Virus record (IMG/VR): IMGVR_UViG_3300027714_002764
Span: 62,001-126,000 of that record
DNA: 64,000 nucleotides
Reading direction: 5' to 3' (one strand)
DNA from: a virus
The stretch's first letter is position 1. Every line of letters starts with the position of its first letter. Positions 1 to 64,000 of the stretch are shown here, one piece after another. The notes below the pieces were generated by a model that made no database searches, was not told the origin of the DNA, and was given only the letters and a program-made list of their open reading frames with translations. The translations under genes and the position numbers were made by a program.

Positions 1-21
1 ATACAAGAAAAGCAATCCACT

Positions 22-867
22 ATGGATACTGACTCAGACTCTACCACTCTAACACATGATTGTGCATCTCACGTACTTCATGAAAAGCTAGGACCCGGTA
101 TATGTCTACATGGACGTCATACTTTAGTAGAAACAGCACCTGGAAAGGGAGAAGTTACTCATTATGATGTATTCTTTAAGAACAGTAATAAGATTGTTAA
201 GAACCTTTCTGTTAATGAGCTGAACGTTGTATCAATGGAAGAGCATCACCACAAAAACGAATCTGAAGAAGTAGCAGAAAAGAAAGGTAAAGATCACGAC
301 GGAGATGGAGACATCGATGGAGATGATTATATGCATGCTAAAGATAAAGCTATTAAAAAAGCAATGGGTAAAGATGAGCAACTTAAAGAAGCTATTAAAT
401 CCATTATCAAGAAAACACTTATTAACGAAGCTGCTACAGCCAAACTATCAGATTGGGGAAAAGGCTACGATAATTTTCCAGGCGTTAAACCAGTAGTTAA
501 TGAATTAGAAAATATTGTAACAGAAATAGAGCAATTTCATGATAAGATGGCAGAAAAAATTGCAGGTGCATTTGCTAAAACATCTGAATTTAGAAACGAA
601 GAAGGTTTAAAGATAGGTGCATTTATTTCTCCATCCTTAGAAGCTGCCTTTAAGCAGGATTTAAGACCGGTAATAAAAGGAGGATACACTTCTAAAGTAT
701 CTCTACCTAAAGTTAGAACAATCTCTAAAGCAGAAATTGATGCTCAACAAATGCAAGAAGCTCCTATAGAAGAAAAAGAATCTTTATTTGCTCCAACTGT
801 AAACGGAACATTAAGAGAAAACAACACTAATTTCGACCTTAGAAAATTCTTAAAGGAAAATAAATAG
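22..867 (+). CDS. Probable prohead core-associated protein, 5' end may be outside window
   Basis: 281 residues from the first ATG, but the frame is open to base 1, so the true start may lie upstream. The N-terminal third contains a histidine- and acid-rich stretch and an EF-hand-like acidic loop (DGDGDIDGDD, about residues 93-102), followed by a lysine-rich helix. The remainder is charged and probably helical. It sits directly before the gp21 protease with a 6-base gap, the place where T4-like phages keep small prohead core proteins (gp67/gp68). The role as internal core protein is inferred from position and composition; no catalytic motif is visible. Calcium binding is possible but only suggested by the loop. 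Confidence 0.6.
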   Translation: MDTDSDSTTLTHDCASHVLHEKLGPGICLHGRHTLVETAPGKGEVTHYDVFFKNSNKIVKNLSVNELNVVSMEEHHHKNESEEVAEKKGKDHDGDGDIDGDDYMHAKDKAIKKAMGKDEQLKEAIKSIIKKTLINEAATAKLSDWGKGYDNFPGVKPVVNELENIVTEIEQFHDKMAEKIAGAFAKTSEFRNEEGLKIGAFISPSLEAAFKQDLRPVIKGGYTSKVSLPKVRTISKAEIDAQQMQEAPIEEKESLFAPTVNGTLRENNTNFDLRKFLKENK

Positions 868-873
868 AACCAC

Positions 874-1452
874 ATGACACAATTACTAGTAGATGTTACG
901 CCATTTAAGTCCGTACTAAAAGAAGCGAAAGGGAGACCTGGAGTTTATGAAGTAGAGGGTGTTATGCAAAGAGCTAAAGCAGAAAATCAAAACGGTAGAG
1001 TTTACAAAAAAGAGATTCTCATGAGAGAAGCTAAGAAGTATGTAGATGAATTCGTTAAAAGAGGAAATGCTTTTGGAGAACTAGATCACCCAGAATCTCC
1101 AATCGTATCTTTAAAAAATGCTTCCCACGTAGTTAAAGACTTATGGTGGAAAGGAGATGATCTTATGGGTAAAGTAGAACTACTTAATACTCCATCAGGT
1201 AATATTGTTAAGGAGATTATAAAAGCAGGTCATACTATTGGTATCTCTTCTAGAGGAACAGGCTCAGTTAATCAAACTAATGAAGGACATTTAGAAGTAC
1301 AACCAGACTTTGAATTAGTATGTTGGGACTTTGTATCTAATCCTTCTACTCATGGAGCATTTATGAATCCTATAACACTACAAGAAGGTAAATCTCAAGT
1401 ATCTCCTTACTTAAATCTAGATTCAATACTCAACGATATACTAAGAGCGTAA
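874..1452 (+). CDS. gp21: Prohead core scaffold protease (T4 gp21-like)
   Basis: 192 residues, close to T4 gp21 (212). This family of serine proteases degrades the scaffold and trims capsid proteins during head maturation. Visible motifs are GELDHPES with candidate catalytic His72, GISSRG with Ser125/Ser126 as candidate nucleophile, and CWDFVSNPS with Asp152 as a possible third residue. The N-terminal part has the family pattern in which the substrate strand is followed by NGRVY. It lies before gp22 and gp23 as in T4, although an SGNH-like gene is interposed. The start follows the upstream stop by six bases with no Shine-Dalgarno sequence. Family assignment is firm; catalytic residues are assigned by motif only. 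Confidence 0.92.
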   Translation: MTQLLVDVTPFKSVLKEAKGRPGVYEVEGVMQRAKAENQNGRVYKKEILMREAKKYVDEFVKRGNAFGELDHPESPIVSLKNASHVVKDLWWKGDDLMGKVELLNTPSGNIVKEIIKAGHTIGISSRGTGSVNQTNEGHLEVQPDFELVCWDFVSNPSTHGAFMNPITLQEGKSQVSPYLNLDSILNDILRA

Positions 1453-1456
1453 TTTA

Positions 1457-1543
1457 GTGGAACTTACTCCTTACTTACAGGGACTATTCTATTTAGTATG
1501 TCTGTTAATATGCTGGCAACTATATAAAATTAATAATAAATAA
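1457..1543 (+). CDS. Possible 28-residue single-pass membrane peptide
   Basis: A short frame with GTG start in the 100-base gap after gp21. It encodes a peptide with a hydrophobic core (LQGLFYLVCLLICW) flanked by polar ends (N-terminal ELTP, C-terminal KINNK), the typical look of a tiny transmembrane protein. It ends 9 bases before the next ATG. No homologue is recognised. The hydrophobic pattern is the only support; it could be chance. Confidence 0.3.
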   Translation: MELTPYLQGLFYLVCLLICWQLYKINNK

Positions 1544-1552
1544 TAGGTCTTA

Positions 1553-2287
1553 ATGTCAAATCTTTTTATATACGGTTGCAGCCATAGTGCTCATAACCAT
1601 TTAGAAGACTATGTTAATAAGATCACAGACACCCCACAGGACTATAGTAACCCTTGGTTCCCTACAGATATTGATGTTGATAACCCTGGAGTAGCTGCAT
1701 CTTGGTATAATAGGATTTATAACGAACTCAATTTTAATAAGTTTAAATGTTATGCACTGTCTGGTACAAGTAACAACCTTATATTGCAGCAGATATTAGC
1801 GACAGCTAATGAATGGGAATCTAGAGATACTATCATTATACAAAGAACAGATGGTCTAAGACAATTAAATAGCGCAACCCTATTAAATAAAACTAATCCT
1901 AGAAAACTTAAAGAATATAAAGATAGATTTAATCATCAGTTAATAACCATTCATACACAGGAAATACAGACTATGGTTAAAAGATCAGGTGATTCTCTTA
2001 ACTCTGCAAATTGTTTCTTAGATTACCATGAAGAATTTATAATTCCTTTTAAAAAAGACTTTGATTTATACTGGAATAATATCTTTTTAGACCTCATAAG
2101 AACCTTAAACAAAGCTAACCCACATACTAAAATATACTACTGGGTAGATGGAATTAGAGATAAGTTTGAAACTATATGGGAAGCTAGCAAAGGTGAATAT
2201 CCAGATGGACATTGGTCACCAAAAGGAAATAGAGACTTTGCTGATTATGCAATAGATTGTATGAAAAATAATAAAATGTACTTTTAG
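1553..2287 (+). CDS. SGNH/GDSL-hydrolase-like protein
   Basis: 244 residues. The N-terminus has a strand followed by YGCSHS (Ser10 as candidate nucleophile, block I of SGNH hydrolases). ALSGTSNN about residues 68-75 fits the block III Asn, and DGHWSPKGN near the C-terminus fits the block V Asp-x-x-His. The family includes esterases, acetylhydrolases and acyltransferases acting on carbohydrates. The gene is inserted between gp21 and gp22, which are usually neighbours, so it looks like an accessory gene. A second, longer SGNH-like gene occurs at 38051. A role in modifying host or virion glycans is inference. Confidence 0.65.
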   Translation: MSNLFIYGCSHSAHNHLEDYVNKITDTPQDYSNPWFPTDIDVDNPGVAASWYNRIYNELNFNKFKCYALSGTSNNLILQQILATANEWESRDTIIIQRTDGLRQLNSATLLNKTNPRKLKEYKDRFNHQLITIHTQEIQTMVKRSGDSLNSANCFLDYHEEFIIPFKKDFDLYWNNIFLDLIRTLNKANPHTKIYYWVDGIRDKFETIWEASKGEYPDGHWSPKGNRDFADYAIDCMKNNKMYF

Positions 2288-2310
2288 TACTTGTTTTTAT
2301 AAACCGTATA

Positions 2311-2318
2311 TATTTATA
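2311..2318 (+). promoter_or_regulatory. Late-promoter-like box TATTTATA upstream of gp22
   Basis: ATATTTATATAAAG context, 91 bases before the gp22 start. One of 16 intergenic copies of this octamer in the window, nearly all upstream of structural genes. Confidence 0.5.
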
Positions 2319-2409
2319 TAAAGAATATGCAATCCTTATATTGCATCAATATACAATAATTTCATATTACGATTCTAAATAATCGTAGAAACCCACAAAT
2401 TTTTTAAAA

Positions 2410-3489
2410 ATGGCAAACAAAGATTTATTCAAGCAAGCTATTGCTGAAGCTAAGTCTGTACGTGAAGCCGCTATTGCTAACGCTAAGGAAGCTTTAGAAG
2501 AGTCATTGACTCCTCATTTAAAAGACATGTTAGCTGCTAAACTTCAAGAGATGGAAGATTCATCGACTGAAGAAGAAGTAGTAAACGAAGTCGAAGAGGA
2601 AGTTGAAGAAGCTCATCATAAAGACGACAAAGACGAAGCACATGCTAAAGACGACACAGATGAAGGTTTAGTAGAAGTTGACGAAGCCGAGGATGACGCA
2701 GAAGAAACTGCTGACGACGCTGAAGAAATTACAGACGACGAAATCGACGCTGAGGCTCACGATGATGAGGCTCACGAAGAAGAAGTTGATGGAGATGCAG
2801 ATTTATCTGACCTCTCTGTTGACCAATTTAAGGACATGATTAGAGACATTATCTCACAAGAAGTTGGAGCTGGAGAAGCTGGCGACGATCTTGGAGCTGA
2901 ATTAGACGCTGGAGATATTGAAGGACTTGGTGATGAACCAGACACTGAAATTGACGCAATGGATGATTTAGAAGGAGATGCTGACGAGATTGACCTTGAT
3001 GAATTACTTAAAGAACTTGACTCATTATCAGAAGCTCCTAAAGAGGACGAAGATATGGATGAAGCTCCTAAAAAGGATAAAGAGGAAGACACAATGGAAG
3101 AAGTAGCAGATACTAAAACCAAAAATGTTAACCATACTTTAAAAGAAGCTTTAGAAACTATCGAAACTCTTAAATCAGAACTTAACGAAGTTAATATTCT
3201 TAACGCAAAATTACTTTACGTTAATAAGATCTTTAAGGCAAACGATTTATCTGAGTCTCAAAAAGTAAACGTTATTGCTGCTTTTGATAAAGCAGAAACA
3301 GTTAAAGAAGTAAAATTAGTCTTCGAAACTGTAAGTGAAAACGTTATAGTAAAAAGTAAAAAGGCTAGCATTAAAGAATCATTCGGAAGCGCTTCAAAAA
3401 CTACTGGAAGTACTAAACAAAGTACTGAAGTAATTAATGAGGTATCTGATGCAGTTCGTAGAATGCAGAAATTAGCCGGTATAATTTAA
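2410..3489 (+). CDS. gp22: Prohead scaffolding core protein (T4 gp22-like)
   Basis: 359 residues, strongly acidic: residues about 45-230 consist largely of Asp, Glu and Ala, followed by a predicted helical/coiled-coil segment (about 240-310) and a basic tail. Position between gp21 and gp23 and the helical acidic composition are those of the T4 gp22 core, which organises capsid assembly and is then degraded by gp21. T4 gp22 has 269 residues, so this one is longer, mainly through the acidic region. The A-rich sequence before the ATG has no Shine-Dalgarno site. Sequence conservation in this family is low, so the call rests on composition and synteny. Confidence 0.85.
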   Translation: MANKDLFKQAIAEAKSVREAAIANAKEALEESLTPHLKDMLAAKLQEMEDSSTEEEVVNEVEEEVEEAHHKDDKDEAHAKDDTDEGLVEVDEAEDDAEETADDAEEITDDEIDAEAHDDEAHEEEVDGDADLSDLSVDQFKDMIRDIISQEVGAGEAGDDLGAELDAGDIEGLGDEPDTEIDAMDDLEGDADEIDLDELLKELDSLSEAPKEDEDMDEAPKKDKEEDTMEEVADTKTKNVNHTLKEALETIETLKSELNEVNILNAKLLYVNKIFKANDLSESQKVNVIAAFDKAETVKEVKLVFETVSENVIVKSKKASIKESFGSASKTTGSTKQSTEVINEVSDAVRRMQKLAGII

Positions 3490-3510
3490 TTTAAAAATTC
3501 ATAAACAAAA

Positions 3511-5115
3511 ATGGAAATTAACAACCTATTAGAAAGCTCGAACGGGTATAAAAACGTTCAAGCAGACGCCGTTAAATTAGCGGACAAATGGCAAGCTTCT
3601 GGTTTGTTAGAAGGTTTAGGAGAAAAAGAGGCTACTAACATGGCAATGATTCTTGAAAACCAAGCTAAACAAATCGTAGCTGAAGGAAACAGTACTAACT
3701 CAGGTGGTGCAACATTTACAGCTGGTCAAGGTGAGCAGTGGGCAGGTGTAGCTTTACCACTAGTACGTAAAGTATTTGCTCAAATCGTAGCAAAAGACTT
3801 CGTTTCAGTACAACCAATGAATCTTCCTTCTGGTCTAGTATTTTATCTAGATTTCAAATACGGAACTTCAACAGGTGGACGTGCTGCAGGAGATAACATG
3901 TACGGTAACGTATCTACAGCTGGTTCAAAAATTGGAAAAGATGTTGATCCTTCTGGAGGTCTTTACGGCGCTGGAAAATTCGGATACTCTATTAACACTG
4001 CATCTGTAGCTGCACAAGCAGTACCAGGAGCAGCAACTAGTGCTTCTATTGCATACCAAACTGATGCACCTCCAACTGACTTCTTTACTTTCGCTCATAC
4101 ATTCGCATCTGGTGATGCAATTGACGTAGAAGCAGTAAGAGCATTTAGAATTTATTCTGGAGCAGTAGACGTAACATCTCACCCAGCACTTACTACAGTA
4201 GACGCTAACGCAAGTACTCCAACAGTAACTTTCGTAATATCTAAATCAGTATCAGCTGGACTACCTGCTAACATGACAGGTTCTATCAAGACAGTAAAAG
4301 CACCAGTAGACAACGACAGAGGAGACTTTGAAGCTGATTCAACTGTAGCTGTTGATACTTCTATCAAGATTCCTGAAGTAGACGTAAAATTAAGCTCTGA
4401 GGCGATTGTTGCTAAAACAAGAAAACTTAAAGCTCAATGGACTCCAGAATTTGCACAAGATTTAAATGCTTACCATTCAATCGATGCTGAAGCTGAATTG
4501 ACTTCACTTTTAAGTGAATACATTTCAATGGAAATCGATCTTGAATTGTTAGACATGCTTATCTTAGATGCTGCAACTACTGAAAAATGGTCTGCTGAAA
4601 ACAACAAAGTAATGAGCGCTGCAGGAAACTGGATCACTTCTACTTCTGATTTTTACAATACTCAAGGACAATGGTTCCAAACATTAGGAACTAAAATCCA
4701 AAAAGTATCTAACAAGATTCACCAGAAAACATTAAGAGGTGGTGCAAACTTCCTAGTATGTTCTCCAACTGTAGCTACAATCCTAGAATCTATTCCTGGA
4801 TATGCAGCTTCAACTGATGGTGATCAGCAAGAATTCTCAATGGGTGTACAGAAAGTTGGAAACTTAGCTAACCGCTTTAAAGTTTACAAAAATCCTTACA
4901 TGACTGAGAATATAATCCTAACTGGATATAGAGGATCTCAATTCTTGGAAACAGGTGCAGTATATGCTCCTTACGTTCCATTATTGATGACTCCATTAGT
5001 ATACGATCCTGAAACCTTCACTCCAAGAAAAGGTTTAATGACTCGTTATGCTAAGAAAATGATTCGCCCAGAATTTTACGGGAAGATCTTTATCGCTGAC
5101 TTAAACCAAATCTAA
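3511..5115 (+). CDS. gp23: Major capsid protein (T4 gp23-like)
   Basis: 534 residues, close to T4 gp23 (521). It forms the hexameric shell of the head. The N-terminal 60 residues look like a propeptide, and the following TAGQGEQWAGVALPLVRKVF segment is the typical entry into the HK97-like fold of this family. The C-terminal half carries conserved-looking segments such as QEFSMGVQKVGN and PEFYGKIF. gp21-type cleavage sites (hydrophobic-x-Glu) are possible around ILE49 or VAE58, but the site cannot be decided. A strong terminator follows directly, consistent with very high expression. Residues about 120-300 contain Ala/Thr/Ser-rich stretches that may be an inserted surface domain. Confidence 0.95.
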   Translation: MEINNLLESSNGYKNVQADAVKLADKWQASGLLEGLGEKEATNMAMILENQAKQIVAEGNSTNSGGATFTAGQGEQWAGVALPLVRKVFAQIVAKDFVSVQPMNLPSGLVFYLDFKYGTSTGGRAAGDNMYGNVSTAGSKIGKDVDPSGGLYGAGKFGYSINTASVAAQAVPGAATSASIAYQTDAPPTDFFTFAHTFASGDAIDVEAVRAFRIYSGAVDVTSHPALTTVDANASTPTVTFVISKSVSAGLPANMTGSIKTVKAPVDNDRGDFEADSTVAVDTSIKIPEVDVKLSSEAIVAKTRKLKAQWTPEFAQDLNAYHSIDAEAELTSLLSEYISMEIDLELLDMLILDAATTEKWSAENNKVMSAAGNWITSTSDFYNTQGQWFQTLGTKIQKVSNKIHQKTLRGGANFLVCSPTVATILESIPGYAASTDGDQQEFSMGVQKVGNLANRFKVYKNPYMTENIILTGYRGSQFLETGAVYAPYVPLLMTPLVYDPETFTPRKGLMTRYAKKMIRPEFYGKIFIADLNQI

Positions 5116-5143
5116 TTGATTTAATTTAATTAAGTAGTAAATT

Positions 5144-5172
5144 AAGAGAGCCCTTCGGGGCTCTTTTTTTTT
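5144..5172 (+). terminator. Rho-independent terminator after gp23
   Basis: Seven-base-pair stem AGAGCCC/GGGCTCT closed by a TTCG tetraloop, followed by nine T residues. It lies 28 bases after the gp23 stop. Confidence 0.93.
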
Positions 5173-5206
5173 GTTTATATGTAGGATCTAAAGTATATAG
5201 TTCGGA

Positions 5207-5214
5207 TATTTATA
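5207..5214 (+). promoter_or_regulatory. Late-promoter-like box TATTTATA upstream of phoH
   Basis: ATATTTATAATA context, 25 bases before the ATG and just downstream of the gp23 terminator, so a new transcript must start here. Confidence 0.55.
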
Positions 5215-5239
5215 ATAACAAACTAAAACGTTATTATAC

Positions 5240-5926
5240 ATGCCTTCAAAACACCATACGGACGATGTATTCGTTCAAAAGAAGAGACCTAAAAGACCTA
5301 TTAAGTTTAACGTTCAATTAAATGACGAACAAAAAGAAGCTAAAGCAAAGATACTTCAATATCCTATAACAGTTTTAAAAGGAATGGCAGGTTCAGGTAA
5401 AACTTTAGTTGCAACACAGGTAGCATTAGACCTATTATTTACTAAACAGATAGATAAGGTTGTTATCACAAGACCTACGGTGTCTAAAGAAGATATAGGG
5501 TTCTTACCAGGAAACATTAAGGAGAAGATGGACCCTTGGTTAGCACCAATTTATCACAATTTATTTATGTTGTACAGTAAAGAAAAAGTACAGAAGCTAT
5601 TAGACGATGAAACAATCGAAATAGTTCCATTTGCTTTCTTAAGAGGTAGAACATTTTTAAACTCTCTTGTAATAGTAGATGAAGCTCAAAATGTTACCCA
5701 TAACCAAATGGAAACAGTAATAGGACGTCTAGGAAAAAATTCTAAAATGGTTATATGTGGAGATATGGCTCAAATAGATCTAAAAGATAAGAGGGAAACA
5801 GGATTTTCTTTTTTAGCTAGGATAGAAGAACAAGTAGAAGGTTTTGCTACCCATAGTCTACAGTTAAACCATAGACATACTATAGTTTCACCTATTCTAC
5901 AAGTATATCAAACCTTCAGAGATTAA
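5240..5926 (+). CDS. phoH: PhoH-like P-loop ATPase
   Basis: 228 residues, the usual length of phage PhoH proteins. Walker A GMAGSGKT at residues 48-55, Walker B VIVDEAQN, and a TRPTVSKEDIGFLPG segment typical of PhoH. The family is an ATPase/RNA-helicase-like group whose role in phage infection is unsettled; in marine phages it is a common marker gene. It has its own promoter-like box after the gp23 terminator and precedes the neck genes. Function beyond ATP binding is not shown by the sequence. Confidence 0.93.
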   Translation: MPSKHHTDDVFVQKKRPKRPIKFNVQLNDEQKEAKAKILQYPITVLKGMAGSGKTLVATQVALDLLFTKQIDKVVITRPTVSKEDIGFLPGNIKEKMDPWLAPIYHNLFMLYSKEKVQKLLDDETIEIVPFAFLRGRTFLNSLVIVDEAQNVTHNQMETVIGRLGKNSKMVICGDMAQIDLKDKRETGFSFLARIEEQVEGFATHSLQLNHRHTIVSPILQVYQTFRD

Positions 5927-5930
5927 TCAC

Positions 5931-5938
5931 TATTTATA
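5931..5938 (+). promoter_or_regulatory. Late-promoter-like box TATTTATA upstream of neck genes
   Basis: TATTTATAATAAAC context, 14 bases before the next ATG and immediately after the phoH stop. Confidence 0.5.
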
Positions 5939-5952
5939 ATAAACTTTATTAA

Positions 5953-7095
5953 ATGGCTAATGTATCAATATGGGACGGTAGTGCAACATTTGCAGTTGGA
6001 ATGACTCCATTTGGATTCTACGATGCAGATACAGATTTTCAATCTGATGCAGTTAAAGTATCTAAATTTTGTGGAACCAGATTAGGATTTCCTCTAATGG
6101 ATGTCGAACTACAATCAGGATCTTTTTTTGCATGCTTTGAAGAAGCAGTAACTACTTACGGAAATGAAGTATTTCAATATAAAATTAGAGAGAACTACTT
6201 AAGTCTTGAAGGAAGCACTACAGGCAGTGCATTAAATAATCAATTAGTTGAACCAACACTTGAAAGAGTAGTAGGTATAGGCGATTCTTACGGGGTAGAA
6301 GCAGAAGTAGGAGGTAATGTAACAATGTATACAGGATCTCTAAAAGTATCAGCCTCTGTACAAGAGTACAATATGGATGCTTGGGCAACCTCAGCAGGAA
6401 TTACAGGTAGTATTGAAGTAAGAAGAGTTTTTTATGAAGCTCCACCAGCTATCATGCGCTACTTCGATCCTTATGCAGGAACAGGTACAGGAGTACAGTC
6501 ATTAATGGATGCTTTTGATTTTGGATCATTTAGTCCAGGAGTTAACTTCTTATTAATGCCGGCTTCATATGATATACTTAAAGTACAAGCAATTGAATTT
6601 AATGATCAAATAAGAAGATCAGCCTATTCATTTAAATTAATTAATAACAACCTTACATTATTCCCAGTCCCTACTTTAGCTCATAATTTAAGATTTGAGT
6701 ACTATAGGGTAGATGATAAAAGGAATGTCACCCCAAATACAGCTAGAGACCTAATTACTAATGTAGGAGAAGTACCATATACCAATCCTGTATACTCACA
6801 ATTTAATAGTGTCGGTAGACAATGGGTATTCAAGTATAGTTTAGCATTAGCAAAAGAGTTATTAGCATATGTAAGAGGAAAATATCAAACCATACCAGTT
6901 CCTGGGTCTGAAGCTACATTAAACCAGAGTGATTTACTTGCAGATGCAAGGTCAGAAAAAGATGCATTGGTAGAGAATTTAAGAGAGATGTTAGAACAAA
7001 CTTCTAGACAATCTCAACTAGAAAGAAGAGCTAGCGAGTCAGATAACTTAAGGACTATCCAAAACGATATACCTAATGTAATTTATATAGGGTAA
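5953..7095 (+). CDS. gp13: Probable neck protein (T4 gp13-like)
   Basis: 380 residues. The N-terminal segment (about 35-80) has the pattern FCGTRLGFPLMDVELQ followed by FEEAVTTYGNEV, a helix and connector pattern like neck proteins that cap the portal. The middle and C-terminus are mixed strands and a charged helix (about 315-365). Genes downstream look like gp14 and gp15, so the position fits gp13. It is longer than T4 gp13 (309). The stop codon overlaps the next ATG. The assignment to gp13 is mostly positional. Confidence 0.55.
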   Translation: MANVSIWDGSATFAVGMTPFGFYDADTDFQSDAVKVSKFCGTRLGFPLMDVELQSGSFFACFEEAVTTYGNEVFQYKIRENYLSLEGSTTGSALNNQLVEPTLERVVGIGDSYGVEAEVGGNVTMYTGSLKVSASVQEYNMDAWATSAGITGSIEVRRVFYEAPPAIMRYFDPYAGTGTGVQSLMDAFDFGSFSPGVNFLLMPASYDILKVQAIEFNDQIRRSAYSFKLINNNLTLFPVPTLAHNLRFEYYRVDDKRNVTPNTARDLITNVGEVPYTNPVYSQFNSVGRQWVFKYSLALAKELLAYVRGKYQTIPVPGSEATLNQSDLLADARSEKDALVENLREMLEQTSRQSQLERRASESDNLRTIQNDIPNVIYIG

Positions 7096-7394
7096 TGAAG
7101 TTAACACAAATACTATCAGAAGTAGAATTCATGACATACGAAGGTATGGTACAAATCGTTTATGAAGATAGCGATGCCAATGAAATAGGAGATCTAATAA
7201 GAGCATTACCAGGTGTTACTACAGTTACAATAGCAAGTACAGATGAAGAAACTAGTAAAGTTACTCTTAAGGTAAAGTTAATTACTCAAAAACAAGGTCA
7301 AGAAGCTTTTCAAGCACTAAAACAAAATGCAATAAGTAAATACCCACCAGTCAAAGATGTAGAGATAGGTGATAACACAATAGAAGAAAAATAA
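7095..7394 (+). CDS. Small conserved-looking protein in neck operon
   Basis: 99 residues with an alpha/beta pattern: residues about 19-55 read as helix (DANEIGDLIRALPG) then strands (VTTVTIAS, KVTLKVKLI), resembling a ferredoxin-like fold. Starts on the last base of the previous stop (TAATG) and ends the same way before the next gene, so it is translationally coupled to the neck proteins. No family is recognised; a virion or assembly role is inferred from the operon. Confidence 0.75.
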   Translation: MKLTQILSEVEFMTYEGMVQIVYEDSDANEIGDLIRALPGVTTVTIASTDEETSKVTLKVKLITQKQGQEAFQALKQNAISKYPPVKDVEIGDNTIEEK

Positions 7395-7879
7395 TGCTAT
7401 TTGGATCCAACAGAGATTTCGATTTACTAGTCAACATCAATAGAGAAGTACTAGCTGATATTATAGAACAAGAAATTCTGTACTATAAGTTATCTTTAGA
7501 AGATACTCAAGCTAATATATACGGAGAAGCACTTGAAAAATTTTATAACAATGCAGTTAAACTTAATTGTTTAATTACTAGAGGTGATCAAGTAGTAGAT
7601 ATCCAAGAGTTCGGCCCTGATTTAGGGAGAGAAGCATCTTTTGCTTTTTTAAGACCTGATTTAACAGACTCTATAGTAGTGCCGGAGATAGGCGATATTA
7701 TTGCTTGGCACAATGACTATTATGAAGTAGATACAGTTAGAGAGAACCAGTTATTCTTAGGAAGAGACAGTAGTTATAACCTAACTAACAGTACTAGTGG
7801 ATTCGGATCTTCATTATCTATTATAGCTGATTGTCATTTAACAAGAGGAGATAGATTAGGAATAGATGAAATTAGATAA
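7394..7879 (+). CDS. gp14: Probable neck protein (T4 gp14-like)
   Basis: 161 residues. It has an N-terminal helix (about 10-50), then a beta-rich part with PEIGDIIAWHNDYYEVD, the pattern seen in gp14-like head-completion proteins, where a proline-glycine turn precedes a tryptophan or tyrosine strand describing the ring contact. Much shorter than T4 gp14 (256). Overlaps the upstream stop and lies 2 bases before the gp15-like gene, which supports the head-tail joining role. Confidence 0.5.
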   Translation: MLFGSNRDFDLLVNINREVLADIIEQEILYYKLSLEDTQANIYGEALEKFYNNAVKLNCLITRGDQVVDIQEFGPDLGREASFAFLRPDLTDSIVVPEIGDIIAWHNDYYEVDTVRENQLFLGRDSSYNLTNSTSGFGSSLSIIADCHLTRGDRLGIDEIR

Positions 7880-7881
7880 TT

Positions 7882-8739
7882 ATGGCTGGAAATAAACCAA
7901 CACCTAAATCACAAGAACAGTTATCCCAAGATCTTATATCAAACTATAAGAACCCAGATACTGATTCTCCTATTCAAGATAAAGCTCCTTTAAGTACAGC
8001 TAAGAATAGAGAGAATCAAATAAGAAGAGATAACGATAAGGTTAGAAACTTTACTATAGGCGTAAAAGATATAGATGAAGCTATCCACTACTACTTTAAC
8101 GAAGTAATTAGACCTTCAGTAGTTCAAAACGGTAAAACTTTAAATGTACCACTAGTGTACGGATCACCAGAAAGATGGGCTTCAGTACAAAAAGACGGTT
8201 TCTATAGAGATAAAAATGGTAAGATGCAAGCACCTATCATTATGTTTAAGAGAGACAGTATAGAAAAAAATAGATCACTCGGTAATAAGCTAGACGGTAA
8301 CAGTCCACATAACTACGGTATCTTTGAAAAGAAATTTAGTAAAAAAAACGTATATGATAAGTTTGACATACTAAATAATAGAGTACCTGAAAAAGAATAC
8401 TATGCAGTATCTATACCTGATTATGTTAATATTACATACTCTTGTATTATATTTACAGACTACTTAGAACAAAACAATAAAATAATAGAATCAGTCAACT
8501 ATGCCTCAGATGCATATTGGGGAGAACCTAATAGATTTAGTTTTAGAGCAATGATCGATTCGTATAATACAGTTACAGAAGTTTCTCAAGGAAACGAACG
8601 TATTAATAAGACAGATTTCCAGATAAACCTTTTAGGACACCTAGTTCCTGATAGTATTAATGCACAGACATTTAATGCAAGTAAATTTTTCTCTAAATCT
8701 TCAGTAAAATTTGGTTTAGAAACAGAAGGTAAACTATAA
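7882..8739 (+). CDS. gp15: Tail sheath stabilizer / completion protein (T4 gp15-like)
   Basis: 285 residues, near T4 gp15 (272). Visible gp15-like features are the VPLVYGSPERWASVQ segment (compare VPITYASKEHF in T4), PDYVNITYSCIIFTDYLEQ in the middle (the family strand-helix of the ring domain), and a FSFRAMIDS segment before the C-terminal strands. gp15 forms the terminal hexamer that closes the tail and binds the neck. It comes last in the neck operon and is followed by a new promoter-like box. A disordered polar N-terminus of about 50 residues is extra. Confidence 0.72.
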   Translation: MAGNKPTPKSQEQLSQDLISNYKNPDTDSPIQDKAPLSTAKNRENQIRRDNDKVRNFTIGVKDIDEAIHYYFNEVIRPSVVQNGKTLNVPLVYGSPERWASVQKDGFYRDKNGKMQAPIIMFKRDSIEKNRSLGNKLDGNSPHNYGIFEKKFSKKNVYDKFDILNNRVPEKEYYAVSIPDYVNITYSCIIFTDYLEQNNKIIESVNYASDAYWGEPNRFSFRAMIDSYNTVTEVSQGNERINKTDFQINLLGHLVPDSINAQTFNASKFFSKSSVKFGLETEGKL

Positions 8740-8745
8740 AAGTGA

Positions 8746-8753
8746 TATTTATA
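8746..8753 (+). promoter_or_regulatory. Late-promoter-like box TATTTATA upstream of giant fibre gene
   Basis: ATATTTATATAAG context, 44 bases before the ATG; a GGTTAT leader element follows at 8771-8776. Confidence 0.5.
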
Positions 8754-8797
8754 TAAGAGAGTTACACAAAGGTTATGCTTAAAATAAAAGAGCATAC

Positions 8798-11700
8798 ATG
8801 TCACAACAGTTTATAACCGAATTATCCGGTTCATTAATATTTAGAAGCGGTTCCAATGAATCGAGTATTAGACCAAGCGGAACAGGAGTATCTGTATCCG
8901 GTTCATTTAATATAACCGGTTCACAACTTACGTTTAACGGTACTGATGTTATGGCCCGTATTGGCTCATTAGAAGCCGGTGTAAATACTTCTGCATCCTT
9001 AGGTCCTTTAAATACACATTCAGGATCCCTCAATACATTTACAGGTTCAATACAAACTCAAGTTAATGCTTTACAAGCAGCAACAAGTTCGTACTTGACA
9101 ACAACACCAGCAGGTACAGTTTCTTCATCTGCTCAACTACCTAGCGGGATAGTATCATCATCGATACAACTACCTTCTGGTATATTATCATCATCCACAC
9201 AAGTAACTAGTTTAGGATTTATAACAGACGTAGCAGCCGGTACAATTTCATCTTCAGCCCAAATCTCGACATTAGGGTATGTAACCTCTTCAACGGCTGC
9301 TGTTTCTGATCTTAATGCTAAGACAGGGTCATATGCTACTACAGGATCTAATCACTTTAGTGGAAATCAATTCATAACAGGCCATATACTTCCTCAATCT
9401 GATGGAAGTAATAACGGTACATATGATTTAGGATCAGCAAGTGATCCATTTAGAGACCTATACATAACAACAGCATCATTAAACTTCGTTAAAGACGGAG
9501 TAGTAATCTCTAAGCTGACAAGTGTTAATAACGGTATTAAAATAGGTAATCTGGTAATAGGTACATCCTCTATAGACTTCATTGACTCTACAGGATCAAT
9601 AGTTTCCACAGTAGCATCAGCAACGATTGACGGATCTGGGAATGCAATAAATATAAATTCTTCAACGGCAGGTACTGTATCATCATCCGCTCAAATATCC
9701 ACCTTAGGGTACTTAACTTCTGCTTCAGCAGCAGCAACCGGCTTCGGTAGTGGTGGAGGGAGCTATACTTTAACTAATGCTAGGGTAGCAGCTCTAGAGG
9801 CAGGAATAATCTCCTCATCAGCACAATTACCAAGTAACATAATATCTTCTTCAACTCAAATAACAAGTTTAGGGTACTTAACAAGCACACCTGCAGGTAC
9901 TATCTCCTCATCGGCACAATTGCCATCAGGACTTGTAAGTAGCTCAACACAACTCCCTGCTGGGATATTATCATCATCTACACAAGTATCAACAGCAGGA
10001 TTTCTAACATCAGCTTCTGCAGCTTCTGCTGGATTTGGTTCAGGAGTAGCAGTAGCTTATAATGGTAATAGAATTGTTAGTCAAACTAACCTACCAGGTC
10101 TATTTAGTGCTTCATTTAATGCAGGAACTAGTGGAAGTATAACAGAATTTTTAGATAAAGTATTTTTCCCTAACACTACACCTTCTATATCTACAGGTAA
10201 TCAAGTTCAGGAAGAATTTACGGCATCAGGATCAAGTATAGTAACTGTAGCAGCAACAGATGCTGAAGGACAAGCACTTACTTTCGGTGTAGGAGCAGGA
10301 TATACGGATAATTTTGTTAAAGTAGCATCTAATGGTGCAATGACTTGGAATGCTTTAGCTACTGCATCAATGAATACTACAGATAGGGGAGATGGAAATG
10401 ATGCTCATCCCGTTATTGTTACTGCAACAGATACATTCGCAGCAGTAGCATCAAAAACAATATACATAACTGTTACCCCAAACGCAGCTCCTAAGTTTAG
10501 AGAGACTTCTGTATCAGGTAACATTATAACTTCTTATGCAGCTAATGTAAGTGAAAGCAATGGTGCAGGAGAAATAACCAAAATATACTTCTCGGATGCA
10601 GAAAGTGATACTATTACCATAACATCACAATCTCATGCATCAGGAGACTTTAATATAGTAAAGTATTCTACTTATGTAGCAGTAAACCAAGTAACTTCTT
10701 CATTAAACTATGAAGGTACTCAAACTTATAACTTTTCTGTATCAGCTTCTGATGAACATTACGGGAATGGAGATGTAGATTCTATTGTTAGAATGCCTAT
10801 TACTATAAATGTAGTAGATAACCCAGGACCTGTACTTAATAATCAAAGTATTTCTGGTGTAAATGAAAATAGCAGTGACGGAACATCAGCAGGATCAGTA
10901 TCAGCAACAGATGTTAACGGAGATACTATAACATTCACCTCTTTTACTTTAGGAGGACTTAAAATAGATGGCAGTAGTGTTTCTACAGGTACCTATACCG
11001 GTGGCTCACAGCTGACTAACCCACATGAAGATCCATTTCAAATGTCTTCAACAGGAGTAGTTACTAGAAAAGCAGGAGTATTCCTTAATAGTGACCTAAT
11101 TAACTCTTATATATACTCAGCTTCAGTAAATGATGCATATAACGTTAAGACTTCAGCAACTGTTACAATTCCAGTAGCAGATGATACTCCAGCCACACTA
11201 TCTAACAACGCAACCTTCTATATTATTGAATCAGCACTATCTGGCTCATCAGTAACTACAGCTACATCAGGAATAGCAGGAACAGTAGCCGATTATAACG
11301 CTAATCAATCAGTTACCTTTAATGTTAACCCAACTAATAGATTCTCTATCAGTTCAGCAGGTAATATTACGGTAAATAGTAATATATCAGGATCAGCAGT
11401 AGGAGGAACAAGCATAACCGGTTCAGTAACAGCATCTAATGCATTTGCAACAAAGACTCATGATGCCTTTACGGTATCAATAACAAATAATAGCGGACCT
11501 ACTATATCTGCTACACCAACTACTGCGAATCTTAACACAAACGGTGCTAGACCAAGTAATAACCTATATGTACTAACGTTTTCTGATCCAGAAGGAGATA
11601 ATGTAGACCTAAATCAATTTACTTTTAGTGGAACTAACCTTTCATCATCTAAAGCAGGCGGTCAAGTATCAGTTTCACCTACTTCTAATCTAACAGCAGG

Positions 11701-14245
11701 AACTTATAACTTCACAGCATCTATAACTGATGTAGGAGGCTTTGATACGGTAACTAATAAAACAGAATTCAGTATAACACAAGCACCAACAGGTTCTTTA
11801 ACAGGATCTGGTGCGTTTTATATAATAGAATCAGCAGTAACAACTAATAACATAGTTAATAACGTAAATGGACGTACAGGTAATCAAGCTTCTGCTAGTA
11901 TTACTTACTCTCCACAATTTAATAGTGCAGGAGCAACAGCATTCACATCTTCCAACTCAGCAATAGCAATAACTAATGCTGGATTACTTAGTATTAATGT
12001 AAATTTAAGCGGATCAGCAACTTCTTCAGGAGCAACTATAGCTTCTACTATATCTTACCAAGATCAGTATAATAACATAGGGTCAGAGAATATATCTGTT
12101 GCAGTTACTACTAATCATGTACCTACTGCATCATTTACTAATCAAACATCGATATACAATACTAATCAAGCTGTATCTAATGCTAATTTAGTATCAGTAG
12201 CTATAACCGATATAGAAAGTGATAGTCCTTATGCGATAACACTGTCAGGAGCTAATGCAGCATCAATGTCTGCAGTACCAACTAACGGAATATCAAGTTC
12301 TTGGGAGATAAGAGCAGTAAATAACTTACCAGCAGCAACTTATACGTATAATGTAACAGTAACTGATAACTTTAATAAGAGTAATTCATATAATGGTAGA
12401 TCATTTACTATAGCACAAGCAGATGACGGTACTTTATCTAATAACGGTACCTACTATATAATAGAATCAGCAACTTCATCATCTAATGTAGTTACTAGTG
12501 CTAATGGACGTACAGGAACACAAGGAGCAGTAAGTGTTGCCTACTCTCCTAACTATGCTTCACAGGTTGCTACTAGTTTTAGTTCTAGCAATGCTTTAAT
12601 CAACGTACATCCTACATCTGGGGTACTTACAGCTGCACAAAATATATCAGGATCATCAAATGTTAGTGGATCAACAATAGCTTCTACTATATCTTGGACA
12701 GATCAATACAGTAATACAGATTCTACAGCAATAGCAGTAAACGTAACTAAAAATAACCCACCAGACATAGTATTTAGCGATACTACAGCTAATCATAATA
12801 CTAATGGTGCAAGACCGGGTAATAATTTAACAACTCTATCCTTTACTGATACAGAAGACGACAGTATAGACTATACTTCTATAACATTAGCATATGGAGG
12901 AGCTAATTTGACAGCAGTAACAGCAGGAACTACTAGAATAATAAGACCAACAGCTAATCTAACAGCTAATACATATGTTGTTACTGCTAGTATATCGAAT
13001 AACTTTCATACTAATACAGAACATCATTCAATTGCAGTTACAGGCTCTAATGCAGGTACTTTAGGCACAAACGGAACCTTTTATGTAATAGAATCAGCTA
13101 CAAATTATCAACCTGTAGTAACAAACAGCAATGGACGTACAGGAACAACAGGTAGTTTATCAGTTTCTTATAATCCACAGTTTAATAGTGCTGCAGTTCA
13201 GAACTATACATCATCTAATTCAGCTATATCAATTGGTACTACAGGAGATATAACATTAAACCTTAACTTAAGCGGTTCAGCTACTGGTTCTGGAGCAACT
13301 ATATCGTCTAATATTACTTTTCAAGACCAATACAATACTATTGGATCAGGAAGCATATCAATAGCAGTAACAGCTAATACAGCACCTACAGTAGTATCAT
13401 TTACCGACGTACCGTCTAACTTTACAGCTTCTGTATCCGCAGGAACTAACTTAGTTAGTATGAGTATTCAAGATACAGAAAGCAATACACCTTTTAGTGC
13501 TAGCTTATCTGGTACAGATGCAGCAAAATTAAAGTTTAGTTACAACAATGCAGATTCATCATCAGCATTTATACAGGCAGCAAGTACTTTAGGAGCTGAA
13601 GTAATAGACTATAACGTAACAGTACATGATTCATTTGGTAAAAATACAAGTTACACAGGTAGGTCACTAACTTTGGTAGCAGCACAGCCTAAAACATTTG
13701 CATATGGACTCTCATGGGCAGCTAATCCATCATCAGAAGCACAGTTTATAGCAACAGCAGGAGATGCCGGTGCAGATGAAACAGCAGTAGTATCAGGATC
13801 AGTAGTTTCACACTTCCAATCAGGAGGTATAGGTTCTACATTCGGGACTTCTTACGGAGCACCTGCTACTTTAACATTAATTAGGACAGCATCCTTAACA
13901 GATCTATCAGATTCTAGTAATACGGGTACATCTCAATTAGGATACTTTAACTTTAGCGGAGGAGCTCAGCATGTAATAATTATATTTGCTAGTTCTAGTT
14001 TAGTTAAAGGTAAACCGAGAAGTATGTACGATGGAGTTCCTCCTGATAGTACAGGTACAGCAAAAGAATATTATACTTACGCTAAAAACGCATCAATTCC
14101 TGGAACTATGGGATCAGGAGTATATTATTTTGATACAACAGACGCAATAGATGGAGTATCAAGATGGGGAATGGTTTTTGGAGAAGGAAAAAATACAAAT
14201 AATTCAAAATATTACCTGATGCCAGATTCAGCATCAGCACCATAA
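8798..14245 (+). CDS. Giant repeat-rich tail fibre / adhesin (cadherin- and Ig-like)
   Basis: 1815 residues, the largest gene here. Residues about 1-90 are strand-rich and may attach to the tail. Residues about 105-415 contain some eleven copies of a short SSSAQ/SSSTQ motif often followed by LPSG or ISTLGY, with low-complexity Ser/Ala linkers. Residues about 470-800 look like cadherin-type repeats (for example SATDVNGDTITFT). Four repeats of about 205 residues then begin with a FYIIESA-type motif near residues 806, 1006, 1217 and 1427. A distinct domain (about 1630-1815) ends the protein and may be the receptor-binding tip. No enzymatic motif is seen. It begins the fibre cluster, so host adsorption is the inferred role. 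Confidence 0.85.
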   Translation: MSQQFITELSGSLIFRSGSNESSIRPSGTGVSVSGSFNITGSQLTFNGTDVMARIGSLEAGVNTSASLGPLNTHSGSLNTFTGSIQTQVNALQAATSSYLTTTPAGTVSSSAQLPSGIVSSSIQLPSGILSSSTQVTSLGFITDVAAGTISSSAQISTLGYVTSSTAAVSDLNAKTGSYATTGSNHFSGNQFITGHILPQSDGSNNGTYDLGSASDPFRDLYITTASLNFVKDGVVISKLTSVNNGIKIGNLVIGTSSIDFIDSTGSIVSTVASATIDGSGNAININSSTAGTVSSSAQISTLGYLTSASAAATGFGSGGGSYTLTNARVAALEAGIISSSAQLPSNIISSSTQITSLGYLTSTPAGTISSSAQLPSGLVSSSTQLPAGILSSSTQVSTAGFLTSASAASAGFGSGVAVAYNGNRIVSQTNLPGLFSASFNAGTSGSITEFLDKVFFPNTTPSISTGNQVQEEFTASGSSIVTVAATDAEGQALTFGVGAGYTDNFVKVASNGAMTWNALATASMNTTDRGDGNDAHPVIVTATDTFAAVASKTIYITVTPNAAPKFRETSVSGNIITSYAANVSESNGAGEITKIYFSDAESDTITITSQSHASGDFNIVKYSTYVAVNQVTSSLNYEGTQTYNFSVSASDEHYGNGDVDSIVRMPITINVVDNPGPVLNNQSISGVNENSSDGTSAGSVSATDVNGDTITFTSFTLGGLKIDGSSVSTGTYTGGSQLTNPHEDPFQMSSTGVVTRKAGVFLNSDLINSYIYSASVNDAYNVKTSATVTIPVADDTPATLSNNATFYIIESALSGSSVTTATSGIAGTVADYNANQSVTFNVNPTNRFSISSAGNITVNSNISGSAVGGTSITGSVTASNAFATKTHDAFTVSITNNSGPTISATPTTANLNTNGARPSNNLYVLTFSDPEGDNVDLNQFTFSGTNLSSSKAGGQVSVSPTSNLTAGTYNFTASITDVGGFDTVTNKTEFSITQAPTGSLTGSGAFYIIESAVTTNNIVNNVNGRTGNQASASITYSPQFNSAGATAFTSSNSAIAITNAGLLSINVNLSGSATSSGATIASTISYQDQYNNIGSENISVAVTTNHVPTASFTNQTSIYNTNQAVSNANLVSVAITDIESDSPYAITLSGANAASMSAVPTNGISSSWEIRAVNNLPAATYTYNVTVTDNFNKSNSYNGRSFTIAQADDGTLSNNGTYYIIESATSSSNVVTSANGRTGTQGAVSVAYSPNYASQVATSFSSSNALINVHPTSGVLTAAQNISGSSNVSGSTIASTISWTDQYSNTDSTAIAVNVTKNNPPDIVFSDTTANHNTNGARPGNNLTTLSFTDTEDDSIDYTSITLAYGGANLTAVTAGTTRIIRPTANLTANTYVVTASISNNFHTNTEHHSIAVTGSNAGTLGTNGTFYVIESATNYQPVVTNSNGRTGTTGSLSVSYNPQFNSAAVQNYTSSNSAISIGTTGDITLNLNLSGSATGSGATISSNITFQDQYNTIGSGSISIAVTANTAPTVVSFTDVPSNFTASVSAGTNLVSMSIQDTESNTPFSASLSGTDAAKLKFSYNNADSSSAFIQAASTLGAEVIDYNVTVHDSFGKNTSYTGRSLTLVAAQPKTFAYGLSWAANPSSEAQFIATAGDAGADETAVVSGSVVSHFQSGGIGSTFGTSYGAPATLTLIRTASLTDLSDSSNTGTSQLGYFNFSGGAQHVIIIFASSSLVKGKPRSMYDGVPPDSTGTAKEYYTYAKNASIPGTMGSGVYYFDTTDAIDGVSRWGMVFGEGKNTNNSKYYLMPDSASAP
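9115..10040 (+). repeat. Array of SSSAQ/SSSTQ-LPSG coding repeats
   Basis: Short degenerate repeat coding for (I/V)(S)SS(A/T)Q followed by LPSG or (V/I)STLGY, about eleven copies in two blocks. The same motif recurs in the genes at 14257 and 16774, so the module is shared by three fibre genes. Confidence 0.8.
11205..13690 (+). repeat. Four approx. 205-residue Ig/cadherin-like repeats
   Basis: Units begin near 11215, 11815, 12447 and 13077, each with F/Y-Y-I/V-IESA. In three of them NGRTG follows about 20 residues later. Spacing of 600-632 bases shows a duplicated beta-sandwich unit with considerable divergence at DNA level. Confidence 0.8.
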
Positions 14246-14256
14246 TAAGATAAGGC

Positions 14257-15051
14257 ATGGCAACAACAGCAGGAGACATATATGTAAGGTCAGGAACCAC
14301 AGGAGCATTTACAGCCGTAGAGTACGTACAGGGTGGATGGATATCTGTGCCTTCTGCTTCCAATATGCTTGCATTAAACGAATCAAGAGTAAAAGACGGT
14401 CAAGTAGTGTATGTCCAACATACAAATAAGACATATGTTACTAGTAAGTTTGAAGCATTCAGTACTCCAGGATATTCAGGGTTTACTAACTCAGCCTCTT
14501 TTGACGAATTTTATTTTCCCTCTGCATCTTCAGGAACAGTACCAGCAGGTACAGTATCATCTTCTACTCAAATAGCAGGATCAGGATTCTTGACATCAGC
14601 ATCTGCAGCAGCAGCAGGCTTTGGTTCTGGAGGAGGTGGTGGAGGATCTGGTGATATAACAGCAGTTTTTGCTGGAGACGGAATGGCCGGAGGTGGATCT
14701 AACGGTAACGTAACATTAAACGTTGATGCAGGCAATGGAATAGGAGTATCCGGTGGTGTTAATATACAGACTTCATCTAACCATTTTATTAACGGTGTAG
14801 TAGATTTAAGTATTTTCCAAACAACAGGATCTTATAAATCTACAACAAACAATATACAAGTAACAGGTTCTCTAACAATAAATCTAGAGGGAAGTACAAA
14901 TACTTTTGATGTTTTATCAGGTTCAAAATCCCTATTTAAAATAGATAATGAAGGCACAGTCCAATTTGTGACTCAATCAGCAATTCCAACAGCTAGAGTT
15001 GGAGGAATGTATGTTGATACTTCTGGATCTTTTTTCATTGGAAGTTTATAA
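14257..15051 (+). CDS. Fibre-type virion protein
   Basis: 264 residues. The N-terminal 90 residues resemble a particle-attachment domain (TAGDIYVRSGTTGAFTAVEY). One copy of the SSSTQ motif is followed by a glycine-rich hinge (about 125-135), and then a beta-rich C-terminus ends in RVGGMYVDTSGSFFIGSL. The linker motif and glycine hinge are shared with the preceding giant fibre, suggesting exchange of modules or a common assembly. It starts 11 bases after the giant fibre gene and is probably co-transcribed. Exact role in the fibre is unknown. Confidence 0.75.
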   Translation: MATTAGDIYVRSGTTGAFTAVEYVQGGWISVPSASNMLALNESRVKDGQVVYVQHTNKTYVTSKFEAFSTPGYSGFTNSASFDEFYFPSASSGTVPAGTVSSSTQIAGSGFLTSASAAAAGFGSGGGGGGSGDITAVFAGDGMAGGGSNGNVTLNVDAGNGIGVSGGVNIQTSSNHFINGVVDLSIFQTTGSYKSTTNNIQVTGSLTINLEGSTNTFDVLSGSKSLFKIDNEGTVQFVTQSAIPTARVGGMYVDTSGSFFIGSL

Positions 15052-15068
15052 TAATGAATAATCTAGCA

Positions 15069-15076
15069 TATTTATA
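15069..15076 (+). promoter_or_regulatory. Late-promoter-like box TATTTATA
   Basis: CATATTTATATGAAAG context in the 72-base gap, 47 bases before the next ATG. Confidence 0.5.
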
Positions 15077-15123
15077 TGAAAGACTTTAATAACAATAATA
15101 TAACAACTAAACTCGATTAAATT

Positions 15124-16683
15124 ATGGCAACATGGAAAAAAGTGATCGTATCCGGATCAACTGCCGAATTAGCTAATGTAAAAGTTACAGGTTTATCATC
15201 AGGCGTAGTAACAGGAGCTTCAGGCAACCTTACCACAACTGCTATAAACGGTACTGGAAATATATTAGGTACTTCAGGAGCAACTGGTGTAAAGTTCAAC
15301 TCAGGACAATTCACTGGTTCTTTCAAAGGTGACGGAGCAGGAATCACAGGCATTGGCGCAGATACTGTAGCTAATGCATTAACAGACGGTAATGGTATAA
15401 ATGACTTTACCTTTAACGGTTCAGGAGCAGTAGCAATATCCGTTGACACAGATGGCTCTACTCTAACAGTAGGAGGATCAGGTATAAAAATTGCTGATGA
15501 CGGTGTTACTAACACACAATTAGCAAATATAACTAGAGGTAGTATAAAAGTAGGTGGTAGCGCAGATGCTCCAACAGACTTAGTTGCTAAAGCTTCTGGA
15601 CAAATTTTAGTAGGAAACGGAACAGATGTTGCTTCAGTAGCAGTATCAGGAGACGTTACACTAGGAGCAGATGGAGCAGTTACGATAGCAAATGATGCAG
15701 TAACAAATGCTAAATTAGCAAATATAACTAGAGGTAGTATAAAAGTAGGTGGTAACAGTAACGCACCAACAGACTTAGATGCTAAAGCTTCTGGACAAAT
15801 TTTAGTAGGATCCGGAACAGACATAGCATCAGTTGCTATATCAGGTGACGCTACACTAGCTTCAAATGGAGTACTTTCTATCGCATCAAGCGTAATAGGA
15901 GCAACAGAACTTGATCAAGTATTTACAGACGGTAATGGAGTAGCAGGTACATTTGGTACAACTACTTCTATCCCAGCATTAACTATTGATGCTCAAGGTC
16001 GTATTACTTCAGCTTCTTTACAAGCTATATCAACTTCATTTACAATTGCAGGTGATAGTGGAACAGCTAATGCCATAGATGGCGGTGAAACACTTACCAT
16101 TGAAGGAGACAATTCAATTTCTACAGTAGTATCAGCTAATAAAGTAACAATTAGTATAGCTAACGGAGTAGTATCTGGATCGTCTATTGCTAAAACAGCT
16201 CAAGGTACAGCACAGTTAACAACTAACGGAGTAGCTGCATCGGCAGTAGGTTTAGGGACAGCAACAGGTGATAAACCTCAATTCGCTGGTGTAACTTTAA
16301 CATCTCCATCACAAGGAACAGATTTAACACTTTCTGGTAACTTAGTAGTAAATGGTGATACAACAACTATCAATACTGCTAACTTAAATGTAGAAGATTC
16401 ATTTATCTTACTTAACTCTGGATCATCTTCAGCAGCTGATGCAGGATTTGTATTCGCATCTGGATCTAGCGGAAACTCAGGAGCAGCATTCTTCTTTGAT
16501 TCAACATCAAATAGACTTTCTTATGCTAAGTCAGCAGCATGGAATGCTACAGCATTAACTCCATCAGCTTATGCTTCTTTAGTTATTGACTCAGGAGCAG
16601 GACAAGCCACAGATGATGTTTTAACAGCTAAGAGAGGAAATATACAAGTAGACGGTAGTGATAATATTTTCATTTACGTTTAA
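15124..16683 (+). CDS. Fibre protein with tandem 65-residue repeats
   Basis: 519 residues. Begins MATWKKVIVSGS, nearly identical to the starts of the genes at 16774 (MAWKKIIVSGSS) and 18663 (MPNWKKLITSGS), so these three share an N-terminal attachment peptide. Two 65-residue repeats (about residues 133-235) each contain LANITRGSIKVGG and KASGQILVG. The C-terminal 120 residues (LSGNLVVNGDTTT, then DSFILLNSG) recur in the 16774 protein. Composition is Ser/Thr/Ala/Gly-rich and beta-structured, with no catalytic motif. Likely a shaft or short fibre subunit. Confidence 0.82.
   Translation: MATWKKVIVSGSTAELANVKVTGLSSGVVTGASGNLTTTAINGTGNILGTSGATGVKFNSGQFTGSFKGDGAGITGIGADTVANALTDGNGINDFTFNGSGAVAISVDTDGSTLTVGGSGIKIADDGVTNTQLANITRGSIKVGGSADAPTDLVAKASGQILVGNGTDVASVAVSGDVTLGADGAVTIANDAVTNAKLANITRGSIKVGGNSNAPTDLDAKASGQILVGSGTDIASVAISGDATLASNGVLSIASSVIGATELDQVFTDGNGVAGTFGTTTSIPALTIDAQGRITSASLQAISTSFTIAGDSGTANAIDGGETLTIEGDNSISTVVSANKVTISIANGVVSGSSIAKTAQGTAQLTTNGVAASAVGLGTATGDKPQFAGVTLTSPSQGTDLTLSGNLVVNGDTTTINTANLNVEDSFILLNSGSSSAADAGFVFASGSSGNSGAAFFFDSTSNRLSYAKSAAWNATALTPSAYASLVIDSGAGQATDDVLTAKRGNIQVDGSDNIFIYV
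15521..15835 (+). repeat. 195-base direct repeat in fibre gene
   Basis: Two copies offset by exactly 195 bases (for example 15521 and 15716), nearly identical over the first ninety or so bases and more divergent after that. The repeat preserves the reading frame (65 codons). Confidence 0.85.
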
Positions 16684-16720
16684 TAGGTAACAAGCTAAAT
16701 TAATCGAGAATATAGTATAA

Positions 16721-16738
16721 GGGGTCTTAACTGGCCCC
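16721..16738 (+). terminator. Weak hairpin between two fibre genes
   Basis: Stem GGGGTC/GGCCCC with one G-T pair and a six-base loop, but no T-run follows. It may attenuate transcription or stabilise the RNA rather than terminate. Confidence 0.35.
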
Positions 16739-16773
16739 AAATACTTACTCAAATAAAAATTAAAATATAAACC

Positions 16774-18267
16774 ATGGCCTGGAAAAAGATAATAGTAAGC
16801 GGCTCCTCTGCAGAATTAGGCGCTTTAACAACCACAGGACACATTACCAGTTCAGCAAACATAAAGGGAGCTAACTTTATAGGTAATGGTGATTCTTTAA
16901 CATTTGCATCGAAGACAGTAGTCTCTGGCTCAGGACAAATTGATATCCACAATACTACCGGATATGTAGCAAATGAAAATATAGACCACTCATCAGTAAC
17001 AGTAACTGCAGGTACAGGATTAACTGGAGGTGGAACAATAGCAGCAACTAGAACATTAAATGTAGAATCAGCCAACAACGGTATTGTTGCAAATGCTGAT
17101 AATATTGAATTAGCAACTGCATCTTCAACATTTACAGGAGGTGTAACAGCAGTTAACCATGCAGCAAATATAATTTCTGGTGCAGCACAAATATCAGCAT
17201 TAGGCTTTCTTGATGGAGCTGGAGACGGAATTATCTCTGGATCTACTCAGGTAGTAGCAAGCTTACTTAATCAAGCAACAAACTTCGGTAATAAACCCGT
17301 ATCAGCTTCTGCTTTTAAAGGAGACGGTTCAGGGTTAACTGGCTTAACTGTTGCTCAAGCAGCTACTGTGATAACTGACTTTACAAGTCAAACATCGGTT
17401 GCCACTACTCACAACTTCGGTACGAAGAATGTAATGGCTACAGTATACGATAATAACGATGCCCAAATCATACCTGCTTCTGTTGTAACCACTAATACTA
17501 ATGTTGTAACAGTAACTTTTGATTCAAGTACAACTGGTAGAGTAATTATAGGAAAAGGTGGACATGTAGTATCAGGATCAATTCCTTATGCTAACTTATT
17601 AGCCATTCCTGCTAATATTATATCTTCTTCAGCTCAAACTAAGACGTTTTTGCCAGCAGGTGTAGTATCATCATCCATCCAACTACCTTCAGGTATTGTA
17701 TCATCTTCAACTCAACTGCCAAGTGGAATTCTTTCCTCTTCAGCACAAGTTCAAGCAATTGGTACCTTTGTTTCCTCATCAGTTCTCTCTTCACCTTCAC
17801 AGGGTGTTATCAGAGTAGTTTCTAACGGAGTAACAACTAATGCTAATACTGGATTACAAGCAGCAGACGGACCATCATTCGCTGGTTTAACCTTAACAGG
17901 AGCAGCAGCAGGTACAAGTTTAACCTTATCAGGAGATTTAGTAGTAAATGGGGATACAACAACAGTAAACTCTACTAACTTAATGATCAAAGATAAGTAC
18001 ATATTACTTTCCTCAGGATCAACATCAGCTGGACCAGGTGGTCTTGTAATAGATGAAGGTTCAAGAAAAGGACATGCATTTGTCTATAATAACTCTTCAG
18101 TAAGATTTGGATTTACAAGTTCATTAGCACACAATGCAACATCAGCTACACCAGATGCTTTTGCTTCAGCAGTAGTAGATGTAGATGCAGGACATACAGA
18201 TGTCCCTCAATATCAGAAAAATGGAAACATTAAAACCGATAGCGGTGTAATATGGATATATTCATAA
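16774..18267 (+). CDS. Fibre protein with shared modules
   Basis: 497 residues. N-terminus as in the 15124 and 18663 proteins. Residues about 190-272 are a module (from VAQAAT to KGGHVVSG) that is present twice, in related form, in the 18663 protein. Residues about 285-330 carry the SSSAQ/LPSG linker of the giant fibre. The last 120 residues (LSGDLVVNGDTTT, KDKYILLSSG) match the end of the 15124 protein. It is thus a mosaic of modules found in its neighbours. No promoter-like octamer is seen before it, so it is probably transcribed with 15124. Confidence 0.82.
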   Translation: MAWKKIIVSGSSAELGALTTTGHITSSANIKGANFIGNGDSLTFASKTVVSGSGQIDIHNTTGYVANENIDHSSVTVTAGTGLTGGGTIAATRTLNVESANNGIVANADNIELATASSTFTGGVTAVNHAANIISGAAQISALGFLDGAGDGIISGSTQVVASLLNQATNFGNKPVSASAFKGDGSGLTGLTVAQAATVITDFTSQTSVATTHNFGTKNVMATVYDNNDAQIIPASVVTTNTNVVTVTFDSSTTGRVIIGKGGHVVSGSIPYANLLAIPANIISSSAQTKTFLPAGVVSSSIQLPSGIVSSSTQLPSGILSSSAQVQAIGTFVSSSVLSSPSQGVIRVVSNGVTTNANTGLQAADGPSFAGLTLTGAAAGTSLTLSGDLVVNGDTTTVNSTNLMIKDKYILLSSGSTSAGPGGLVIDEGSRKGHAFVYNNSSVRFGFTSSLAHNATSATPDAFASAVVDVDAGHTDVPQYQKNGNIKTDSGVIWIYS

Positions 18268-18527
18268 AATTTCTTACTAGAATGGGTCTTATAACTAATG
18301 GTAAACGAATAGTAAAAGAGAGAACTGCTCCAAAAGGAGCAGAACTCAAATCGGATAACAAGGTTGTGGCAGAGCAACTAGCTAAAGCTTCGAAAGATAT
18401 AGGTAAAGATCATCTCACTGCAGATGAAATAGATTTTTGTCTAGTTAAACTCCGAGAAGCTACTTATAGCGGTCATGAATTTGAAACTTTTTATAAAGTC
18501 TTTGTAAAGTTAACCAAATTAAAATAA
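18252..18527 (+). CDS. Small protein of unknown function, end of fibre transcript
   Basis: 91 residues, overlapping the upstream fibre gene by 16 bases and followed by a terminator. Basic N-terminus (KFLTRMGLITNGKRIVKER) and a helical C-terminal half (TADEIDFCLVKLREATYSG). Composition differs from the Ser/Thr-rich fibre genes around it; it reads like a small soluble helical protein, for example an assembly factor. Not recognised. Confidence 0.7.
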   Translation: MDIFIKFLTRMGLITNGKRIVKERTAPKGAELKSDNKVVAEQLAKASKDIGKDHLTADEIDFCLVKLREATYSGHEFETFYKVFVKLTKLK

Positions 18528-18529
18528 TT

Positions 18530-18552
18530 AAAGGCCTTCGGGCCTTTTTTTT
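18530..18552 (+). terminator. Rho-independent terminator in fibre cluster
   Basis: Stem AAGGCC/GGCCTT with TTCG tetraloop followed by a T-run of eight. Located 3 bases after the stop of the 91-residue gene. Confidence 0.92.
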
Positions 18553-18586
18553 ATTTAAAGTTGTTAAGTTAAAGATATTTTCGTAA

Positions 18587-18594
18587 TATTTATA
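18587..18594 (+). promoter_or_regulatory. Late-promoter-like box TATTTATA
   Basis: ATATTTATATTAAAG context after the terminator, 68 bases before the next ATG; a small hairpin lies in the leader. Confidence 0.55.
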
Positions 18595-18610
18595 TTAAAG
18601 CTATTATCGG

Positions 18611-18622
18611 CCTCGTAAGAGG
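18611..18622 (+). promoter_or_regulatory. Leader hairpin with GTAA (GNRA) loop
   Basis: CCTC-GTAA-GAGG in the predicted 5' untranslated region of the next fibre gene. Short but with a stable tetraloop; possible RNA-stability or translation element. Confidence 0.3.
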
Positions 18623-18662
18623 AAGTGGGCTCATTGAGTAACCAACCATAATAATAAGTAAA

Positions 18663-19451
18663 ATGCCTAATTGGAAAAAATTAATTACTAGCGGCTCTGC
18701 AGCCACTCTAAGTAATCTTAATGTCACTAATGCCGTAACTGCATCTGCCTACTTAGGAGATGGATCAGCATTAACAGGTATAACCGTAGCTCAGACTGCT
18801 ACATTATCACAGACATTTTCAAACCAAACATCAGTAGCAGTAGACCATAACTTCAATACAAGGAATGTTATTATACAAACCTTCGATGATAACAATGCAC
18901 AGGTAATCCCTGCATCTGTTACATTAACTTCTGTTACTAGAGCAACCATAACATTCGACTCTTCTACATCGGGTAGAGTAGTAGTGGCAAAGGGAGGACA
19001 TATAGTATCTGGTGTAAACGTAGCTCAAACTGCTACAATAACGGATACTTTCTCAAGCCAAACATCAGTAGCAACGTCTCATAATTTTGATACTAAAAAT
19101 GTACTAGTTACCGTTTATGATTCTAATGATGCACAAATTATACCTGCATCAGTAACTACGACAGATACTAATATAGTAACTACAACATACGATTCAAGTA
19201 CATCAGGTAGAGTAGTAGTGGCAAAAGGCGGTCATATAGTATCCGGTTCAACACCAACATACAGACAAAGTATTACAGGTGCTTCCTCTTATGCAGTCAC
19301 ACATAGCTTATCAGAAGATTATCCTATAGTTCAAGTATATAGTAGTAGTAGAGCACAAGTTATACCGTCAGAAATAACAACAACATCAGCAAATGCATTA
19401 GATATTACTTTTACTTCTACGTTTAGCGGTACTGTTGTAGTAAAAAAGTGA
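18663..19451 (+). CDS. Fibre protein built of repeated 75-80-residue modules
   Basis: 262 residues: a 40-residue N-terminal attachment peptide shared with the 15124 and 16774 proteins, then two full modules (about 42-120 and 120-196) and a third divergent one (about 197-262). Each module runs from VAQTAT through SVAxxHNF, NAQVIPASV or DAQIIPASV, to GRVVVAKGGH. The predicted fold is a small beta-sandwich. The module also occurs once in the 16774 protein. Likely a distal fibre or knob subunit; the ligand is unknown. Confidence 0.8.
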   Translation: MPNWKKLITSGSAATLSNLNVTNAVTASAYLGDGSALTGITVAQTATLSQTFSNQTSVAVDHNFNTRNVIIQTFDDNNAQVIPASVTLTSVTRATITFDSSTSGRVVVAKGGHIVSGVNVAQTATITDTFSSQTSVATSHNFDTKNVLVTVYDSNDAQIIPASVTTTDTNIVTTTYDSSTSGRVVVAKGGHIVSGSTPTYRQSITGASSYAVTHSLSEDYPIVQVYSSSRAQVIPSEITTTSANALDITFTSTFSGTVVVKK

Positions 19452-19516
19452 TAGTTATAGAAGAAAAAATAGGTAAAAATTAATAAATAAAAATAGTGTT
19501 ATCTGAAAATATTACA

Positions 19517-19524
19517 TATTTATA
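19517..19524 (+). promoter_or_regulatory. Late-promoter-like box TATTTATA
   Basis: CATATTTATATTAAAG context, 34 bases before the next ATG in a 107-base AT-rich gap. Confidence 0.55.
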
Positions 19525-19558
19525 TTAAAGATAACTCTGACCAAAAACAATATTAAAA

Positions 19559-21523
19559 ATGAGAATAGATAATCCACAAGTATCCAAACTCGAATTCCAA
19601 GCAGGTGCAGTAGTAGCTGATTCGAATTTTACAGGATCATTCACAGGCTCCTTTGTAGGAGATGCAACCGGAGCTTCATACACAGCACCAGTTCTATCAT
19701 CCGCAGCACAAGGACAAGCAAAACTTACAACTAATGGTGTAGCAGCGTCAGCAGTAGATTTAGGTCTCCAAACTGACGATAGTCCTCAATTTACAGGAAT
19801 TGAATTAGGTCATGCAACCGATACTACAGTAACTAGAGTATCAGCAGGAGTATTAGCAGTAGAAGGTACAACAGTACAACTACATCTTTCTGAAGGAGGA
19901 TTTGCAAATGGAGATAAAACAAAATTAGATGGTATTGAAGCTAGTGCAGATGCAACTGATACAACTAATGTAACTTCAGCAGGTGCATTAATGGATAGTG
20001 AGGTAAGTAACCTTTCATTAGTAAAAGGTTTAACACAAGGTATCTCTGATGGAAATGTTTTAACTGCTAACGATGTAGTTGCAGATGATGATTTTTTAAG
20101 AATCAGTGGAGCAGAAGTAGAAGGTTTAACTGCAGCTGAAGTTAGAACTGCATTAAATGTTGAAAATGGAGCAGATGTAACAGATGCAACTAATGTAACT
20201 TCAGCAGGTGCATTAATGGATAGTGAGTTAACCGATTTAGCGGGTATCAAGGGTGTAACAATCTCAACACTACAAGTTAAACCATCAGAAGGAGCATTTG
20301 CAAGTGGAGATAAAACAAAATTAGATGCAATTGAATCAAGTGCAGATGTAACAGATACAGCTAATGTAAAAACAGCATTAAATGCTTCATTAGGCGGTTC
20401 AGCAAATATAGGTAATAGTTCAGATACAATTACCATACCAGGTGATTTAACAGTAACTGGAACAACAACTACAAACAACGTAACAACAGTTTCAACATCA
20501 AATGGTGTTGTATTCGAAGGTACTGCCGCAGATGGACATGATGCTACTCTTTTATCAGTAGTTGCAGGTGCAGATGTGACATATACATTACCAAACGCAA
20601 CTGGTACAATTGCTTTAACAAGTAACTTGGCAAGTGTAGGTGATGGTGGATTAACACAAAATAACTTTACAAATGCTTTAAAAACTAGATTAGATGGTAT
20701 TGAAGCTTCAGCAACCGCTGACCAAACTGCATCTGAATTAAGAAGTGCTATTGGAACTGGAAATGGGAATTTAGTACCATCTGAAGGTTCAGCAGGAACA
20801 TTCTTAAAACATGATGGTACATTTGGAACTCCTTCATATACAACCAATACAAATACAACGACAACTTCTGATGTAACTTCAGCAGGTGCATTAATGGATA
20901 GTGAAGTAGATAACTTAGCAGAAGTTAAAGCATTCGATTCAACAGATTACGCTACAGCAGCACAAGGAACTAAAGCAGATGCTGCATTACCTAAAGGTGG
21001 TGGTGCAATGACAGGGGCTATTACAACTAATAGTACGTTTGATGGAAGAGATGTTGCAACTGATGGTACTAAATTAGATGGTATTGAATCTTCTGCAACA
21101 GCAGATCAGACATTAGGAGATCTAAACTTAGATACTGACGATGACGTACGGTTTGATAGCTTTGGAGTAGGTACAGCAGCATCTGGTACAACAGGAGAGA
21201 TTAGAGCAACTGGAGATATTACAGCATACTATTCTTCTGACGAAAGACTAAAAGAAAACTTTGCACCACTAGCAGGAGCTTTAGATAAAGTAAACCAAAT
21301 AGGTGGATACGAATTCGATTGGAAAGAAGGAATTGAAGAAATAGTAAGCAAAGAAGGACACGACATTGGAGTTAAAGCACAAGAAGTACAAGCTGTATAC
21401 CCAGAGTTAGTTCATGAAAGAGACAATGGATATTTAGCAGTTGATTATGTAAAATTAACAGCAGTATTAATAGAAGCAGTTAAAGAATTATCTGCTAAAG
21501 TAGATAAGTGTAATTGTAATTAA
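19559..21523 (+). CDS. Tail fibre with C-terminal S74 intramolecular chaperone
   Basis: 654 residues. The N-terminal part is beta-rich, and three copies of a TSAGALMDSE motif and related KTKLDGIE segments form a repeated shaft. The C-terminal 95 residues (about 556-654) are a peptidase S74 domain: YSSDERLKENF with the Ser560/Lys565 dyad, GYEFDWKEG, GVKAQEVQAVYPELV and a terminal coiled-coil helix (LTAVLIEAVKELSAKV). In this family the domain trimerises the fibre and then cleaves itself off before the serine. Followed by a small gene 15 bases later. Ends in CNCN, which is unusual for fibres. Confidence 0.9.
   Translation: MRIDNPQVSKLEFQAGAVVADSNFTGSFTGSFVGDATGASYTAPVLSSAAQGQAKLTTNGVAASAVDLGLQTDDSPQFTGIELGHATDTTVTRVSAGVLAVEGTTVQLHLSEGGFANGDKTKLDGIEASADATDTTNVTSAGALMDSEVSNLSLVKGLTQGISDGNVLTANDVVADDDFLRISGAEVEGLTAAEVRTALNVENGADVTDATNVTSAGALMDSELTDLAGIKGVTISTLQVKPSEGAFASGDKTKLDAIESSADVTDTANVKTALNASLGGSANIGNSSDTITIPGDLTVTGTTTTNNVTTVSTSNGVVFEGTAADGHDATLLSVVAGADVTYTLPNATGTIALTSNLASVGDGGLTQNNFTNALKTRLDGIEASATADQTASELRSAIGTGNGNLVPSEGSAGTFLKHDGTFGTPSYTTNTNTTTTSDVTSAGALMDSEVDNLAEVKAFDSTDYATAAQGTKADAALPKGGGAMTGAITTNSTFDGRDVATDGTKLDGIESSATADQTLGDLNLDTDDDVRFDSFGVGTAASGTTGEIRATGDITAYYSSDERLKENFAPLAGALDKVNQIGGYEFDWKEGIEEIVSKEGHDIGVKAQEVQAVYPELVHERDNGYLAVDYVKLTAVLIEAVKELSAKVDKCNCN
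19964..20910 (+). repeat. Three copies of a 35-40-base repeat in S74 fibre gene
   Basis: Copies near 19964, 20189 and 20869 coding for VTSAGALMDSE, almost identical at DNA level although the flanks differ. Such short exact repeats can promote recombination between fibre modules. Confidence 0.75.
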
Positions 21524-21538
21524 TATACATTAAACGTT

Positions 21539-22084
21539 ATGGGATTAAAAATAAGTTGCGAATTAGAAACAAGTTCTGGACCTACTGATGAACTGTACAT
21601 ACGTATTGATACGTGGAAAATAAACAGGTCTGTAAGTGAAATTAGATTCACTACAACATCTTGGCTAAACAAAAAGTTTGGGAAAGATATGAACAGACAA
21701 TATACATCAGAGCCTTATAATAATGCTATTGGTCTAGTATCTTCAAAAGTAATTTGCTATGATAATAGTAAGGACGGAGAAGAAAAAGAGATAGTTAATC
21801 TCTATAAGTTTCCAATAGCTACTAAAAAGAAAGTTACTGTTCCAGTTTATGAAGAACAGAGTTTTAAAAGAGAAGTACCTTACATAAGCTTCAATGAAGA
21901 AGGAGAAGAGTTAACTCTTTACCGTACCGTAGAAGAAAAGAAAAATGTAAAAGTAGGAGATAAACAAGAAGTAAGAGAGGTAATAGACTCCTCAATTATT
22001 GATAATTTAACAAAGGTTTCTTATAAACATCTAGCTTCCGAGTTAGGTAAGTTATTTCCTAAAGATAAAATAATAAAAGATTAG
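21539..22084 (+). CDS. Unrecognised protein, likely virion-associated
   Basis: 181 residues. Strand-rich N-terminal half (LYIRIDTWKINRSVSEIRFTT), a charged middle with many Glu and Lys, and a helical C-terminus (VSYKHLASELGKLF). It lies between the S74 fibre gene and an Ig-like gene, without its own promoter box, so it is probably co-expressed with the fibres. It could be a tail protein or a fibre-assembly factor. No family recognised. Confidence 0.7.
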   Translation: MGLKISCELETSSGPTDELYIRIDTWKINRSVSEIRFTTTSWLNKKFGKDMNRQYTSEPYNNAIGLVSSKVICYDNSKDGEEKEIVNLYKFPIATKKKVTVPVYEEQSFKREVPYISFNEEGEELTLYRTVEEKKNVKVGDKQEVREVIDSSIIDNLTKVSYKHLASELGKLFPKDKIIKD

Positions 22085-22086
22085 AC

Positions 22087-22536
22087 ATGGCAGTACAAAC
22101 ATACGGAACAACAAACATTTCTTTTAGCTCTTTTGATACATGGGCAAATAATATTAGCTCAGATTCGAATGTAACTATGAATGATGCACTGGCAGATGCC
22201 TCACCGAGCAACAGTAACCCAACTGCTGCAAGTGAGATACGAGACAATAATTGGTTTTATGGATCAATACAGGTATCATCTGGAGGATATGTAGATGTAG
22301 CAGGACCAGGAAGTTATGCTTTAGCAGATCAGACAGGTACAGTAGCATTAAAAAACTGTAATTTAGATGAAGGTAACTTAACACTTACTGCAGACGAAAC
22401 AGCAGCATACCCTAAAACTTTTGTTAGATGGAGAGCTGGTGGATCAGGAGGATCACAAATTCAAACTGGTACTACTCTTACCTTGAATGCAGCAGCACAA
22501 ACAAGTACTACAGTATTTTACGCAGAATTTACATAA
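22087..22536 (+). CDS. Small beta-rich virion protein with InlB-repeat-like end
   Basis: 149 residues. The N-terminal half contains TYGTTNISFSSFDTWA, typical of phage surface proteins. The C-terminal 50 residues (LTLTADETAAYPKTFVRW, then GGSQIQT, and VFYAEF at the end) match the pattern of InlB B-repeat/bacterial Ig-like folds. The 177-residue protein at 60697 ends with a domain of the same pattern. Probably a decoration or adhesin subunit. Starts 3 bases after the previous stop. Confidence 0.7.
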   Translation: MAVQTYGTTNISFSSFDTWANNISSDSNVTMNDALADASPSNSNPTAASEIRDNNWFYGSIQVSSGGYVDVAGPGSYALADQTGTVALKNCNLDEGNLTLTADETAAYPKTFVRWRAGGSGGSQIQTGTTLTLNAAAQTSTTVFYAEFT

Positions 22537-22540
22537 TAAT

Positions 22541-22570
22541 TTGTAAGTAAGCAGTAAATTTCGTATATTA
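22541..22570 (+). promoter_or_regulatory. Host-like promoter TTG-N20-TATATTA before modification island
   Basis: TTG at 22541-22543 and TATATTA at 22564-22570, exactly 20 bases between them, with TCG just before the box. Identical spacing is seen at 53110 and 61227. Resembles the Bacteroidota -33 TTG / -7 TAnnTTTG promoter. Confidence 0.55.
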
Positions 22571-22598
22571 ATGGTTATAATAGTTAAAACAATAGGTT

Positions 22599-23456
22599 GT
22601 GCAAGTACTGTGGGTATTAGAGAACATAAAGACAGATAAAGAGAAACATCTCTTTTATACTAAGCTTGATAGTTTATTACTATTGAGCTCTGTTTTTTTA
22701 TATAAGAAGAATCATCCTAATGATACTTGTATACTATACTGCGATAAATCAACAAAAGACTTTCTTAAAACACTCAATGCTTTAGACCTTTGGGATGAAG
22801 TAAAAAATCTAGCAATAAATACCTTTATTGACAAGAGTGTATTTTGGGCTTCTAGTAAATTAGAAGTACTAAGGAATATAAAAGAACCAACTATAGTAAT
22901 GGATAATGATTTCTTGATATATAAGAACATATCAGAAATGTTAAACGATAAACCTGTCTTTACTCATAAAGAAGACGGAACAATGTACTATCCTACAGCA
23001 AACGATCCTTTTATAGCAGAAATATCAGATATGATATCTAGACCTGTACCCCAAGCGATAAATTGTAGCTTTTGTTACTTTCCTGATTATAAATTCGCAA
23101 ATAGTTATGCTCAATTTAGTTTAGAGATGATGGAGAGATTTACTAAATTAAAAGCTCCAAATTCTACTTTTCTTATTTTTGCTGAGCAACTTACCTTGAG
23201 ACACCTATTAGATTACCATAGAGTAGAGTATACTACTCTAATGAAACAAGAATGGGTATGCGAAACTAAGGTATTTAGAGCAACAGAGAAAGGTATTATA
23301 GCACCTCCTAATCACGAACTATACTTTAAGCACTACTGGATGGATAAGCCTATAATCAGAAAAGACAAGAATACTAAAGAGTATAAAACACTTTATAACA
23401 TATTAAAAAACCAACCAGAGTTAAACTTAGAACCTTTAAAAGAACTTAAAAATTGA
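22599..23456 (+). CDS. Glycosyltransferase-like protein (GT-A type, unclassified)
   Basis: 285 residues from a GTG start; no ATG is available nearby in frame. Features are a strand (MQVLWVLEN) followed by a helix, a nucleotide-sugar-binding-like region, and PTIVMDNDFLIY near residues 98-109, where DND is a candidate DxD metal-binding motif of GT-A glycosyltransferases. The C-terminal half has Trp/His-rich segments (LYFKHYWMD). The gene at 23453 is similar in organisation, and both resemble a poorly characterised phage/bacterial GT-like family. First gene of the modification island, behind a host-like promoter. Confidence 0.6.
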   Translation: MQVLWVLENIKTDKEKHLFYTKLDSLLLLSSVFLYKKNHPNDTCILYCDKSTKDFLKTLNALDLWDEVKNLAINTFIDKSVFWASSKLEVLRNIKEPTIVMDNDFLIYKNISEMLNDKPVFTHKEDGTMYYPTANDPFIAEISDMISRPVPQAINCSFCYFPDYKFANSYAQFSLEMMERFTKLKAPNSTFLIFAEQLTLRHLLDYHRVEYTTLMKQEWVCETKVFRATEKGIIAPPNHELYFKHYWMDKPIIRKDKNTKEYKTLYNILKNQPELNLEPLKELKN

Positions 23457-24397
23457 TAGGAGTACATGCTTATTGGTCTAACCCTGTATTAACAGGAACA
23501 GCAGGACACCATACAAAAGAAAGTATGGAAACATACTCTATGTTTAATTTTGAACTCTTACACTTTATATTATCAGCACTAATGTATAAAAAACATATTG
23601 GTGAAATACACTTATACACAGATGATACATTTAAGAGTTACTTAGAAAAATTAGGATATGATATATACTGGGATAAAATAGATACTAGTAAAACTAAACA
23701 GTTCAACAAACTAAATATTAACTCAGTTAATAACTGGACTGCCTTTAAAACCTGGTTAATAGGAGAGTTAGAATGTCCATTCGTTCTTTTAGATCATGAT
23801 AATTTAATATACACCCCTATACCTGACGAACTATGGGATGCTGATGTTAGATTTGCACACTTAGAAGAAATTAATCCCTACTACTACCCTGATAAAGATA
23901 AATTAAAAGTAGAAGGATTTAAATATGATGACGATTGGAATTGGGATGATGAAGTATGTAACACAAGCATCCTATACTTTAATAACCCAGAATTTAAAAA
24001 GAAATATGCTGATAAAGCAATGCAGTTTGAACTATTAAATAATGTACAGGATCCTCATCTATCTCAGGTACAGTATTTATTTGCTGATCAACGTCTACTA
24101 ATGATGATGATGAAAACTGAAAATATAGAATGGGGTACCTTTAGTAACCTTAAATTTTTACCTTTAGAAAAAGAAATTAGAGATTCATGGACTGTTATAG
24201 ATGATAATCCATTAGTACAGTCAATAGGGTTTGATCATACCTGGTCTTTTAAACACCAACTAAAAGAAGAAACAGTAAACTTTAATAGACATAGTTCTAA
24301 TAATTTAATACTTTATTTAGAAAGACATAAAAAAATGTTAGAAGATAACTTCCCTCAGTATTTAGATAATTTAAAACCACTCTATAATGTTAATTGA
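23453..24397 (+). CDS. Glycosyltransferase-like protein, paralogous type
   Basis: 314 residues. Probable TTG start overlapping the previous stop codon (TTGA). MIGVHAYWSNP at the start, then YKKHIGEIHLYTDD, and CPFVLLDHDNLIY near residues 103-115 with DHD as candidate DxD motif, followed by a VRFAHLEE segment. His/Trp-rich C-terminal segment FDHTWSFKH. Same layout as the 22599 protein, with low visible identity, so a tandem pair of related enzymes is likely. Function inferred as sugar transfer; substrate unknown. Confidence 0.6.
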   Translation: MIGVHAYWSNPVLTGTAGHHTKESMETYSMFNFELLHFILSALMYKKHIGEIHLYTDDTFKSYLEKLGYDIYWDKIDTSKTKQFNKLNINSVNNWTAFKTWLIGELECPFVLLDHDNLIYTPIPDELWDADVRFAHLEEINPYYYPDKDKLKVEGFKYDDDWNWDDEVCNTSILYFNNPEFKKKYADKAMQFELLNNVQDPHLSQVQYLFADQRLLMMMMKTENIEWGTFSNLKFLPLEKEIRDSWTVIDDNPLVQSIGFDHTWSFKHQLKEETVNFNRHSSNNLILYLERHKKMLEDNFPQYLDNLKPLYNVN

Positions 24398-25292
24398 AAA
24401 CTTTAATAAACACATACATCAAATTTGGTTTCAGAAACCAGATAGCAATTACGGAATAGGATGCATAGGAAATAAAGATTATATAGAGTTCTCTAATAGC
24501 CATAAAGACTTCTGCGATAAAAAAGGTTGGGGGTATACATTATGGAACGAAACTACTGTTCTTACTTTGATAAAGGAACATTTTCCTGAAAGATTAGAAG
24601 AATATAAGACAATAACAGGAGTAATTAAAAAAGTAGATTGCGCTAGATTAATGATACTTTATGTTTATGGGGGTTTATATTTAGATATGGATACAGTTAT
24701 AAAAAGAGATTTAGATGAATTTCTAAACCTTACTACTATAGTAAGAGATGACTACCCTTTCTCCGATTGGCATATAGCTCCAGAACTTAAAATACAGAAT
24801 TCTTATGATATTATTGTAGGTCAAGAAAAGACAGTATACGAGTACCACTATAACAAATACGGTTTAGTTATACCTAAATTAAATAACGCAGTAATTTTTG
24901 CCAAAAAAGAATACAGGTTATTTTTAGAGATTTTAGACTTAGGATTTAAAAGAAAAGGTAATACCATATTAAATTCTTTTGGGGTACATACTTTTTCATT
25001 AAAGCTATATCAAGAAATGAATAAACAAATAAGTGGTATGTTAGATGCAGATGATTATGCAGCAACTTCTAATATACTTACGACCCCTACAGTTTACTTC
25101 TACGAAGTAGATACTGACGCTGATTGGTATGAAAAAGGAGGAGGAAACCCAATACATAAGAATAGCCCTAACCAGTATATACTACATTTTTTTGATGGAG
25201 ATTGGGATGAAAACACTTACGGTGATTTTTTATTGAATGAAGTACCGGGAGAAACATTAGACGCAGCAGGAGGAGATTGGTATGAAGATTAA
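24387..25292 (+). CDS. Glycosyltransferase, GT32 / DXD-sugar type
   Basis: 301 residues. Begins with HIHQIWFQKPD, the usual start of the glycosyltransferase sugar-binding region containing DXD motif. CARLMILYVYGGLYLDMDTV (about 90-109) holds the conserved Arg, GG and DMD (metal binding) of GT32-like enzymes. A second segment, VIFAKKEY, fits the rest of the fold, and FGVHTFSLK is a late conserved block. The start overlaps the previous gene by 11 bases, and the end overlaps the next. Sugar donor and acceptor are not predictable here. Confidence 0.82.
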   Translation: MLIENFNKHIHQIWFQKPDSNYGIGCIGNKDYIEFSNSHKDFCDKKGWGYTLWNETTVLTLIKEHFPERLEEYKTITGVIKKVDCARLMILYVYGGLYLDMDTVIKRDLDEFLNLTTIVRDDYPFSDWHIAPELKIQNSYDIIVGQEKTVYEYHYNKYGLVIPKLNNAVIFAKKEYRLFLEILDLGFKRKGNTILNSFGVHTFSLKLYQEMNKQISGMLDADDYAATSNILTTPTVYFYEVDTDADWYEKGGGNPIHKNSPNQYILHFFDGDWDENTYGDFLLNEVPGETLDAAGGDWYED

Positions 25293-26124
25293 CCTAGTTA
25301 CAGTAGTCGGGTACAATACCCCCATATTACCGCATATGTTAAAGCATTACGAGAATATGGTTGATAAGATATATCTCTGTGTTTACACCGATCGTCAGCA
25401 TATTGGAGTTCTGAATGAATTAGAAGAGTTAAATATTAAACCATATAAGGTTGTAGTTGATGATAAATTTAACTGGTATCAAGTAACTAAGATTTATAAC
25501 GAAGTAAAAAGATCCCGTCCAAATGACTGGTGGATAGTAGCTGATGACGATGAACTACAAATATACCCAGACACAGTTGAAAGTATAGTGAAACACTGTG
25601 ATAACAAAGGATATGACTTTGTCACAGGAGGGTTCTTAGATAGAATAGGTACTAATGGTACTTTCCCCAAAGTACCGAGAGATACGGATATTCATAAGTT
25701 ATTTCCTAATGCCGGTTTTTTTAGATATCCAATGTCTGGAGCCTGTCCTAATAAAGTAACTTTAATGAAAGGGTATCAAGATGTAACGGATGGACAACAT
25801 TACGCTGATTTTAATAACGGTAGTAACAGTTGGGGGATAACTCACCCTAAAAGAATGCCTGTAGAAGAATGCTTTACACAGGTTCATCATTTTAAGTGGG
25901 ATTCTACTATTTTAGAAAGATTACTATGGTGTTCTAAAATGCAAGATAACTACAAACATTGGTATGAGTATAGAGATATGTATGATGCAATAGCAGATAA
26001 TGATATGAAATTCGACTTAAAAAAATCGGAGTATTTAGTTGAGAACTTAATTGAAAGTTCGTATATTGGTTATTCTACCTACTCTAAATGGAGTACATTA
26101 ACAAATAAAATAGTTAAAATATGA
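25282..26124 (+). CDS. Glycosyltransferase family 2-like protein
   Basis: 280 residues. LVTVVGYNTPILPHMLKHY at the start and WWIVADDDELQIYP near residues 76-89 (DDD motif for nucleotide-sugar/metal), then HHFKWDSTILERL near residues 207-219 as found in GT2/GT92-like glycosyltransferases that work with mobile acceptors. Overlaps both neighbours (11 and 4 bases), so it is translated as one unit with the GT32-like gene. Acceptor unknown. Confidence 0.72.
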   Translation: MKINLVTVVGYNTPILPHMLKHYENMVDKIYLCVYTDRQHIGVLNELEELNIKPYKVVVDDKFNWYQVTKIYNEVKRSRPNDWWIVADDDELQIYPDTVESIVKHCDNKGYDFVTGGFLDRIGTNGTFPKVPRDTDIHKLFPNAGFFRYPMSGACPNKVTLMKGYQDVTDGQHYADFNNGSNSWGITHPKRMPVEECFTQVHHFKWDSTILERLLWCSKMQDNYKHWYEYRDMYDAIADNDMKFDLKKSEYLVENLIESSYIGYSTYSKWSTLTNKIVKI

Positions 26125-26351
26125 GTAAAATAGACAAAAAAGCAGACGATATAGTATTAGAACAACGTAAAGTTAGAGCCCTAGAAAAAATATCCTTATC
26201 TTTAGATAGCCTAACTATGTGGTTTGAAGAAATAGACAAAGAAGGCTGGGGAGATAGAATGGCATGGTATCTTAGTCTCTGGAAAGAGCAGTACATAGAT
26301 GAAGCTTCAACAACTAAGTCTAAACCGTCTAAGTCTAAAAAGAATGCATAA
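26121..26351 (+). CDS. Small helical protein between glycosyltransferases
   Basis: 76 residues, mostly helical with one tryptophan-rich helix (MWFEEIDKEGWGDRMAWYLSLW) and a basic low-complexity tail. The ATG overlaps the previous stop codon, and its own end overlaps the preferred start of the next gene by eight bases. It could be a partner or regulator of the surrounding enzymes. Not recognised. Confidence 0.65.
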   Translation: MSKIDKKADDIVLEQRKVRALEKISLSLDSLTMWFEEIDKEGWGDRMAWYLSLWKEQYIDEASTTKSKPSKSKKNA

Positions 26352-27765
26352 ATTAGGTATAATTGTACCTTATAGAAATAGACCAGACCAATTAACTAAG
26401 TTTAGAGAAAGTATTAATCAGTATATTACTGATATTAGCTTTGAATTAATTATAGTCGACCAACAAGGTAAGAAAGAATTTAATAGGGGAAGGCTTTTAA
26501 ATATAGGATTCAAAGAAGCTGAGAAACTAGGTTGTGATTATGTAGTATTTCACGATATAGACATGTTGCCCATAGATGTCGACTATAGCTACTCGGATAA
26601 ACCTCTTCACTTAATTACCGATTTGGATTTACCTCAAGGAGTATCTAGGACACTCTTTGATGAATACTTTGGTGGTGTGACTCTTTTTCCTGTAAGTATA
26701 TTTAAACAAATAAACGGGTATACCAACTTATACCAAGGATGGGGATTTGAAGATGATAACCTACTGCTCCGTTGTTTGGAAAACCATATTGCATTAGACG
26801 GTAATGAAACAGTACAAAAAGCAAGAGCAGCAACAGCATTAGAATTTAATGGTGAAGATAGTTATGTTGCAATACCTAACAAGTTGAATAGTTCAAGAAA
26901 TTTTTCTATATTCGTATCTTTTAGTTACGATGAAATAAATACTAATCAGCATCAAATCTCAGATAACAACTCAATATTTAGCATACCAGGGTTTGATACA
27001 ACTTTAACTGTTAATTCCTTTTTTGACTTGACATTTCAGTTTTGGAAAAAGAATTTAGAGTCTATATCTTTACCTACAAAAGGATTAAGAGCAGGTAGAT
27101 ATAATGCTGTAATTACTGTAAGAAGTAAAACTCTCAATGAAAATACTGATGATTTTATGCCACCTACTGTTAAGATGTACATTAATGGAGAACTAGTTGG
27201 AGAAAATGCATTTGATAAACTATCAAATTTAAGGAAGTCAAAATATATCTACTTAGGAGTAGGAGATCCCAATAGGGAAGAAAGAAGAAACTGGTTTAAA
27301 GGAAATATAGATACTTTTGCTACTTATAATACAGATTTAACAGAAAGGGAATGCCTACAGTTAGGAAATAATACCAATAGGAGTTTATTTGGCTTAGAAT
27401 CAGGCTTGAGTTTATCATCATATTACGACTGTAAATTTGTAGATTCTGGGGAGCTTATAGATTTAAAAAAATCTGCTAACGGAACCGTAGTAAATTGTGA
27501 ACAAGTAGATATTCATAAAACACCAGACGTCAAAAGACCAATACCTTTCAGAAGAAAAGGTAGATTTGAAGTATTACCTCATACAGAAAATGGATATAAA
27601 GATGGGTACTGGGTAAGTTGGTCTAGTAGGAATAACCAACTTAAGTATTTAGATAGTTATTATAAATCAGGAACCGGTTATCATAAAGATGGTCTAACTA
27701 CTTGCGGGTATAAAGTTATTAGTAAAGATTCTTTAGATAATTATCACCATATATTAGTAAACTAA
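26344..27765 (+). CDS. GT7-like galactosyltransferase with inserted LamG-like domain
   Basis: 473 residues from ATG 26344, chosen over ATG 26299 because MHKLGIIVPYRNR matches the start of the next gene. GT7 (beta-1,4-galactosyltransferase) motifs: VPYRNR (8-13), FNRGRLLNIGF (46-56), HDIDMLP (70-76, DID metal motif), YFGGVTLF (108-115), GWGFEDDN (132-139). Residues about 164-340 form a concanavalin/LamG-like domain (EFNGEDSYVAIP start, WFKGNIDTFATYN end). The last 75 residues (RKGRFEVLPH, DGLTTCGYKV) look like the C-terminal end of GT7. The lectin-like domain is therefore inserted in the enzyme. Probably transfers a sugar and binds glycan; acceptor unknown. Confidence 0.8.
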   Translation: MHKLGIIVPYRNRPDQLTKFRESINQYITDISFELIIVDQQGKKEFNRGRLLNIGFKEAEKLGCDYVVFHDIDMLPIDVDYSYSDKPLHLITDLDLPQGVSRTLFDEYFGGVTLFPVSIFKQINGYTNLYQGWGFEDDNLLLRCLENHIALDGNETVQKARAATALEFNGEDSYVAIPNKLNSSRNFSIFVSFSYDEINTNQHQISDNNSIFSIPGFDTTLTVNSFFDLTFQFWKKNLESISLPTKGLRAGRYNAVITVRSKTLNENTDDFMPPTVKMYINGELVGENAFDKLSNLRKSKYIYLGVGDPNREERRNWFKGNIDTFATYNTDLTERECLQLGNNTNRSLFGLESGLSLSSYYDCKFVDSGELIDLKKSANGTVVNCEQVDIHKTPDVKRPIPFRRKGRFEVLPHTENGYKDGYWVSWSSRNNQLKYLDSYYKSGTGYHKDGLTTCGYKVISKDSLDNYHHILVN

Positions 27766-29180
27766 TGAAACATAAGTTAGGAGTTTGTGTACCATACAGA
27801 AATAGAGAGCTACACCTTAATGAGTTTGTACCTAAAGTAGGAAAGTACTTAAAAGAACAGGGAATAGAGTTTCAGATGTACTTCTGTCATCAGGTAGATG
27901 ATAAACTTTTTAATAGAGGAGCTACTAAGAATATAGCTGCTAAGCATGCTATAGAAGACGGGTGTGATTATGTAGTTTTCCACGATATAGATATGATACC
28001 AGAAGAAGGAGCTGATTATTCTTACCCTACAGAAGGACCTAGACATATAGCTACTAAGATATCTCAAATGGGATATAAATTAAAGTACCATGAATATTTT
28101 GGAGGAGCAGTAATTTTTACAAAAGAACATTTAGAAGCTACTAACGGATATTCTAACGGATATTGGGACTGGGGTATGGAAGATGATGATTTGTTTTGGA
28201 GATGTCATCTAGAAGGTCTTACTAATGATACCTGGTTAGATGCAGACTTAAAGGGTAACTCATATCTTTCATTCACAGGAGAAAATAGTTACGCAAAAAT
28301 ACCTTATAAAAGAGAGCATAAAGGACTAACCTCTAAAGCTCATACAATTTCTGTACTTGTTAGAAGTTTTCAACAACCTGTTAAAAATAAAGTTTTTCTC
28401 ATAGGAGATAGTAAAGCTAACTATATAGAATACCCTATATTTAGACTGCCGGGGTATGACTATGGTATTTCGTTTAATAACTCTAAAGCTGTAACTTTAA
28501 CATATTGGAATTCTTTTAATAAACATAATTACATGTGGGTAAAAAGGTACGATAAACATTGGAGTTGGGTTACTGCAGTTATAGACGATGAAACTCGTAT
28601 GTCTCATTTTTACTTAAACGGTAGTGAAATCGATGCAAGAGCAGGACAGGGAAGTCATTCTCCTTTTAAATACGACGGTAAACTTAAAAGCTACGGATCA
28701 AATAATTTCTATTTAGGTACATCTCCTTCTCAACCTGAGGATAGTACGTACAAGTACTTTAAAGGAGATATAGCAAAAGTATTTGCCTGGAACCGAGCAC
28801 TAACCCCAGAAGAGGTACAAAACATACATAAAATAAAACCTGAAAATAATTTAATATTAGATTATGATTTCTCTGAAGGACTAAAAGACGTAGAAGTATT
28901 TAATGCTGAATTAAAAAAAGAGGATATAAAAGTACCTAACTCTATACTACCTTATAGAAAAGATGGTAAAATGAGATGTTTACCTCATGATGATGAAGGT
29001 ATAGTGGACGGTAAATTTAAAAAAGGAGATACATCAGCAGCTAATGAACGTAGGTATGTACTTGAAATGCAGCAAGGTAAAATAAATTATAAGGGCGACG
29101 GTATTAAACAGCTAAAATATGAATTCATAAACGAAGAAAAATTAACACCTTGGGCTAAGATGTTAAACATTAAATTTTAA
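27765..29180 (+). CDS. GT7-like galactosyltransferase with inserted LamG-like domain, second copy
   Basis: 471 residues; ATG overlaps the previous stop (TAATG). Same architecture as the preceding gene: VPYRNREL (9-16), FNRGATKNIAA (49-59), HDIDMIPE (73-80), EYFGGAVIF (110-118), WDWGMEDDD (134-142), then a LamG-like insert about 166-350 (SFTGENSYAKIP, ending FKGDIAKVFAWNRAL) and a C-terminal RKDGKMRCLPH to GIKQLKYEF. Protein identity to its neighbour is moderate, so this is an old duplication with diverged specificity. Glycan target is unknown. Confidence 0.8.
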   Translation: MKHKLGVCVPYRNRELHLNEFVPKVGKYLKEQGIEFQMYFCHQVDDKLFNRGATKNIAAKHAIEDGCDYVVFHDIDMIPEEGADYSYPTEGPRHIATKISQMGYKLKYHEYFGGAVIFTKEHLEATNGYSNGYWDWGMEDDDLFWRCHLEGLTNDTWLDADLKGNSYLSFTGENSYAKIPYKREHKGLTSKAHTISVLVRSFQQPVKNKVFLIGDSKANYIEYPIFRLPGYDYGISFNNSKAVTLTYWNSFNKHNYMWVKRYDKHWSWVTAVIDDETRMSHFYLNGSEIDARAGQGSHSPFKYDGKLKSYGSNNFYLGTSPSQPEDSTYKYFKGDIAKVFAWNRALTPEEVQNIHKIKPENNLILDYDFSEGLKDVEVFNAELKKEDIKVPNSILPYRKDGKMRCLPHDDEGIVDGKFKKGDTSAANERRYVLEMQQGKINYKGDGIKQLKYEFINEEKLTPWAKMLNIKF

Positions 29181-29196
29181 GAGGATATTTATTAAT

Positions 29197-30513
29197 ATGA
29201 AGAAAAGTTATTTTGGTTCTGAAACGTTTTGTGCAATGCCTTTCGTAAACCTAACAACCGCCGCTGATGGAGCTTATAGGTTCTGCTGTATACAGAGAGG
29301 CACTATTAAAGATAAGGATGATAAACAGGTTTTTTTAGATAAAAAATCACCAAAACAAGTATGGAATGAACAAACTTTTAGAGATGTTCGAGAGAAGTTA
29401 ATTAACGGCGAAGAACACGAAGGATGTTCTCATTGCTACTACCAGGAAAAAGTAGGAGAAAGATCATTTAGACAGAATATGACTGATGAATGGCTTGGCA
29501 AACTAGGAAGACCTCAGATGAGGAAATTAGTGCAGCAAGCTATAGAGAACAACTATAACTTATTTGATAATCCAGTTTACTTAGATTTGAAATTAGGTAC
29601 TCTATGTAATCTTAAATGTAGAATGTGTAACCCTTATAATTCTTCGCAGATAGAAAAAGAACAGTATGAACTCTGGGATAAGGATGAAGACTATCAAGAA
29701 GCTATTAAATTTGACTACAATAATAAAGCACCAGAAATAGCAAAAAGATCAGAATGGTTTGAAGCAGATTTATTTTGGTCAGATATTATTTCTTATATTC
29801 CTGATTTAAAAAAGGTTTACTTTACAGGTGGAGAACCAACTATGATAAAAGGTAATACTGAATTTTTAAAGTATGCTTTGGATCGTGATAGAAAAGATAT
29901 TCACTTATTTTTTAATACTAACTGTACTAATTTGAATAAAAAGTTCTTGAGTTATATATCTCAATTTGATAAAGTAGATATAAACGGTAGCTTAGACGGC
30001 CACGGAGCAATGAATGACTACATTAGATACCCTGCTAAATGGTCAGCAGTATCAGCTGTATTTGAAAAATATGCTAAACTACCTAATGTAAATTTAGGTG
30101 CTACACCTGTACTACAGACATATAATATTTTTAATATTGGAGAGGTAGTTAAATATGTTGAAGAAGTTAAATATAAATACCATAGAGAAGTATTTATTGA
30201 TGTACTTTTAAATACTCACCCTACTATTCTAGATGTACAAATACTTCCTTATGAAATAAGAAAGCAAGCTAGAGATAAGTTATGGAATATATGGGACAAA
30301 ATAGATCAAACTCACATGCACGGGTCTACTAAAGCAGGTATACAGACAGCACTAAATATTCTCGGAAAGCAAGGAGATCATAATAAAGAAAAAATTAATA
30401 TGTTTTTAAAATATACTAAGTCACTAGATAACCACAGGAAACAGAAATTTTCGGATGCATGTCCTGAATTGTCATCATACTTAGAAAAAAATTACGTAAA
30501 AAGCGTCCTGTAA
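29197..30513 (+). CDS. Radical-SAM protein with N-terminal SPASM/twitch-like cysteines
   Basis: 438 residues. CxxxCxxC at Cys137, Cys141, Cys144 binds the SAM-linked [4Fe-4S] cluster; GGEP at 211-214 is the SAM amino-group motif. Before the core lie Cys12, Cys30-31 and a CSHC pair (77, 80), arranged like an auxiliary-cluster (twitch) region placed at the N-terminus. The family modifies peptides or small molecules by radical chemistry in many systems; phage members are uncharacterised. The next gene is a paralogue. Starts 16 bases after the glycosyltransferase gene. Product unknown. Confidence 0.82.
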   Translation: MKKSYFGSETFCAMPFVNLTTAADGAYRFCCIQRGTIKDKDDKQVFLDKKSPKQVWNEQTFRDVREKLINGEEHEGCSHCYYQEKVGERSFRQNMTDEWLGKLGRPQMRKLVQQAIENNYNLFDNPVYLDLKLGTLCNLKCRMCNPYNSSQIEKEQYELWDKDEDYQEAIKFDYNNKAPEIAKRSEWFEADLFWSDIISYIPDLKKVYFTGGEPTMIKGNTEFLKYALDRDRKDIHLFFNTNCTNLNKKFLSYISQFDKVDINGSLDGHGAMNDYIRYPAKWSAVSAVFEKYAKLPNVNLGATPVLQTYNIFNIGEVVKYVEEVKYKYHREVFIDVLLNTHPTILDVQILPYEIRKQARDKLWNIWDKIDQTHMHGSTKAGIQTALNILGKQGDHNKEKINMFLKYTKSLDNHRKQKFSDACPELSSYLEKNYVKSVL

Positions 30514-31820
30514 TGAAAAACCAAACATTTTGTATACTCCCCTGGGTTCATTTAGCTACCTATACCGATGGTACTGGTCTGCTATGCTGTATTGCTAAAC
30601 CCGGTGGAGAGAAAACAAACCTTAATACACAGACAGTAGATGAAGTTAGAAACTCAGACTACTTTAAAGACGCACGATTAGCTCTACAGGAAGGAAAGCA
30701 ATTCCACGCATGTACTGCATGCTATAAAGAAGAAGCAGCAGGACTTAGAAGTCATAGATTACATGAAAATAGGTTTTGGCGAGACACACTTGGCCAGGAG
30801 CACATAGATTCTTTAATAGAGGATACAAAAGAAGACGGCAGTATAGATAACGATGTATATACAGTTGATTTTAGATTAGGAAATACATGTAACCTAGCGT
30901 GTGTAATGTGTAGACCTCAAGATAGTAGTAAATGGTATAAAGAAGCACAAATATTATCGGGTACACTTAAAACCGGAGCTAAATACGAATGGCAATCGAA
31001 AGAAAAAGTAGATAGAGATTCTTTTGAATGGTATAAAAATCCAAAGTTTTTAGAAAGTTTCTACGAAGCAAGTGGGGAAATGAGACAGATGATTTTTGCT
31101 GGAGGTGAACCCCTACTTATAAAAGAACATAAAGCTATTATAAAAGAGTTAGTAAAGAGAGGAACAGCTAAAAATATTAAAGTAAATTACCATACTAACG
31201 GAACTATTTACGATACTGAATTATTAGAGCTATGGAAACATTTTAAAAGGGTAGACTTATTTCTATCTTTTGACGGTATTGATAGAATTAACAAATATGT
31301 TAGGTACCCATCATTACATGATACCGTAGTGGGCAACTTAAAGAAGTATAATGATAATGCACCACCTAATATACACTTTAAAGTATTATACACAGTCCAA
31401 GCTTTAAATATATACTATATACCAGAGTTTGTTAAGTGGCTTTTAGATATGGATTTACCGAGGATCGCAGATTACAAAAGTAAAGATAATATAGCTGATA
31501 TTATACATACAGGTATACTACATTACCCTCAATACTTATCTCCAAAAATATTTCCTCCTAGAGTAAAAAGACAAATTACTAGGAAATTAGAAAATTTTAT
31601 CTTAGATTATGGAGATAGGATTAATTTAGATAGTATAAAAGGACTTTGTGCTTTAATGAATGAGGAAGACCATTCTCACTTATTAAATCAATTTAATGAC
31701 TACTTGGAAAATATAGATAAATTAAGAAATTTAAATAGAAAAGAAGCATTTAAAGAATTAGATGATATGGGAATATTTAAAGATGCAAGAAGAGAAGTTG
31801 ATCACGGCCCACAGTCTTAA
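30513..31820 (+). CDS. Radical-SAM protein, paralogue of preceding gene
   Basis: 435 residues; TAATG overlap with the previous gene. Cys126, Cys130, Cys133 form CxxxCxxC, GGEP at 197-200. N-terminal auxiliary cysteines are Cys7, Cys25-26, and CTAC (67, 70), in the same spacing as in the 29197 protein. The two proteins keep the same length and order of motifs, indicating tandem duplication. The partial gene at the window end (63650) has the same N-terminal pattern. Probably modifies a peptide, protein or sugar; substrate not deducible. Confidence 0.82.
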   Translation: MKNQTFCILPWVHLATYTDGTGLLCCIAKPGGEKTNLNTQTVDEVRNSDYFKDARLALQEGKQFHACTACYKEEAAGLRSHRLHENRFWRDTLGQEHIDSLIEDTKEDGSIDNDVYTVDFRLGNTCNLACVMCRPQDSSKWYKEAQILSGTLKTGAKYEWQSKEKVDRDSFEWYKNPKFLESFYEASGEMRQMIFAGGEPLLIKEHKAIIKELVKRGTAKNIKVNYHTNGTIYDTELLELWKHFKRVDLFLSFDGIDRINKYVRYPSLHDTVVGNLKKYNDNAPPNIHFKVLYTVQALNIYYIPEFVKWLLDMDLPRIADYKSKDNIADIIHTGILHYPQYLSPKIFPPRVKRQITRKLENFILDYGDRINLDSIKGLCALMNEEDHSHLLNQFNDYLENIDKLRNLNRKEAFKELDDMGIFKDARREVDHGPQS

Positions 31821-31830
31821 TATATAATAT

Positions 31831-32820
31831 ATGAAAAGCACAGAATCAGCATTACAGCCCCTTAAGAAGATTGTTAATTTAGAACCTAGCACCCTCCAGG
31901 TCACTTGGGTGATGAATAATATATGTAGTAATGCATGTACCTACTGCCTTCCATCACTTTATGCAGGGACTAACCATAACTACGATTGGCTAAATGCTAA
32001 AGAGTTTATTCGGACGGTAATAAACAGGTATAAATCTTCACATTGGAGTGTTTCCGGAGGAGAACCAACCATGTCTCCTTTCTTTCCAGAATTTATTCGA
32101 ATGATTAAAGACTCAGGAAACACCGTGGGTATAACCACTAACGGAGTAAAACCCGTTAAGTATATGGAAAAAATAGCACATGACTTAAATTATATTGCTT
32201 ACTCTTACCATCCGGAGTATACTAACGATCAAGAATTTATAGAAAAAGTATTAACTACAAACCCTATAAGTACTTCACCCGTTAGAGTTATGATGCATGC
32301 AGACCCTAAACTGTGGGATAAATCAAAAGCTCTTATTAAAAGATTATCAAAAAACCCTACAATTTCTTATGAAAGTGTAAAAGTTACTCCATATAAAGGG
32401 GTAGCTAAATATGCTTTTGATTACTCACCGGAGCAGTTAGAATGGTTTGGAGATATTAAAAGCAGTCAGTTTGGAAGAATGGAAACTCAGGTAGATTCTA
32501 GTCCAGCGATGAAAGCTCTTTTAATTGATGAAAATGATACAGCTTATGATACTGATAATATTAGTCCTGTTGAATGGATAAATCAAGGACTTACAAACTT
32601 TAATGGCTGGAAATGTAATATAGGTCTAGAAAGTCTTTTTATAGGTACTACTGGTCATATAGAACGAGGAAACTGTATAGTAGGTGGCATCATAGGTCAT
32701 TTAGATAACCCTCAAGAGGTCCAATGGCCAACTAAAGCTGTCACCTGTAATGTAGACATATGCCATTGTGCTACAGATATGTTTATTTCAAAATCAAAAC
32801 TTCATTCAGAACTTAAATAA
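31831..32820 (+). CDS. Radical-SAM protein with C-terminal cysteine cluster
   Basis: 329 residues. WVMNNICSNACTYC gives CxxxCxxC at Cys32, Cys36, Cys39, and SGGEPT (75-80) is the GGEP motif. A C-terminal region (about 265-320) has Cys in KCNIG, GNCIVGG, VTCNVDICHC, resembling a SPASM-type auxiliary cluster. This differs from its neighbours, which carry such cysteines at the N-terminus. The gene could form a multi-step radical pathway with them. Not QueE-like in motif spacing and size. Function unknown. Confidence 0.78.
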   Translation: MKSTESALQPLKKIVNLEPSTLQVTWVMNNICSNACTYCLPSLYAGTNHNYDWLNAKEFIRTVINRYKSSHWSVSGGEPTMSPFFPEFIRMIKDSGNTVGITTNGVKPVKYMEKIAHDLNYIAYSYHPEYTNDQEFIEKVLTTNPISTSPVRVMMHADPKLWDKSKALIKRLSKNPTISYESVKVTPYKGVAKYAFDYSPEQLEWFGDIKSSQFGRMETQVDSSPAMKALLIDENDTAYDTDNISPVEWINQGLTNFNGWKCNIGLESLFIGTTGHIERGNCIVGGIIGHLDNPQEVQWPTKAVTCNVDICHCATDMFISKSKLHSELK

Positions 32821-32831
32821 AATTAAAAGTT

Positions 32832-33863
32832 ATGCCAAATAGGATTATAAAAATAAAATTTAAAACCGAAGATAATTCTCCATTAATATTATCATACTAC
32901 CTATTCCCAAATAACCCTATTGTGGATAGATGGTTTAAAATGACTCAAGAATCATTAGAGGAAGATTTAGAAATAAAAACTAGAATTACCAATAACGATT
33001 TTGATAATATAGGTAAACTAATGGAAAAAATTAATGAAATACTAGTATTCATTAATAAGAACTACACAACTCTAAATTCAGAATACGATAGTAAATTACC
33101 TATATTTACAAACGTAGAAGAACTGGATAATACGGTTTTAAACTTTTTACATGAAGAGTTTGAGGTATACGGAGATAGGATAGAGGAACTACAAGAAAAA
33201 GGCAAAGATGAAGTTAGTGGAGTCTACTACTACTGGAGTATGGAACTACACGAAGCTTTTCTTAATTTAAATGAGTTTATTCATATGATTGAAACAGCTA
33301 TTCATAGTGATGAACATAAATTTCCTAACTTTAGTTGCATATATGATTTTTTACCAGTAGGTAAGTTTGAACCAGTTACCCTACTAGATAAGTTATTTTT
33401 AGGTGATAGTTTCGAATGGGGAGGACTCTATACAGGTTACAACACATTAGGTAAAGACTACTTATCAGTAGCACCTGAAAACGACTGGGATGTTATTGAT
33501 CGAGATGAAATAAGAATTCAAGAAAGATTCGCTCCAGAGACTTGGTTAAACTTTGGCCCAGATATGTCGGACTCTATAAGAGAGAGTTTTTATACATGGT
33601 ACCTCACATTAAAACCATCAGTACAGGATAAAGTACCAATTGAAGACTATTATAAATTATCTTTAGGTAGATATAAGTTAGGCCGTATTATATTAGATAA
33701 TACCTTTACCGATTATGAACCAGATATTAAAAAATGGCATTTACCTGTAGGCCCCTCTTACCCGGCTTTAGATGATAGTGAAAATATTAAAACAAAATGG
33801 AACAAAGAGGTTTGGACTAAAGTAACCGGTATTAAACAAATTAACTTATATGATCCGAAGTAA
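32832..33863 (+). CDS. Unrecognised protein linked to dioxygenase and radical-SAM genes
   Basis: 343 residues. No catalytic motif recognised. Helical, charged first half (about 35-165, with ELHEAFLNLNEFIHMIE), then a mixed half with LYTGYNTLGKDYL and FGPDMSDSIRESFYTWYL. It overlaps the 2-oxoglutarate dioxygenase gene by 14 bases, so the two are probably translated together and may act together. It is cytosolic by appearance (no signal or membrane segment). Confidence 0.7.
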   Translation: MPNRIIKIKFKTEDNSPLILSYYLFPNNPIVDRWFKMTQESLEEDLEIKTRITNNDFDNIGKLMEKINEILVFINKNYTTLNSEYDSKLPIFTNVEELDNTVLNFLHEEFEVYGDRIEELQEKGKDEVSGVYYYWSMELHEAFLNLNEFIHMIETAIHSDEHKFPNFSCIYDFLPVGKFEPVTLLDKLFLGDSFEWGGLYTGYNTLGKDYLSVAPENDWDVIDRDEIRIQERFAPETWLNFGPDMSDSIRESFYTWYLTLKPSVQDKVPIEDYYKLSLGRYKLGRIILDNTFTDYEPDIKKWHLPVGPSYPALDDSENIKTKWNKEVWTKVTGIKQINLYDPK

Positions 33864-34527
33864 ATTCTACACTGAAAACCATACAAAAATATGGAGACCT
33901 GAACATATACCTAATAATGTATGGGAATCAGACTGGCCCTATGCTTTTTTAGATTTCAAAGATGACTTTGATGTTTTAGAAAAGGAAGCAATAGAGCTAC
34001 CTAGTAAATTCTGGACAAGCCATAGAGCAAAAGATTCAAAAGGTTCTTACTCACATCAAGGTTGGGAATCTTGTACACTACACGGTATATCTTATGATAA
34101 AACTGAGAACTATGATAGATATGGATTTAAAAGTATAGAGGAGGCAAATTATACTTGGACAGATGTCTGTAAATATGTACCAAAAATAACACAGTTTATT
34201 AAAAACTTAAATTTTATAACATACGAAAGAGTAAGGTTAATGAAATTAGCACCAGGAGGATACATTATGCCACATAAAGACGGTAAAACTAGAATATTCG
34301 GCCCTTTTAATATTGCTTTAAACAATCCTGAAGGATGTGAGTTTGTATTTGAAGACTATGGAGTTGTACCTTTTAAAAAAGGAAGAGGTGTATTCCCCGA
34401 TATAGGTAACATACACGCAGTATATAATAATACAGACCAAGAAAGAATACACTTAATACTCCATGGGGAGGTTAATCCTAATATTATGGCAGAAGCTGTA
34501 AATACAACATTCAATGGACTATATTAA
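33850..34527 (+). CDS. Aspartyl/asparaginyl beta-hydroxylase-like Fe(II)/2-oxoglutarate dioxygenase
   Basis: 225 residues. The core shows GGYIMPHKDGKTR (His142, Asp144 iron ligands), FNIALNNPEGCEF, and IGNIHAVYNNTDQERIHL (His189 third ligand, Arg199 likely 2-oxoglutarate binding). This is the pattern of AspH-type hydroxylases, which hydroxylate Asp or Asn side chains. Substrate here is unknown; in this island a fibre or host-surface protein is one candidate, with later glycosylation as possible use, but that is inference. Overlaps genes on both sides by 14 bases. Confidence 0.8.
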   Translation: MIRSKFYTENHTKIWRPEHIPNNVWESDWPYAFLDFKDDFDVLEKEAIELPSKFWTSHRAKDSKGSYSHQGWESCTLHGISYDKTENYDRYGFKSIEEANYTWTDVCKYVPKITQFIKNLNFITYERVRLMKLAPGGYIMPHKDGKTRIFGPFNIALNNPEGCEFVFEDYGVVPFKKGRGVFPDIGNIHAVYNNTDQERIHLILHGEVNPNIMAEAVNTTFNGLY

Positions 34528-37500
34528 AGATACATTTGAAAACACAAACAAGATAGGAATTTGTATCTTCCCTGCAGATACATTAACTAATTTTGATCTA
34601 GCTGATAAAATGGTTGATTTTACTAAGTTCTATATCCAAAGACTGAATACAATTTGTAGTACTCCCTTTAAAATTGAAATTCACCAAAGCATTGATATAG
34701 GACTCCAGAGACTACATGAAAAGTATGACCATATCTTATTTATAGCAGCAGGAGCAAGAATTTTTGATAGTACTATAATATTTGATATAAATAATGAAAT
34801 AAACAATAATCCAAATTATATGGTTGCAGGCCATATCTTAGAGTGGAAAGAGCATTGGTATGAAATACACCATCAATTTGTGTTAGTTAATACAGAGAAT
34901 TGGTCTAAAAGTAATAAACCTCTTTACGGAGGATGGGGTATGAACAGCAGTATACTTCCTGTTATACAAAGAAGTGTAGAGAATTTTCATGACGACTACA
35001 CTCCTCTGTGGATCAAGGGAACAGGTAAAGAAGAAAAACAGTCCCATTCCAAACAGGGATGGAATATCCTGAGTGAGAGTATAAAAAATAACTTTGACGT
35101 ACTGAATTGGTCCCAAAAAATAAGAAATAAAAGAACGTACTACTACCCTGAAAGCAATTCAGATAAATTTTTAGAATGCTTAAATAATAAGACTACAGAT
35201 CCTTCACTTAATATCAACCAGAGAAAACTTCTTGCTCTAGGGTCTAATGTTAAAGATCAAATCTGGTTAACAAACTCAGAGAATATGGTACTATCTGATA
35301 AACATCCAGATAGGACTTACAATACCATTGTACTTCCAGCAGCAGGATTAAAATTTTTAGAACCATTTAAAAGTAACCTCTTAAGGGAAAACGGAAAATT
35401 AATTATCTACGATTTTAACAGTAAAAGTTTAGAATGGATTAAATTAATAAAGAATTCTACTGAAACAGATATAGAGGAACTAATTAGAACTTTTGAACAT
35501 AGGTCTCAATTTCAAATATCAGGTAAGAAAGTATTCGCATACTTACCAGAAGAAACATTCACTGAGGATTTCCATAATAACATTAACGAAAGTTATAAAC
35601 ATTTTGGAGGTATAGAGAAGACAGTAGAGTACCTTAAAGCCTTTAGGGCAGCAAATGTTGAATTTACTACGATCGACCTAATTAACGACCCGACAGAATT
35701 AACTAGTAAGATTGAAAGTAAAAATGCATTTATTAATATTTCTAATATTTATGCTACAGATTTTACTAATACCTTTGTAACAAGAAAAAAATTAAAAGAA
35801 AGTTTCTATATACTACAAAGACATCTACCACATGATACAATATTAACAGGGTTTACTCCCGAATCTGAATATCTAGATGAACCAGTCTTTGATGAAAACG
35901 AACTAAAAAGAACAAATGCTTTAGAAAATTTATCTGGAGACAGGGATCAACTTATAGTTAAACACATAATGAAGGTTGATAAAGAGAAAAAAGATTCTCT
36001 AGGGCATGCATCAGCTCATATTGGACGTCCCGGTAATGTAAAGTACCACGATTTTGAAGAACCTGTAGCTCTCAGAGATTTTACTCCAAGCAACGGTAAA
36101 GAAAGGTTAGTCTTTACAATCTGCCCATCCTGGGGAGTAATTTTTCCTCCATATGGACTCTCTAAAATTGTAGGAGCTGCAAGAAAAGGAGGGTATGCAT
36201 GTAAGGTATATGACTTAAATGTACAGTTATATCATAACTTACTCAAAAGAACAGGTCAAGACTACTGGGCTTCAGAGAAGTTTTTCTTTTGGGAAGACAA
36301 ATGGTTTTTTAATGAATACCTATTAAAAGAAATTGAGGAGTACCTACACGCAGCAGCAGTTAAAATGCTTTCTGATAAACCTACTATGATAGGCCTTAGT
36401 CTATATACTACTAATGCCAATGCTAGTTTAGTACTAATAGAAAAATTAAAAGAATTAGACCCAGACGTCATTATTATAGCAGGAGGACCCGCAGTAGCCA
36501 CAGAAGAGAACATGATGAAAACTCAATTTGCTAAGTACGTTAGTTACTTCTTTAAAGGAGAATCAGAAGAAAGTTTCTTAGAATTTTTAGATAATGAAGT
36601 ATTTAAAGAGACCCTTCCACTAATGGGTAAAACTATAGGTAGCACAGATAGTAGACTAAGCCTTGATGATCAAGCTTATGCTGATTTTCAAGATTATGAC
36701 CTTACTTCATACCTACATCAAGACGGTATTAGCATAGAAACCTCAAGAGGATGCGTTGCTCAATGTAGCTTCTGCGCAGAGACTTATTTCTGGAAATTTA
36801 GATCAATGGCACCAGAACGTACAGTTGAAGAAATGAAACACCACGTAGAGAACTACGGTGTTAAACGTTTTTGGTTCGTCGACAGTCTTGTTAATGGAAA
36901 TATTAAAAGTTTTAGACAGTTAGTCGATCTTATTATAGCTAATAATTTAAATATAGGGTGGAATAGCTATAGCAGATGTGACGGTAGAATGGATAAAGAG
37001 TTTTTAGATACGGTAGCAAAATCTGGATGTACAGCACTTAGCTACGGAGTAGAATCAGGCAGCCAGAAGGTCTTAAACGATATGCGTAAGAAAATACAAA
37101 TATGGGAAATAGAAAATAACCTTAGGGATACTTACAATACCGGCACTATATTTACACATGTAAACTGGTTAATTGGTTTCCCAACAGAGGAGTACATTGA
37201 CTACTACCATAGTAATATACTAATATATAATACAAGAAACAGTATACATGAACTATCACCTGGTATGGGATGTGGCCCAAGTGCTTTAAGTGACTTACAG
37301 GAAAGGTTTGCAATTTACGATATAGCTTGGAAAGAGAAAGTATGGGATAATCAATTTTTAGGGGATTGGTATACCACAGGTTACCGTAATACTAAGATGA
37401 CAAGATTTATAAGAGTTAAAATGTTTCATATCTGGATGGAAATCCTCAATGCATTTACTGAAAGCAAAGTAAGTAATTCTCAAAGGCATGGTGATATCCA

Positions 37501-38050
37501 AGATTGCTACACCTTTAAGACCTTAGGAAACTTTGAACATCCAGATTATATTCCCCAAGAGGATAACTTAAATTTTGCTCTTATTAAAGAAGTTCCATCA
37601 TACTCAGCTCAGAGTCTTTACCTTTCTAATGAATACTTTTCAGTTATATATGGTCTTTACCGAATATTTAACTCTTTTGAACTGGTAATAAATTTTGAAC
37701 CAGAAAAAGATATTATGTCTTGGGGGAGTATTGCAACAAATTATGCAAGTAGTATGGAAGTTAGAGTAGAATCAGACGGTACATTTAAATTTAACCTATA
37801 TCATAAGTTTAAACATAAAGGACAAACTCCTAAAATGGAAGATATACTTAAATGGGAAAGAGATAATGAACACGGAGATTTAAGTTTTCAAGATACTATT
37901 GAACTTCAGGGTAATATAACCTCAGTAGAAGTAGACAAAGTAATTACTAAACCTACAATACATGAAATGTACCGTAAAAAGGATAGACCGGTAACATTAA
38001 CACAGAGTAGAGTACCGCCTATTGAACTACCTAATATCGTAATAGAATAA
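34514..38050 (+). CDS. Multidomain protein with B12-binding-like and radical-SAM domains
   Basis: 1178 residues. Residues about 10-145 resemble a domain with GHILEWKEHWYEIHHQ, of unknown role. Residues about 230-420 look like a Rossmann/methyltransferase-like fold (TIVLPAAGLKFLEPF, GKLIIYDFN), though SAM motifs are not clear. Residues about 531-690 resemble a B12-binding domain (PPYGLSKIVGAARKGG, IIIAGGPA). Residues about 735-960 are radical-SAM with Cys747, Cys751, Cys754 (SRGCVAQCSFCAE). The C-terminal 200 residues are not identified. Cobalamin-dependent radical enzymes often methylate unactivated carbon or rearrange rings; the substrate is unknown. The fusion suggests a multi-step product. 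Confidence 0.75.
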   Translation: MDYIKDTFENTNKIGICIFPADTLTNFDLADKMVDFTKFYIQRLNTICSTPFKIEIHQSIDIGLQRLHEKYDHILFIAAGARIFDSTIIFDINNEINNNPNYMVAGHILEWKEHWYEIHHQFVLVNTENWSKSNKPLYGGWGMNSSILPVIQRSVENFHDDYTPLWIKGTGKEEKQSHSKQGWNILSESIKNNFDVLNWSQKIRNKRTYYYPESNSDKFLECLNNKTTDPSLNINQRKLLALGSNVKDQIWLTNSENMVLSDKHPDRTYNTIVLPAAGLKFLEPFKSNLLRENGKLIIYDFNSKSLEWIKLIKNSTETDIEELIRTFEHRSQFQISGKKVFAYLPEETFTEDFHNNINESYKHFGGIEKTVEYLKAFRAANVEFTTIDLINDPTELTSKIESKNAFINISNIYATDFTNTFVTRKKLKESFYILQRHLPHDTILTGFTPESEYLDEPVFDENELKRTNALENLSGDRDQLIVKHIMKVDKEKKDSLGHASAHIGRPGNVKYHDFEEPVALRDFTPSNGKERLVFTICPSWGVIFPPYGLSKIVGAARKGGYACKVYDLNVQLYHNLLKRTGQDYWASEKFFFWEDKWFFNEYLLKEIEEYLHAAAVKMLSDKPTMIGLSLYTTNANASLVLIEKLKELDPDVIIIAGGPAVATEENMMKTQFAKYVSYFFKGESEESFLEFLDNEVFKETLPLMGKTIGSTDSRLSLDDQAYADFQDYDLTSYLHQDGISIETSRGCVAQCSFCAETYFWKFRSMAPERTVEEMKHHVENYGVKRFWFVDSLVNGNIKSFRQLVDLIIANNLNIGWNSYSRCDGRMDKEFLDTVAKSGCTALSYGVESGSQKVLNDMRKKIQIWEIENNLRDTYNTGTIFTHVNWLIGFPTEEYIDYYHSNILIYNTRNSIHELSPGMGCGPSALSDLQERFAIYDIAWKEKVWDNQFLGDWYTTGYRNTKMTRFIRVKMFHIWMEILNAFTESKVSNSQRHGDIQDCYTFKTLGNFEHPDYIPQEDNLNFALIKEVPSYSAQSLYLSNEYFSVIYGLYRIFNSFELVINFEPEKDIMSWGSIATNYASSMEVRVESDGTFKFNLYHKFKHKGQTPKMEDILKWERDNEHGDLSFQDTIELQGNITSVEVDKVITKPTIHEMYRKKDRPVTLTQSRVPPIELPNIVIE

Positions 38051-38971
38051 ATGAAGGATTTTAAGAATAAGATTTTATTAGTAAATGGATGCAGTCATAC
38101 TGCAGGCTCAGAAATGGAATATGTTTATCAACCAAATTGTTACCATAAAGCATGGCCTAAACACTTAGGAGACCTATTGAAAGTAAAAGAGGTAGTAAAT
38201 ATTGCCCAACCCGGCGCTAGTAATGATACTATCTTCAGAACCACTCAAGATTGGATTATTGATAATGTTATACTAGGAGAAGAAAAAGATTTTGATTCAG
38301 TACCGGAACAAGGTAAAAACGCAGAATCTAGGAAACCGAAATATCTACCAGAAGATATTATTGTAATATTATTTTGGAGTGGTGTAGATAGGTATGAAGT
38401 ATACGTTCCTAAAGACGAAAGTAAACCTGAAGGTCTGGATCAACTTTACCCACATAACTCACTCATATCATTATCACCTGCGTTGGATACTAATCGCTTA
38501 GAAAATTTAACTCCTGAGTATATACTAAATTTAAGTGAATTAAAAAAAGCAAAAGTTATGTTATTTGATAACTTATTCAGTGACTATATTATGCTACAGA
38601 AGATAGTAAGTATGAATCACTGGCTAAAAAGTTTAAATATACAAAAGTATCATGGAAATACTATAAATAGTTTACCCGGTTTTGATTATATTCCTAAAGC
38701 CTATGCTCACCACCCGATTAAAAAAACTTATATAAACCTATTAAGGATGTATAGAGAAGATAGTAAATACCACTATGCATTTTTAGATCACGATAGGTCT
38801 TTTTATGGACATATGAAACAAAACCCAGATATGAAGATTTCTGAACATGCAAAAGATCATCACTACGATGAAAAAGCACATAAACACTGGGCAACAAAAG
38901 TATATGACTTCTGGTTCAATCCTATCTTAACAGAAGATAAAGAAGAACACTACCATAGCAACCAATGTTAA
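38051..38971 (+). CDS. SGNH/GDSL-hydrolase-like protein
   Basis: 306 residues. ILLVNGCSHTAG (Ser17 as nucleophile candidate), NIAQPGASNDTI as block III Asn, and a C-terminal DHHYDEKAHKHW segment carrying the likely His. Same outline as the 1553 gene but longer by 60 residues. May be an esterase, lipase or acyltransferase acting on polysaccharide; last enzyme of the modification island. Immediately follows the large radical-SAM gene, with its ATG at the first base after the stop. Confidence 0.65.
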   Translation: MKDFKNKILLVNGCSHTAGSEMEYVYQPNCYHKAWPKHLGDLLKVKEVVNIAQPGASNDTIFRTTQDWIIDNVILGEEKDFDSVPEQGKNAESRKPKYLPEDIIVILFWSGVDRYEVYVPKDESKPEGLDQLYPHNSLISLSPALDTNRLENLTPEYILNLSELKKAKVMLFDNLFSDYIMLQKIVSMNHWLKSLNIQKYHGNTINSLPGFDYIPKAYAHHPIKKTYINLLRMYREDSKYHYAFLDHDRSFYGHMKQNPDMKISEHAKDHHYDEKAHKHWATKVYDFWFNPILTEDKEEHYHSNQC

Positions 38972-39010
38972 ATAACAAAAGAGTTTTAAACCAATTTAAA
39001 TTAATAAACA

Positions 39011-39262
39011 ATGCCGGATTTTATAGTAAGTAAACCAATAATAGCACAAATCAAACAATTACAGATAGATCAAGGAAAATTACAACAAGATTTCGGTAAC
39101 CTATACGTACAGGAAATTACACTAAAAGAAAGAAAAGAACAAGCTGAAAATATACACAAGCACTTAAAGAATAAAGAGGTGGAATTAGCTGAATTACTAG
39201 AATCGACTTACGGTAAAGGACAGTTAGATTTAGAGAATGGAAAATATAATACTATTGAGTAA
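39011..39262 (+). CDS. Small coiled-coil protein
   Basis: 83 residues. Starts MPDFIVSKPIIAQIKQLQ, followed by a long helix (about 10-70) with heptad-like hydrophobic residues, so a coiled coil. Situated between the SGNH gene and the tail sheath gene; role may be assembly-related. Not recognised. Confidence 0.65.
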   Translation: MPDFIVSKPIIAQIKQLQIDQGKLQQDFGNLYVQEITLKERKEQAENIHKHLKNKEVELAELLESTYGKGQLDLENGKYNTIE

Positions 39263-39282
39263 CTTTTACGCTAATTAAAACA

Positions 39283-39290
39283 TATTTATA
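39283..39290 (+). promoter_or_regulatory. Late-promoter-like box TATTTATA, distal copy before sheath gene
   Basis: CATATTTATATTAG context, 86 bases before the sheath gene ATG. A second copy follows at 39341. Confidence 0.5.
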
Positions 39291-39340
39291 TTAGTAAAAG
39301 AGTCATTAGTTATTTTAGGCTGTTTTCGATATATAGACGA

Positions 39341-39348
39341 TATTTATA
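39341..39348 (+). promoter_or_regulatory. Late-promoter-like box TATTTATA, proximal copy before sheath gene
   Basis: GATATTTATAATAG context, 28 bases before the ATG. The doubled boxes may give high expression of this abundant protein. Confidence 0.55.
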
Positions 39349-39376
39349 ATAGACTCATAATTTTAACATACAAAAC

Positions 39377-41134
39377 ATGGCAGAAGCATTAATCTCACCA
39401 GGTGTACTAGCACGCGAAAACGATGTATCATTTATCGCACCATCCCCAGTAGAAGCTGGAGCAGCGTTCATTGGTCCATCGGTAAAAGGACCCGTAGAAG
39501 TTCCTACACTTGTAACATCATACGGTCAATACCAAAGACTTTTTGGTACGACTCTTAAATCTGGCTCTAATAACTACGAATACCTTACTTCAATTGCAGT
39601 TAAATCTTATTTTAACCAAGGCGGTAACACAGCGGTAATTACTAGAGTAGTAACTGGTTCATTTACATCAGCAACCAATACTACTATAACAGCACAGACA
39701 GCATCAATTACTAACCCTTTTACCTTAACTACTCTAGGTAGAGGTACAATTTACAATGCAGAAGCAGGCACAGGAACAACTCACCAAAATAGTGATGGTT
39801 CATTAGTAACTGGTTCAGCTGACAACCTAAGATGGGAAGTATCTAACGTTAATACTAAAGTAGGTGAATTTAGCCTTATAATTAGACGTGGAGACGATAA
39901 TACAAAAAATAAAATTGTACTAGAAACTTTTAATAACGTTTCTTTAGACCCGAATTCTTCTAATTACATAGAAAGACAAATTGGTAACCAAACACTATCC
40001 AAGACAACAGATGGAGACGGTGCTACTTTTGTAATATCATCAGGAGAATATGTTACAAGATCAAATTATATTAGAGTCGCTTCAGTAGCAAACAAGACAA
40101 TAGATTACTTAGGTAATGACGGACTAACAGTAGGAGTAGCATCTGATGGCTTTTCTTATTCAGGATCTCTACCGTCTAAATCTTCTGGTTCTTTCTTTGG
40201 AGCAACTGGTTTAGAAGCTTCTTCACATAGAGCAATGAAATTTAATGGAGATATATCTAATCTAGATACTCAAGGATTAACAGGTCCTAACTATACAGAT
40301 GCTATTTCAATATTAAACAACAAAGACGAATACGTATTTAACGTTATATCAGCACCAGGTTTAATATATGACTTCGCTACTCACAAAGCACCGATTGATT
40401 CTATTATCTCTTTAGCAGAGACAAGAGGAGATTGTATCGCAGTAGTAGATGTAGAGCAATATGGAGCAACAGTATCCAATGCAACAGCAGCAGCAAATAC
40501 AATTAATAGTTCGTATGCAGCTACTTACTGGCCTTGGTTACAGACTCAATCTGAGTCTGGTAGAAACGTATGGATACCTGCTTCGACAGTTATTCCAGGA
40601 GTATATGCCTTTACAGATGGAGCAGCAGCACCTTGGTTCGCACCAGCAGGTCTTACTAGAGGAGGTATTGGAAATGTTATACAAGCAGAAAGAAAGTTAA
40701 CGAGAACTCAAAGAGATACTCTTTATACAAATAACATTAACCCAATTGCAACGTTCCCAGGATCTGGTATTTCAGTATTCGGTCAAAAGACCTTACAAAA
40801 GAAAAAATCAGCTCTTGATAGAGTAAACGTGAGAAGACTATTAATTTCACTTAAGAAATTTGTAGGAGATGTTTCTAAAACTTTAATATTCGAACAGAAT
40901 ACTATCCAAACTAGAAACGCTTTCTTATCGCAAGTTAATCCTTACTTAGAATCAGTAGTACAAAGACAAGGTCTTTACGCTTTCAGAGTAGTAATGGATG
41001 ACACAAACAACACTGCAGACGTAGTTGACAGAAACCAATTAGTAGGTCAGATATTTATCCAACCAGCTAAGACAGTAGAATACATCGTACTTGACTTTAC
41101 AGTTGAGCCAGGTGGAGCAACTTTTGCAGGATAA
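39377..41134 (+). CDS. gp18: Tail sheath protein (T4 gp18-like)
   Basis: 585 residues, near T4 gp18 (659). N-terminal SPGVLARENDVSF and EAGAAFIGPSVKGPVEVPTLV are typical of contractile sheath proteins. The C-terminal region contains VRRLLISLKKFVGDVSKTLIFEQN and ends with TVEYIVLDFTVEPGGATFAG, the conserved sheath-handshake domain. It forms the contractile tube that drives DNA injection. Positioned directly before the tube gene. The middle part (about 100-300), rich in Ser/Thr/Asn, is probably the protruding domain. Confidence 0.96.
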   Translation: MAEALISPGVLARENDVSFIAPSPVEAGAAFIGPSVKGPVEVPTLVTSYGQYQRLFGTTLKSGSNNYEYLTSIAVKSYFNQGGNTAVITRVVTGSFTSATNTTITAQTASITNPFTLTTLGRGTIYNAEAGTGTTHQNSDGSLVTGSADNLRWEVSNVNTKVGEFSLIIRRGDDNTKNKIVLETFNNVSLDPNSSNYIERQIGNQTLSKTTDGDGATFVISSGEYVTRSNYIRVASVANKTIDYLGNDGLTVGVASDGFSYSGSLPSKSSGSFFGATGLEASSHRAMKFNGDISNLDTQGLTGPNYTDAISILNNKDEYVFNVISAPGLIYDFATHKAPIDSIISLAETRGDCIAVVDVEQYGATVSNATAAANTINSSYAATYWPWLQTQSESGRNVWIPASTVIPGVYAFTDGAAAPWFAPAGLTRGGIGNVIQAERKLTRTQRDTLYTNNINPIATFPGSGISVFGQKTLQKKKSALDRVNVRRLLISLKKFVGDVSKTLIFEQNTIQTRNAFLSQVNPYLESVVQRQGLYAFRVVMDDTNNTADVVDRNQLVGQIFIQPAKTVEYIVLDFTVEPGGATFAG

Positions 41135-41147
41135 TTTAAAACGTGAA

Positions 41148-41155
41148 TATTTATA
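41148..41155 (+). promoter_or_regulatory. Late-promoter-like box TATTTATA before tube gene
   Basis: ATATTTATAATAAAC context, 15 bases before the ATG, within a 36-base gap. Confidence 0.55.
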
Positions 41156-41170
41156 ATAAACGAAAATAAA

Positions 41171-41656
41171 ATGGCAGTATTAGATCCAAACGAAATAATG
41201 TTTAAAGCCTTTGAACCTAAGGTACAGAATAGGTTTGTCATGTATGTAGATGGAATTCCATCTTTCATGATAAAATCTGTAACTGCACCTTCATTTGAGG
41301 ATGAAGAGGTGAAGCTTGATCATATCAACACATATAGAAAAATCCGAGGAAAAAGATCTTGGAATAACATGGACATGACATTATATGATCCTATAACACC
41401 TTCTGGAGCACAAGCAGTAATGGACTGGGCTCGTTTATCTTATGAATCCGTAACAGGAAGAGCAGGATACTCAGATTTCTACAAAAAAGATTTAACATTA
41501 AATCTATTAGGACCTGTAGGTGATATCGTATCAGAATGGATTATTCAAGGAGCGTTTATTACAAACATGCAACAAGGATCGTTTGACTGGGCAAATTCAG
41601 ATGCAGCAGAACTACAGATTACAGTAGCAATGGATTATTGCGTTCTCAACTACTAA
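41171..41656 (+). CDS. gp19: Tail tube protein (T4 gp19-like)
   Basis: 161 residues, very close to T4 gp19 (163). Typical features are PKVQNRFVMYVDGIPSFMIK near the start, then KLDHINTYRKIRGKRSWN, DWARLSYESVTGR and ending in AMDYCVLNY. It polymerises into hexameric rings forming the inner tube. Followed by a terminator, so it can be made in excess relative to downstream genes. Confidence 0.95.
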   Translation: MAVLDPNEIMFKAFEPKVQNRFVMYVDGIPSFMIKSVTAPSFEDEEVKLDHINTYRKIRGKRSWNNMDMTLYDPITPSGAQAVMDWARLSYESVTGRAGYSDFYKKDLTLNLLGPVGDIVSEWIIQGAFITNMQQGSFDWANSDAAELQITVAMDYCVLNY

Positions 41657-41675
41657 ACATTATAGTATTAAAAAT

Positions 41676-41702
41676 AAAGCCCGACTTTTTGTCGGGTTTT
41701 GT
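41676..41702 (+). terminator. Rho-independent terminator after tail tube gene
   Basis: Stem AGCCCGAC/GTCGGGTT (one G-T) with a five-T loop, followed by TTTTGTTGTTTT. Confidence 0.9.
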
Positions 41703-41726
41703 TGTTTTATAAAGTTATTTATCTTA

Positions 41727-41734
41727 TATTTATA
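41727..41734 (+). promoter_or_regulatory. Late-promoter-like box TATTTATA
   Basis: TATATTTATATATAAC context, 29 bases before the gp26-like ATG, just after the tube terminator. Confidence 0.55.
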
Positions 41735-41763
41735 TATAACTATAGTTACACAAAATAAAATTT

Positions 41764-42507
41764 ATGAGCACAGAGACTAAATTCCCAACGGAACAAGTTG
41801 AATTACCTTCAAAAGGCTTATTGTATTCTAAAGACTCACCTTTATCATCCGGAACGATAGAGATGAAGTATATGACTGCAAAAGAAGAAGATATTTTAAC
41901 AAATCAAAACTACATTGAAAAAGGCACAGTAATAGATAAATTATTACAGGCATTAATTGTAGACAAAACTATCGACTACAGTACAATCTTATCAGGAGAT
42001 AAAAATGCACTATTAGTTGCAGCACGTATCTTAGGGTATGGAGCAGAATACGAAATTACTTATGGAGGAGAAAAAGAAACAGTTGATCTTTCTCAATTAG
42101 GACATAAGGACGTAGACCTTTCAAAATTTAAAGATGGTAATAATGAGTTAGAGTATACTTTACCTTCATCAGGTACAGTGATAACCTTTAAGTTACTAAC
42201 TCACGGTGATGAACAAAAGGTAGATGCTGAAGTAAGAGGGTTAAAGAAATTTAACAAAGATGCTTCTCCTGAATTATCTACTAGACTTAAACATACTATT
42301 ACATCAGTTGACGGTAATGGAGATACCAAGGCAGTAAGAGATTTCGTAGATAACTTATTTCTTGCTAGAGACTCAAGATCTTTTAGAAAACATATGGCAG
42401 AAGTATCACCAGACGTCGATCTAACGTTCTACCCAGAGAACGGACCAGAAGGAGGGGTTACAATTCCGATAGGAATTAACTTTCTTTGGCCTGACGCAAC
42501 AATATAG
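41764..42507 (+). CDS. gp26: gp26-like baseplate / tail-assembly protein
   Basis: 247 residues, near T4 gp26 (208). Motifs VELPSKGLLY, EMKYMTAKEEDILTNQNYI and IDKLLQALIV are hallmark segments of the T4_baseplate/gp26 family. It lies between the tube gene and the tape measure, where many tailed phages place tail-assembly chaperones, and its last codons overlap a second reading frame (see 42485). T4 gp26 is assigned to the baseplate hub; a chaperone role is equally compatible with this position. The end ...INFLWPDATI lies at the probable frameshift site. Confidence 0.82.
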   Translation: MSTETKFPTEQVELPSKGLLYSKDSPLSSGTIEMKYMTAKEEDILTNQNYIEKGTVIDKLLQALIVDKTIDYSTILSGDKNALLVAARILGYGAEYEITYGGEKETVDLSQLGHKDVDLSKFKDGNNELEYTLPSSGTVITFKLLTHGDEQKVDAEVRGLKKFNKDASPELSTRLKHTITSVDGNGDTKAVRDFVDNLFLARDSRSFRKHMAEVSPDVDLTFYPENGPEGGVTIPIGINFLWPDATI

Positions 42508-42736
42508 AGTAAACATATTTAATCAAGTTCATGATATAGTATTTCATGGAAAAGGAGGTTACAACTATAACACAATATATAATATGCCCATATGGTTAAG
42601 AAACTTTACTCACAGAAAGATAATTGATTTTTATGAAGCAGAGCAGGAAGCTGCTAAAGGAAAACCAGCTAACAGCACTCCATCAATGGGACCGAATATT
42701 AAAAAACCTTCATATAGTACAAAGGCTCGCAAATAG
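42485..42736 (+). CDS. Frameshift extension of gp26-like gene (tail-assembly chaperone T-like ORF)
   Basis: Open frame offset by +1 from gp26. It is open from 42473 to the TAG at 42734, but there is no ATG, GTG or TTG before ATG 42584. The translated stretch upstream of that ATG looks like real protein (VHDIVFHGKGGYNYNTIYN) and runs without break into MPIWLRNFTHRKIIDFY. It would be a 323-residue fusion if ribosomes slip at TTT-C or CTT-T near 42481-42487. From ATG 42584 alone it would be a 50-residue peptide. The position between tube and tape measure is that of G/GT frameshift pairs. AGGAGG at 42553 is 25 bases before ATG, too far for initiation there. Confidence 0.65.
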   Translation, partial: FGLTQQYRVNIFNQVHDIVFHGKGGYNYNTIYNMPIWLRNFTHRKIIDFYEAEQEAAKGKPANSTPSMGPNIKKPSYSTKARK

Positions 42737-42745
42737 GCGGGCCTT
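42722..42745 (+). terminator. Hairpin overlapping stop of frameshift ORF
   Basis: AAGGCTCGC with GCGGGCCTT (one G-T pair), loop AAATAG, no T-run. Weak terminator or RNA-stability element before the tape measure promoter box. Confidence 0.35.
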
Positions 42746-42748
42746 AAC

Positions 42749-42756
42749 TATTTATA
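42749..42756 (+). promoter_or_regulatory. Late-promoter-like box TATTTATA before tape measure
   Basis: CTATTTATACTATATAG context, 20 bases before the ATG. Confidence 0.5.
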
Positions 42757-42776
42757 CTATATAGAACTACTACCTA

Positions 42777-45563
42777 ATGGCAAAGCAGAACGACGACTTA
42801 AGAGAAAGACAGAAACTTCTCAAAGATTTAAATGCACTTGAGAAAAAGACTGGAGCAGATACCACTAAGATAGGTTCTGATAGAGCTAGATCTCAACAGG
42901 CTATAAATCAAGCTATTAGAGAAGAACGTCGTGAATTAGCTAATCTTGAAGGAACAGCATCATCTCTATTTGAAAGAGTCAAAGCAATAGCATCAGAATT
43001 TAAAGGTCAAACAACAGAATTAGGAAGAAGTAGGTCTGCAATGAGACAGATTACTAATGCTGCTGAGAAACTAAAAGATGTTGAATCTGGATCCGCTGAT
43101 ATGAGCCTAATTCAATTGCAGAGTCTTAAGCAAAAAATAGTATTACAAGATGCGCATGCTGCTTCCGCTGCCGTCAACATTATCTCCCAAACCACCGGTG
43201 TAAATTTAACAAAACAGTTAAATAATCTAAAATCAGACGGCAATTCTCATAATCATGATTCTGCATTAGACGCAATAATGAATCTAAAGGCATTAAAAGA
43301 CTCGTCTGATGAGACAAGAGCACTTATAGCACTAGAGATATCTAGAAGAGGTATAGGAACAGACAATGTTGATATAACCCAAGAATTACTTAATAAGACA
43401 GAAGAACAAATACAGTTACAACTACGAATTAATAAAGCAATGGGATTATCCGGTGCTGCATTAGAAGGAGTAGGAGGACTGATGACTAAATTAGGTATTT
43501 CTTCTTCACAAGTACAGGATATACTAAAGGAGACAACTGAAGAAATGCGAGAAGCAGCTAAAGAGGGAAGTAGACTTCAAGTTGCTTTGATAGGTGCAAA
43601 AGGAGCTGCAAAAGCAATAGGAGCTGCATTAACAGACCCAGTAGTCATCTTAGGTAATATATTAAAAGCATTTTTAGCAGTAAATAAGGCACAGACAGAC
43701 TTTCAAAGACAAACAGGTAGAACTGATACTAATTTTGCAAGTCTTAACACTAACTTAGCATCAGCTGCTCAAACACTAGAATTATCAGCCGAGGCAACTA
43801 GAAAATTAGGAATGCTTAGTACGTCTGTATTTTCTAAAGAAGATCTAAGTAGGTTAGCTGAAGCAAAAAATCTTTTAGGGTTAAGCAGCGATGAAGCTAT
43901 TCAAATAGGCAGACTAAGTAAAACATTTGGAGGAAACGTAGGTACATTTAACGACAACATATATAACTCTGTTTCAGCATTCAATACATTAAATGATTCA
44001 ATTGTTAGTCCACACGAGGTAATGAAAGACGTACTAAACGTAAGTGACGATATAGCTTTATCATTAGGCAATAGCCCTACTGCACTTTCAGAAGCAGCAG
44101 CAGCAGCACGTAAATTAGGTATAGATTTATCTAAAGTTAATAGTATAGCAGATAAATTAATGGACTTTGAATCTTCTATAGAAAGTGAATTAGAAGCTCA
44201 ACTATTAACAGGTAAACATATAAGATTAGGTAAAGCTAGAGAACTAGCATTAAATAATGATTTAGCAGGATTAGCACAAGAACTAAGCAAACAAGGAGCA
44301 TCAGCACTAGAGTTTGCTAATATGAATAGAATACAACAAAATGCTATTTCTGAAGCAATGGGAATGAGTAAACAGGAAATGGCTGAAATGCTAATTAACC
44401 AGTCTCAAGGATTAAACTTAACAAAGAAACAAAAAGCAGCTGCAAGAGGAATAACAATTGAAGCTTCAGAAGCTTTAGATGTACAGACTAAGTTAAATTT
44501 AATGGTTTCTAAATTAGCACAATCTTTTTCACCTGTTCTAGAGGTACTTATTCCTATTGTAGATGTACTCGGGTCGATTGTAAAACCTTTAGCTTATGCA
44601 ATAGCTAAATCTATTGAATTTATAGATAGTTTTGCAAAAGGCTTTGGAGGACCTGTAGTAGGTGCAGTACTACTCTTTGGAAGATCTTTAATTATGTTGC
44701 CTTTTAAAGCGGTAGGATTCCTTTTTACTAAATTAGCAGGAGGAATCTCTCTGTTTTCCAAAAAAATTATAGCAGGAACAGCAAACCTACTCGGATACTC
44801 AGCAGCACAAACCACAGCAACCACCTCGTCAAGATTATTCGGATCATCATTCGCCTTATCTGCTCAAGCAATCGCAGCAGGTTTAGCGGTATTTGCCAAC
44901 CCTGCAACTGCAGCTGGTGTAGGTGTGATAGCCTTAGGAATTATAGGAATTGGACTTGGATTAAGAGCAGCCGCACCCGCTATCGAAGCATTCGGTACAA
45001 TAATCACATCTGTATTTAACGGTATTGCAACAATAATTCCGTTAGTAGCAAAAGAGTTTCATACCTTCTTAGATGGAATGACACTAGATAAATTAGGATT
45101 TCTCTACGCATTAGGACCGGCACTCATAGTAGCAGGATCAGGATTAGCGTTATTTGCAGGTCAATTACTTCTAGCTGCACCTTTGTTATACCTATCTTTA
45201 CCTTTATTAAAATCTATTTCTACGTTAGCTCCCGACTTACTAAGTGTTGGAACATCATTAACTACTATAGCAGCAGGTATAGGACTAGTTGCTTCAGCAT
45301 TAAATAAATTAGATACTGAAAAATTAGATGAATTACAAGATCTAGTTATAACCACAGCATTCGCCGCACCAATGGTGGCAGCAACAGGAGCAATAACAGA
45401 TTTAATAACAGGTATTACAGGAGATAATGAAGAAACTAGTAATAATAATGTTATAAAAGAACTGCAGCAACTTAAAGCAGTCATGAAAAATAAAAGTTTT
45501 GATGTGTACTTAGATGGAGATAAAGTCCAAGCAGCATTAGCTAAAAATCCAGGACTAGGGTAG
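42777..45563 (+). CDS. Tail tape measure protein
   Basis: 928 residues, by far the longest protein of the tail block. First 350 residues are charged helices with coiled-coil character; residues about 610-840 contain long hydrophobic segments (for example AVLLFGRSLIMLPFKAVGFLF, cut short here; GLAVFANPATAAGVGVIAL; ALIVAGSGLALFAG). Such helical length with central membrane-like segments is the pattern of tape measure proteins, which set tail length and help DNA cross the inner membrane. Much longer than T4 gp29 (590). Located just after the chaperone-like genes. Confidence 0.82.
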   Translation: MAKQNDDLRERQKLLKDLNALEKKTGADTTKIGSDRARSQQAINQAIREERRELANLEGTASSLFERVKAIASEFKGQTTELGRSRSAMRQITNAAEKLKDVESGSADMSLIQLQSLKQKIVLQDAHAASAAVNIISQTTGVNLTKQLNNLKSDGNSHNHDSALDAIMNLKALKDSSDETRALIALEISRRGIGTDNVDITQELLNKTEEQIQLQLRINKAMGLSGAALEGVGGLMTKLGISSSQVQDILKETTEEMREAAKEGSRLQVALIGAKGAAKAIGAALTDPVVILGNILKAFLAVNKAQTDFQRQTGRTDTNFASLNTNLASAAQTLELSAEATRKLGMLSTSVFSKEDLSRLAEAKNLLGLSSDEAIQIGRLSKTFGGNVGTFNDNIYNSVSAFNTLNDSIVSPHEVMKDVLNVSDDIALSLGNSPTALSEAAAAARKLGIDLSKVNSIADKLMDFESSIESELEAQLLTGKHIRLGKARELALNNDLAGLAQELSKQGASALEFANMNRIQQNAISEAMGMSKQEMAEMLINQSQGLNLTKKQKAAARGITIEASEALDVQTKLNLMVSKLAQSFSPVLEVLIPIVDVLGSIVKPLAYAIAKSIEFIDSFAKGFGGPVVGAVLLFGRSLIMLPFKAVGFLFTKLAGGISLFSKKIIAGTANLLGYSAAQTTATTSSRLFGSSFALSAQAIAAGLAVFANPATAAGVGVIALGIIGIGLGLRAAAPAIEAFGTIITSVFNGIATIIPLVAKEFHTFLDGMTLDKLGFLYALGPALIVAGSGLALFAGQLLLAAPLLYLSLPLLKSISTLAPDLLSVGTSLTTIAAGIGLVASALNKLDTEKLDELQDLVITTAFAAPMVAATGAITDLITGITGDNEETSNNNVIKELQQLKAVMKNKSFDVYLDGDKVQAALAKNPGLG

Positions 45564-45583
45564 ATAATACCTTTTTTACTATC

Positions 45584-45591
45584 TATTTATA
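45584..45591 (+). promoter_or_regulatory. Late-promoter-like box TATTTATA
   Basis: CTATTTATACTTATAAT context, 36 bases before the small gene at 45628. Confidence 0.45.
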
Positions 45592-45627
45592 CTTATAATA
45601 ATAATATAACCAATTAAATTTAAAATC

Positions 45628-45774
45628 ATGGGAATCAAAAAAGATCAATTACCAAATTCCATCTTAGGATTGAAAGGTGAGCTTCCTGCATTAGGAACTT
45701 ACGAAGACAACAGACCAGAAGATGCTTTAGGATCTAATATTGTTGATGCTACACCACCAGCAGCAAGAGACTAA
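45628..45774 (+). CDS. Small 48-residue protein before baseplate gene
   Basis: Complete frame with ATG, coding for a polar peptide starting MGIKKDQLPNSILGLKGELP and ending ATPPAARD. Proline-rich and probably unstructured. It lies between tape measure and a baseplate gene, 3 bases before the next ATG, so it may be a small tail component. Not recognised. Confidence 0.6.
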   Translation: MGIKKDQLPNSILGLKGELPALGTYEDNRPEDALGSNIVDATPPAARD

Positions 45775-45777
45775 TAA

Positions 45778-47697
45778 ATGGCGGAAAATAAAGGCCTTAA
45801 AACATCTCTGCTAAAAGGAGAACAAACTAATTTACGCTCACTTAAGTACAGTGAGTACCGTAACGGTTCTCCTATTATCGAAGATAAAATAGGTAATAAG
45901 TATAACCAAATCAATTCACGTATAACAGATACTGAGAGATTAGGTAAGTTACTATTATCTAAACAAGGTCTCAAATTTCAAGCCAATCAAGCACTACTTT
46001 ATCAGTATGGAAACGAATTAAACTTAAAAAATCTTGGTAAGTCTAAGAAAGGTAAGTTTAATTTTAAAGAACTAGGTAAACGTATAGGTAAACAGGTATT
46101 AAATACCGCACTAAATAATGCTAAGACTACCCTGTCTATTCTGGCACAAGCACCAGTTAATGGTACAGGTACCCATTTTATACAGGGATTAGGAGCAAAC
46201 GGCTACCTTAGAGAAGGAGGCCGAGAGGAAGCTAGCACCGGCTTAGGAAGATTTATTCAAAAAGTAAAAGATTTTGCTGATATCGGTGGAGGAGTAGACG
46301 GGGCATCAAAAGCTTTAAAAGGTCAAACAATATCCGGTAGATTAGAAGACGGAGGTATACTTAATAATAGTCAGTTTGAAAGTGATTTATCTATTCAAAA
46401 CTCAGAATTTGGTAGCGACGTATCATTAGAACTTTTCGCAAAATATGCTGCACCATTAGGAGCATTTGCACTAAAAGCAATATACAGTTTGAGTAAACCA
46501 CCTTTTGTGAGTAAAGCTCTTGCTAGATTTAACTTACCAGGAACACCAAGTCTTGCAACTAACAGTTTATTACTAAAAAACAATATTCCATTCTTAGGCT
46601 CTTTGTTAGATGCTTCTTTAGAAAAAGTTCAACTAACAGAACCAACAAACTCTAAACCTTTTGACCGTAATAACGGTTATCTCAACAGCGACGATGAAAA
46701 CGCAGTTGGTACTACTAATTCAGGCAGAAGTAAAATTAACGTTCCTATATCAACTCGTATTGCAACAGAAAACGATGCTTTACTTCGAAAATTAGTTAAC
46801 GACGGCACTACAACTAGGTCAAACAGAAAAGGACTAATAGGAGAAGCAGGATGGACTGATCCTAAACCAGATACTAGCGACTTAAATGTTTATAGGCCAG
46901 TAGGTACAAAAAAGAACGAAACAAACTATATAAATAGTAATATAACCTTACGTAATAGGTATAATAAAGGTGGTACTAATAGTAAACCGTCTCTTTATCC
47001 TGATGCAATAGGACTATTAGCTGAGCAAACACAATCAATACTCGGTAAATCAGAAGTAGAGGATATTATTCCTTTCGAATTTCAAATAATTACACCTAAT
47101 GATGATGAAAGGTTTATATACTTTAGAGCTTTTTTAGATAGCCTAGCTGATAATTACACTGGAGACTGGGGCGGAGAAAGATACGTAGGTAGAGCTGAAC
47201 AATTCTATACTTATCAAGGATTTGATAGAACAATAGACTTTTCATTTAAAATAGCAGCATTTTCAAGAGAGGAATTAATACCTATGTACCAAAAAATTAA
47301 TGGACTAGTATCTACTACTGCTCCAACTTATAACACTGAAGGAGCTTTTATGAAAGGAACTTTGACTGCAGTAACTATAGGAAACTACCTTAATAACGTA
47401 AAAGGCTTTATAACAAGTGTAAATTTAAGCTGGAACACATCCTACCAATGGGAAACTAATAATCAAAGTGTCGGCAAAAAAAATCCCCTAGTACCACATG
47501 TTCTTGACTGTTCAATTGCATTTACACCCATACATAATTTTAATGTAAACGCAGAAAAAATAACCTCTAGCTTAAGAAAGTATATTGGAGGTAGAAACGC
47601 AAGTGTTGAGGTAGGAACCGGAGACTTTGGAAAAAGCCCAGATACAGGAAGAGACTTTAGTACTAACGCTACCAATGTAATCGATCCATCCAACTAA
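45778..47697 (+). CDS. Probable baseplate tube-cap protein (gp48/gp54-like)
   Basis: 639 residues. The C-terminal 240 residues (about 400-640) have EDIIPFEFQIITPNDDERFIYFRAFLD, YTYQGFDRTIDFSFKI, and VPHVLDCSIAFTPIHNF, resembling the tube-like domain found in baseplate initiator proteins. The N-terminal 400 residues are low in recognised motifs. T4 gp29 is followed by gp48 and gp54, which cap the baseplate and start tube assembly, so position fits. It is larger than either T4 protein. Assignment to 48 or 54 is not decided. Confidence 0.6.
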   Translation: MAENKGLKTSLLKGEQTNLRSLKYSEYRNGSPIIEDKIGNKYNQINSRITDTERLGKLLLSKQGLKFQANQALLYQYGNELNLKNLGKSKKGKFNFKELGKRIGKQVLNTALNNAKTTLSILAQAPVNGTGTHFIQGLGANGYLREGGREEASTGLGRFIQKVKDFADIGGGVDGASKALKGQTISGRLEDGGILNNSQFESDLSIQNSEFGSDVSLELFAKYAAPLGAFALKAIYSLSKPPFVSKALARFNLPGTPSLATNSLLLKNNIPFLGSLLDASLEKVQLTEPTNSKPFDRNNGYLNSDDENAVGTTNSGRSKINVPISTRIATENDALLRKLVNDGTTTRSNRKGLIGEAGWTDPKPDTSDLNVYRPVGTKKNETNYINSNITLRNRYNKGGTNSKPSLYPDAIGLLAEQTQSILGKSEVEDIIPFEFQIITPNDDERFIYFRAFLDSLADNYTGDWGGERYVGRAEQFYTYQGFDRTIDFSFKIAAFSREELIPMYQKINGLVSTTAPTYNTEGAFMKGTLTAVTIGNYLNNVKGFITSVNLSWNTSYQWETNNQSVGKKNPLVPHVLDCSIAFTPIHNFNVNAEKITSSLRKYIGGRNASVEVGTGDFGKSPDTGRDFSTNATNVIDPSN

Positions 47698-48002
47698 TGG
47701 CTAATAGATATAAAGAAATAGAGGTATTAAAAACAGATGAAGGGAAAAGGTACTATAAAAATGCCATTTACCCAGACATACCTGTTACTGATAATGACTT
47801 ATATGTTATTACAACAGGTAGTGATAGATACGATACTTTAGCACAGCAGTTTTACGGAGACCATAAACTCTGGTGGGTAATAGCATCAGCAAATGTATCT
47901 AAAACAGATGGGCTGATAGTAAAACCGGGTGTACAGTTAAGAATTCCTGCTAACGGTACAGCTGCTAAGAACCTATTTACTGAATTTAATGAGAAATTAT
48001 AG
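47697..48002 (+). CDS. gp53: Baseplate wedge protein with LysM-like domain (gp53-like)
   Basis: 101 residues. YVITTGSDRYDTLAQQFYGDHKLWWVIASAN (residues about 36-66) followed by VKPGVQLRIP is a LysM/gp53-type module, as in short gp53-like baseplate wedge proteins. Shorter than T4 gp53 (196). The ATG overlaps the previous stop (TAATG). Probably binds other wedge subunits or peptidoglycan. Confidence 0.72.
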   Translation: MANRYKEIEVLKTDEGKRYYKNAIYPDIPVTDNDLYVITTGSDRYDTLAQQFYGDHKLWWVIASANVSKTDGLIVKPGVQLRIPANGTAAKNLFTEFNEKL

Positions 48003-48007
48003 TAGTT

Positions 48008-50407
48008 ATGTCAAAACAAGTATTAGGTTCACCTATTCCCGATAAAGTAGCAAAACAAATTAAGGTACGAGGAGAAGCACTTTCATCTAATAATAAAACT
48101 TTAGATGAGATGGAAGCTATAAATTCAAATACTGGGTTTGCAATATTTAGATCTAGTGTTAACAAAGTTACTTATAATGATGCTCGAGATATCTTTAATG
48201 CATCTAAAAATAACTGTATAATTAATACGAATGTTAAAAGAGGGAGCCCAATTAAAGCACAGAATTACGAACTATTAGGAGGAACTTTAAACCCCGATAG
48301 TAAAACACCTAGATCAGGGATACTTAACAGCAAAGACTCTGATGATTATCACGGAGCTGCTGCTTTACAAAGAGATACAGAAGCTTACCTGAACTACGAT
48401 AGTATGGGATTCAGACCAATGCCAGGATTAACGGGTATATCTGTAGCAACCAAAGGAGCATACGGTCAGTTAAGAACAGCAACAGTTAATTTTACACTTA
48501 ACTCTCAAGAACAGTTAGAGGATGCTGAATTGCTCTTCTTTAGACCTGGATACTCTGCGTTGTTAGAATGGGGCCATACGGTATATATAGATAATGACGG
48601 AAATAGAGTTAAAACTGCAGGAGAAAAAATTAGCGAAGATCTTTGGTTTAAATCATCTGATAAAGCTGATGACATAGTACTTCAAATAGATAAACTTAAG
48701 AAAAAAACAGATTATAATTACGACGGACTCTTCGGATTTATAACTAACTTTTCGTACTCTTTTAATAAAGACGGTACATATAAATGCACAGTTAAACTTA
48801 CTTCAAAAGGATCGATTGTAGAAAGTTTAAAAACTGGAGTACAGATAACCACATTTGTATGTAACCCTGGACCAGATGGTGAGAAAGGAAGAGACGACAC
48901 TGAAGATATATCAGCCATGCACTTTCTCCTTCGAAATTTGCAAATATTTGGAAATGATATTTGGACCCATAATGCAGATAATGCTAAAGATGGTTATGAC
49001 TACCCTTTGGAAATGGCACTTCGCGGTGAGATAAAGAAGCGAGCACTGGCAGGACTAAAAAAACCGTATGCATTAGGTGTCAAAATATACGACTATTTAA
49101 CAGGAGCTCAATCTATAACTGATAAACAGCAACGGAAGCTTTATAAGGGATTATATAACCATGATTGTAGCTCTACTCCTTTAGAGTTTTTTGTAGTAAA
49201 ATCAGAAGCAGTAAATGATGATAGTCCTAACACTATAGGGGGTAATTTACTTCGTTGGGCATCAATAATGTTTAATAAGTTTCTAACACCAGGTGAAAAT
49301 TTAACTTACATTTCGTTCCGTACCCTACTTTCTATTATTAACTCAATAGAAATGCCTAAGAATGCTTCAAACGGAGAAGCGGTAGTATTATTTAGTGAAC
49401 AACTAGGGGAAAAGTTTAAAACCTATAAATCACACTATAGTATAGCACCTACAAAAGCAATAAAATTAGGCACCCCGACATTAAATCCAGATAACGTAGT
49501 AAAAGGAAAAGGCTTTAATGTGAGTTTAAATGTAGCTGCCATTAAAAAAGGAGTACCTATAGATGACTGTTTATCAGTATTAATAGAAACAGATTCTATA
49601 CTTCAAGCATATGAAGAGACGATGGTTGATGGAGAAAAGTCTATACTCACATTTATTGATTTAATATGTAAAATTATTAATGATGCATTTGGGGGTATAA
49701 ACCATTTTACGTATATGTTTGACCAAAACTTGAAGATGTTCACTATAGTAGATAGAGGGTTCCCATCAGGAGGTCTTAAAGTAGGGATACCTATTATTGC
49801 AGAATCCGGATTAAATTCTACAGTCTTAGAATTAGGTGTAGAGAGCAAAATATCATCTAACACTTCTTCTCAAGTTTCCATAGCAGCTCAAGGATCAGTA
49901 GGGTCTGGGTATAACTCTAATGTTGAGGCTATGATGCAATGGAATTTAGGAGCAGTAGACAGACACTTTCCATACAAGGCAAATGCTAAAGCAGAAAAGG
50001 CATGTAAAATTGACAAAGAAGAATCTCAAAAATCCGATGAAGACCCCAAACTTAATTACACAGAATTACTAAGAAAAGGATACGATCAATTAAGTGAGGG
50101 TGTGACTAATACCTATATTTGGCCTATAATAGCAGAACAAGGGGCTAAAAATATAAAAGAACAATTGCGACTGGATATTGATAAAGAATTTAGTTTTGAT
50201 CCACTACCTGTACCTATTGAACTGTCTTTAAAGCTACAAGGAATAGCAGGATTCAAAATAGGACTTACCTTTAGAATAAATAATACTATTTTACCTGATA
50301 GGTATAAAAGATTTGCGTATATTATAACAGGAATATCTCATGATGTAGGCGCAGATAATAAATGGGTTACAAATGTTAAAGCTTTAATGTATTCAACTGG
50401 AATGTAA
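48008..50407 (+). CDS. Large baseplate protein, possible hub
   Basis: 799 residues. Residues about 130-210 have MGFRPMPGLTGI, TKGAYGQLRTATVNF and ELLFFRPGYSALLEWGHTVY, resembling structural repeats of baseplate hub/tube proteins. Residues about 475-620 read as another folded domain (ESILQAYEE type), and the C-terminus contains FRINNTILPDRYKRFAYIITGISH, a tube-domain-like strand pattern. No lysozyme motif was found. Located between gp53-like and the last baseplate gene. The hub call (gp27 or gp5-like) is inference. Confidence 0.55.
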   Translation: MSKQVLGSPIPDKVAKQIKVRGEALSSNNKTLDEMEAINSNTGFAIFRSSVNKVTYNDARDIFNASKNNCIINTNVKRGSPIKAQNYELLGGTLNPDSKTPRSGILNSKDSDDYHGAAALQRDTEAYLNYDSMGFRPMPGLTGISVATKGAYGQLRTATVNFTLNSQEQLEDAELLFFRPGYSALLEWGHTVYIDNDGNRVKTAGEKISEDLWFKSSDKADDIVLQIDKLKKKTDYNYDGLFGFITNFSYSFNKDGTYKCTVKLTSKGSIVESLKTGVQITTFVCNPGPDGEKGRDDTEDISAMHFLLRNLQIFGNDIWTHNADNAKDGYDYPLEMALRGEIKKRALAGLKKPYALGVKIYDYLTGAQSITDKQQRKLYKGLYNHDCSSTPLEFFVVKSEAVNDDSPNTIGGNLLRWASIMFNKFLTPGENLTYISFRTLLSIINSIEMPKNASNGEAVVLFSEQLGEKFKTYKSHYSIAPTKAIKLGTPTLNPDNVVKGKGFNVSLNVAAIKKGVPIDDCLSVLIETDSILQAYEETMVDGEKSILTFIDLICKIINDAFGGINHFTYMFDQNLKMFTIVDRGFPSGGLKVGIPIIAESGLNSTVLELGVESKISSNTSSQVSIAAQGSVGSGYNSNVEAMMQWNLGAVDRHFPYKANAKAEKACKIDKEESQKSDEDPKLNYTELLRKGYDQLSEGVTNTYIWPIIAEQGAKNIKEQLRLDIDKEFSFDPLPVPIELSLKLQGIAGFKIGLTFRINNTILPDRYKRFAYIITGISHDVGADNKWVTNVKALMYSTGM

Positions 50408-51267
50408 TGTATATACCTAAGATAAAACAAATAGTAGGAGGAAAGATCGGTGGGAAACTACTTGATAAAGTAACTGGAAGAGCTTTCGGCGGTAAGTTTG
50501 TGCAAGATTTTCTAGGTAATTTTTACAAAGGAGAAGAAGTAACAGCTGAATCAGTATCCCTAGAATTTGTTCCTGATATAGATCCAAACTTAGTTGCTAA
50601 AGAATTAGGATTGACTAGAGTTTATAGAAAACCTACATATAAAGACTATCAGAAAAAAACATACGATAGGTATTTTATAAGAGACATAAGAAAAAATAAA
50701 ATTGTAGAAACTGATCCTAAACAATATCTTGCTGAACAAAAAGAAGGTAAATTATATAGAAGAACCTTAAAGGTACAGTGGAATATAGTAGGACTTGCAG
50801 AAGATACCATTATTAATGACTATCAGCACCCGGGGTTAAAACGTAAAAATCAAGACGTAATTGATCAATCGCAAATAATATTCCCAGGTATTGCTTTAAT
50901 TTTAAACGATACTACTGAATTTATACTTACGGAAGGACAAGCTAACTCATTTATTCAAGCCGCAATAGCAGCTGAAAAAGCTAAGTTAAAACCTTTCGTA
51001 CCTTATAAATCTAAAATTGATATTGAAGGTGCATTAAACCAGTTAAATGATTTATTGAATCCTAAATCAAAACCAATACCTCGACCTATTACCCCTAAGG
51101 TAGAAAAAGAAATAGTAGTTAAGGAGAAAAATATTGAGAGAGTTAAAAAGAAAAAAACACCGAGTCCTCAAAGAAGAAGGGTAAATGATCCAAAAGGAAT
51201 GATAAGCACTAGAAGATCAGGAGGTAGAAGCGGAGGTTCAAATAGAGATCGAGATCAAATGCTGTAA
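50407..51267 (+). CDS. Baseplate-associated protein of unknown function
   Basis: 286 residues. Overlaps the previous stop (TAATG). N-terminal glycine/lysine-rich segment, a middle part of mixed alpha/beta (about 50-200), and a basic, proline-rich disordered tail (about 220-286, with KVEKEIVVKEKNIERVKKKK). It ends the tail block. It could be a baseplate or DNA-binding tail component. Not recognised. Confidence 0.6.
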   Translation: MYIPKIKQIVGGKIGGKLLDKVTGRAFGGKFVQDFLGNFYKGEEVTAESVSLEFVPDIDPNLVAKELGLTRVYRKPTYKDYQKKTYDRYFIRDIRKNKIVETDPKQYLAEQKEGKLYRRTLKVQWNIVGLAEDTIINDYQHPGLKRKNQDVIDQSQIIFPGIALILNDTTEFILTEGQANSFIQAAIAAEKAKLKPFVPYKSKIDIEGALNQLNDLLNPKSKPIPRPITPKVEKEIVVKEKNIERVKKKKTPSPQRRRVNDPKGMISTRRSGGRSGGSNRDRDQML

Positions 51268-51270
51268 TAG

Positions 51271-51300
51271 TTTTTTTATAACTTATTTATTCTTATATTA
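51271..51300 (+). promoter_or_regulatory. Host-like promoter, weak TTT-N20-TATATTA before polymerase
   Basis: TATATTA at 51294-51300; the -33 position holds TTT rather than TTG at 51271-51273. TATTTATT, a variant of the late octamer, overlaps at 51284. A GGTTAT element follows at 51309. Confidence 0.4.
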
Positions 51301-51318
51301 AATAAAAAGGTTATACAA

Positions 51319-52638
51319 GTGTTTTATATAGTTGAAGAAGAGTCTAAACTCGAAAAATTACTGGAATTATCAAAAGATGGGTTATACGTAGATGTTATAA
51401 CTACTAATAACTACTACCATCCTAAATTATCTAAAACTGTTGCAGTATATTTACGACCCGTCCATGATACTAAAGGATATATTATCCCTATCGACCATGA
51501 AGAAGGAGTTAACCTATCGAAATCTTGTGTCTCTGCAATTCTTTCGAAAATACCACTACTATATACATTAAACAAAAAGGATCTGTTATACCACTTCAAT
51601 TTACAGGGAGCAATAGATCTATCACTGTTATATTCAATGACTAAGTACGATAGATTAGAGTATAGTAAGGAAATTAACAATAACCTCTATTCAAGGTACA
51701 GAACAATTGATGATATTAACAGAATCATACCAATTGCTAAATTACACGAATCCTGTGAGGATACATACAATTCAGTTAAACACGTAATAGGGTTTGATAT
51801 ACCAAAAGGGTTTGATTTTTATAATAAAACCGCTACTAATGTATTTTACTTAATAGAACAACCGGGTATAGGAGTAAATTATGAAGATTACATTAAATTA
51901 TTTACACCAAGGGACCCTAAATACAACACACTTAATAAATCAGTACTAACTTCATACAATTTATATAATGCTACATCTAGACCTACTAATGCTTTTAATA
52001 GCGTTAATTTCGCTGCAATACCAAAATCTGAAGAACACAGGAAATCTTTCAGACCTAAAAATAACCGATTTGTTGAGCTTGATTTTGACGGTTATCACTT
52101 GCGTCTACTTTGTAATCAGATTAACTACAAGTTAACAGCAGAATCAGCCCACAAACAACTTGCTGAATTTTATTACGGAACTAAAGATATTACTGATGAA
52201 CAGTATATACAGGCAAAACAGATTAATTTTCAAGCAATATACGGTAAAATACCAGAAGAGCATAAAAATTTAGAAATATTTATTAAAGTACAAGAGTACA
52301 TAGATACTCTTTGGGCTACATATGAAAAAGATGGAGTTGTATATAATCCTCAATCAGGAAAGCCGTTTACTAAAGCATTAAAAGAGATGCATCCAGCAAA
52401 GTTAATGAACTATATGATGCAATCGTTGGAGACCTCAAATAATATTACTATATTAAAAGAAGTACTTAGGTATTTAGATAATAAGAAAAGTGAACTAGTG
52501 TTATATATCTATGACGCTTTAATTATCGACTTAAGTGATGATGATGGAGAACATATAATAAGTGAATTGCAGTCTATTTTAGAATGCAACTCGTTATACC
52601 CCGTTAAATTTAAGTATTCAAACAGTTTAGTTTTATAA
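51319..52638 (+). CDS. Short family-A DNA polymerase-like protein
   Basis: 439 residues; GTG start is the only reasonable one (next Met at 107). C-terminal palm/finger motifs of family A: motif A ELDFDGYHLRLL with Asp255, motif B QAKQINFQAIYG with Lys300 and Tyr308, motif C LYIYDALIID with Asp399. The usual His-Asp-Glu of motif C reads Tyr-Asp-Ala, and the Glu after motif A Asp is replaced by His. Residues 1-150 resemble a reduced exonuclease-like domain without clear active-site acids. Family-A polymerases are usually 550-900 residues. It could be active, a partner subunit, or an inactive relative. First gene of the replication block. Confidence 0.75.
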   Translation: MFYIVEEESKLEKLLELSKDGLYVDVITTNNYYHPKLSKTVAVYLRPVHDTKGYIIPIDHEEGVNLSKSCVSAILSKIPLLYTLNKKDLLYHFNLQGAIDLSLLYSMTKYDRLEYSKEINNNLYSRYRTIDDINRIIPIAKLHESCEDTYNSVKHVIGFDIPKGFDFYNKTATNVFYLIEQPGIGVNYEDYIKLFTPRDPKYNTLNKSVLTSYNLYNATSRPTNAFNSVNFAAIPKSEEHRKSFRPKNNRFVELDFDGYHLRLLCNQINYKLTAESAHKQLAEFYYGTKDITDEQYIQAKQINFQAIYGKIPEEHKNLEIFIKVQEYIDTLWATYEKDGVVYNPQSGKPFTKALKEMHPAKLMNYMMQSLETSNNITILKEVLRYLDNKKSELVLYIYDALIIDLSDDDGEHIISELQSILECNSLYPVKFKYSNSLVL

Positions 52639-52647
52639 AGTAACTCA

Positions 52648-52655
52648 TATTTATA
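52648..52655 (+). promoter_or_regulatory. Late-promoter-like box TATTTATA, five bases before a start codon
   Basis: CATATTTATATTAGA context; the ATG at 52661 begins 5 bases after the octamer, so the transcript may be leaderless. Confidence 0.45.
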
Positions 52656-52660
52656 TTAGA

Positions 52661-53113
52661 ATGATAGACATTCAAGACACGAACACATTTAGCTACGATT
52701 TCGAGCCTATTAGGATAAACGACGATATGAGTAACAAATTATTTTGCACATTTTCTACAGAGCAAAATCTAGATTCAACTCTCACGCAAATACAGGAAAA
52801 ATATAAGATCATTTACAACAAGATCTTTATACTGTATGCAAAGAGTCAAGATGAATACATCTGTACGTATAATGTAGACTTTGGTAATATTTCTAATTTT
52901 TTAGAGAATACTATCCTAGTACACAGAAAGAAAGAATCTAATACATTATATACAATTAATGCATTGAATACACTAATTAAAGAGTTAAATGGAGGAGTAG
53001 CAGACAATACTTTCCGAGTTAATTGGCCAGACTTCAAAAACTGTATACTTTTAACCAAAGGAGACGAATTAAAAAGGATAAATACTAAACTTTATAAGAT
53101 ATTAGAGTTGTAA
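52661..53113 (+). CDS. Unrecognised protein between polymerase and SSB
   Basis: 150 residues. Alternating strands and helices: NDDMSNKLFCTFSTE, YKIIYNKIFILYAKS, and a C-terminal NTLIKELNGG with FRVNWPDFKNCILL. Aromatic and Lys-rich with no recognised catalytic motif. The next possible start is Met23. It lies between polymerase and SSB genes, so a replication role is plausible. Compare with small polymerase-associated or clamp-related proteins. Confidence 0.65.
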   Translation: MIDIQDTNTFSYDFEPIRINDDMSNKLFCTFSTEQNLDSTLTQIQEKYKIIYNKIFILYAKSQDEYICTYNVDFGNISNFLENTILVHRKKESNTLYTINALNTLIKELNGGVADNTFRVNWPDFKNCILLTKGDELKRINTKLYKILEL

Positions 53114-53139
53114 GTTCGAAAAATTATTCTTATATTATA
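53110..53139 (+). promoter_or_regulatory. Host-like promoter TTG-N20-TATATTA before SSB operon
   Basis: TTG at 53110-53112 (overlapping the previous stop) and TATATTA at 53133-53139, with exactly 20 bases between. TTGTAAGT at the start is shared with the 22541 copy; GGTTAT follows at 53150. Confidence 0.6.
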
Positions 53140-53171
53140 GAATAATAGGTTATTAATTAAATGTTATATAT

Positions 53172-53963
53172 ATGGATTTAAATGCAATCAAGGCTAAACT
53201 AGATGCCTTAAACTCAAATGGTCAGGAGAGAGAAAAAACTGACTACACCAAAATCTTTTGGAAACCTGAATTAGGAAAACAGACAGTTCGTCTGCTTCCA
53301 TCATTTTTTGATCCGGCAATGCCATTCAAAGAAATGAAATTTCACTATGGAGTAGGAGAACGACCTATGGTAGCTCTATCTAACTTCGGTAAACAAGACC
53401 CTATTGAAGAGTTCGTAAATGAATTAAAAAAGACTTCTGATAGAGACAATTGGTCTTTAGCTGGTAAACTTAACCCTAAAACAAGAGTATTTGCTCCTGT
53501 TATAGTAAGAGGTCAAGAAGACCAAGGAGTAAGACTATGGGGATTCGGAGTTACTATTCAGAAAGCTCTATACTCTCTAATTGCTGATGAAGATATCGGT
53601 GATATTACGGACGTGATTAACGGATGGGATTTAGTAGTAGAACAAGTACAAGGTAACCCTTACCCACAGACTACTGTTCGTATTAAACCTAAGCAAACTG
53701 CTTTATCCGATAATAATACTTTAGTAGAAGCATGGTTAAAAGAACAACCAGATCCTATGGAGGTTCATAAACCTATGGCATACGACTTTGTAAAGAAGCA
53801 ATTACAGAAATATCTTGATCCATCTGCAGAGATAGAATCAGATGCTCCTGCTGCTACTCCTGGAGTTGTACCTGCACCTACTACTACTGATTTTTCTTTA
53901 GAGACAGCTCAATCGCAAGGATCAACAAAAGCAGAAAAGTTTACAGATTTATTTAACGAGTAA
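53172..53963 (+). CDS. gp32: Single-stranded DNA-binding protein (T4 gp32-like)
   Basis: 263 residues, near T4 gp32 (301). KIFWKPELGKQTVRLLPSF opens the OB-fold core, followed by TRVFAPVIVRGQEDQGVRLWGFG and ITDVINGWDLVVEQV, hallmark gp32 segments. Acidic C-terminal tail (about 225-263, ends EKFTDLFNE) for contacts with replication proteins. The zinc-binding Cys/His found in T4 gp32 are not visible. Coats ssDNA in replication and recombination. Behind a host-like promoter, followed by uvsX. Confidence 0.93.
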   Translation: MDLNAIKAKLDALNSNGQEREKTDYTKIFWKPELGKQTVRLLPSFFDPAMPFKEMKFHYGVGERPMVALSNFGKQDPIEEFVNELKKTSDRDNWSLAGKLNPKTRVFAPVIVRGQEDQGVRLWGFGVTIQKALYSLIADEDIGDITDVINGWDLVVEQVQGNPYPQTTVRIKPKQTALSDNNTLVEAWLKEQPDPMEVHKPMAYDFVKKQLQKYLDPSAEIESDAPAATPGVVPAPTTTDFSLETAQSQGSTKAEKFTDLFNE

Positions 53964-53973
53964 AAAACAATAA

Positions 53974-55044
53974 ATGGCAAAGAAAAAGGAAGTCCAAGAA
54001 GCCGCGAGTGCGGCTGTCAAGAAAAATTTTAATCTTGGTAATTTTAAAAAGAAGAAAGGATTCTCAAATGCATCCGTAAAATTTAAGGAGCAAGGTTGGA
54101 TTCCCTTGTCTAAGGCATTTCAAGATATTACTTCACTACCTGGTATTCCAACAGGACATATAACTTTATTAAGAGGACATAGTGATACTGGAAAAACTAC
54201 CGCGTTATTAGAAGCAGCAGTAAATGCTCAAAAAGCAGGTATTCTACCAGTATTCATTATATCTGAGATGAAATGGTCTTGGGATCATGCTAAAGAGATG
54301 GGATTAGAGTTCGATGAGGTAACCGATAAAAACGGTACCGTAACGGATTACGAAGGTCATTTTTTATATGCAGATAGAGGTTCGTTAAATTCTATTGAAG
54401 AAGTAGCGGTATATATGGCTGACTTAATGGATGAACAAGCAAAAGGTAACTTACCATATGATATGTGCTTCTTCTGGGATTCAATCGGATCTATACCTTG
54501 TGATTTATCAATTCGTTCTAATAAGAATAATAATGAATGGAATGCAGGAGCAATGTCTACTCAATTCGGTAATAACCTAAATCAAAAGATTCTATTATCT
54601 AGAAAAGAAAACTCACCTTATACTAATACATTAGTTGCTATCAATAAGGTTTGGACAATGAAACCTGAGCATCCGATGGGACAGCCTAAATTACAGAACA
54701 AAGGAGGTATGTCCATGTGGTATGACGCTACTTTAGTTGTAACGTTTGGAAATATTACTAATCCAGGTACTTCTAAAATTAAAGCTGTAAAGAATGGCTT
54801 ACAGGTAGAGTTTGCTAAAAGAACAAACATTCAGATAGAAAAAAACCATATAGGTGGTGTACAATCAAGAGGTAGAGTTGTAATGACTTCACATGGTTTT
54901 ATCGAAGATGATAAAAAAGCAATAGATAAATATAGAGATGCACATAAAGATCACTGGCTAAAATTAGTAGGTACTATAGATTTCGACTTAATAGAAGAGG
55001 GAGACCTTGAAGAAGAAAGAATCACACCTAATATTTTAGATTAA
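53974..55044 (+). CDS. uvsX: Recombinase UvsX (RecA-like)
   Basis: 356 residues. Walker A GHSDTGKT at 68-75, followed by TALLEAAVNAQKAGILPVFI; Walker B region DMCFFWDSIGS; DNA-binding loop region around MSTQFGNNLNQK. Length and motif spacing fit phage UvsX (T4: 391). Catalyses strand exchange and helps start recombination-dependent replication. Basic N-terminal extension (about 1-30). Overlaps the next ATG by one base. Confidence 0.92.
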   Translation: MAKKKEVQEAASAAVKKNFNLGNFKKKKGFSNASVKFKEQGWIPLSKAFQDITSLPGIPTGHITLLRGHSDTGKTTALLEAAVNAQKAGILPVFIISEMKWSWDHAKEMGLEFDEVTDKNGTVTDYEGHFLYADRGSLNSIEEVAVYMADLMDEQAKGNLPYDMCFFWDSIGSIPCDLSIRSNKNNNEWNAGAMSTQFGNNLNQKILLSRKENSPYTNTLVAINKVWTMKPEHPMGQPKLQNKGGMSMWYDATLVVTFGNITNPGTSKIKAVKNGLQVEFAKRTNIQIEKNHIGGVQSRGRVVMTSHGFIEDDKKAIDKYRDAHKDHWLKLVGTIDFDLIEEGDLEEERITPNILD

Positions 55045-56084
55045 TGGCAAACTATAGTAATATACTTAATAACTTAAAAGAGACCCCGCCCCGAGAAGTG
55101 AACGACCACATTTTAGTGATCGATGCTATGAATATGTTAATTCGTAGTTTTTCTCTTCTTAAGGCAATGAATCCATCAGGCCACCATATAGGAGGTCTGG
55201 TTGGCTTCTTGCGTTCTCTTGGTTACGTTACACGTACTTTTGATCCTACAAGAGTTGTAATAGTATGGGATGGAAAAGGAGGATCAGGTAATAGGAAAAA
55301 TATTGATCCTAACTATAAAGCTAATCGAGCTACTAATAGGATAACACATTGGGGGTTATATGATACTAAAGCTGAAGAAACAGAAGCATTAATAGCACAG
55401 CTTTATAGGACTATGGACTATATAGAACACCTACCAGTCCAGCAAATTATACTTGACAAACTTGAAGCAGATGATATTATAGCCTATATAGGTAAACAAG
55501 CATCATTTTCTAATTCTAAAAAATTAACAATAGTATCTTCAGATAAAGATTTCCTACAACTTGTAGACGATACAGTAGAAGTATACTCTCCTATTAGAAA
55601 AGTACTGTTTACTAAGGATAATATAGCTGAAGAATTAAAAGTAGACGTTACCAACTACAACGTTGTAAAAGCTTTATTAGGTGATAATTCTGATAATTTA
55701 GCAGGAGTAAAAGGATTAGGGATAAAAACAATAATTAAAGAGTTCCCTAAATTAGTTACTGAACCTAATACTGGTTTAGAGTATGTTTACGAAGTCTGTG
55801 AAGGAAAATTAGACGGTAAAAAAATATTTCCTAAGATTATCACAGAATGGGATAGAGTTGAAACCAATTTTGAATTAATGGACTTGCATAAAACTGTACT
55901 TGACGATAAAGAAAAAGAGCATGTTATGGAGGTTATTAAAGCTCCCATTCCTACCCTGCGAGTAGGAGTATTTTTATCTTTACTAGAAATAGATAAGATA
56001 GAAGGTATAACTAAGAACACAGAAGGTTGGCTAGAAAATTTTAGAAGATTAACAACGGTAAATGAAAAAAGCAACAATAGTTAG
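55044..56084 (+). CDS. rnh: 5'-3' exonuclease / RNase H (T4 Rnh-like)
   Basis: 346 residues. ILVIDAMNMLIRSF at 23-36 (Asp27), VVIVWDGKGG (Asp at about 74), LEADDII and SSDKDFLQ metal-binding segments, then a helix-hairpin-helix like NSDNLAGVKGLGIKT. These are features of the FEN/T4 RNase H group that removes RNA primers and flaps. Longer than T4 Rnh (305). Its 3' end overlaps the nucleotidyltransferase gene by 23 bases. Confidence 0.9.
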   Translation: MANYSNILNNLKETPPREVNDHILVIDAMNMLIRSFSLLKAMNPSGHHIGGLVGFLRSLGYVTRTFDPTRVVIVWDGKGGSGNRKNIDPNYKANRATNRITHWGLYDTKAEETEALIAQLYRTMDYIEHLPVQQIILDKLEADDIIAYIGKQASFSNSKKLTIVSSDKDFLQLVDDTVEVYSPIRKVLFTKDNIAEELKVDVTNYNVVKALLGDNSDNLAGVKGLGIKTIIKEFPKLVTEPNTGLEYVYEVCEGKLDGKKIFPKIITEWDRVETNFELMDLHKTVLDDKEKEHVMEVIKAPIPTLRVGVFLSLLEIDKIEGITKNTEGWLENFRRLTTVNEKSNNS

Positions 56085-56484
56085 CGGGTATTTTAACCCC
56101 ATTCATAAAGGTCATTTAGAATTATTAGAGATTGCTAAAGGAGTAGGAGATATGCTAATAGTAATAGTTAACTCAGACTTGCAAAGGTATTTAAAAGGTT
56201 CTAAAGAATTTCAACTCGAAGAAGAAAGGTTAACAATTATTAAAGCAATAAAATATGTTGACTGGGCTATGGTATCTGTGGATATTGATAAAACTCAAAT
56301 TCAAAGTTTAAAAGAAGTACATGCTATATATGGTGAAACTCACGTACTATCTTTTGCTAATGGAGGAGACCAGAATAATGATACTATTCCTGAATCATTA
56401 ATATGTAAAGAATTAGGGATAAAGTTAATTGACGGATTAGGGCAAAAGATACAGTCAAGTAGTTGGCTATTAGACAAAAATTAA
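56062..56484 (+). CDS. Cytidylyltransferase-like nucleotidyltransferase
   Basis: 140 residues. VSGYFNPIHKGHLELLEIAK at the start contains the HxGH motif (His15, His18); GDMLIVIVNSD and GSKEFQLEEERLTIIKAI follow the alpha/beta nucleotidyltransferase fold. The usual late ISSTxIR-type motif is weak (QSSSW). Such enzymes activate sugars, glycerol phosphate or nicotinamide nucleotides using CTP or ATP. It may provide activated sugar to the glycosyltransferases, but the position in the replication block also fits cofactor metabolism. Overlaps rnh, so co-translated. Confidence 0.8.
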   Translation: MKKATIVSGYFNPIHKGHLELLEIAKGVGDMLIVIVNSDLQRYLKGSKEFQLEEERLTIIKAIKYVDWAMVSVDIDKTQIQSLKEVHAIYGETHVLSFANGGDQNNDTIPESLICKELGIKLIDGLGQKIQSSSWLLDKN

Positions 56485-56487
56485 TTA

Positions 56488-56495
56488 TATTTATA
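56488..56495 (+). promoter_or_regulatory. Late-promoter-like box TATTTATA before helicase
   Basis: TATATTTATAGAATAA context, 18 bases before the ATG; GGTTAT (56508-56513) lies directly against the start codon. Confidence 0.45.
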
Positions 56496-56513
56496 GAATA
56501 ATAAAACGGTTAT

Positions 56514-57866
56514 ATGACATTAAAAAGACTTCAAGAGTACGGTAAAGGTTTCCAGTTAAAAGTTTTAGGTTCTCTCCTTACGGATAAGACCTTTCTTTTA
56601 AATGTTAGAGATACAATTAGAGAGGAGTATTTTGATGCAGATTCACATAAGTGGATTATTAATAAGATTACAGAATACTTTGATAAGTACCACACCGTTG
56701 TAACAATGGATGTACTCAAAGTAGAGCTACAAAAAGTTGAAAACGAAGTGTTGATAGTTGCATTAAAAGAAGAATTAAGAACTTCTTATGAGGCATCTCA
56801 AGATGACTTAGAATATGTACAGGAAGAATTTACAACTTTCTGTAAGAATCAAGAAATGAAACACGCTATCCTTAACTCAGCAGACTTATTAAAAGCTGGT
56901 GATTTCGACGGTATAAGAAATACAATCGAAACTGCAATGAAAGCCGGGATGGATAAAAATATTGGACATGAATATAATAAAGATGTTGAAACGCGGTATA
57001 GAACTGACTATCGTCCTACTGTTGCTACTCCTTGGCCTATCTTTAACGATGCTATTCAAGGAGGGTTCGGACCTGGGGACCTTGGTATTGTATTTGGTAA
57101 TCCTGGTGGCGGTAAGTCGTGGACTATGGTTGCTATTGCTGCTCACGCTGTTAGCCTTGGGTACAACGTTAATTATTACACTTTGGAACTCGGAGAAGAC
57201 TACGTTGGCAAGCGCTTTGACTGCTATTTTACAGGATACTCTATCGATGAAGTTAATCAACACCGTGAGGAAGTACAGAAGTACGTAGATAACCTTAAAG
57301 GTAAGTTAATAGTTAAGGAGTACCCTCCAAAAGGAGCTACAGTTAACACTATTAAGTCACACATTCAAAAATGTATGGATATGGAACATAAACCAGACTT
57401 AGTTGTTATTGACTATGTAGACTACTTACGAGCACCCTCTAAAGGAAATAAGTTTGCAGAACGTAAAGATGAAATTGATGATGTATTTATTGCAACTAAA
57501 GGATTAGCTAAGGAATTAAAAATACCTATTATTACTCCTTCCCAAGTTAATAGAATGGGAGCTAAAGATACAATTATAGAAGGAGATAAAGCAGCAGGAT
57601 CTTACGATAAGATGATGGTAGCAGACCTATGTATATCCTTATCACGTCAGAAAGAAGATAAAGTACTTGGAACAGGAAGAATACACGTCATGAAAAATAG
57701 ATACGGCCAAGACGGTATGACTTATAACATAAAAATGGATACTAATAACGGTAGGATAGAATTTTTAGAGAAAATGTCAGCACAAGATTTAATTGCTGAT
57801 GAAAATACTCCGAAGTATAATTTGGATAAAGATGTAATGAATAAAGTATTTGATAAAAAACTATAA
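56514..57866 (+). CDS. gp41: Replicative DNA helicase (DnaB / T4 gp41-like)
   Basis: 450 residues, near T4 gp41 (475). N-terminal helical domain (about 1-130), then GFGPGDLGIVFGNPGGGKSW with Walker A GNPGGGKS at 195-202, Walker B-like LVVIDYVDYLRAP, and SQVNRMGAKDT plus DLCISLSRQ of the RecA-like core. Unwinds the fork and interacts with primase. Codon choice around 56990-57300 differs from the rest (many GCT, GTT, CTT), perhaps from recombination. No primase gene is in the window. Confidence 0.92.
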   Translation: MTLKRLQEYGKGFQLKVLGSLLTDKTFLLNVRDTIREEYFDADSHKWIINKITEYFDKYHTVVTMDVLKVELQKVENEVLIVALKEELRTSYEASQDDLEYVQEEFTTFCKNQEMKHAILNSADLLKAGDFDGIRNTIETAMKAGMDKNIGHEYNKDVETRYRTDYRPTVATPWPIFNDAIQGGFGPGDLGIVFGNPGGGKSWTMVAIAAHAVSLGYNVNYYTLELGEDYVGKRFDCYFTGYSIDEVNQHREEVQKYVDNLKGKLIVKEYPPKGATVNTIKSHIQKCMDMEHKPDLVVIDYVDYLRAPSKGNKFAERKDEIDDVFIATKGLAKELKIPIITPSQVNRMGAKDTIIEGDKAAGSYDKMMVADLCISLSRQKEDKVLGTGRIHVMKNRYGQDGMTYNIKMDTNNGRIEFLEKMSAQDLIADENTPKYNLDKDVMNKVFDKKL

Positions 57867-57881
57867 TTTTTAGGGCGAAAG

Positions 57882-57897
57882 TAGAATATATATTCTA
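57882..57897 (+). promoter_or_regulatory. 16-base palindrome upstream of nrdBA
   Basis: Perfect inverted repeat TAGAATATATATTCTA, overlapping a TATTTATT variant at 57896. Could be an operator or simply an AT-rich palindrome. Confidence 0.3.
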
Positions 57898-57905
57898 TTT
57901 ATTAA

Positions 57906-57947
57906 ATGTCCTCGACAGTCAAAGATTATCGAGGATTTCTTGTCTAA
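57906..57947 (+). CDS. Possible 13-residue leader peptide before nrdBA
   Basis: ATG frame coding MSSTVKDYRGFLV then TAA. The DNA forms a hairpin TCCTCGA/TCGAGGA (57909-57935), followed by TTTCTT. ATG lies 2 bases after the TATTTATT variant. Leader/attenuator role is speculative. Confidence 0.2.
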   Translation: MSSTVKDYRGFLV

Positions 57948-57972
57948 ATCAATCAATAATATATAAAGATAT

Positions 57973-58950
57973 ATGAGTTTACTTAATGAAAGAATTGTTT
58001 ATAAACCGTTTGAATACCCACAGGCATACGACTACTGGTTAAAACAACAACAAGCACACTGGCTACATACAGAGGTACCAATGGCAAATGATGTAACAGA
58101 CTGGAAAAGTAATTTAAAACCATACGAAAAAAACGTAATAGGTCAAATACTAAAAGGATTTGCACAAACTGAAACTATAGTAAACGACTACTGGTCTACC
58201 TTAGTAACTAAATGGTTCAGAAAACCTGAAATAATTATGATGGGCACAACTTTAGGTTCATCAGAAACTATTCATGCTGAGGCATACTCTTTACTAAATG
58301 AGCAATTAGGATTAGATGACTTCTCAGAATTCCTACAAGATGAAGCTACTATGGCTAAAATAGAATCTTTAATGAATGTTAGAGATAATCATGATGGTAC
58401 TGCAAACTGGCATGAAAGAGCTAAATCACTTGCAATTTTTTCTGCATTTACAGAAGGTGTTAATTTATTTTCTTCCTTTGCTGTTTTACTTTCTTTTAAA
58501 ATGAGAAATAAGTTAAAAGGAGTAGGACAAATAGTAGAATGGTCAGTGAGAGATGAATCTTTACACTCTAACGCTGGATGTTGGTTATTTAGAACTTTAA
58601 TGGAGGAGCATCCTGAATTCAAAACTAAAAAGTTAATTAAAGAAATAGAAGAAGCAGCACTATTAGCAATAAAATTAGAATTTGACTTTATTGATAAGAC
58701 ATTCGAAATGGGAGATTTAGAAAATTTAACTAAAGACGAATTAAAAAACTTTATTAGACATAGAGTTAATATCAAAATGAGTGACTTAGGGCTAACACCT
58801 ATTATTCCATCAGAAGATATTGATAAAGGAGCATTAAAAACTATGAAATGGTTTGATGCAGTCATCGCAGGTAAACAACAAACAGATTTCTTTGCAAGTA
58901 GAGTAACAAATTATAGTAAAGGTCATTTAGACTGGTCAACAGCATTTTAA
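57973..58950 (+). CDS. nrdB: Ribonucleotide reductase small subunit (class I beta)
   Basis: 325 residues. Iron-ligand and radical residues in SSETIHAEAYSLL: Glu98, His101, and Tyr105 in the position of the radical tyrosine; FTEGVNLFSSF and DESLHSNAGC supply the further Glu and His ligands. Holds the diiron-tyrosyl radical that starts nucleotide reduction in NrdA. Followed 8 bases later by nrdA. Length is usual (T4 NrdB 388; many 320-340). Confidence 0.93.
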   Translation: MSLLNERIVYKPFEYPQAYDYWLKQQQAHWLHTEVPMANDVTDWKSNLKPYEKNVIGQILKGFAQTETIVNDYWSTLVTKWFRKPEIIMMGTTLGSSETIHAEAYSLLNEQLGLDDFSEFLQDEATMAKIESLMNVRDNHDGTANWHERAKSLAIFSAFTEGVNLFSSFAVLLSFKMRNKLKGVGQIVEWSVRDESLHSNAGCWLFRTLMEEHPEFKTKKLIKEIEEAALLAIKLEFDFIDKTFEMGDLENLTKDELKNFIRHRVNIKMSDLGLTPIIPSEDIDKGALKTMKWFDAVIAGKQQTDFFASRVTNYSKGHLDWSTAF

Positions 58951-58958
58951 AATAAATT

Positions 58959-60674
58959 ATGGGAATAGACGTAGACACTGCAACTTGGGAGGTAGGTAAA
59001 GATTATCCTGAGTGGATGAATGAAGTTTCATTAGCAACAATATCGAAAGGTTACTTACTACCGGACGAAACTCCAAAAAAGGCATATAAACGTGTTGCAG
59101 ATACAATTGCCAAAAGATTAGATCGACCTGATCTAGCGAATAAGTTTTTCCGCTATATGTGGAAAGGTTGGTTGAACTTAGCCTCACCTGTTTTATCTAA
59201 TACCGGTACAGATAAGGGACTCCCAATCTCTTGTTTCGGTATAGATACCCCAGATTCAATAAGAGGAATAGGTCTTACTAATGCTGAACTAATGAGACTT
59301 ACTTCTTTAGGAGGAGGAGTTGGAATTGGACTATCTAAAGTAAGAGGTAGAGGAGAACAGATCGGAAGAGAAGGAATAGGACAATCAGAAGGAGTTATTC
59401 CTTGGGCAAAGATTTATGATTCTACTATTATTGCAACTAATCAAGGTGCAGTAAGAAGAGGAGCCGCTTCTGTAAACCTAGACATTAATCATCCAGATAT
59501 TAAAGAGTTTCTAGAGATAAGAAGACCTAAAGGAGACCCTAATAGACAGTGTCTAAACCTACATCAATGTGTTGTAGTGGATGATACATATATGCAAAAA
59601 TTAGAGCATAGAGACCCTGATGCAATGGAATTATGGGTGACTATACTGAAGTCTCGAATGGAAACAGGTGAACCCTATATTATGTTTAAGGATAATGTTA
59701 ATAATGCAAATCCTGCTGCATATAAAAAGAACAACTTGGATGTAAGTATGACTAATATATGCTCAGAGATTACACTCCACACAGACGAAGAGCATTCGTT
59801 TATATGCTGTTTATCTTCAGTTAATCTAACTAAATGGCATGAATGGAAAAATAGCGATTTAATAGAAACTGCTATATACTTTTTAGACGGAGTACTAGAA
59901 GAGTTTCTTGATAAAGTATCAGGAAGAGAATCACTAGTAAGAGCAGCAAGATCAGCTAAAAAAGGAAGAGCTATTGGACTCGGAGTACTGGGATGGCATA
60001 CATTCTTACAGAACGAAAGAATTCCTTTCGCATCTTTAGCTGCTACCTCTTATACTCATCAGATATTTTCACAAATAAAAAACCAATCAGAAGCAGCTTC
60101 AAGAAAGTTAGCAGACGAGTACGGGGAACCTCTTTGGTGTAGAGGAACTGGAATGAGAAATACCCATACTCTAGCTATAGCACCAACAGTTTCTAATAGT
60201 ACGATCGTAGGAGGAATATCTGCAGGAATCGAACCAATACCAGCTAACATATTTACGTTTAATTCAGCTAAAGGAACATTTATAAGAAAAAACTCAGCTT
60301 TAGAGTCTTACCTTGAAGGAAAAGGATCAAACACAGAAGAAGTATGGGATCAAATAATGAAAGATAGAGGGTCTATAGCTAATCTACCTGAAAGTGTTAT
60401 GCCACATGAAGATAAACCTATATTTCTTACTTTTGCAGAAATAAATCAATTGCAGTTAGTAGAACAGGCAGCAGCTAGACAAAAGTATATAGATCAAACA
60501 CAATCTCTTAATTTAGCTTTCGATCCTACGGATAGTCCTAAGTTTATTAACGAAGTACATCAAACAGCTTGGAGATTAGGAATAAAAACACTATATTACC
60601 TACGTACTGATAGTGTAATCAACGGAGACATTGGAAGTAGAACGGATGAGAACTGTTTAAGCTGTGATGGTTAA
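58959..60674 (+). CDS. nrdA: Ribonucleotide reductase large subunit, compact form
   Basis: 571 residues, shorter than T4 NrdA (754) and usual class Ia enzymes. There is no N-terminal ATP-cone. Catalytic elements are kept: NICSEI with Cys268 (thiyl), Asn266 and Glu270; redox Cys92 and Cys283/284; TLYYLRTDS with Tyr546-Tyr547 for radical transfer; CLSC (566, 569) at the C-terminus for thioredoxin/glutaredoxin reduction. Without a cone, allosteric activity control is probably absent. Thioredoxin gene downstream at 61414. Confidence 0.93.
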   Translation: MGIDVDTATWEVGKDYPEWMNEVSLATISKGYLLPDETPKKAYKRVADTIAKRLDRPDLANKFFRYMWKGWLNLASPVLSNTGTDKGLPISCFGIDTPDSIRGIGLTNAELMRLTSLGGGVGIGLSKVRGRGEQIGREGIGQSEGVIPWAKIYDSTIIATNQGAVRRGAASVNLDINHPDIKEFLEIRRPKGDPNRQCLNLHQCVVVDDTYMQKLEHRDPDAMELWVTILKSRMETGEPYIMFKDNVNNANPAAYKKNNLDVSMTNICSEITLHTDEEHSFICCLSSVNLTKWHEWKNSDLIETAIYFLDGVLEEFLDKVSGRESLVRAARSAKKGRAIGLGVLGWHTFLQNERIPFASLAATSYTHQIFSQIKNQSEAASRKLADEYGEPLWCRGTGMRNTHTLAIAPTVSNSTIVGGISAGIEPIPANIFTFNSAKGTFIRKNSALESYLEGKGSNTEEVWDQIMKDRGSIANLPESVMPHEDKPIFLTFAEINQLQLVEQAAARQKYIDQTQSLNLAFDPTDSPKFINEVHQTAWRLGIKTLYYLRTDSVINGDIGSRTDENCLSCDG

Positions 60675-60684
60675 ATAAATAAGC

Positions 60685-60692
60685 TATTTATA
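60685..60692 (+). promoter_or_regulatory. Late-promoter-like box TATTTATA, four bases before a start codon
   Basis: CTATTTATATTATATGAG context; ATG at 60697. Second case of near-leaderless geometry (compare 52648). Confidence 0.45.
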
Positions 60693-60696
60693 TTAT

Positions 60697-61230
60697 ATGA
60701 GCAAGTCAATTAACATACGAGAAAGTGGATCATTAGGTTTCGATTTAACAACTATAGAAATATACCATACTGCTATTACTGCTAGTAACCTAATAACGAT
60801 AGTTTCTGCTTCAGCATTAACAGGTTCAGGCGTTACAATAAATGATATACCTGATGCTTATAATGTATTTTGGGGACGATCAAAAGACAATGCATGTATT
60901 AATACAACTGGTAGTTTAAATGTTATAGGAAATGCTAACCCTGCAACTAGATACTTTGATGTATTTGCTACAGATTCAAGCGGTAGGAACTCTACTGTTG
61001 AAGTAACCTATCCCATTGCAGCCGGACCAGTTACTAGTTCAATTGCTCAAAAAGTTAATTTTAATACATATCCTAACTTTACTATAAAAGCTAACCCAGT
61101 ATATCCAACAACCTTTGGTGGATGGTTTCATGCAAGTTCAGGAGGTTCAGCAGTATCTACAGATAACCCACTATCTATCACTTTAACTACATTTACTGGA
61201 TCAAGTCAATTTTACGGTAGATTTAGTTGA
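60697..61230 (+). CDS. Small beta-rich virion-like protein with InlB-like end
   Basis: 177 residues. Ser/Thr-rich strands throughout; residues about 120-177 (TIKANPVYPTTFGGWFHASSGG to FYGRFS) follow the same pattern as the C-terminus of the 22087 protein, including a YP-TF-W core and ending in FY-x-x-F. It lies between nrdA and thioredoxin, away from the structural genes, yet has a late-type promoter box. Probably a decoration or adhesin protein. Not recognised. Confidence 0.7.
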   Translation: MSKSINIRESGSLGFDLTTIEIYHTAITASNLITIVSASALTGSGVTINDIPDAYNVFWGRSKDNACINTTGSLNVIGNANPATRYFDVFATDSSGRNSTVEVTYPIAAGPVTSSIAQKVNFNTYPNFTIKANPVYPTTFGGWFHASSGGSAVSTDNPLSITLTTFTGSSQFYGRFS

Positions 61231-61256
61231 TAGATTAATAATTATTTCGTATATTA
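61227..61256 (+). promoter_or_regulatory. Host-like promoter TTG-N20-TATATTA before thioredoxin operon
   Basis: TTG at 61227-61229 (in the end of the previous gene) and TATATTA at 61250-61256 with 20 bases between and TCG immediately before the box, as at 22541. AGTTAT follows at 61270. Confidence 0.55.
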
Positions 61257-61279
61257 ATATAAACAAATAAGTTATAAAT

Positions 61280-61408
61280 ATGTCAAGAAACTCCGCAAAA
61301 CAAAGAATTACTCAACTCAAAGAATGGTTAGCAGTAAATAGACCAACTGTTAAAACTGAAAGTAGACAAAAACGCTTCTCTAAAGCAGACACTTACAATA
61401 AAAAATAA
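61280..61408 (+). CDS. Small basic protein before thioredoxin gene
   Basis: 42 residues with ATG, basic and helical (MSRNSAKQRITQLKEWL). 5 bases before the thioredoxin ATG, behind the host-like promoter. Could be a small early protein acting on host factors; function unknown. Confidence 0.6.
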   Translation: MSRNSAKQRITQLKEWLAVNRPTVKTESRQKRFSKADTYNKK

Positions 61409-61413
61409 TAATT

Positions 61414-61674
61414 ATGGCAAAGGTAATTAAAGTATACGCCAATTGGTGTGGCCCCTGTAAACTGTATGCGAAGACTTTTAGTATAGTTGCAGAAGAGTTA
61501 AAAGATGAACATGAATTTTCTGAAGTAAATATTGATAAAGATACTACAGGTTTTGCTGCTAAATATAAAGTCTCTAATATTCCTGCTACTTTAATAATTA
61601 AAGAGGATAATAGAGTTAATTTAGTACAAGGTAGATTAGATAAAAATGCATTAATTAAACTAATAAACACGTAA
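61414..61674 (+). CDS. Thioredoxin-like protein
   Basis: 86 residues, short for a thioredoxin. VYANWCGPCKLYAK with redox Cys12 and Cys15, then FSEVNIDKDTTGFAAKYKVSNIPATLII containing the cis-proline segment. A glutaredoxin-sized redox protein, the likely electron donor to the NrdA encoded upstream. Lies 5 bases after the small basic gene and 4 before the next. Confidence 0.88.
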   Translation: MAKVIKVYANWCGPCKLYAKTFSIVAEELKDEHEFSEVNIDKDTTGFAAKYKVSNIPATLIIKEDNRVNLVQGRLDKNALIKLINT

Positions 61675-61678
61675 TAAT

Positions 61679-61981
61679 ATGTTAAGAAACCCAAATAGTA
61701 TTCCTTCTGGGGATACAGTTATACAAGATAAAGTAATGGAACCTTTTTTTATTGCTAAATCTCAATCAGGAGGTTATACAGTCTACGAAAGAGTTATTAA
61801 GGGAGAGAATAAAACAGAGTATATTAAAACTATTAGCTACCCTTCTAACTTCAATGCTGCTTTAAAAACAGTAGTAAAAGAGAGACTTAATAATGGAGAA
61901 AGTAAAGTATACGATTTAAATCAATATGTTAATAGATATGAAACTATACATAACGAGATAAGTAGTAGATTTAACTTTTAA
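61679..61981 (+). CDS. Small unrecognised protein in thioredoxin operon
   Basis: 100 residues. SGGYTVYERVIKGENKTEYIKTI pattern in the middle and a helical C-terminus (LKTVVKERLNNGESK). Mixed alpha/beta, soluble, no motif. Located between thioredoxin and QueC-like genes. Function unknown. Confidence 0.65.
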   Translation: MLRNPNSIPSGDTVIQDKVMEPFFIAKSQSGGYTVYERVIKGENKTEYIKTISYPSNFNAALKTVVKERLNNGESKVYDLNQYVNRYETIHNEISSRFNF

Positions 61982-61983
61982 AA

Positions 61984-61998
61984 ATAGGATTCGCCTAT
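61984..61998 (+). promoter_or_regulatory. Short hairpin upstream of queC-like gene
   Basis: ATAGG-ATTCG-CCTAT in the 55-base gap before the QueC-like gene. An alternative AGGAT/ATCCT pairing also exists. Slight resemblance to the first stem of a preQ1-I riboswitch, but the required A-rich tail is not matched. Confidence 0.2.
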
Positions 61999-62036
61999 AT
62001 CCTTATTAATACCTGGCAAAAATTAAATTTATACAA

Positions 62037-62852
62037 ATGGCAAAAAATGTTGTAATATCCTTATCGGGAGGGATGGATTCCTCTACTTTACTACTCAGAT
62101 GTTTATCAGAGTATGACAATGTAACTGCAATATCTTTCGATTACGGTCAAAAGCATAAAGTAGAGCTTGAAAGAGCACAATCGTTAGTAGATTACCTAAA
62201 TGAGAAAGATTTTGGTATCAAGTACCAGGTAATTAAACTAGACGGATTAGTAAACTTACTAAATTCAGCACTTACTGAAGGAGGAGCAGATGTACCTGAA
62301 GGTCATTATGAACAGGATAACATGAAAGCTACAGTAGTACCTAATAGAAACAAAATATTTGCTTCGTTAGTACAAGCAGTAGCTCTATCAGAAGCAATGG
62401 CTAATGGTAATAATACAGATATTGCATTAGGTATACATGCAGGTGATCATGCAGTATATCCAGACTGTAGACAAGAGTTTAGAGATGCAGATGACAATGC
62501 CTTTAGATTAGGTAATTGGGAAGCAGATAAGGTAGGGTATTTTACACCTTATTTAGAAACAGACAAATTTGGAATATTAAAAGATGGACAACAATTGGTT
62601 GAAGAGCTCGGAATTGTTTTTAATGAAGTGTACAAACGTACTAATACTTCTTATAAGCCCTATCCTAGCGGTAATAGCGATTACAAATCAGCATCATCTG
62701 TTGAAAGGATTGAAGCTTTTATCGCACTCGGTGTGGATGACCCTGTACAGTACGAGAACGAAACTGGACCGGTTGATTATAATGTTGCGAAAGCACATGT
62801 AGAAAAAATACTAGTCGACTACAGTACTGCTGCAGAATTAGGTTATTCTTAA
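62037..62852 (+). CDS. queC: QueC-like 7-cyano-7-deazaguanine synthase homologue, zinc site missing
   Basis: 271 residues. PP-loop SLSGGMDSSTLL at 9-20 and ISFDYGQKHKVELERAQ, VVPNRNKIFASLVQAVALSEA, GIHAGDHAVYPDCRQEF are QueC hallmarks. QueC makes preQ0 from CDG with ATP and ammonia. In bacterial QueC a C-terminal Cys-x(8)-Cys-x2-Cys-x2-Cys binds zinc; here the aligned region (about 203-224, TSYKPYPSGNSDYKSASS) has no cysteine. The only cysteines are Cys22 and Cys144. It may be a diverged enzyme for DNA modification (dPreQ0-type) or another nitrile/amidation-like reaction. No other queuosine-path gene is in this window. Confidence 0.82.
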   Translation: MAKNVVISLSGGMDSSTLLLRCLSEYDNVTAISFDYGQKHKVELERAQSLVDYLNEKDFGIKYQVIKLDGLVNLLNSALTEGGADVPEGHYEQDNMKATVVPNRNKIFASLVQAVALSEAMANGNNTDIALGIHAGDHAVYPDCRQEFRDADDNAFRLGNWEADKVGYFTPYLETDKFGILKDGQQLVEELGIVFNEVYKRTNTSYKPYPSGNSDYKSASSVERIEAFIALGVDDPVQYENETGPVDYNVAKAHVEKILVDYSTAAELGYS

Positions 62853-62880
62853 ATTATTGGGAAATACTTAAATCTATCAT

Positions 62881-63657
62881 ATGAAATTTATTAGAGCCCT
62901 ATGGGGAGATTTAGAACATCATGATAGTAAACCAAGAAAAGAAATTATAAGATGCTCTAAAGAACAAAGATTTGATGAAGTAGTGTTCGTATGGGGCGAA
63001 AGCAATTATGATTTTATTAAATCTTTTGGGTATGAAGCTATATTAATGTCTAAAGATCCTTATGAGTACGGAACACACTACTTCTATGAATCACATACTT
63101 TTTTCCTGCATAAGCTTGTAGCTATAAAGACTGGAGTAGAGCTATACGAACAAATTATATTTCTTGACTGGGATATTTACCAACAGAAACCACTTGATTT
63201 TAATTTTTATAGTAGGTTAGAAGAGCAAAACAGTAAACTTCAAATACCTCTTTATTGTTTTCCTAATAACTACGAAGAGTATGTTCTTAAAGAATGGAAA
63301 GATATAAGCAGGGAAGATATAAAATACTTACATAAACACCAATCTGTACTCCAGAAATATAATTGGCAATGGGCAAACAACGTAGTAGTTCCTAACACAT
63401 CCTTTGTATACTGCTCAGATCTAAGCATAGCTGAGGAATTTATTAGAATAAATCAAGAAGAAGATATTGAAATAGTAAGCGATGAAACGCCTGTAATGCA
63501 TTATTTTTTAAATCAAGGTACAACGCTAGAGGCTTATATTAAGAAGTATGAGCCTTTAGTATCTAACGCAAAATTTGAAACTCATTTTAAACAAAAAGAT
63601 TTAAATGACTATATAAAGTTATTTATAAGTAAAGATTTATACTTTATACATGAATAA
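62881..63657 (+). CDS. Glycosyltransferase-like protein
   Basis: 258 residues. MKFIRALWGDLEHHDSK at the start, IIFLDWDIYQQKP (about 96-108) with DWD as candidate DxD motif, and a VVVPNTSFVYCSD segment. Similar layout to the 22599 and 23453 proteins. It overlaps the next radical-SAM gene by 8 bases, so the same pair of functions as in the modification island appears again at the window end. Acceptor unknown. Confidence 0.6.
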   Translation: MKFIRALWGDLEHHDSKPRKEIIRCSKEQRFDEVVFVWGESNYDFIKSFGYEAILMSKDPYEYGTHYFYESHTFFLHKLVAIKTGVELYEQIIFLDWDIYQQKPLDFNFYSRLEEQNSKLQIPLYCFPNNYEEYVLKEWKDISREDIKYLHKHQSVLQKYNWQWANNVVVPNTSFVYCSDLSIAEEFIRINQEEDIEIVSDETPVMHYFLNQGTTLEAYIKKYEPLVSNAKFETHFKQKDLNDYIKLFISKDLYFIHE

Positions 63658-64000
63658 AAAGGATTATATATGTGCAAATCCTTTCGTAAATTTAGAAGTC
63701 CATGATAAAACAAGTTTTTTATGTTGCCCTGCTTGGGTTAGCAAAAAATTACCAGAAAACATATCACCATTAGAAGCTTGGAACTCTAAAGAAGCGAATG
63801 AAATTCGAGATTCTATTCTCGATGGTTCTTATAGGTACTGTGATGAAAATCTTTGTTCACTACTTTCCGGCTTAAGAGACAAAACTGCACCTAAAGTGAT
63901 CCGTCCAATGGTAGACAGAGGGAAGCTACCTGATACTTTACAAAATACAATTAACGACTATAAACAAGGTAAACCTATATACCCTAATACGGTTCAATAT
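63650..64000 (+). CDS. Radical-SAM protein of twitch type, 3' end outside window
   Basis: 117 residues in the window and open to the end. N-terminal CANPFVNLEVHDKTSFLCCPAW (Cys8, Cys25-26) then SPLEAWNSKEANEIRDSILDG and a CxxxxC pair match the start of the 29197 and 30513 proteins (SPKQVWN, then CSHC). The CxxxCxxC core should lie about 60 residues beyond the edge of the frame seen here. Identification rests on this N-terminal pattern. Confidence 0.65.
   Translation, partial: MNKKDYICANPFVNLEVHDKTSFLCCPAWVSKKLPENISPLEAWNSKEANEIRDSILDGSYRYCDENLCSLLSGLRDKTAPKVIRPMVDRGKLPDTLQNTINDYKQGKPIYPNTVQY

Follow-up and report, generated by a model that had tools for sequence, protein, structure and literature searches.

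We asked what a marine phage builds with a dense run of glycosyltransferase-like, radical-SAM and oxygenase genes encoded between its tail fibre and its tail sheath, and on which acceptor. The analysed window is a stretch of 64,000 nucleotides (positions 62,001 to 126,000 of IMG/VR record IMGVR_UViG_3300027714_002764) from a 177-kb T4-superfamily phage related to Flavobacterium phage immuto. A preliminary description based on sequence alone had pointed to an island at 22541-38971 with at least six glycosyltransferase-like genes, three radical-SAM genes, an AspH-like dioxygenase, a B12/radical-SAM fusion and an SGNH protein. It placed them in one continuous array behind a host-like promoter and proposed a complex modification, possibly of the phage's own Ser/Thr-rich fibres or of host surface glycan. 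The island itself was confirmed in substance. We found 13 + strand ORFs from 22599 to 38971 that overlap or lie at most 16 bases apart, and the one real gap (26124-26299) holds a further, previously missed 76-aa ORF. The locus is arranged as follows:

19517..19524 (+), TATTTATA motif 42 bp before the fibre gene, putative late promoter of the fibre-plus-island unit
19559..21523 (+), tail fibre with C-terminal S74 intramolecular chaperone
21539..22084 (+), u21539, conserved 181-aa protein, probably structural or fibre-associated
22087..22536 (+), u22087, Ser/Thr-rich probable virion protein, candidate acceptor
22599..23456 (+), DUF6734 protein, glycosyltransferase-like, core gene
23453..24397 (+), second DUF6734 protein
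24387..25292 (+), glycosyltransferase, Gly_transf_sug
25282..26124 (+), GT2-like glycosyltransferase, core gene
26121..26351 (+), small 76-aa gene
26344..27765 (+), GT7-LamG-a, beta4GalT-like glycosyltransferase with inserted LamG domain
27765..29180 (+), GT7-LamG-b, beta4GalT-like fold with LamG/pentraxin-type insert
29197..30513 (+), N-twitch radical-SAM protein 1
30513..31820 (+), N-twitch radical-SAM protein 2
31831..32820 (+), radical-SAM protein 3, not N-twitch
32832..33863 (+), orphan protein
33850..34527 (+), AspH-like 2OG-Fe(II) oxygenase
34514..38050 (+), 1178-aa protein with about 530 aa of unknown N-terminal region followed by B12-binding and radical-SAM domains
38051..38971 (+), SGNH-like/DUF6071 protein
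39011..39262 (+), u39011, conserved 83-aa protein closing the slot before the sheath
39377..41134 (+), tail sheath, right flank, with TATTTATA motifs at 39283 and 39341

Family assignments were based on profile searches. The fibre was identified by a Peptidase_S74 match (E 5e-17) and PHROGs tail fibre matches, while u22087 showed only a weak Ig_7 match. The first DUF6734 protein matched PF20508 below the Pfam cut-off (E 1.9e-5) but has an invariant DxD (D102/D104), and the second scored above the cut-off (42.6 bits). A search of the DUF6734 profile against the PDB returned nothing, so glycosyltransferase status rests on the DxD and context. Gly_transf_sug was assigned via PF04488 (E 2.4e-12), whereas the GT2-like protein matched PF13704 just below the cut-off (E 6e-6) and was additionally supported by synteny. 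The small gene has relatives of 70-83 aa in the same place, and an ALEKI/ALERI-bearing frame was found between GT2 and GT7-LamG-a in 48 of 68 relatives. Its presence implies that GT7-LamG-a starts at 26344, not 26299.

Both GT7 proteins carry Glyco_transf_7N and 7C domains above cut-off and, overlooked in the preliminary description, an inserted LamG domain (Laminin_G_3, above cut-off). An AlphaFold2 model of GT7-LamG-b (pLDDT 90.7) gave Foldseek matches to beta4GalT7/1 (B4GALT7, B4GALT1) and, with a jellyroll, to pentraxin folds. Similarity to beta-1,4-galactosyltransferases reached E 7e-15 by Foldseek and 1.5e-29 by sequence after leaving out the insert, and the metal/donor motifs, including the E-x-D-D motif and the metal-binding His, are present. 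Transfer of galactose or another UDP-sugar was not assayed. The insert of about 220 aa lies between the ExDD region and the metal-binding His, and none of the 50 best viral models in BFVD covers both domains well. It is less conserved than the catalytic part (51% against 79% mean pairwise identity), so its ligand may vary.

All radical-SAM proteins keep CxxxCxxC. The first two score twice the N_Twi_rSAM (NF033640) cut-off of 170 bits (351.9 and 370.6 bits), and C7, C26, C67, C70 and CxxxCxxC are invariant in 18 proteins. Members stand here in fibre-linked arrays; the function of this family is not known to us. The third is not a member (22.5 bits) and was assigned via PF04055 (E 5.5e-11). The AspH-like protein matched PF05118 with 50.2 bits (cut-off 22.6). 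Its H142-x-D144, H189 and R199 are conserved in L175 and L176, two of the related loci, but its substrate is not known. The orphan matched no family but travels with the AspH/B12-radical-SAM set, with 64-65% identical relatives in loci L175-L177. Its fold could not be used, as a four-sequence alignment gave a pLDDT of only 41. The 1178-aa protein has relatives at 58-59% identity. Its best family, the RiPP C-methyltransferase TIGR03975, scored 118 bits, below the cut-off of 281.85, and it is filed only as a B12-binding radical-SAM protein. No solved relative was found for its N-terminal half (E 0.017 at best). The last island gene matched PF19547 with 31.8 bits (cut-off 27).

Two further claims of the preliminary description fared less well. 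The host-like promoter at 22541 (TTGTAA-17-TATATT) is not supported, since 80 such sites were counted against 83.8 +/- 8.2 in shuffles and no flavobacterial TTG-N17-23-TAnnTTTG site is found there. The pair of a glycosyltransferase-like and a twitch radical-SAM gene said to recur at the window end is only partly right, as 62881-63657 has no Pfam match and the radical-SAM protein that begins at 63650 scores 74.5 bits, below the N_Twi_rSAM cut-off.

Instead, we found that the TATTTATA motif marks structural genes. Of 18 copies on the + strand of the window, 16 lie in the 4% non-coding DNA, 12-194 bp before + genes including the fibre and the sheath, and none lies in non-coding DNA inside the island, so the enzymes are probably transcribed with the fibre. 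The motif is only a candidate promoter. In relatives it was found before the assigned fibre ORF in 11 of 20 and before the sheath in 12 of 13, with 11 non-coding copies in 543 kb of island from 35 relatives.

A synteny search for the gene set in other phages had been suggested in advance as a check, and islands unrelated to fibre genes would have counted against a link with the fibre. We compared 85 IMG/VR loci, which form 51 GT7-LamG-b clusters below 90% identity. GT7-LamG-a is adjacent in 32 of the 32 clusters with more than 6 kb upstream, the order u21539-u22087-DUF6734-GT2-GT7a is exact in 25 of these 32, and a fibre is in view in 24. Radical-SAM is the first downstream gene in 46 of 51. 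The island is thus not a chance arrangement. The core consists of u21539, u22087, DUF6734, GT2, two GT7 enzymes with inserted LamG and one N-twitch radical-SAM, and is followed by a hypervariable 3' arm of further N-twitch genes, or of deoxysugar, sulfo-, carbamoyl- and acyl-type genes. The core also follows fibre genes in G306, a more distant phage in which only a weak, partial gp23 match was found. Beyond further N-twitch genes, the arm position holds dTDP/GDP-sugar dehydratases and epimerases, UDP-sugar dehydrogenase, DegT aminotransferase, cytidylyltransferase, sulfotransferase, carbamoyltransferase and DUF6071, which speaks for glycan chemistry. The slot is empty in two relatives, L073 (in which u21539 is also present) and L030. 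Immuto, with 76% identical terminase, 63% identical sheath and the same structural gene order, has no such island between fibre and sheath and no N_Twi_rSAM.

A tblastn search of 50,697 phage records returned none for GT7-LamG, the orphan, AspH or u21539, three records for the second N-twitch protein and two for the B12/radical-SAM protein. In support of phage specificity, a scan of 84,980 bacterial and archaeal species genomes gave one hit, on a 23-kb contig of a Pelagibacterales MAG, and 1 of 297 genomes of the same order was positive. This contig carries only + strand sugar genes and ends in a nucleotidyltransferase-like gene resembling one in phage record G300, and is perhaps a mis-binned phage contig. 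An origin as a host-derived cluster was rejected on this basis.

Our best explanation is a fibre-linked glycosylation operon of marine T4-superfamily phages, probably infecting Bacteroidota, which we consider about as likely as not. What the comparison demonstrates is the conserved core directly behind tail-fibre genes and its hypervariable arm; late transcription with the fibre, the acceptor and the roles of the enzymes are our inference. In this view, the core enzymes would build a short glycan in the cytoplasm of the infected cell on a Ser/Thr-rich fibre or fibre-tip protein (u22087 or the fibre itself), before or during assembly, while the LamG insert would hold the acceptor glycan or fibre. 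The arm, here N-twitch and other radical-SAM enzymes, AspH-like oxygenase, B12/radical-SAM enzyme and SGNH protein, would tailor that glycan by redox, methyl or acyl changes, and swapping it would change the virion's surface, as flagellin glycosylation islands do for flagella. A cytosolic acceptor is in agreement with a simple hydropathy scan, in which no transmembrane-like segment was seen in 14 of 14 island proteins and in all but 2 of 1187 core or arm ORFs of relatives. Fibre and u22087 contain 21-31% Ser+Thr against a median ORF of 11%, and u22087 homologs average 28.7%. However, no modified protein has been seen, virion glycans were not measured, and cytosolic enzymes could act on lipid-linked host precursors instead. 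The 3' arm is also cargo-like, and the slot is empty or holds no such genes in L073, L030 and immuto. Comparing gene neighbours with fibre types, likewise proposed beforehand, gave no support for fibre matching: in a partial Mantel test arm content followed GT7 divergence and not u22087 (r = -0.01, p = 0.54; u21539 r = 0.15, p = 0.04; fibre partial r = 0.15, not permuted). The earlier interpretation is therefore partly supported, as a complex modification by phage enzymes holds and its tie to the fibre gene is stronger than could be seen from the sequence (conserved synteny behind the fibre, no promoter-like motif inside the island and no membrane transport genes), while the fibre as acceptor is not shown.

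A more far-reaching version, which is not excluded but which we regard as rather unlikely, is that a widespread class of uncultured marine phages builds on its fibres a glycan whose sugars are rewritten in place by arrays of N-twitch radical-SAM enzymes, and in one branch by a B12/radical-SAM methylase and an AspH-like hydroxylase. These would be guided by glycosyltransferases carrying a lectin domain inside their catalytic domain, resulting in a radical-chemistry virion decoration system that changes by swapping its 3' arm.

Among the alternatives, remodelling of the host's surface glycan (LPS O-chain or capsule intermediates) during infection, for instance to keep out competing phages, survives best, although we consider it unlikely. 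Glycosyltransferases in the comparable pelagimyophage host recognition cluster were read in this way by the authors of that study (PMC7029224), and the deoxysugar genes of the arms are also typical of O-antigen pathways. Against this, the hydropathy scan revealed no flippase, polymerase, ligase, GtrA/GtrB, bactoprenol glucosyltransferase or membrane acyltransferase, the genes stand behind the fibre in a probable late unit, and the core is essentially absent from bacterial genomes. Less likely still, the radical-SAM, AspH and B12 enzymes may modify the fibre polypeptide itself (epimerisation, cross-links, C-methylation, hydroxylation) with glycosylation as a separate layer. The best PDB match of the N-twitch profile by sequence is the sactipeptide enzyme SkfB, the TIGR03975 similarity points in the same direction, and PF05118 enzymes include protein hydroxylases. 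However, the N-twitch profile also matches the sugar enzyme cytosylglucuronate decarboxylase, the same slot is filled by nucleotide-sugar enzymes in other phages, and no RiPP-like precursor was noticed, although none was searched for systematically. Similarly doubtful is a cargo slot that collects mobile sugar and radical-SAM genes without functional tie to the fibre. The slot is empty or differently filled in many relatives, the island has lower GC than its flanks and arm content does not co-vary with u22087, yet the core is long, ordered and conserved across 51 clusters, with 79% identity in the GT7 catalytic domain. Modification of DNA or another intracellular target, as described for phage glycosyltransferases (cited in PMC12619734), is very unlikely given the position in the structural module in a probable late unit, the resemblance of GT7-LamG to beta4GalT and not to a DNA glucosyltransferase, and the lack of a noticed hydroxymethyl-base gene, which was not sought systematically.

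The earlier statement that no system with this set has been described holds for the exact set as far as we could search, but related systems exist. Pelagimyophage host recognition clusters (PMC7029224) are likewise large hypervariable islands in the structural region of T4-like marine phages with tail fibres, glycosyltransferases and radical-SAM cassettes, and these phages also have an AspH-type hydroxylase among their core proteins. They lie between VrlC and gp14 instead of between fibre and sheath, and we did not find the GT7-LamG core, N-twitch arrays, B12/radical-SAM set or promoter arrangement in the parts of that study consulted. Bacterial flagellin glycosylation islands (PMC4875605) share glycosyltransferases and sugar-tailoring genes next to the structural gene of a surface filament and extreme variation between relatives. 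Here, the neighbour is a tail fibre and no flagellin gene is adjacent, so the parallel is one of working principle only, and radical SAM does not occur in the main text of that paper. Glycosylated mycobacteriophage virions (Freeman 2023, as cited in PMC12619734) carry glycans on structural proteins, there capsid and tail tube; enzyme sets were not compared. No papers on glycosylated fibres of flavophages were found.

If the fibre is the acceptor, this locus is a phage counterpart of the flagellin glycosylation island and a route by which marine phages vary their receptor-binding surface. It would give a biological setting and a testable acceptor for the N_Twi_rSAM family, together with a new enzyme architecture in the form of GT7 with an inserted LamG, and it also offers an alternative to the current reading of such islands as host O-chain modifiers.

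The DNA examined is bases 62001-126000 of a 177,020-base IMG/VR virus record. Its large terminase is 76% and its sheath 63% identical to those of Flavobacterium phage vB_FspM_immuto from the Baltic Sea, and the structural gene order is broadly that of immuto from terminase to tail. Lipoprotein-like ORFs elsewhere in the record also look Bacteroidota-like. We therefore regard it as an immuto-like T4-superfamily phage, with a marine Bacteroidota being the probable, inferred host.

From 22599 to 38971 all genes lie on the + strand and nearly touch one another, and the array set out in the preliminary description was confirmed in substance. Pfam and NCBIfam profile searches identified two DUF6734 proteins (DxD invariant in 14 relatives), Gly_transf_sug, a weak GT2, two GT7 enzymes, two N-twitch radical-SAM proteins (352 and 371 bits, cut-off 170), a third radical-SAM protein, an orphan, an AspH-type oxygenase with an intact HxD...H/Arg set, a 1178-aa B12/radical-SAM protein and a DUF6071/SGNH-like protein. 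A glycosyltransferase role for DUF6734 is unproven. ORFs were called mechanically, and we add a 76-aa gene at 26121-26351 (+) which moves the start of the first GT7 gene (GT7-LamG-a, GT7a) to 26344. A frame with its ALEKI/ALERI motif is found between GT2 and GT7a in 48 of 68 relatives. Two details did not hold: the host-like promoter proposed at 22541 is not above chance, and the gene pair said to recur at the window end is a different, weaker pair. Elsewhere in the record, the following genes were seen, in part judged from sequence alone:
L010:4881-9013 (a further locus of the record; window 62881 and beyond), second sugar cluster: unknown protein, sub-cut-off twitch radical-SAM, NodU-like carbamoyltransferase and GT-like gene
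L012:769-12471, third sugar cluster by sequence look: GT4-like, epimerase, methyltransferase-like, HMGL-like aldolase and several GT-like genes
L009:3553-4287 (window 1553-2287) and L006:3932-4627, further scattered SGNH-like ORFs, judged from N-terminal sequence only
window 62037-62852 and L010:10982-11761, QueC (Pfam) and a gene that looks QueE-like by sequence: a 7-deazaguanine pathway, possibly for DNA modification
L011:3165-5133 and L011:7731-8681, GroES/GroEL-like and SAM-synthetase-like genes by sequence look; extra SAM would suit a radical-SAM-rich phage

Both GT7 proteins carry a LamG domain of about 220 aa inserted into the catalytic domain, after the E-x-D-D segment and before the metal-binding His. 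An AlphaFold2 model of the second GT7 protein (GT7-LamG-b, GT7b), built from 46 sequences, has a pLDDT of 90.7. Using Foldseek, beta4GalT7/beta4GalT1 were found for the first part (E 7e-15) and pentraxin/PAPP-A-type jellyrolls for the insert (E about 1e-10). None of the 50 best viral models in BFVD covers both well, and tblastn against 50,697 phage records returned no relative. Among 37 relatives, the catalytic part averages 79% pairwise identity and the insert 51%. Stand-alone proteins related to the LamG insert lie inside variable arms of other loci (L120:7013-7933, L171:11825-12529 and L165:12908-13633).

A comparison of gene order in other phages, which had been proposed at the outset as a way of testing the observation, was carried out with differently anchored sets of loci. 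A sheath-anchored set of 80 IMG/VR loci shows that the slot between fibre and sheath is hypervariable, being empty in loci L073 and L030 and filled elsewhere with other genes or with tandem N-twitch radical-SAM genes, while immuto has only a few small genes and a lysozyme there. A GT7-anchored set (80 loci; 154 contigs matched), together with loci anchored on the orphan, shows the constant part. In 51 clusters below 90% identity, which are not phylogenetically independent, GT7a lies next to GT7b in all 32 with enough upstream sequence. The order u21539-u22087-DUF6734-GT2-GT7a, starting with two conserved genes upstream of the enzymes, is exact in 25/32. A fibre is in view in 24/32 and radical-SAM is first downstream in 46/51. 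As flanks extended to 10 kb at most, many arms and fibres are cut, and 21 clusters reach the sheath or u39011, the conserved gene before it, with 0-6 recognised radical-SAM genes in the arm. N_Twi_rSAM scores over cut-off in all 16 island records tested, in none of three records without the core and in none of 14 control bacteria. The only bacterial-genome hit for the core (L179/L180), a 23-kb contig of a Pelagibacterales MAG and possibly a mis-binned phage contig, carries GT2, the small gene, GT7-LamG-a, GT7-LamG-b and N-twitch together with epimerases and SGNH-like genes.

The window's own arm (radical-SAM 1-3, orphan, AspH, B12/radical-SAM, SGNH) recurs in three relatives, L175-L177, at about 55-65% identity (orphan, AspH, B12 protein), with orphan and radical-SAM 3 swapped. 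The record of L175 (G306) is a more distant phage in which only a weak, partial gp23 match was found. There, too, the core follows fibre genes. From this we infer that the arm set has moved between phages as a block. Beside the island in G306 lies a homolog (L196:971-2635) of the NodU-like carbamoyltransferase of the second sugar cluster.

The motif TATTTATA occurs 18 times on the + strand of the window, and 16 copies lie in the 4% non-coding DNA, 12-194 bp before + genes, for example at 2311, 5207, 8746, 19517, 39283, 41148 and 52648. It is strand-biased, almost confined to gaps before structural genes and also frequent in immuto (L092). One copy precedes the fibre (19517) and two precede the sheath (39283, 39341), with no non-coding copy between. 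In 35 relatives, the motif is found before the sheath in 12/13 and before the ORF assigned as fibre in 11/20, with 11 non-coding copies in 543 kb of island. It resembles a phage late promoter (that of T4 is TATAAATA) and is a probable late promoter of immuto-like phages. Although no transcript data exist, the simplest reading is that fibre, u21539, u22087 and all island enzymes form one late unit.

In a simple hydropathy scan, no island protein has a transmembrane-like segment, and only 2 of 1187 core or arm ORFs in relatives do. This speaks against a complete lipid-linked surface-polysaccharide pathway and for a cytosolic acceptor, though not against enzymes acting on host lipid-linked precursors. 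In place of N-twitch arrays, arms of other phages carry sugar-nucleotide dehydratases and epimerases, UDP-sugar dehydrogenase, DegT aminotransferase, cytidylyltransferase, sulfotransferase, carbamoyltransferase and DUF6071 proteins. Because the two kinds of content occupy the same slot, we infer that the radical-SAM enzymes tailor the glycan. Peptide tailoring remains possible, since the N-twitch profile matches both SkfB and cytosylglucuronate decarboxylase.

The preliminary interpretation, that the phage builds a complex modification possibly placed on its own fibres, is supported only in part. The gene u22087, just upstream of the first glycosyltransferase, is Ser/Thr-rich in 53 homologs (mean 28.7%) and the fibres are 21-31%, against 11.3% for the median ORF, which makes them candidates only. 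Whether island content goes with the neighbouring fibre genes had likewise been put forward beforehand as a test. A partial Mantel test found no link between arm content and u22087 once GT7 divergence was controlled (r = -0.01, p = 0.54), while u21539 (r = 0.15, p = 0.04) and the fibre (r = 0.15, not permuted) gave weak values. That the fibre is the acceptor is thus inferred from position, expression and cytosolic character.

A 2020 study of pelagimyophages described a hypervariable host recognition cluster with fibres, glycosyltransferases and radical-SAM cassettes, and read the glycosyltransferases as host O-chain modifiers (PMC7029224). The present cluster is of that broad kind but sits elsewhere in the structural module and has a conserved core that is not described in the literature we read, which included few subscription papers. 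Glycans on mycobacteriophage virions show that phage structural proteins can be glycosylated (cited in PMC12619734). By function, the cluster most resembles flagellin glycosylation islands (PMC4875605), although it is not a member as it has no flagellin.
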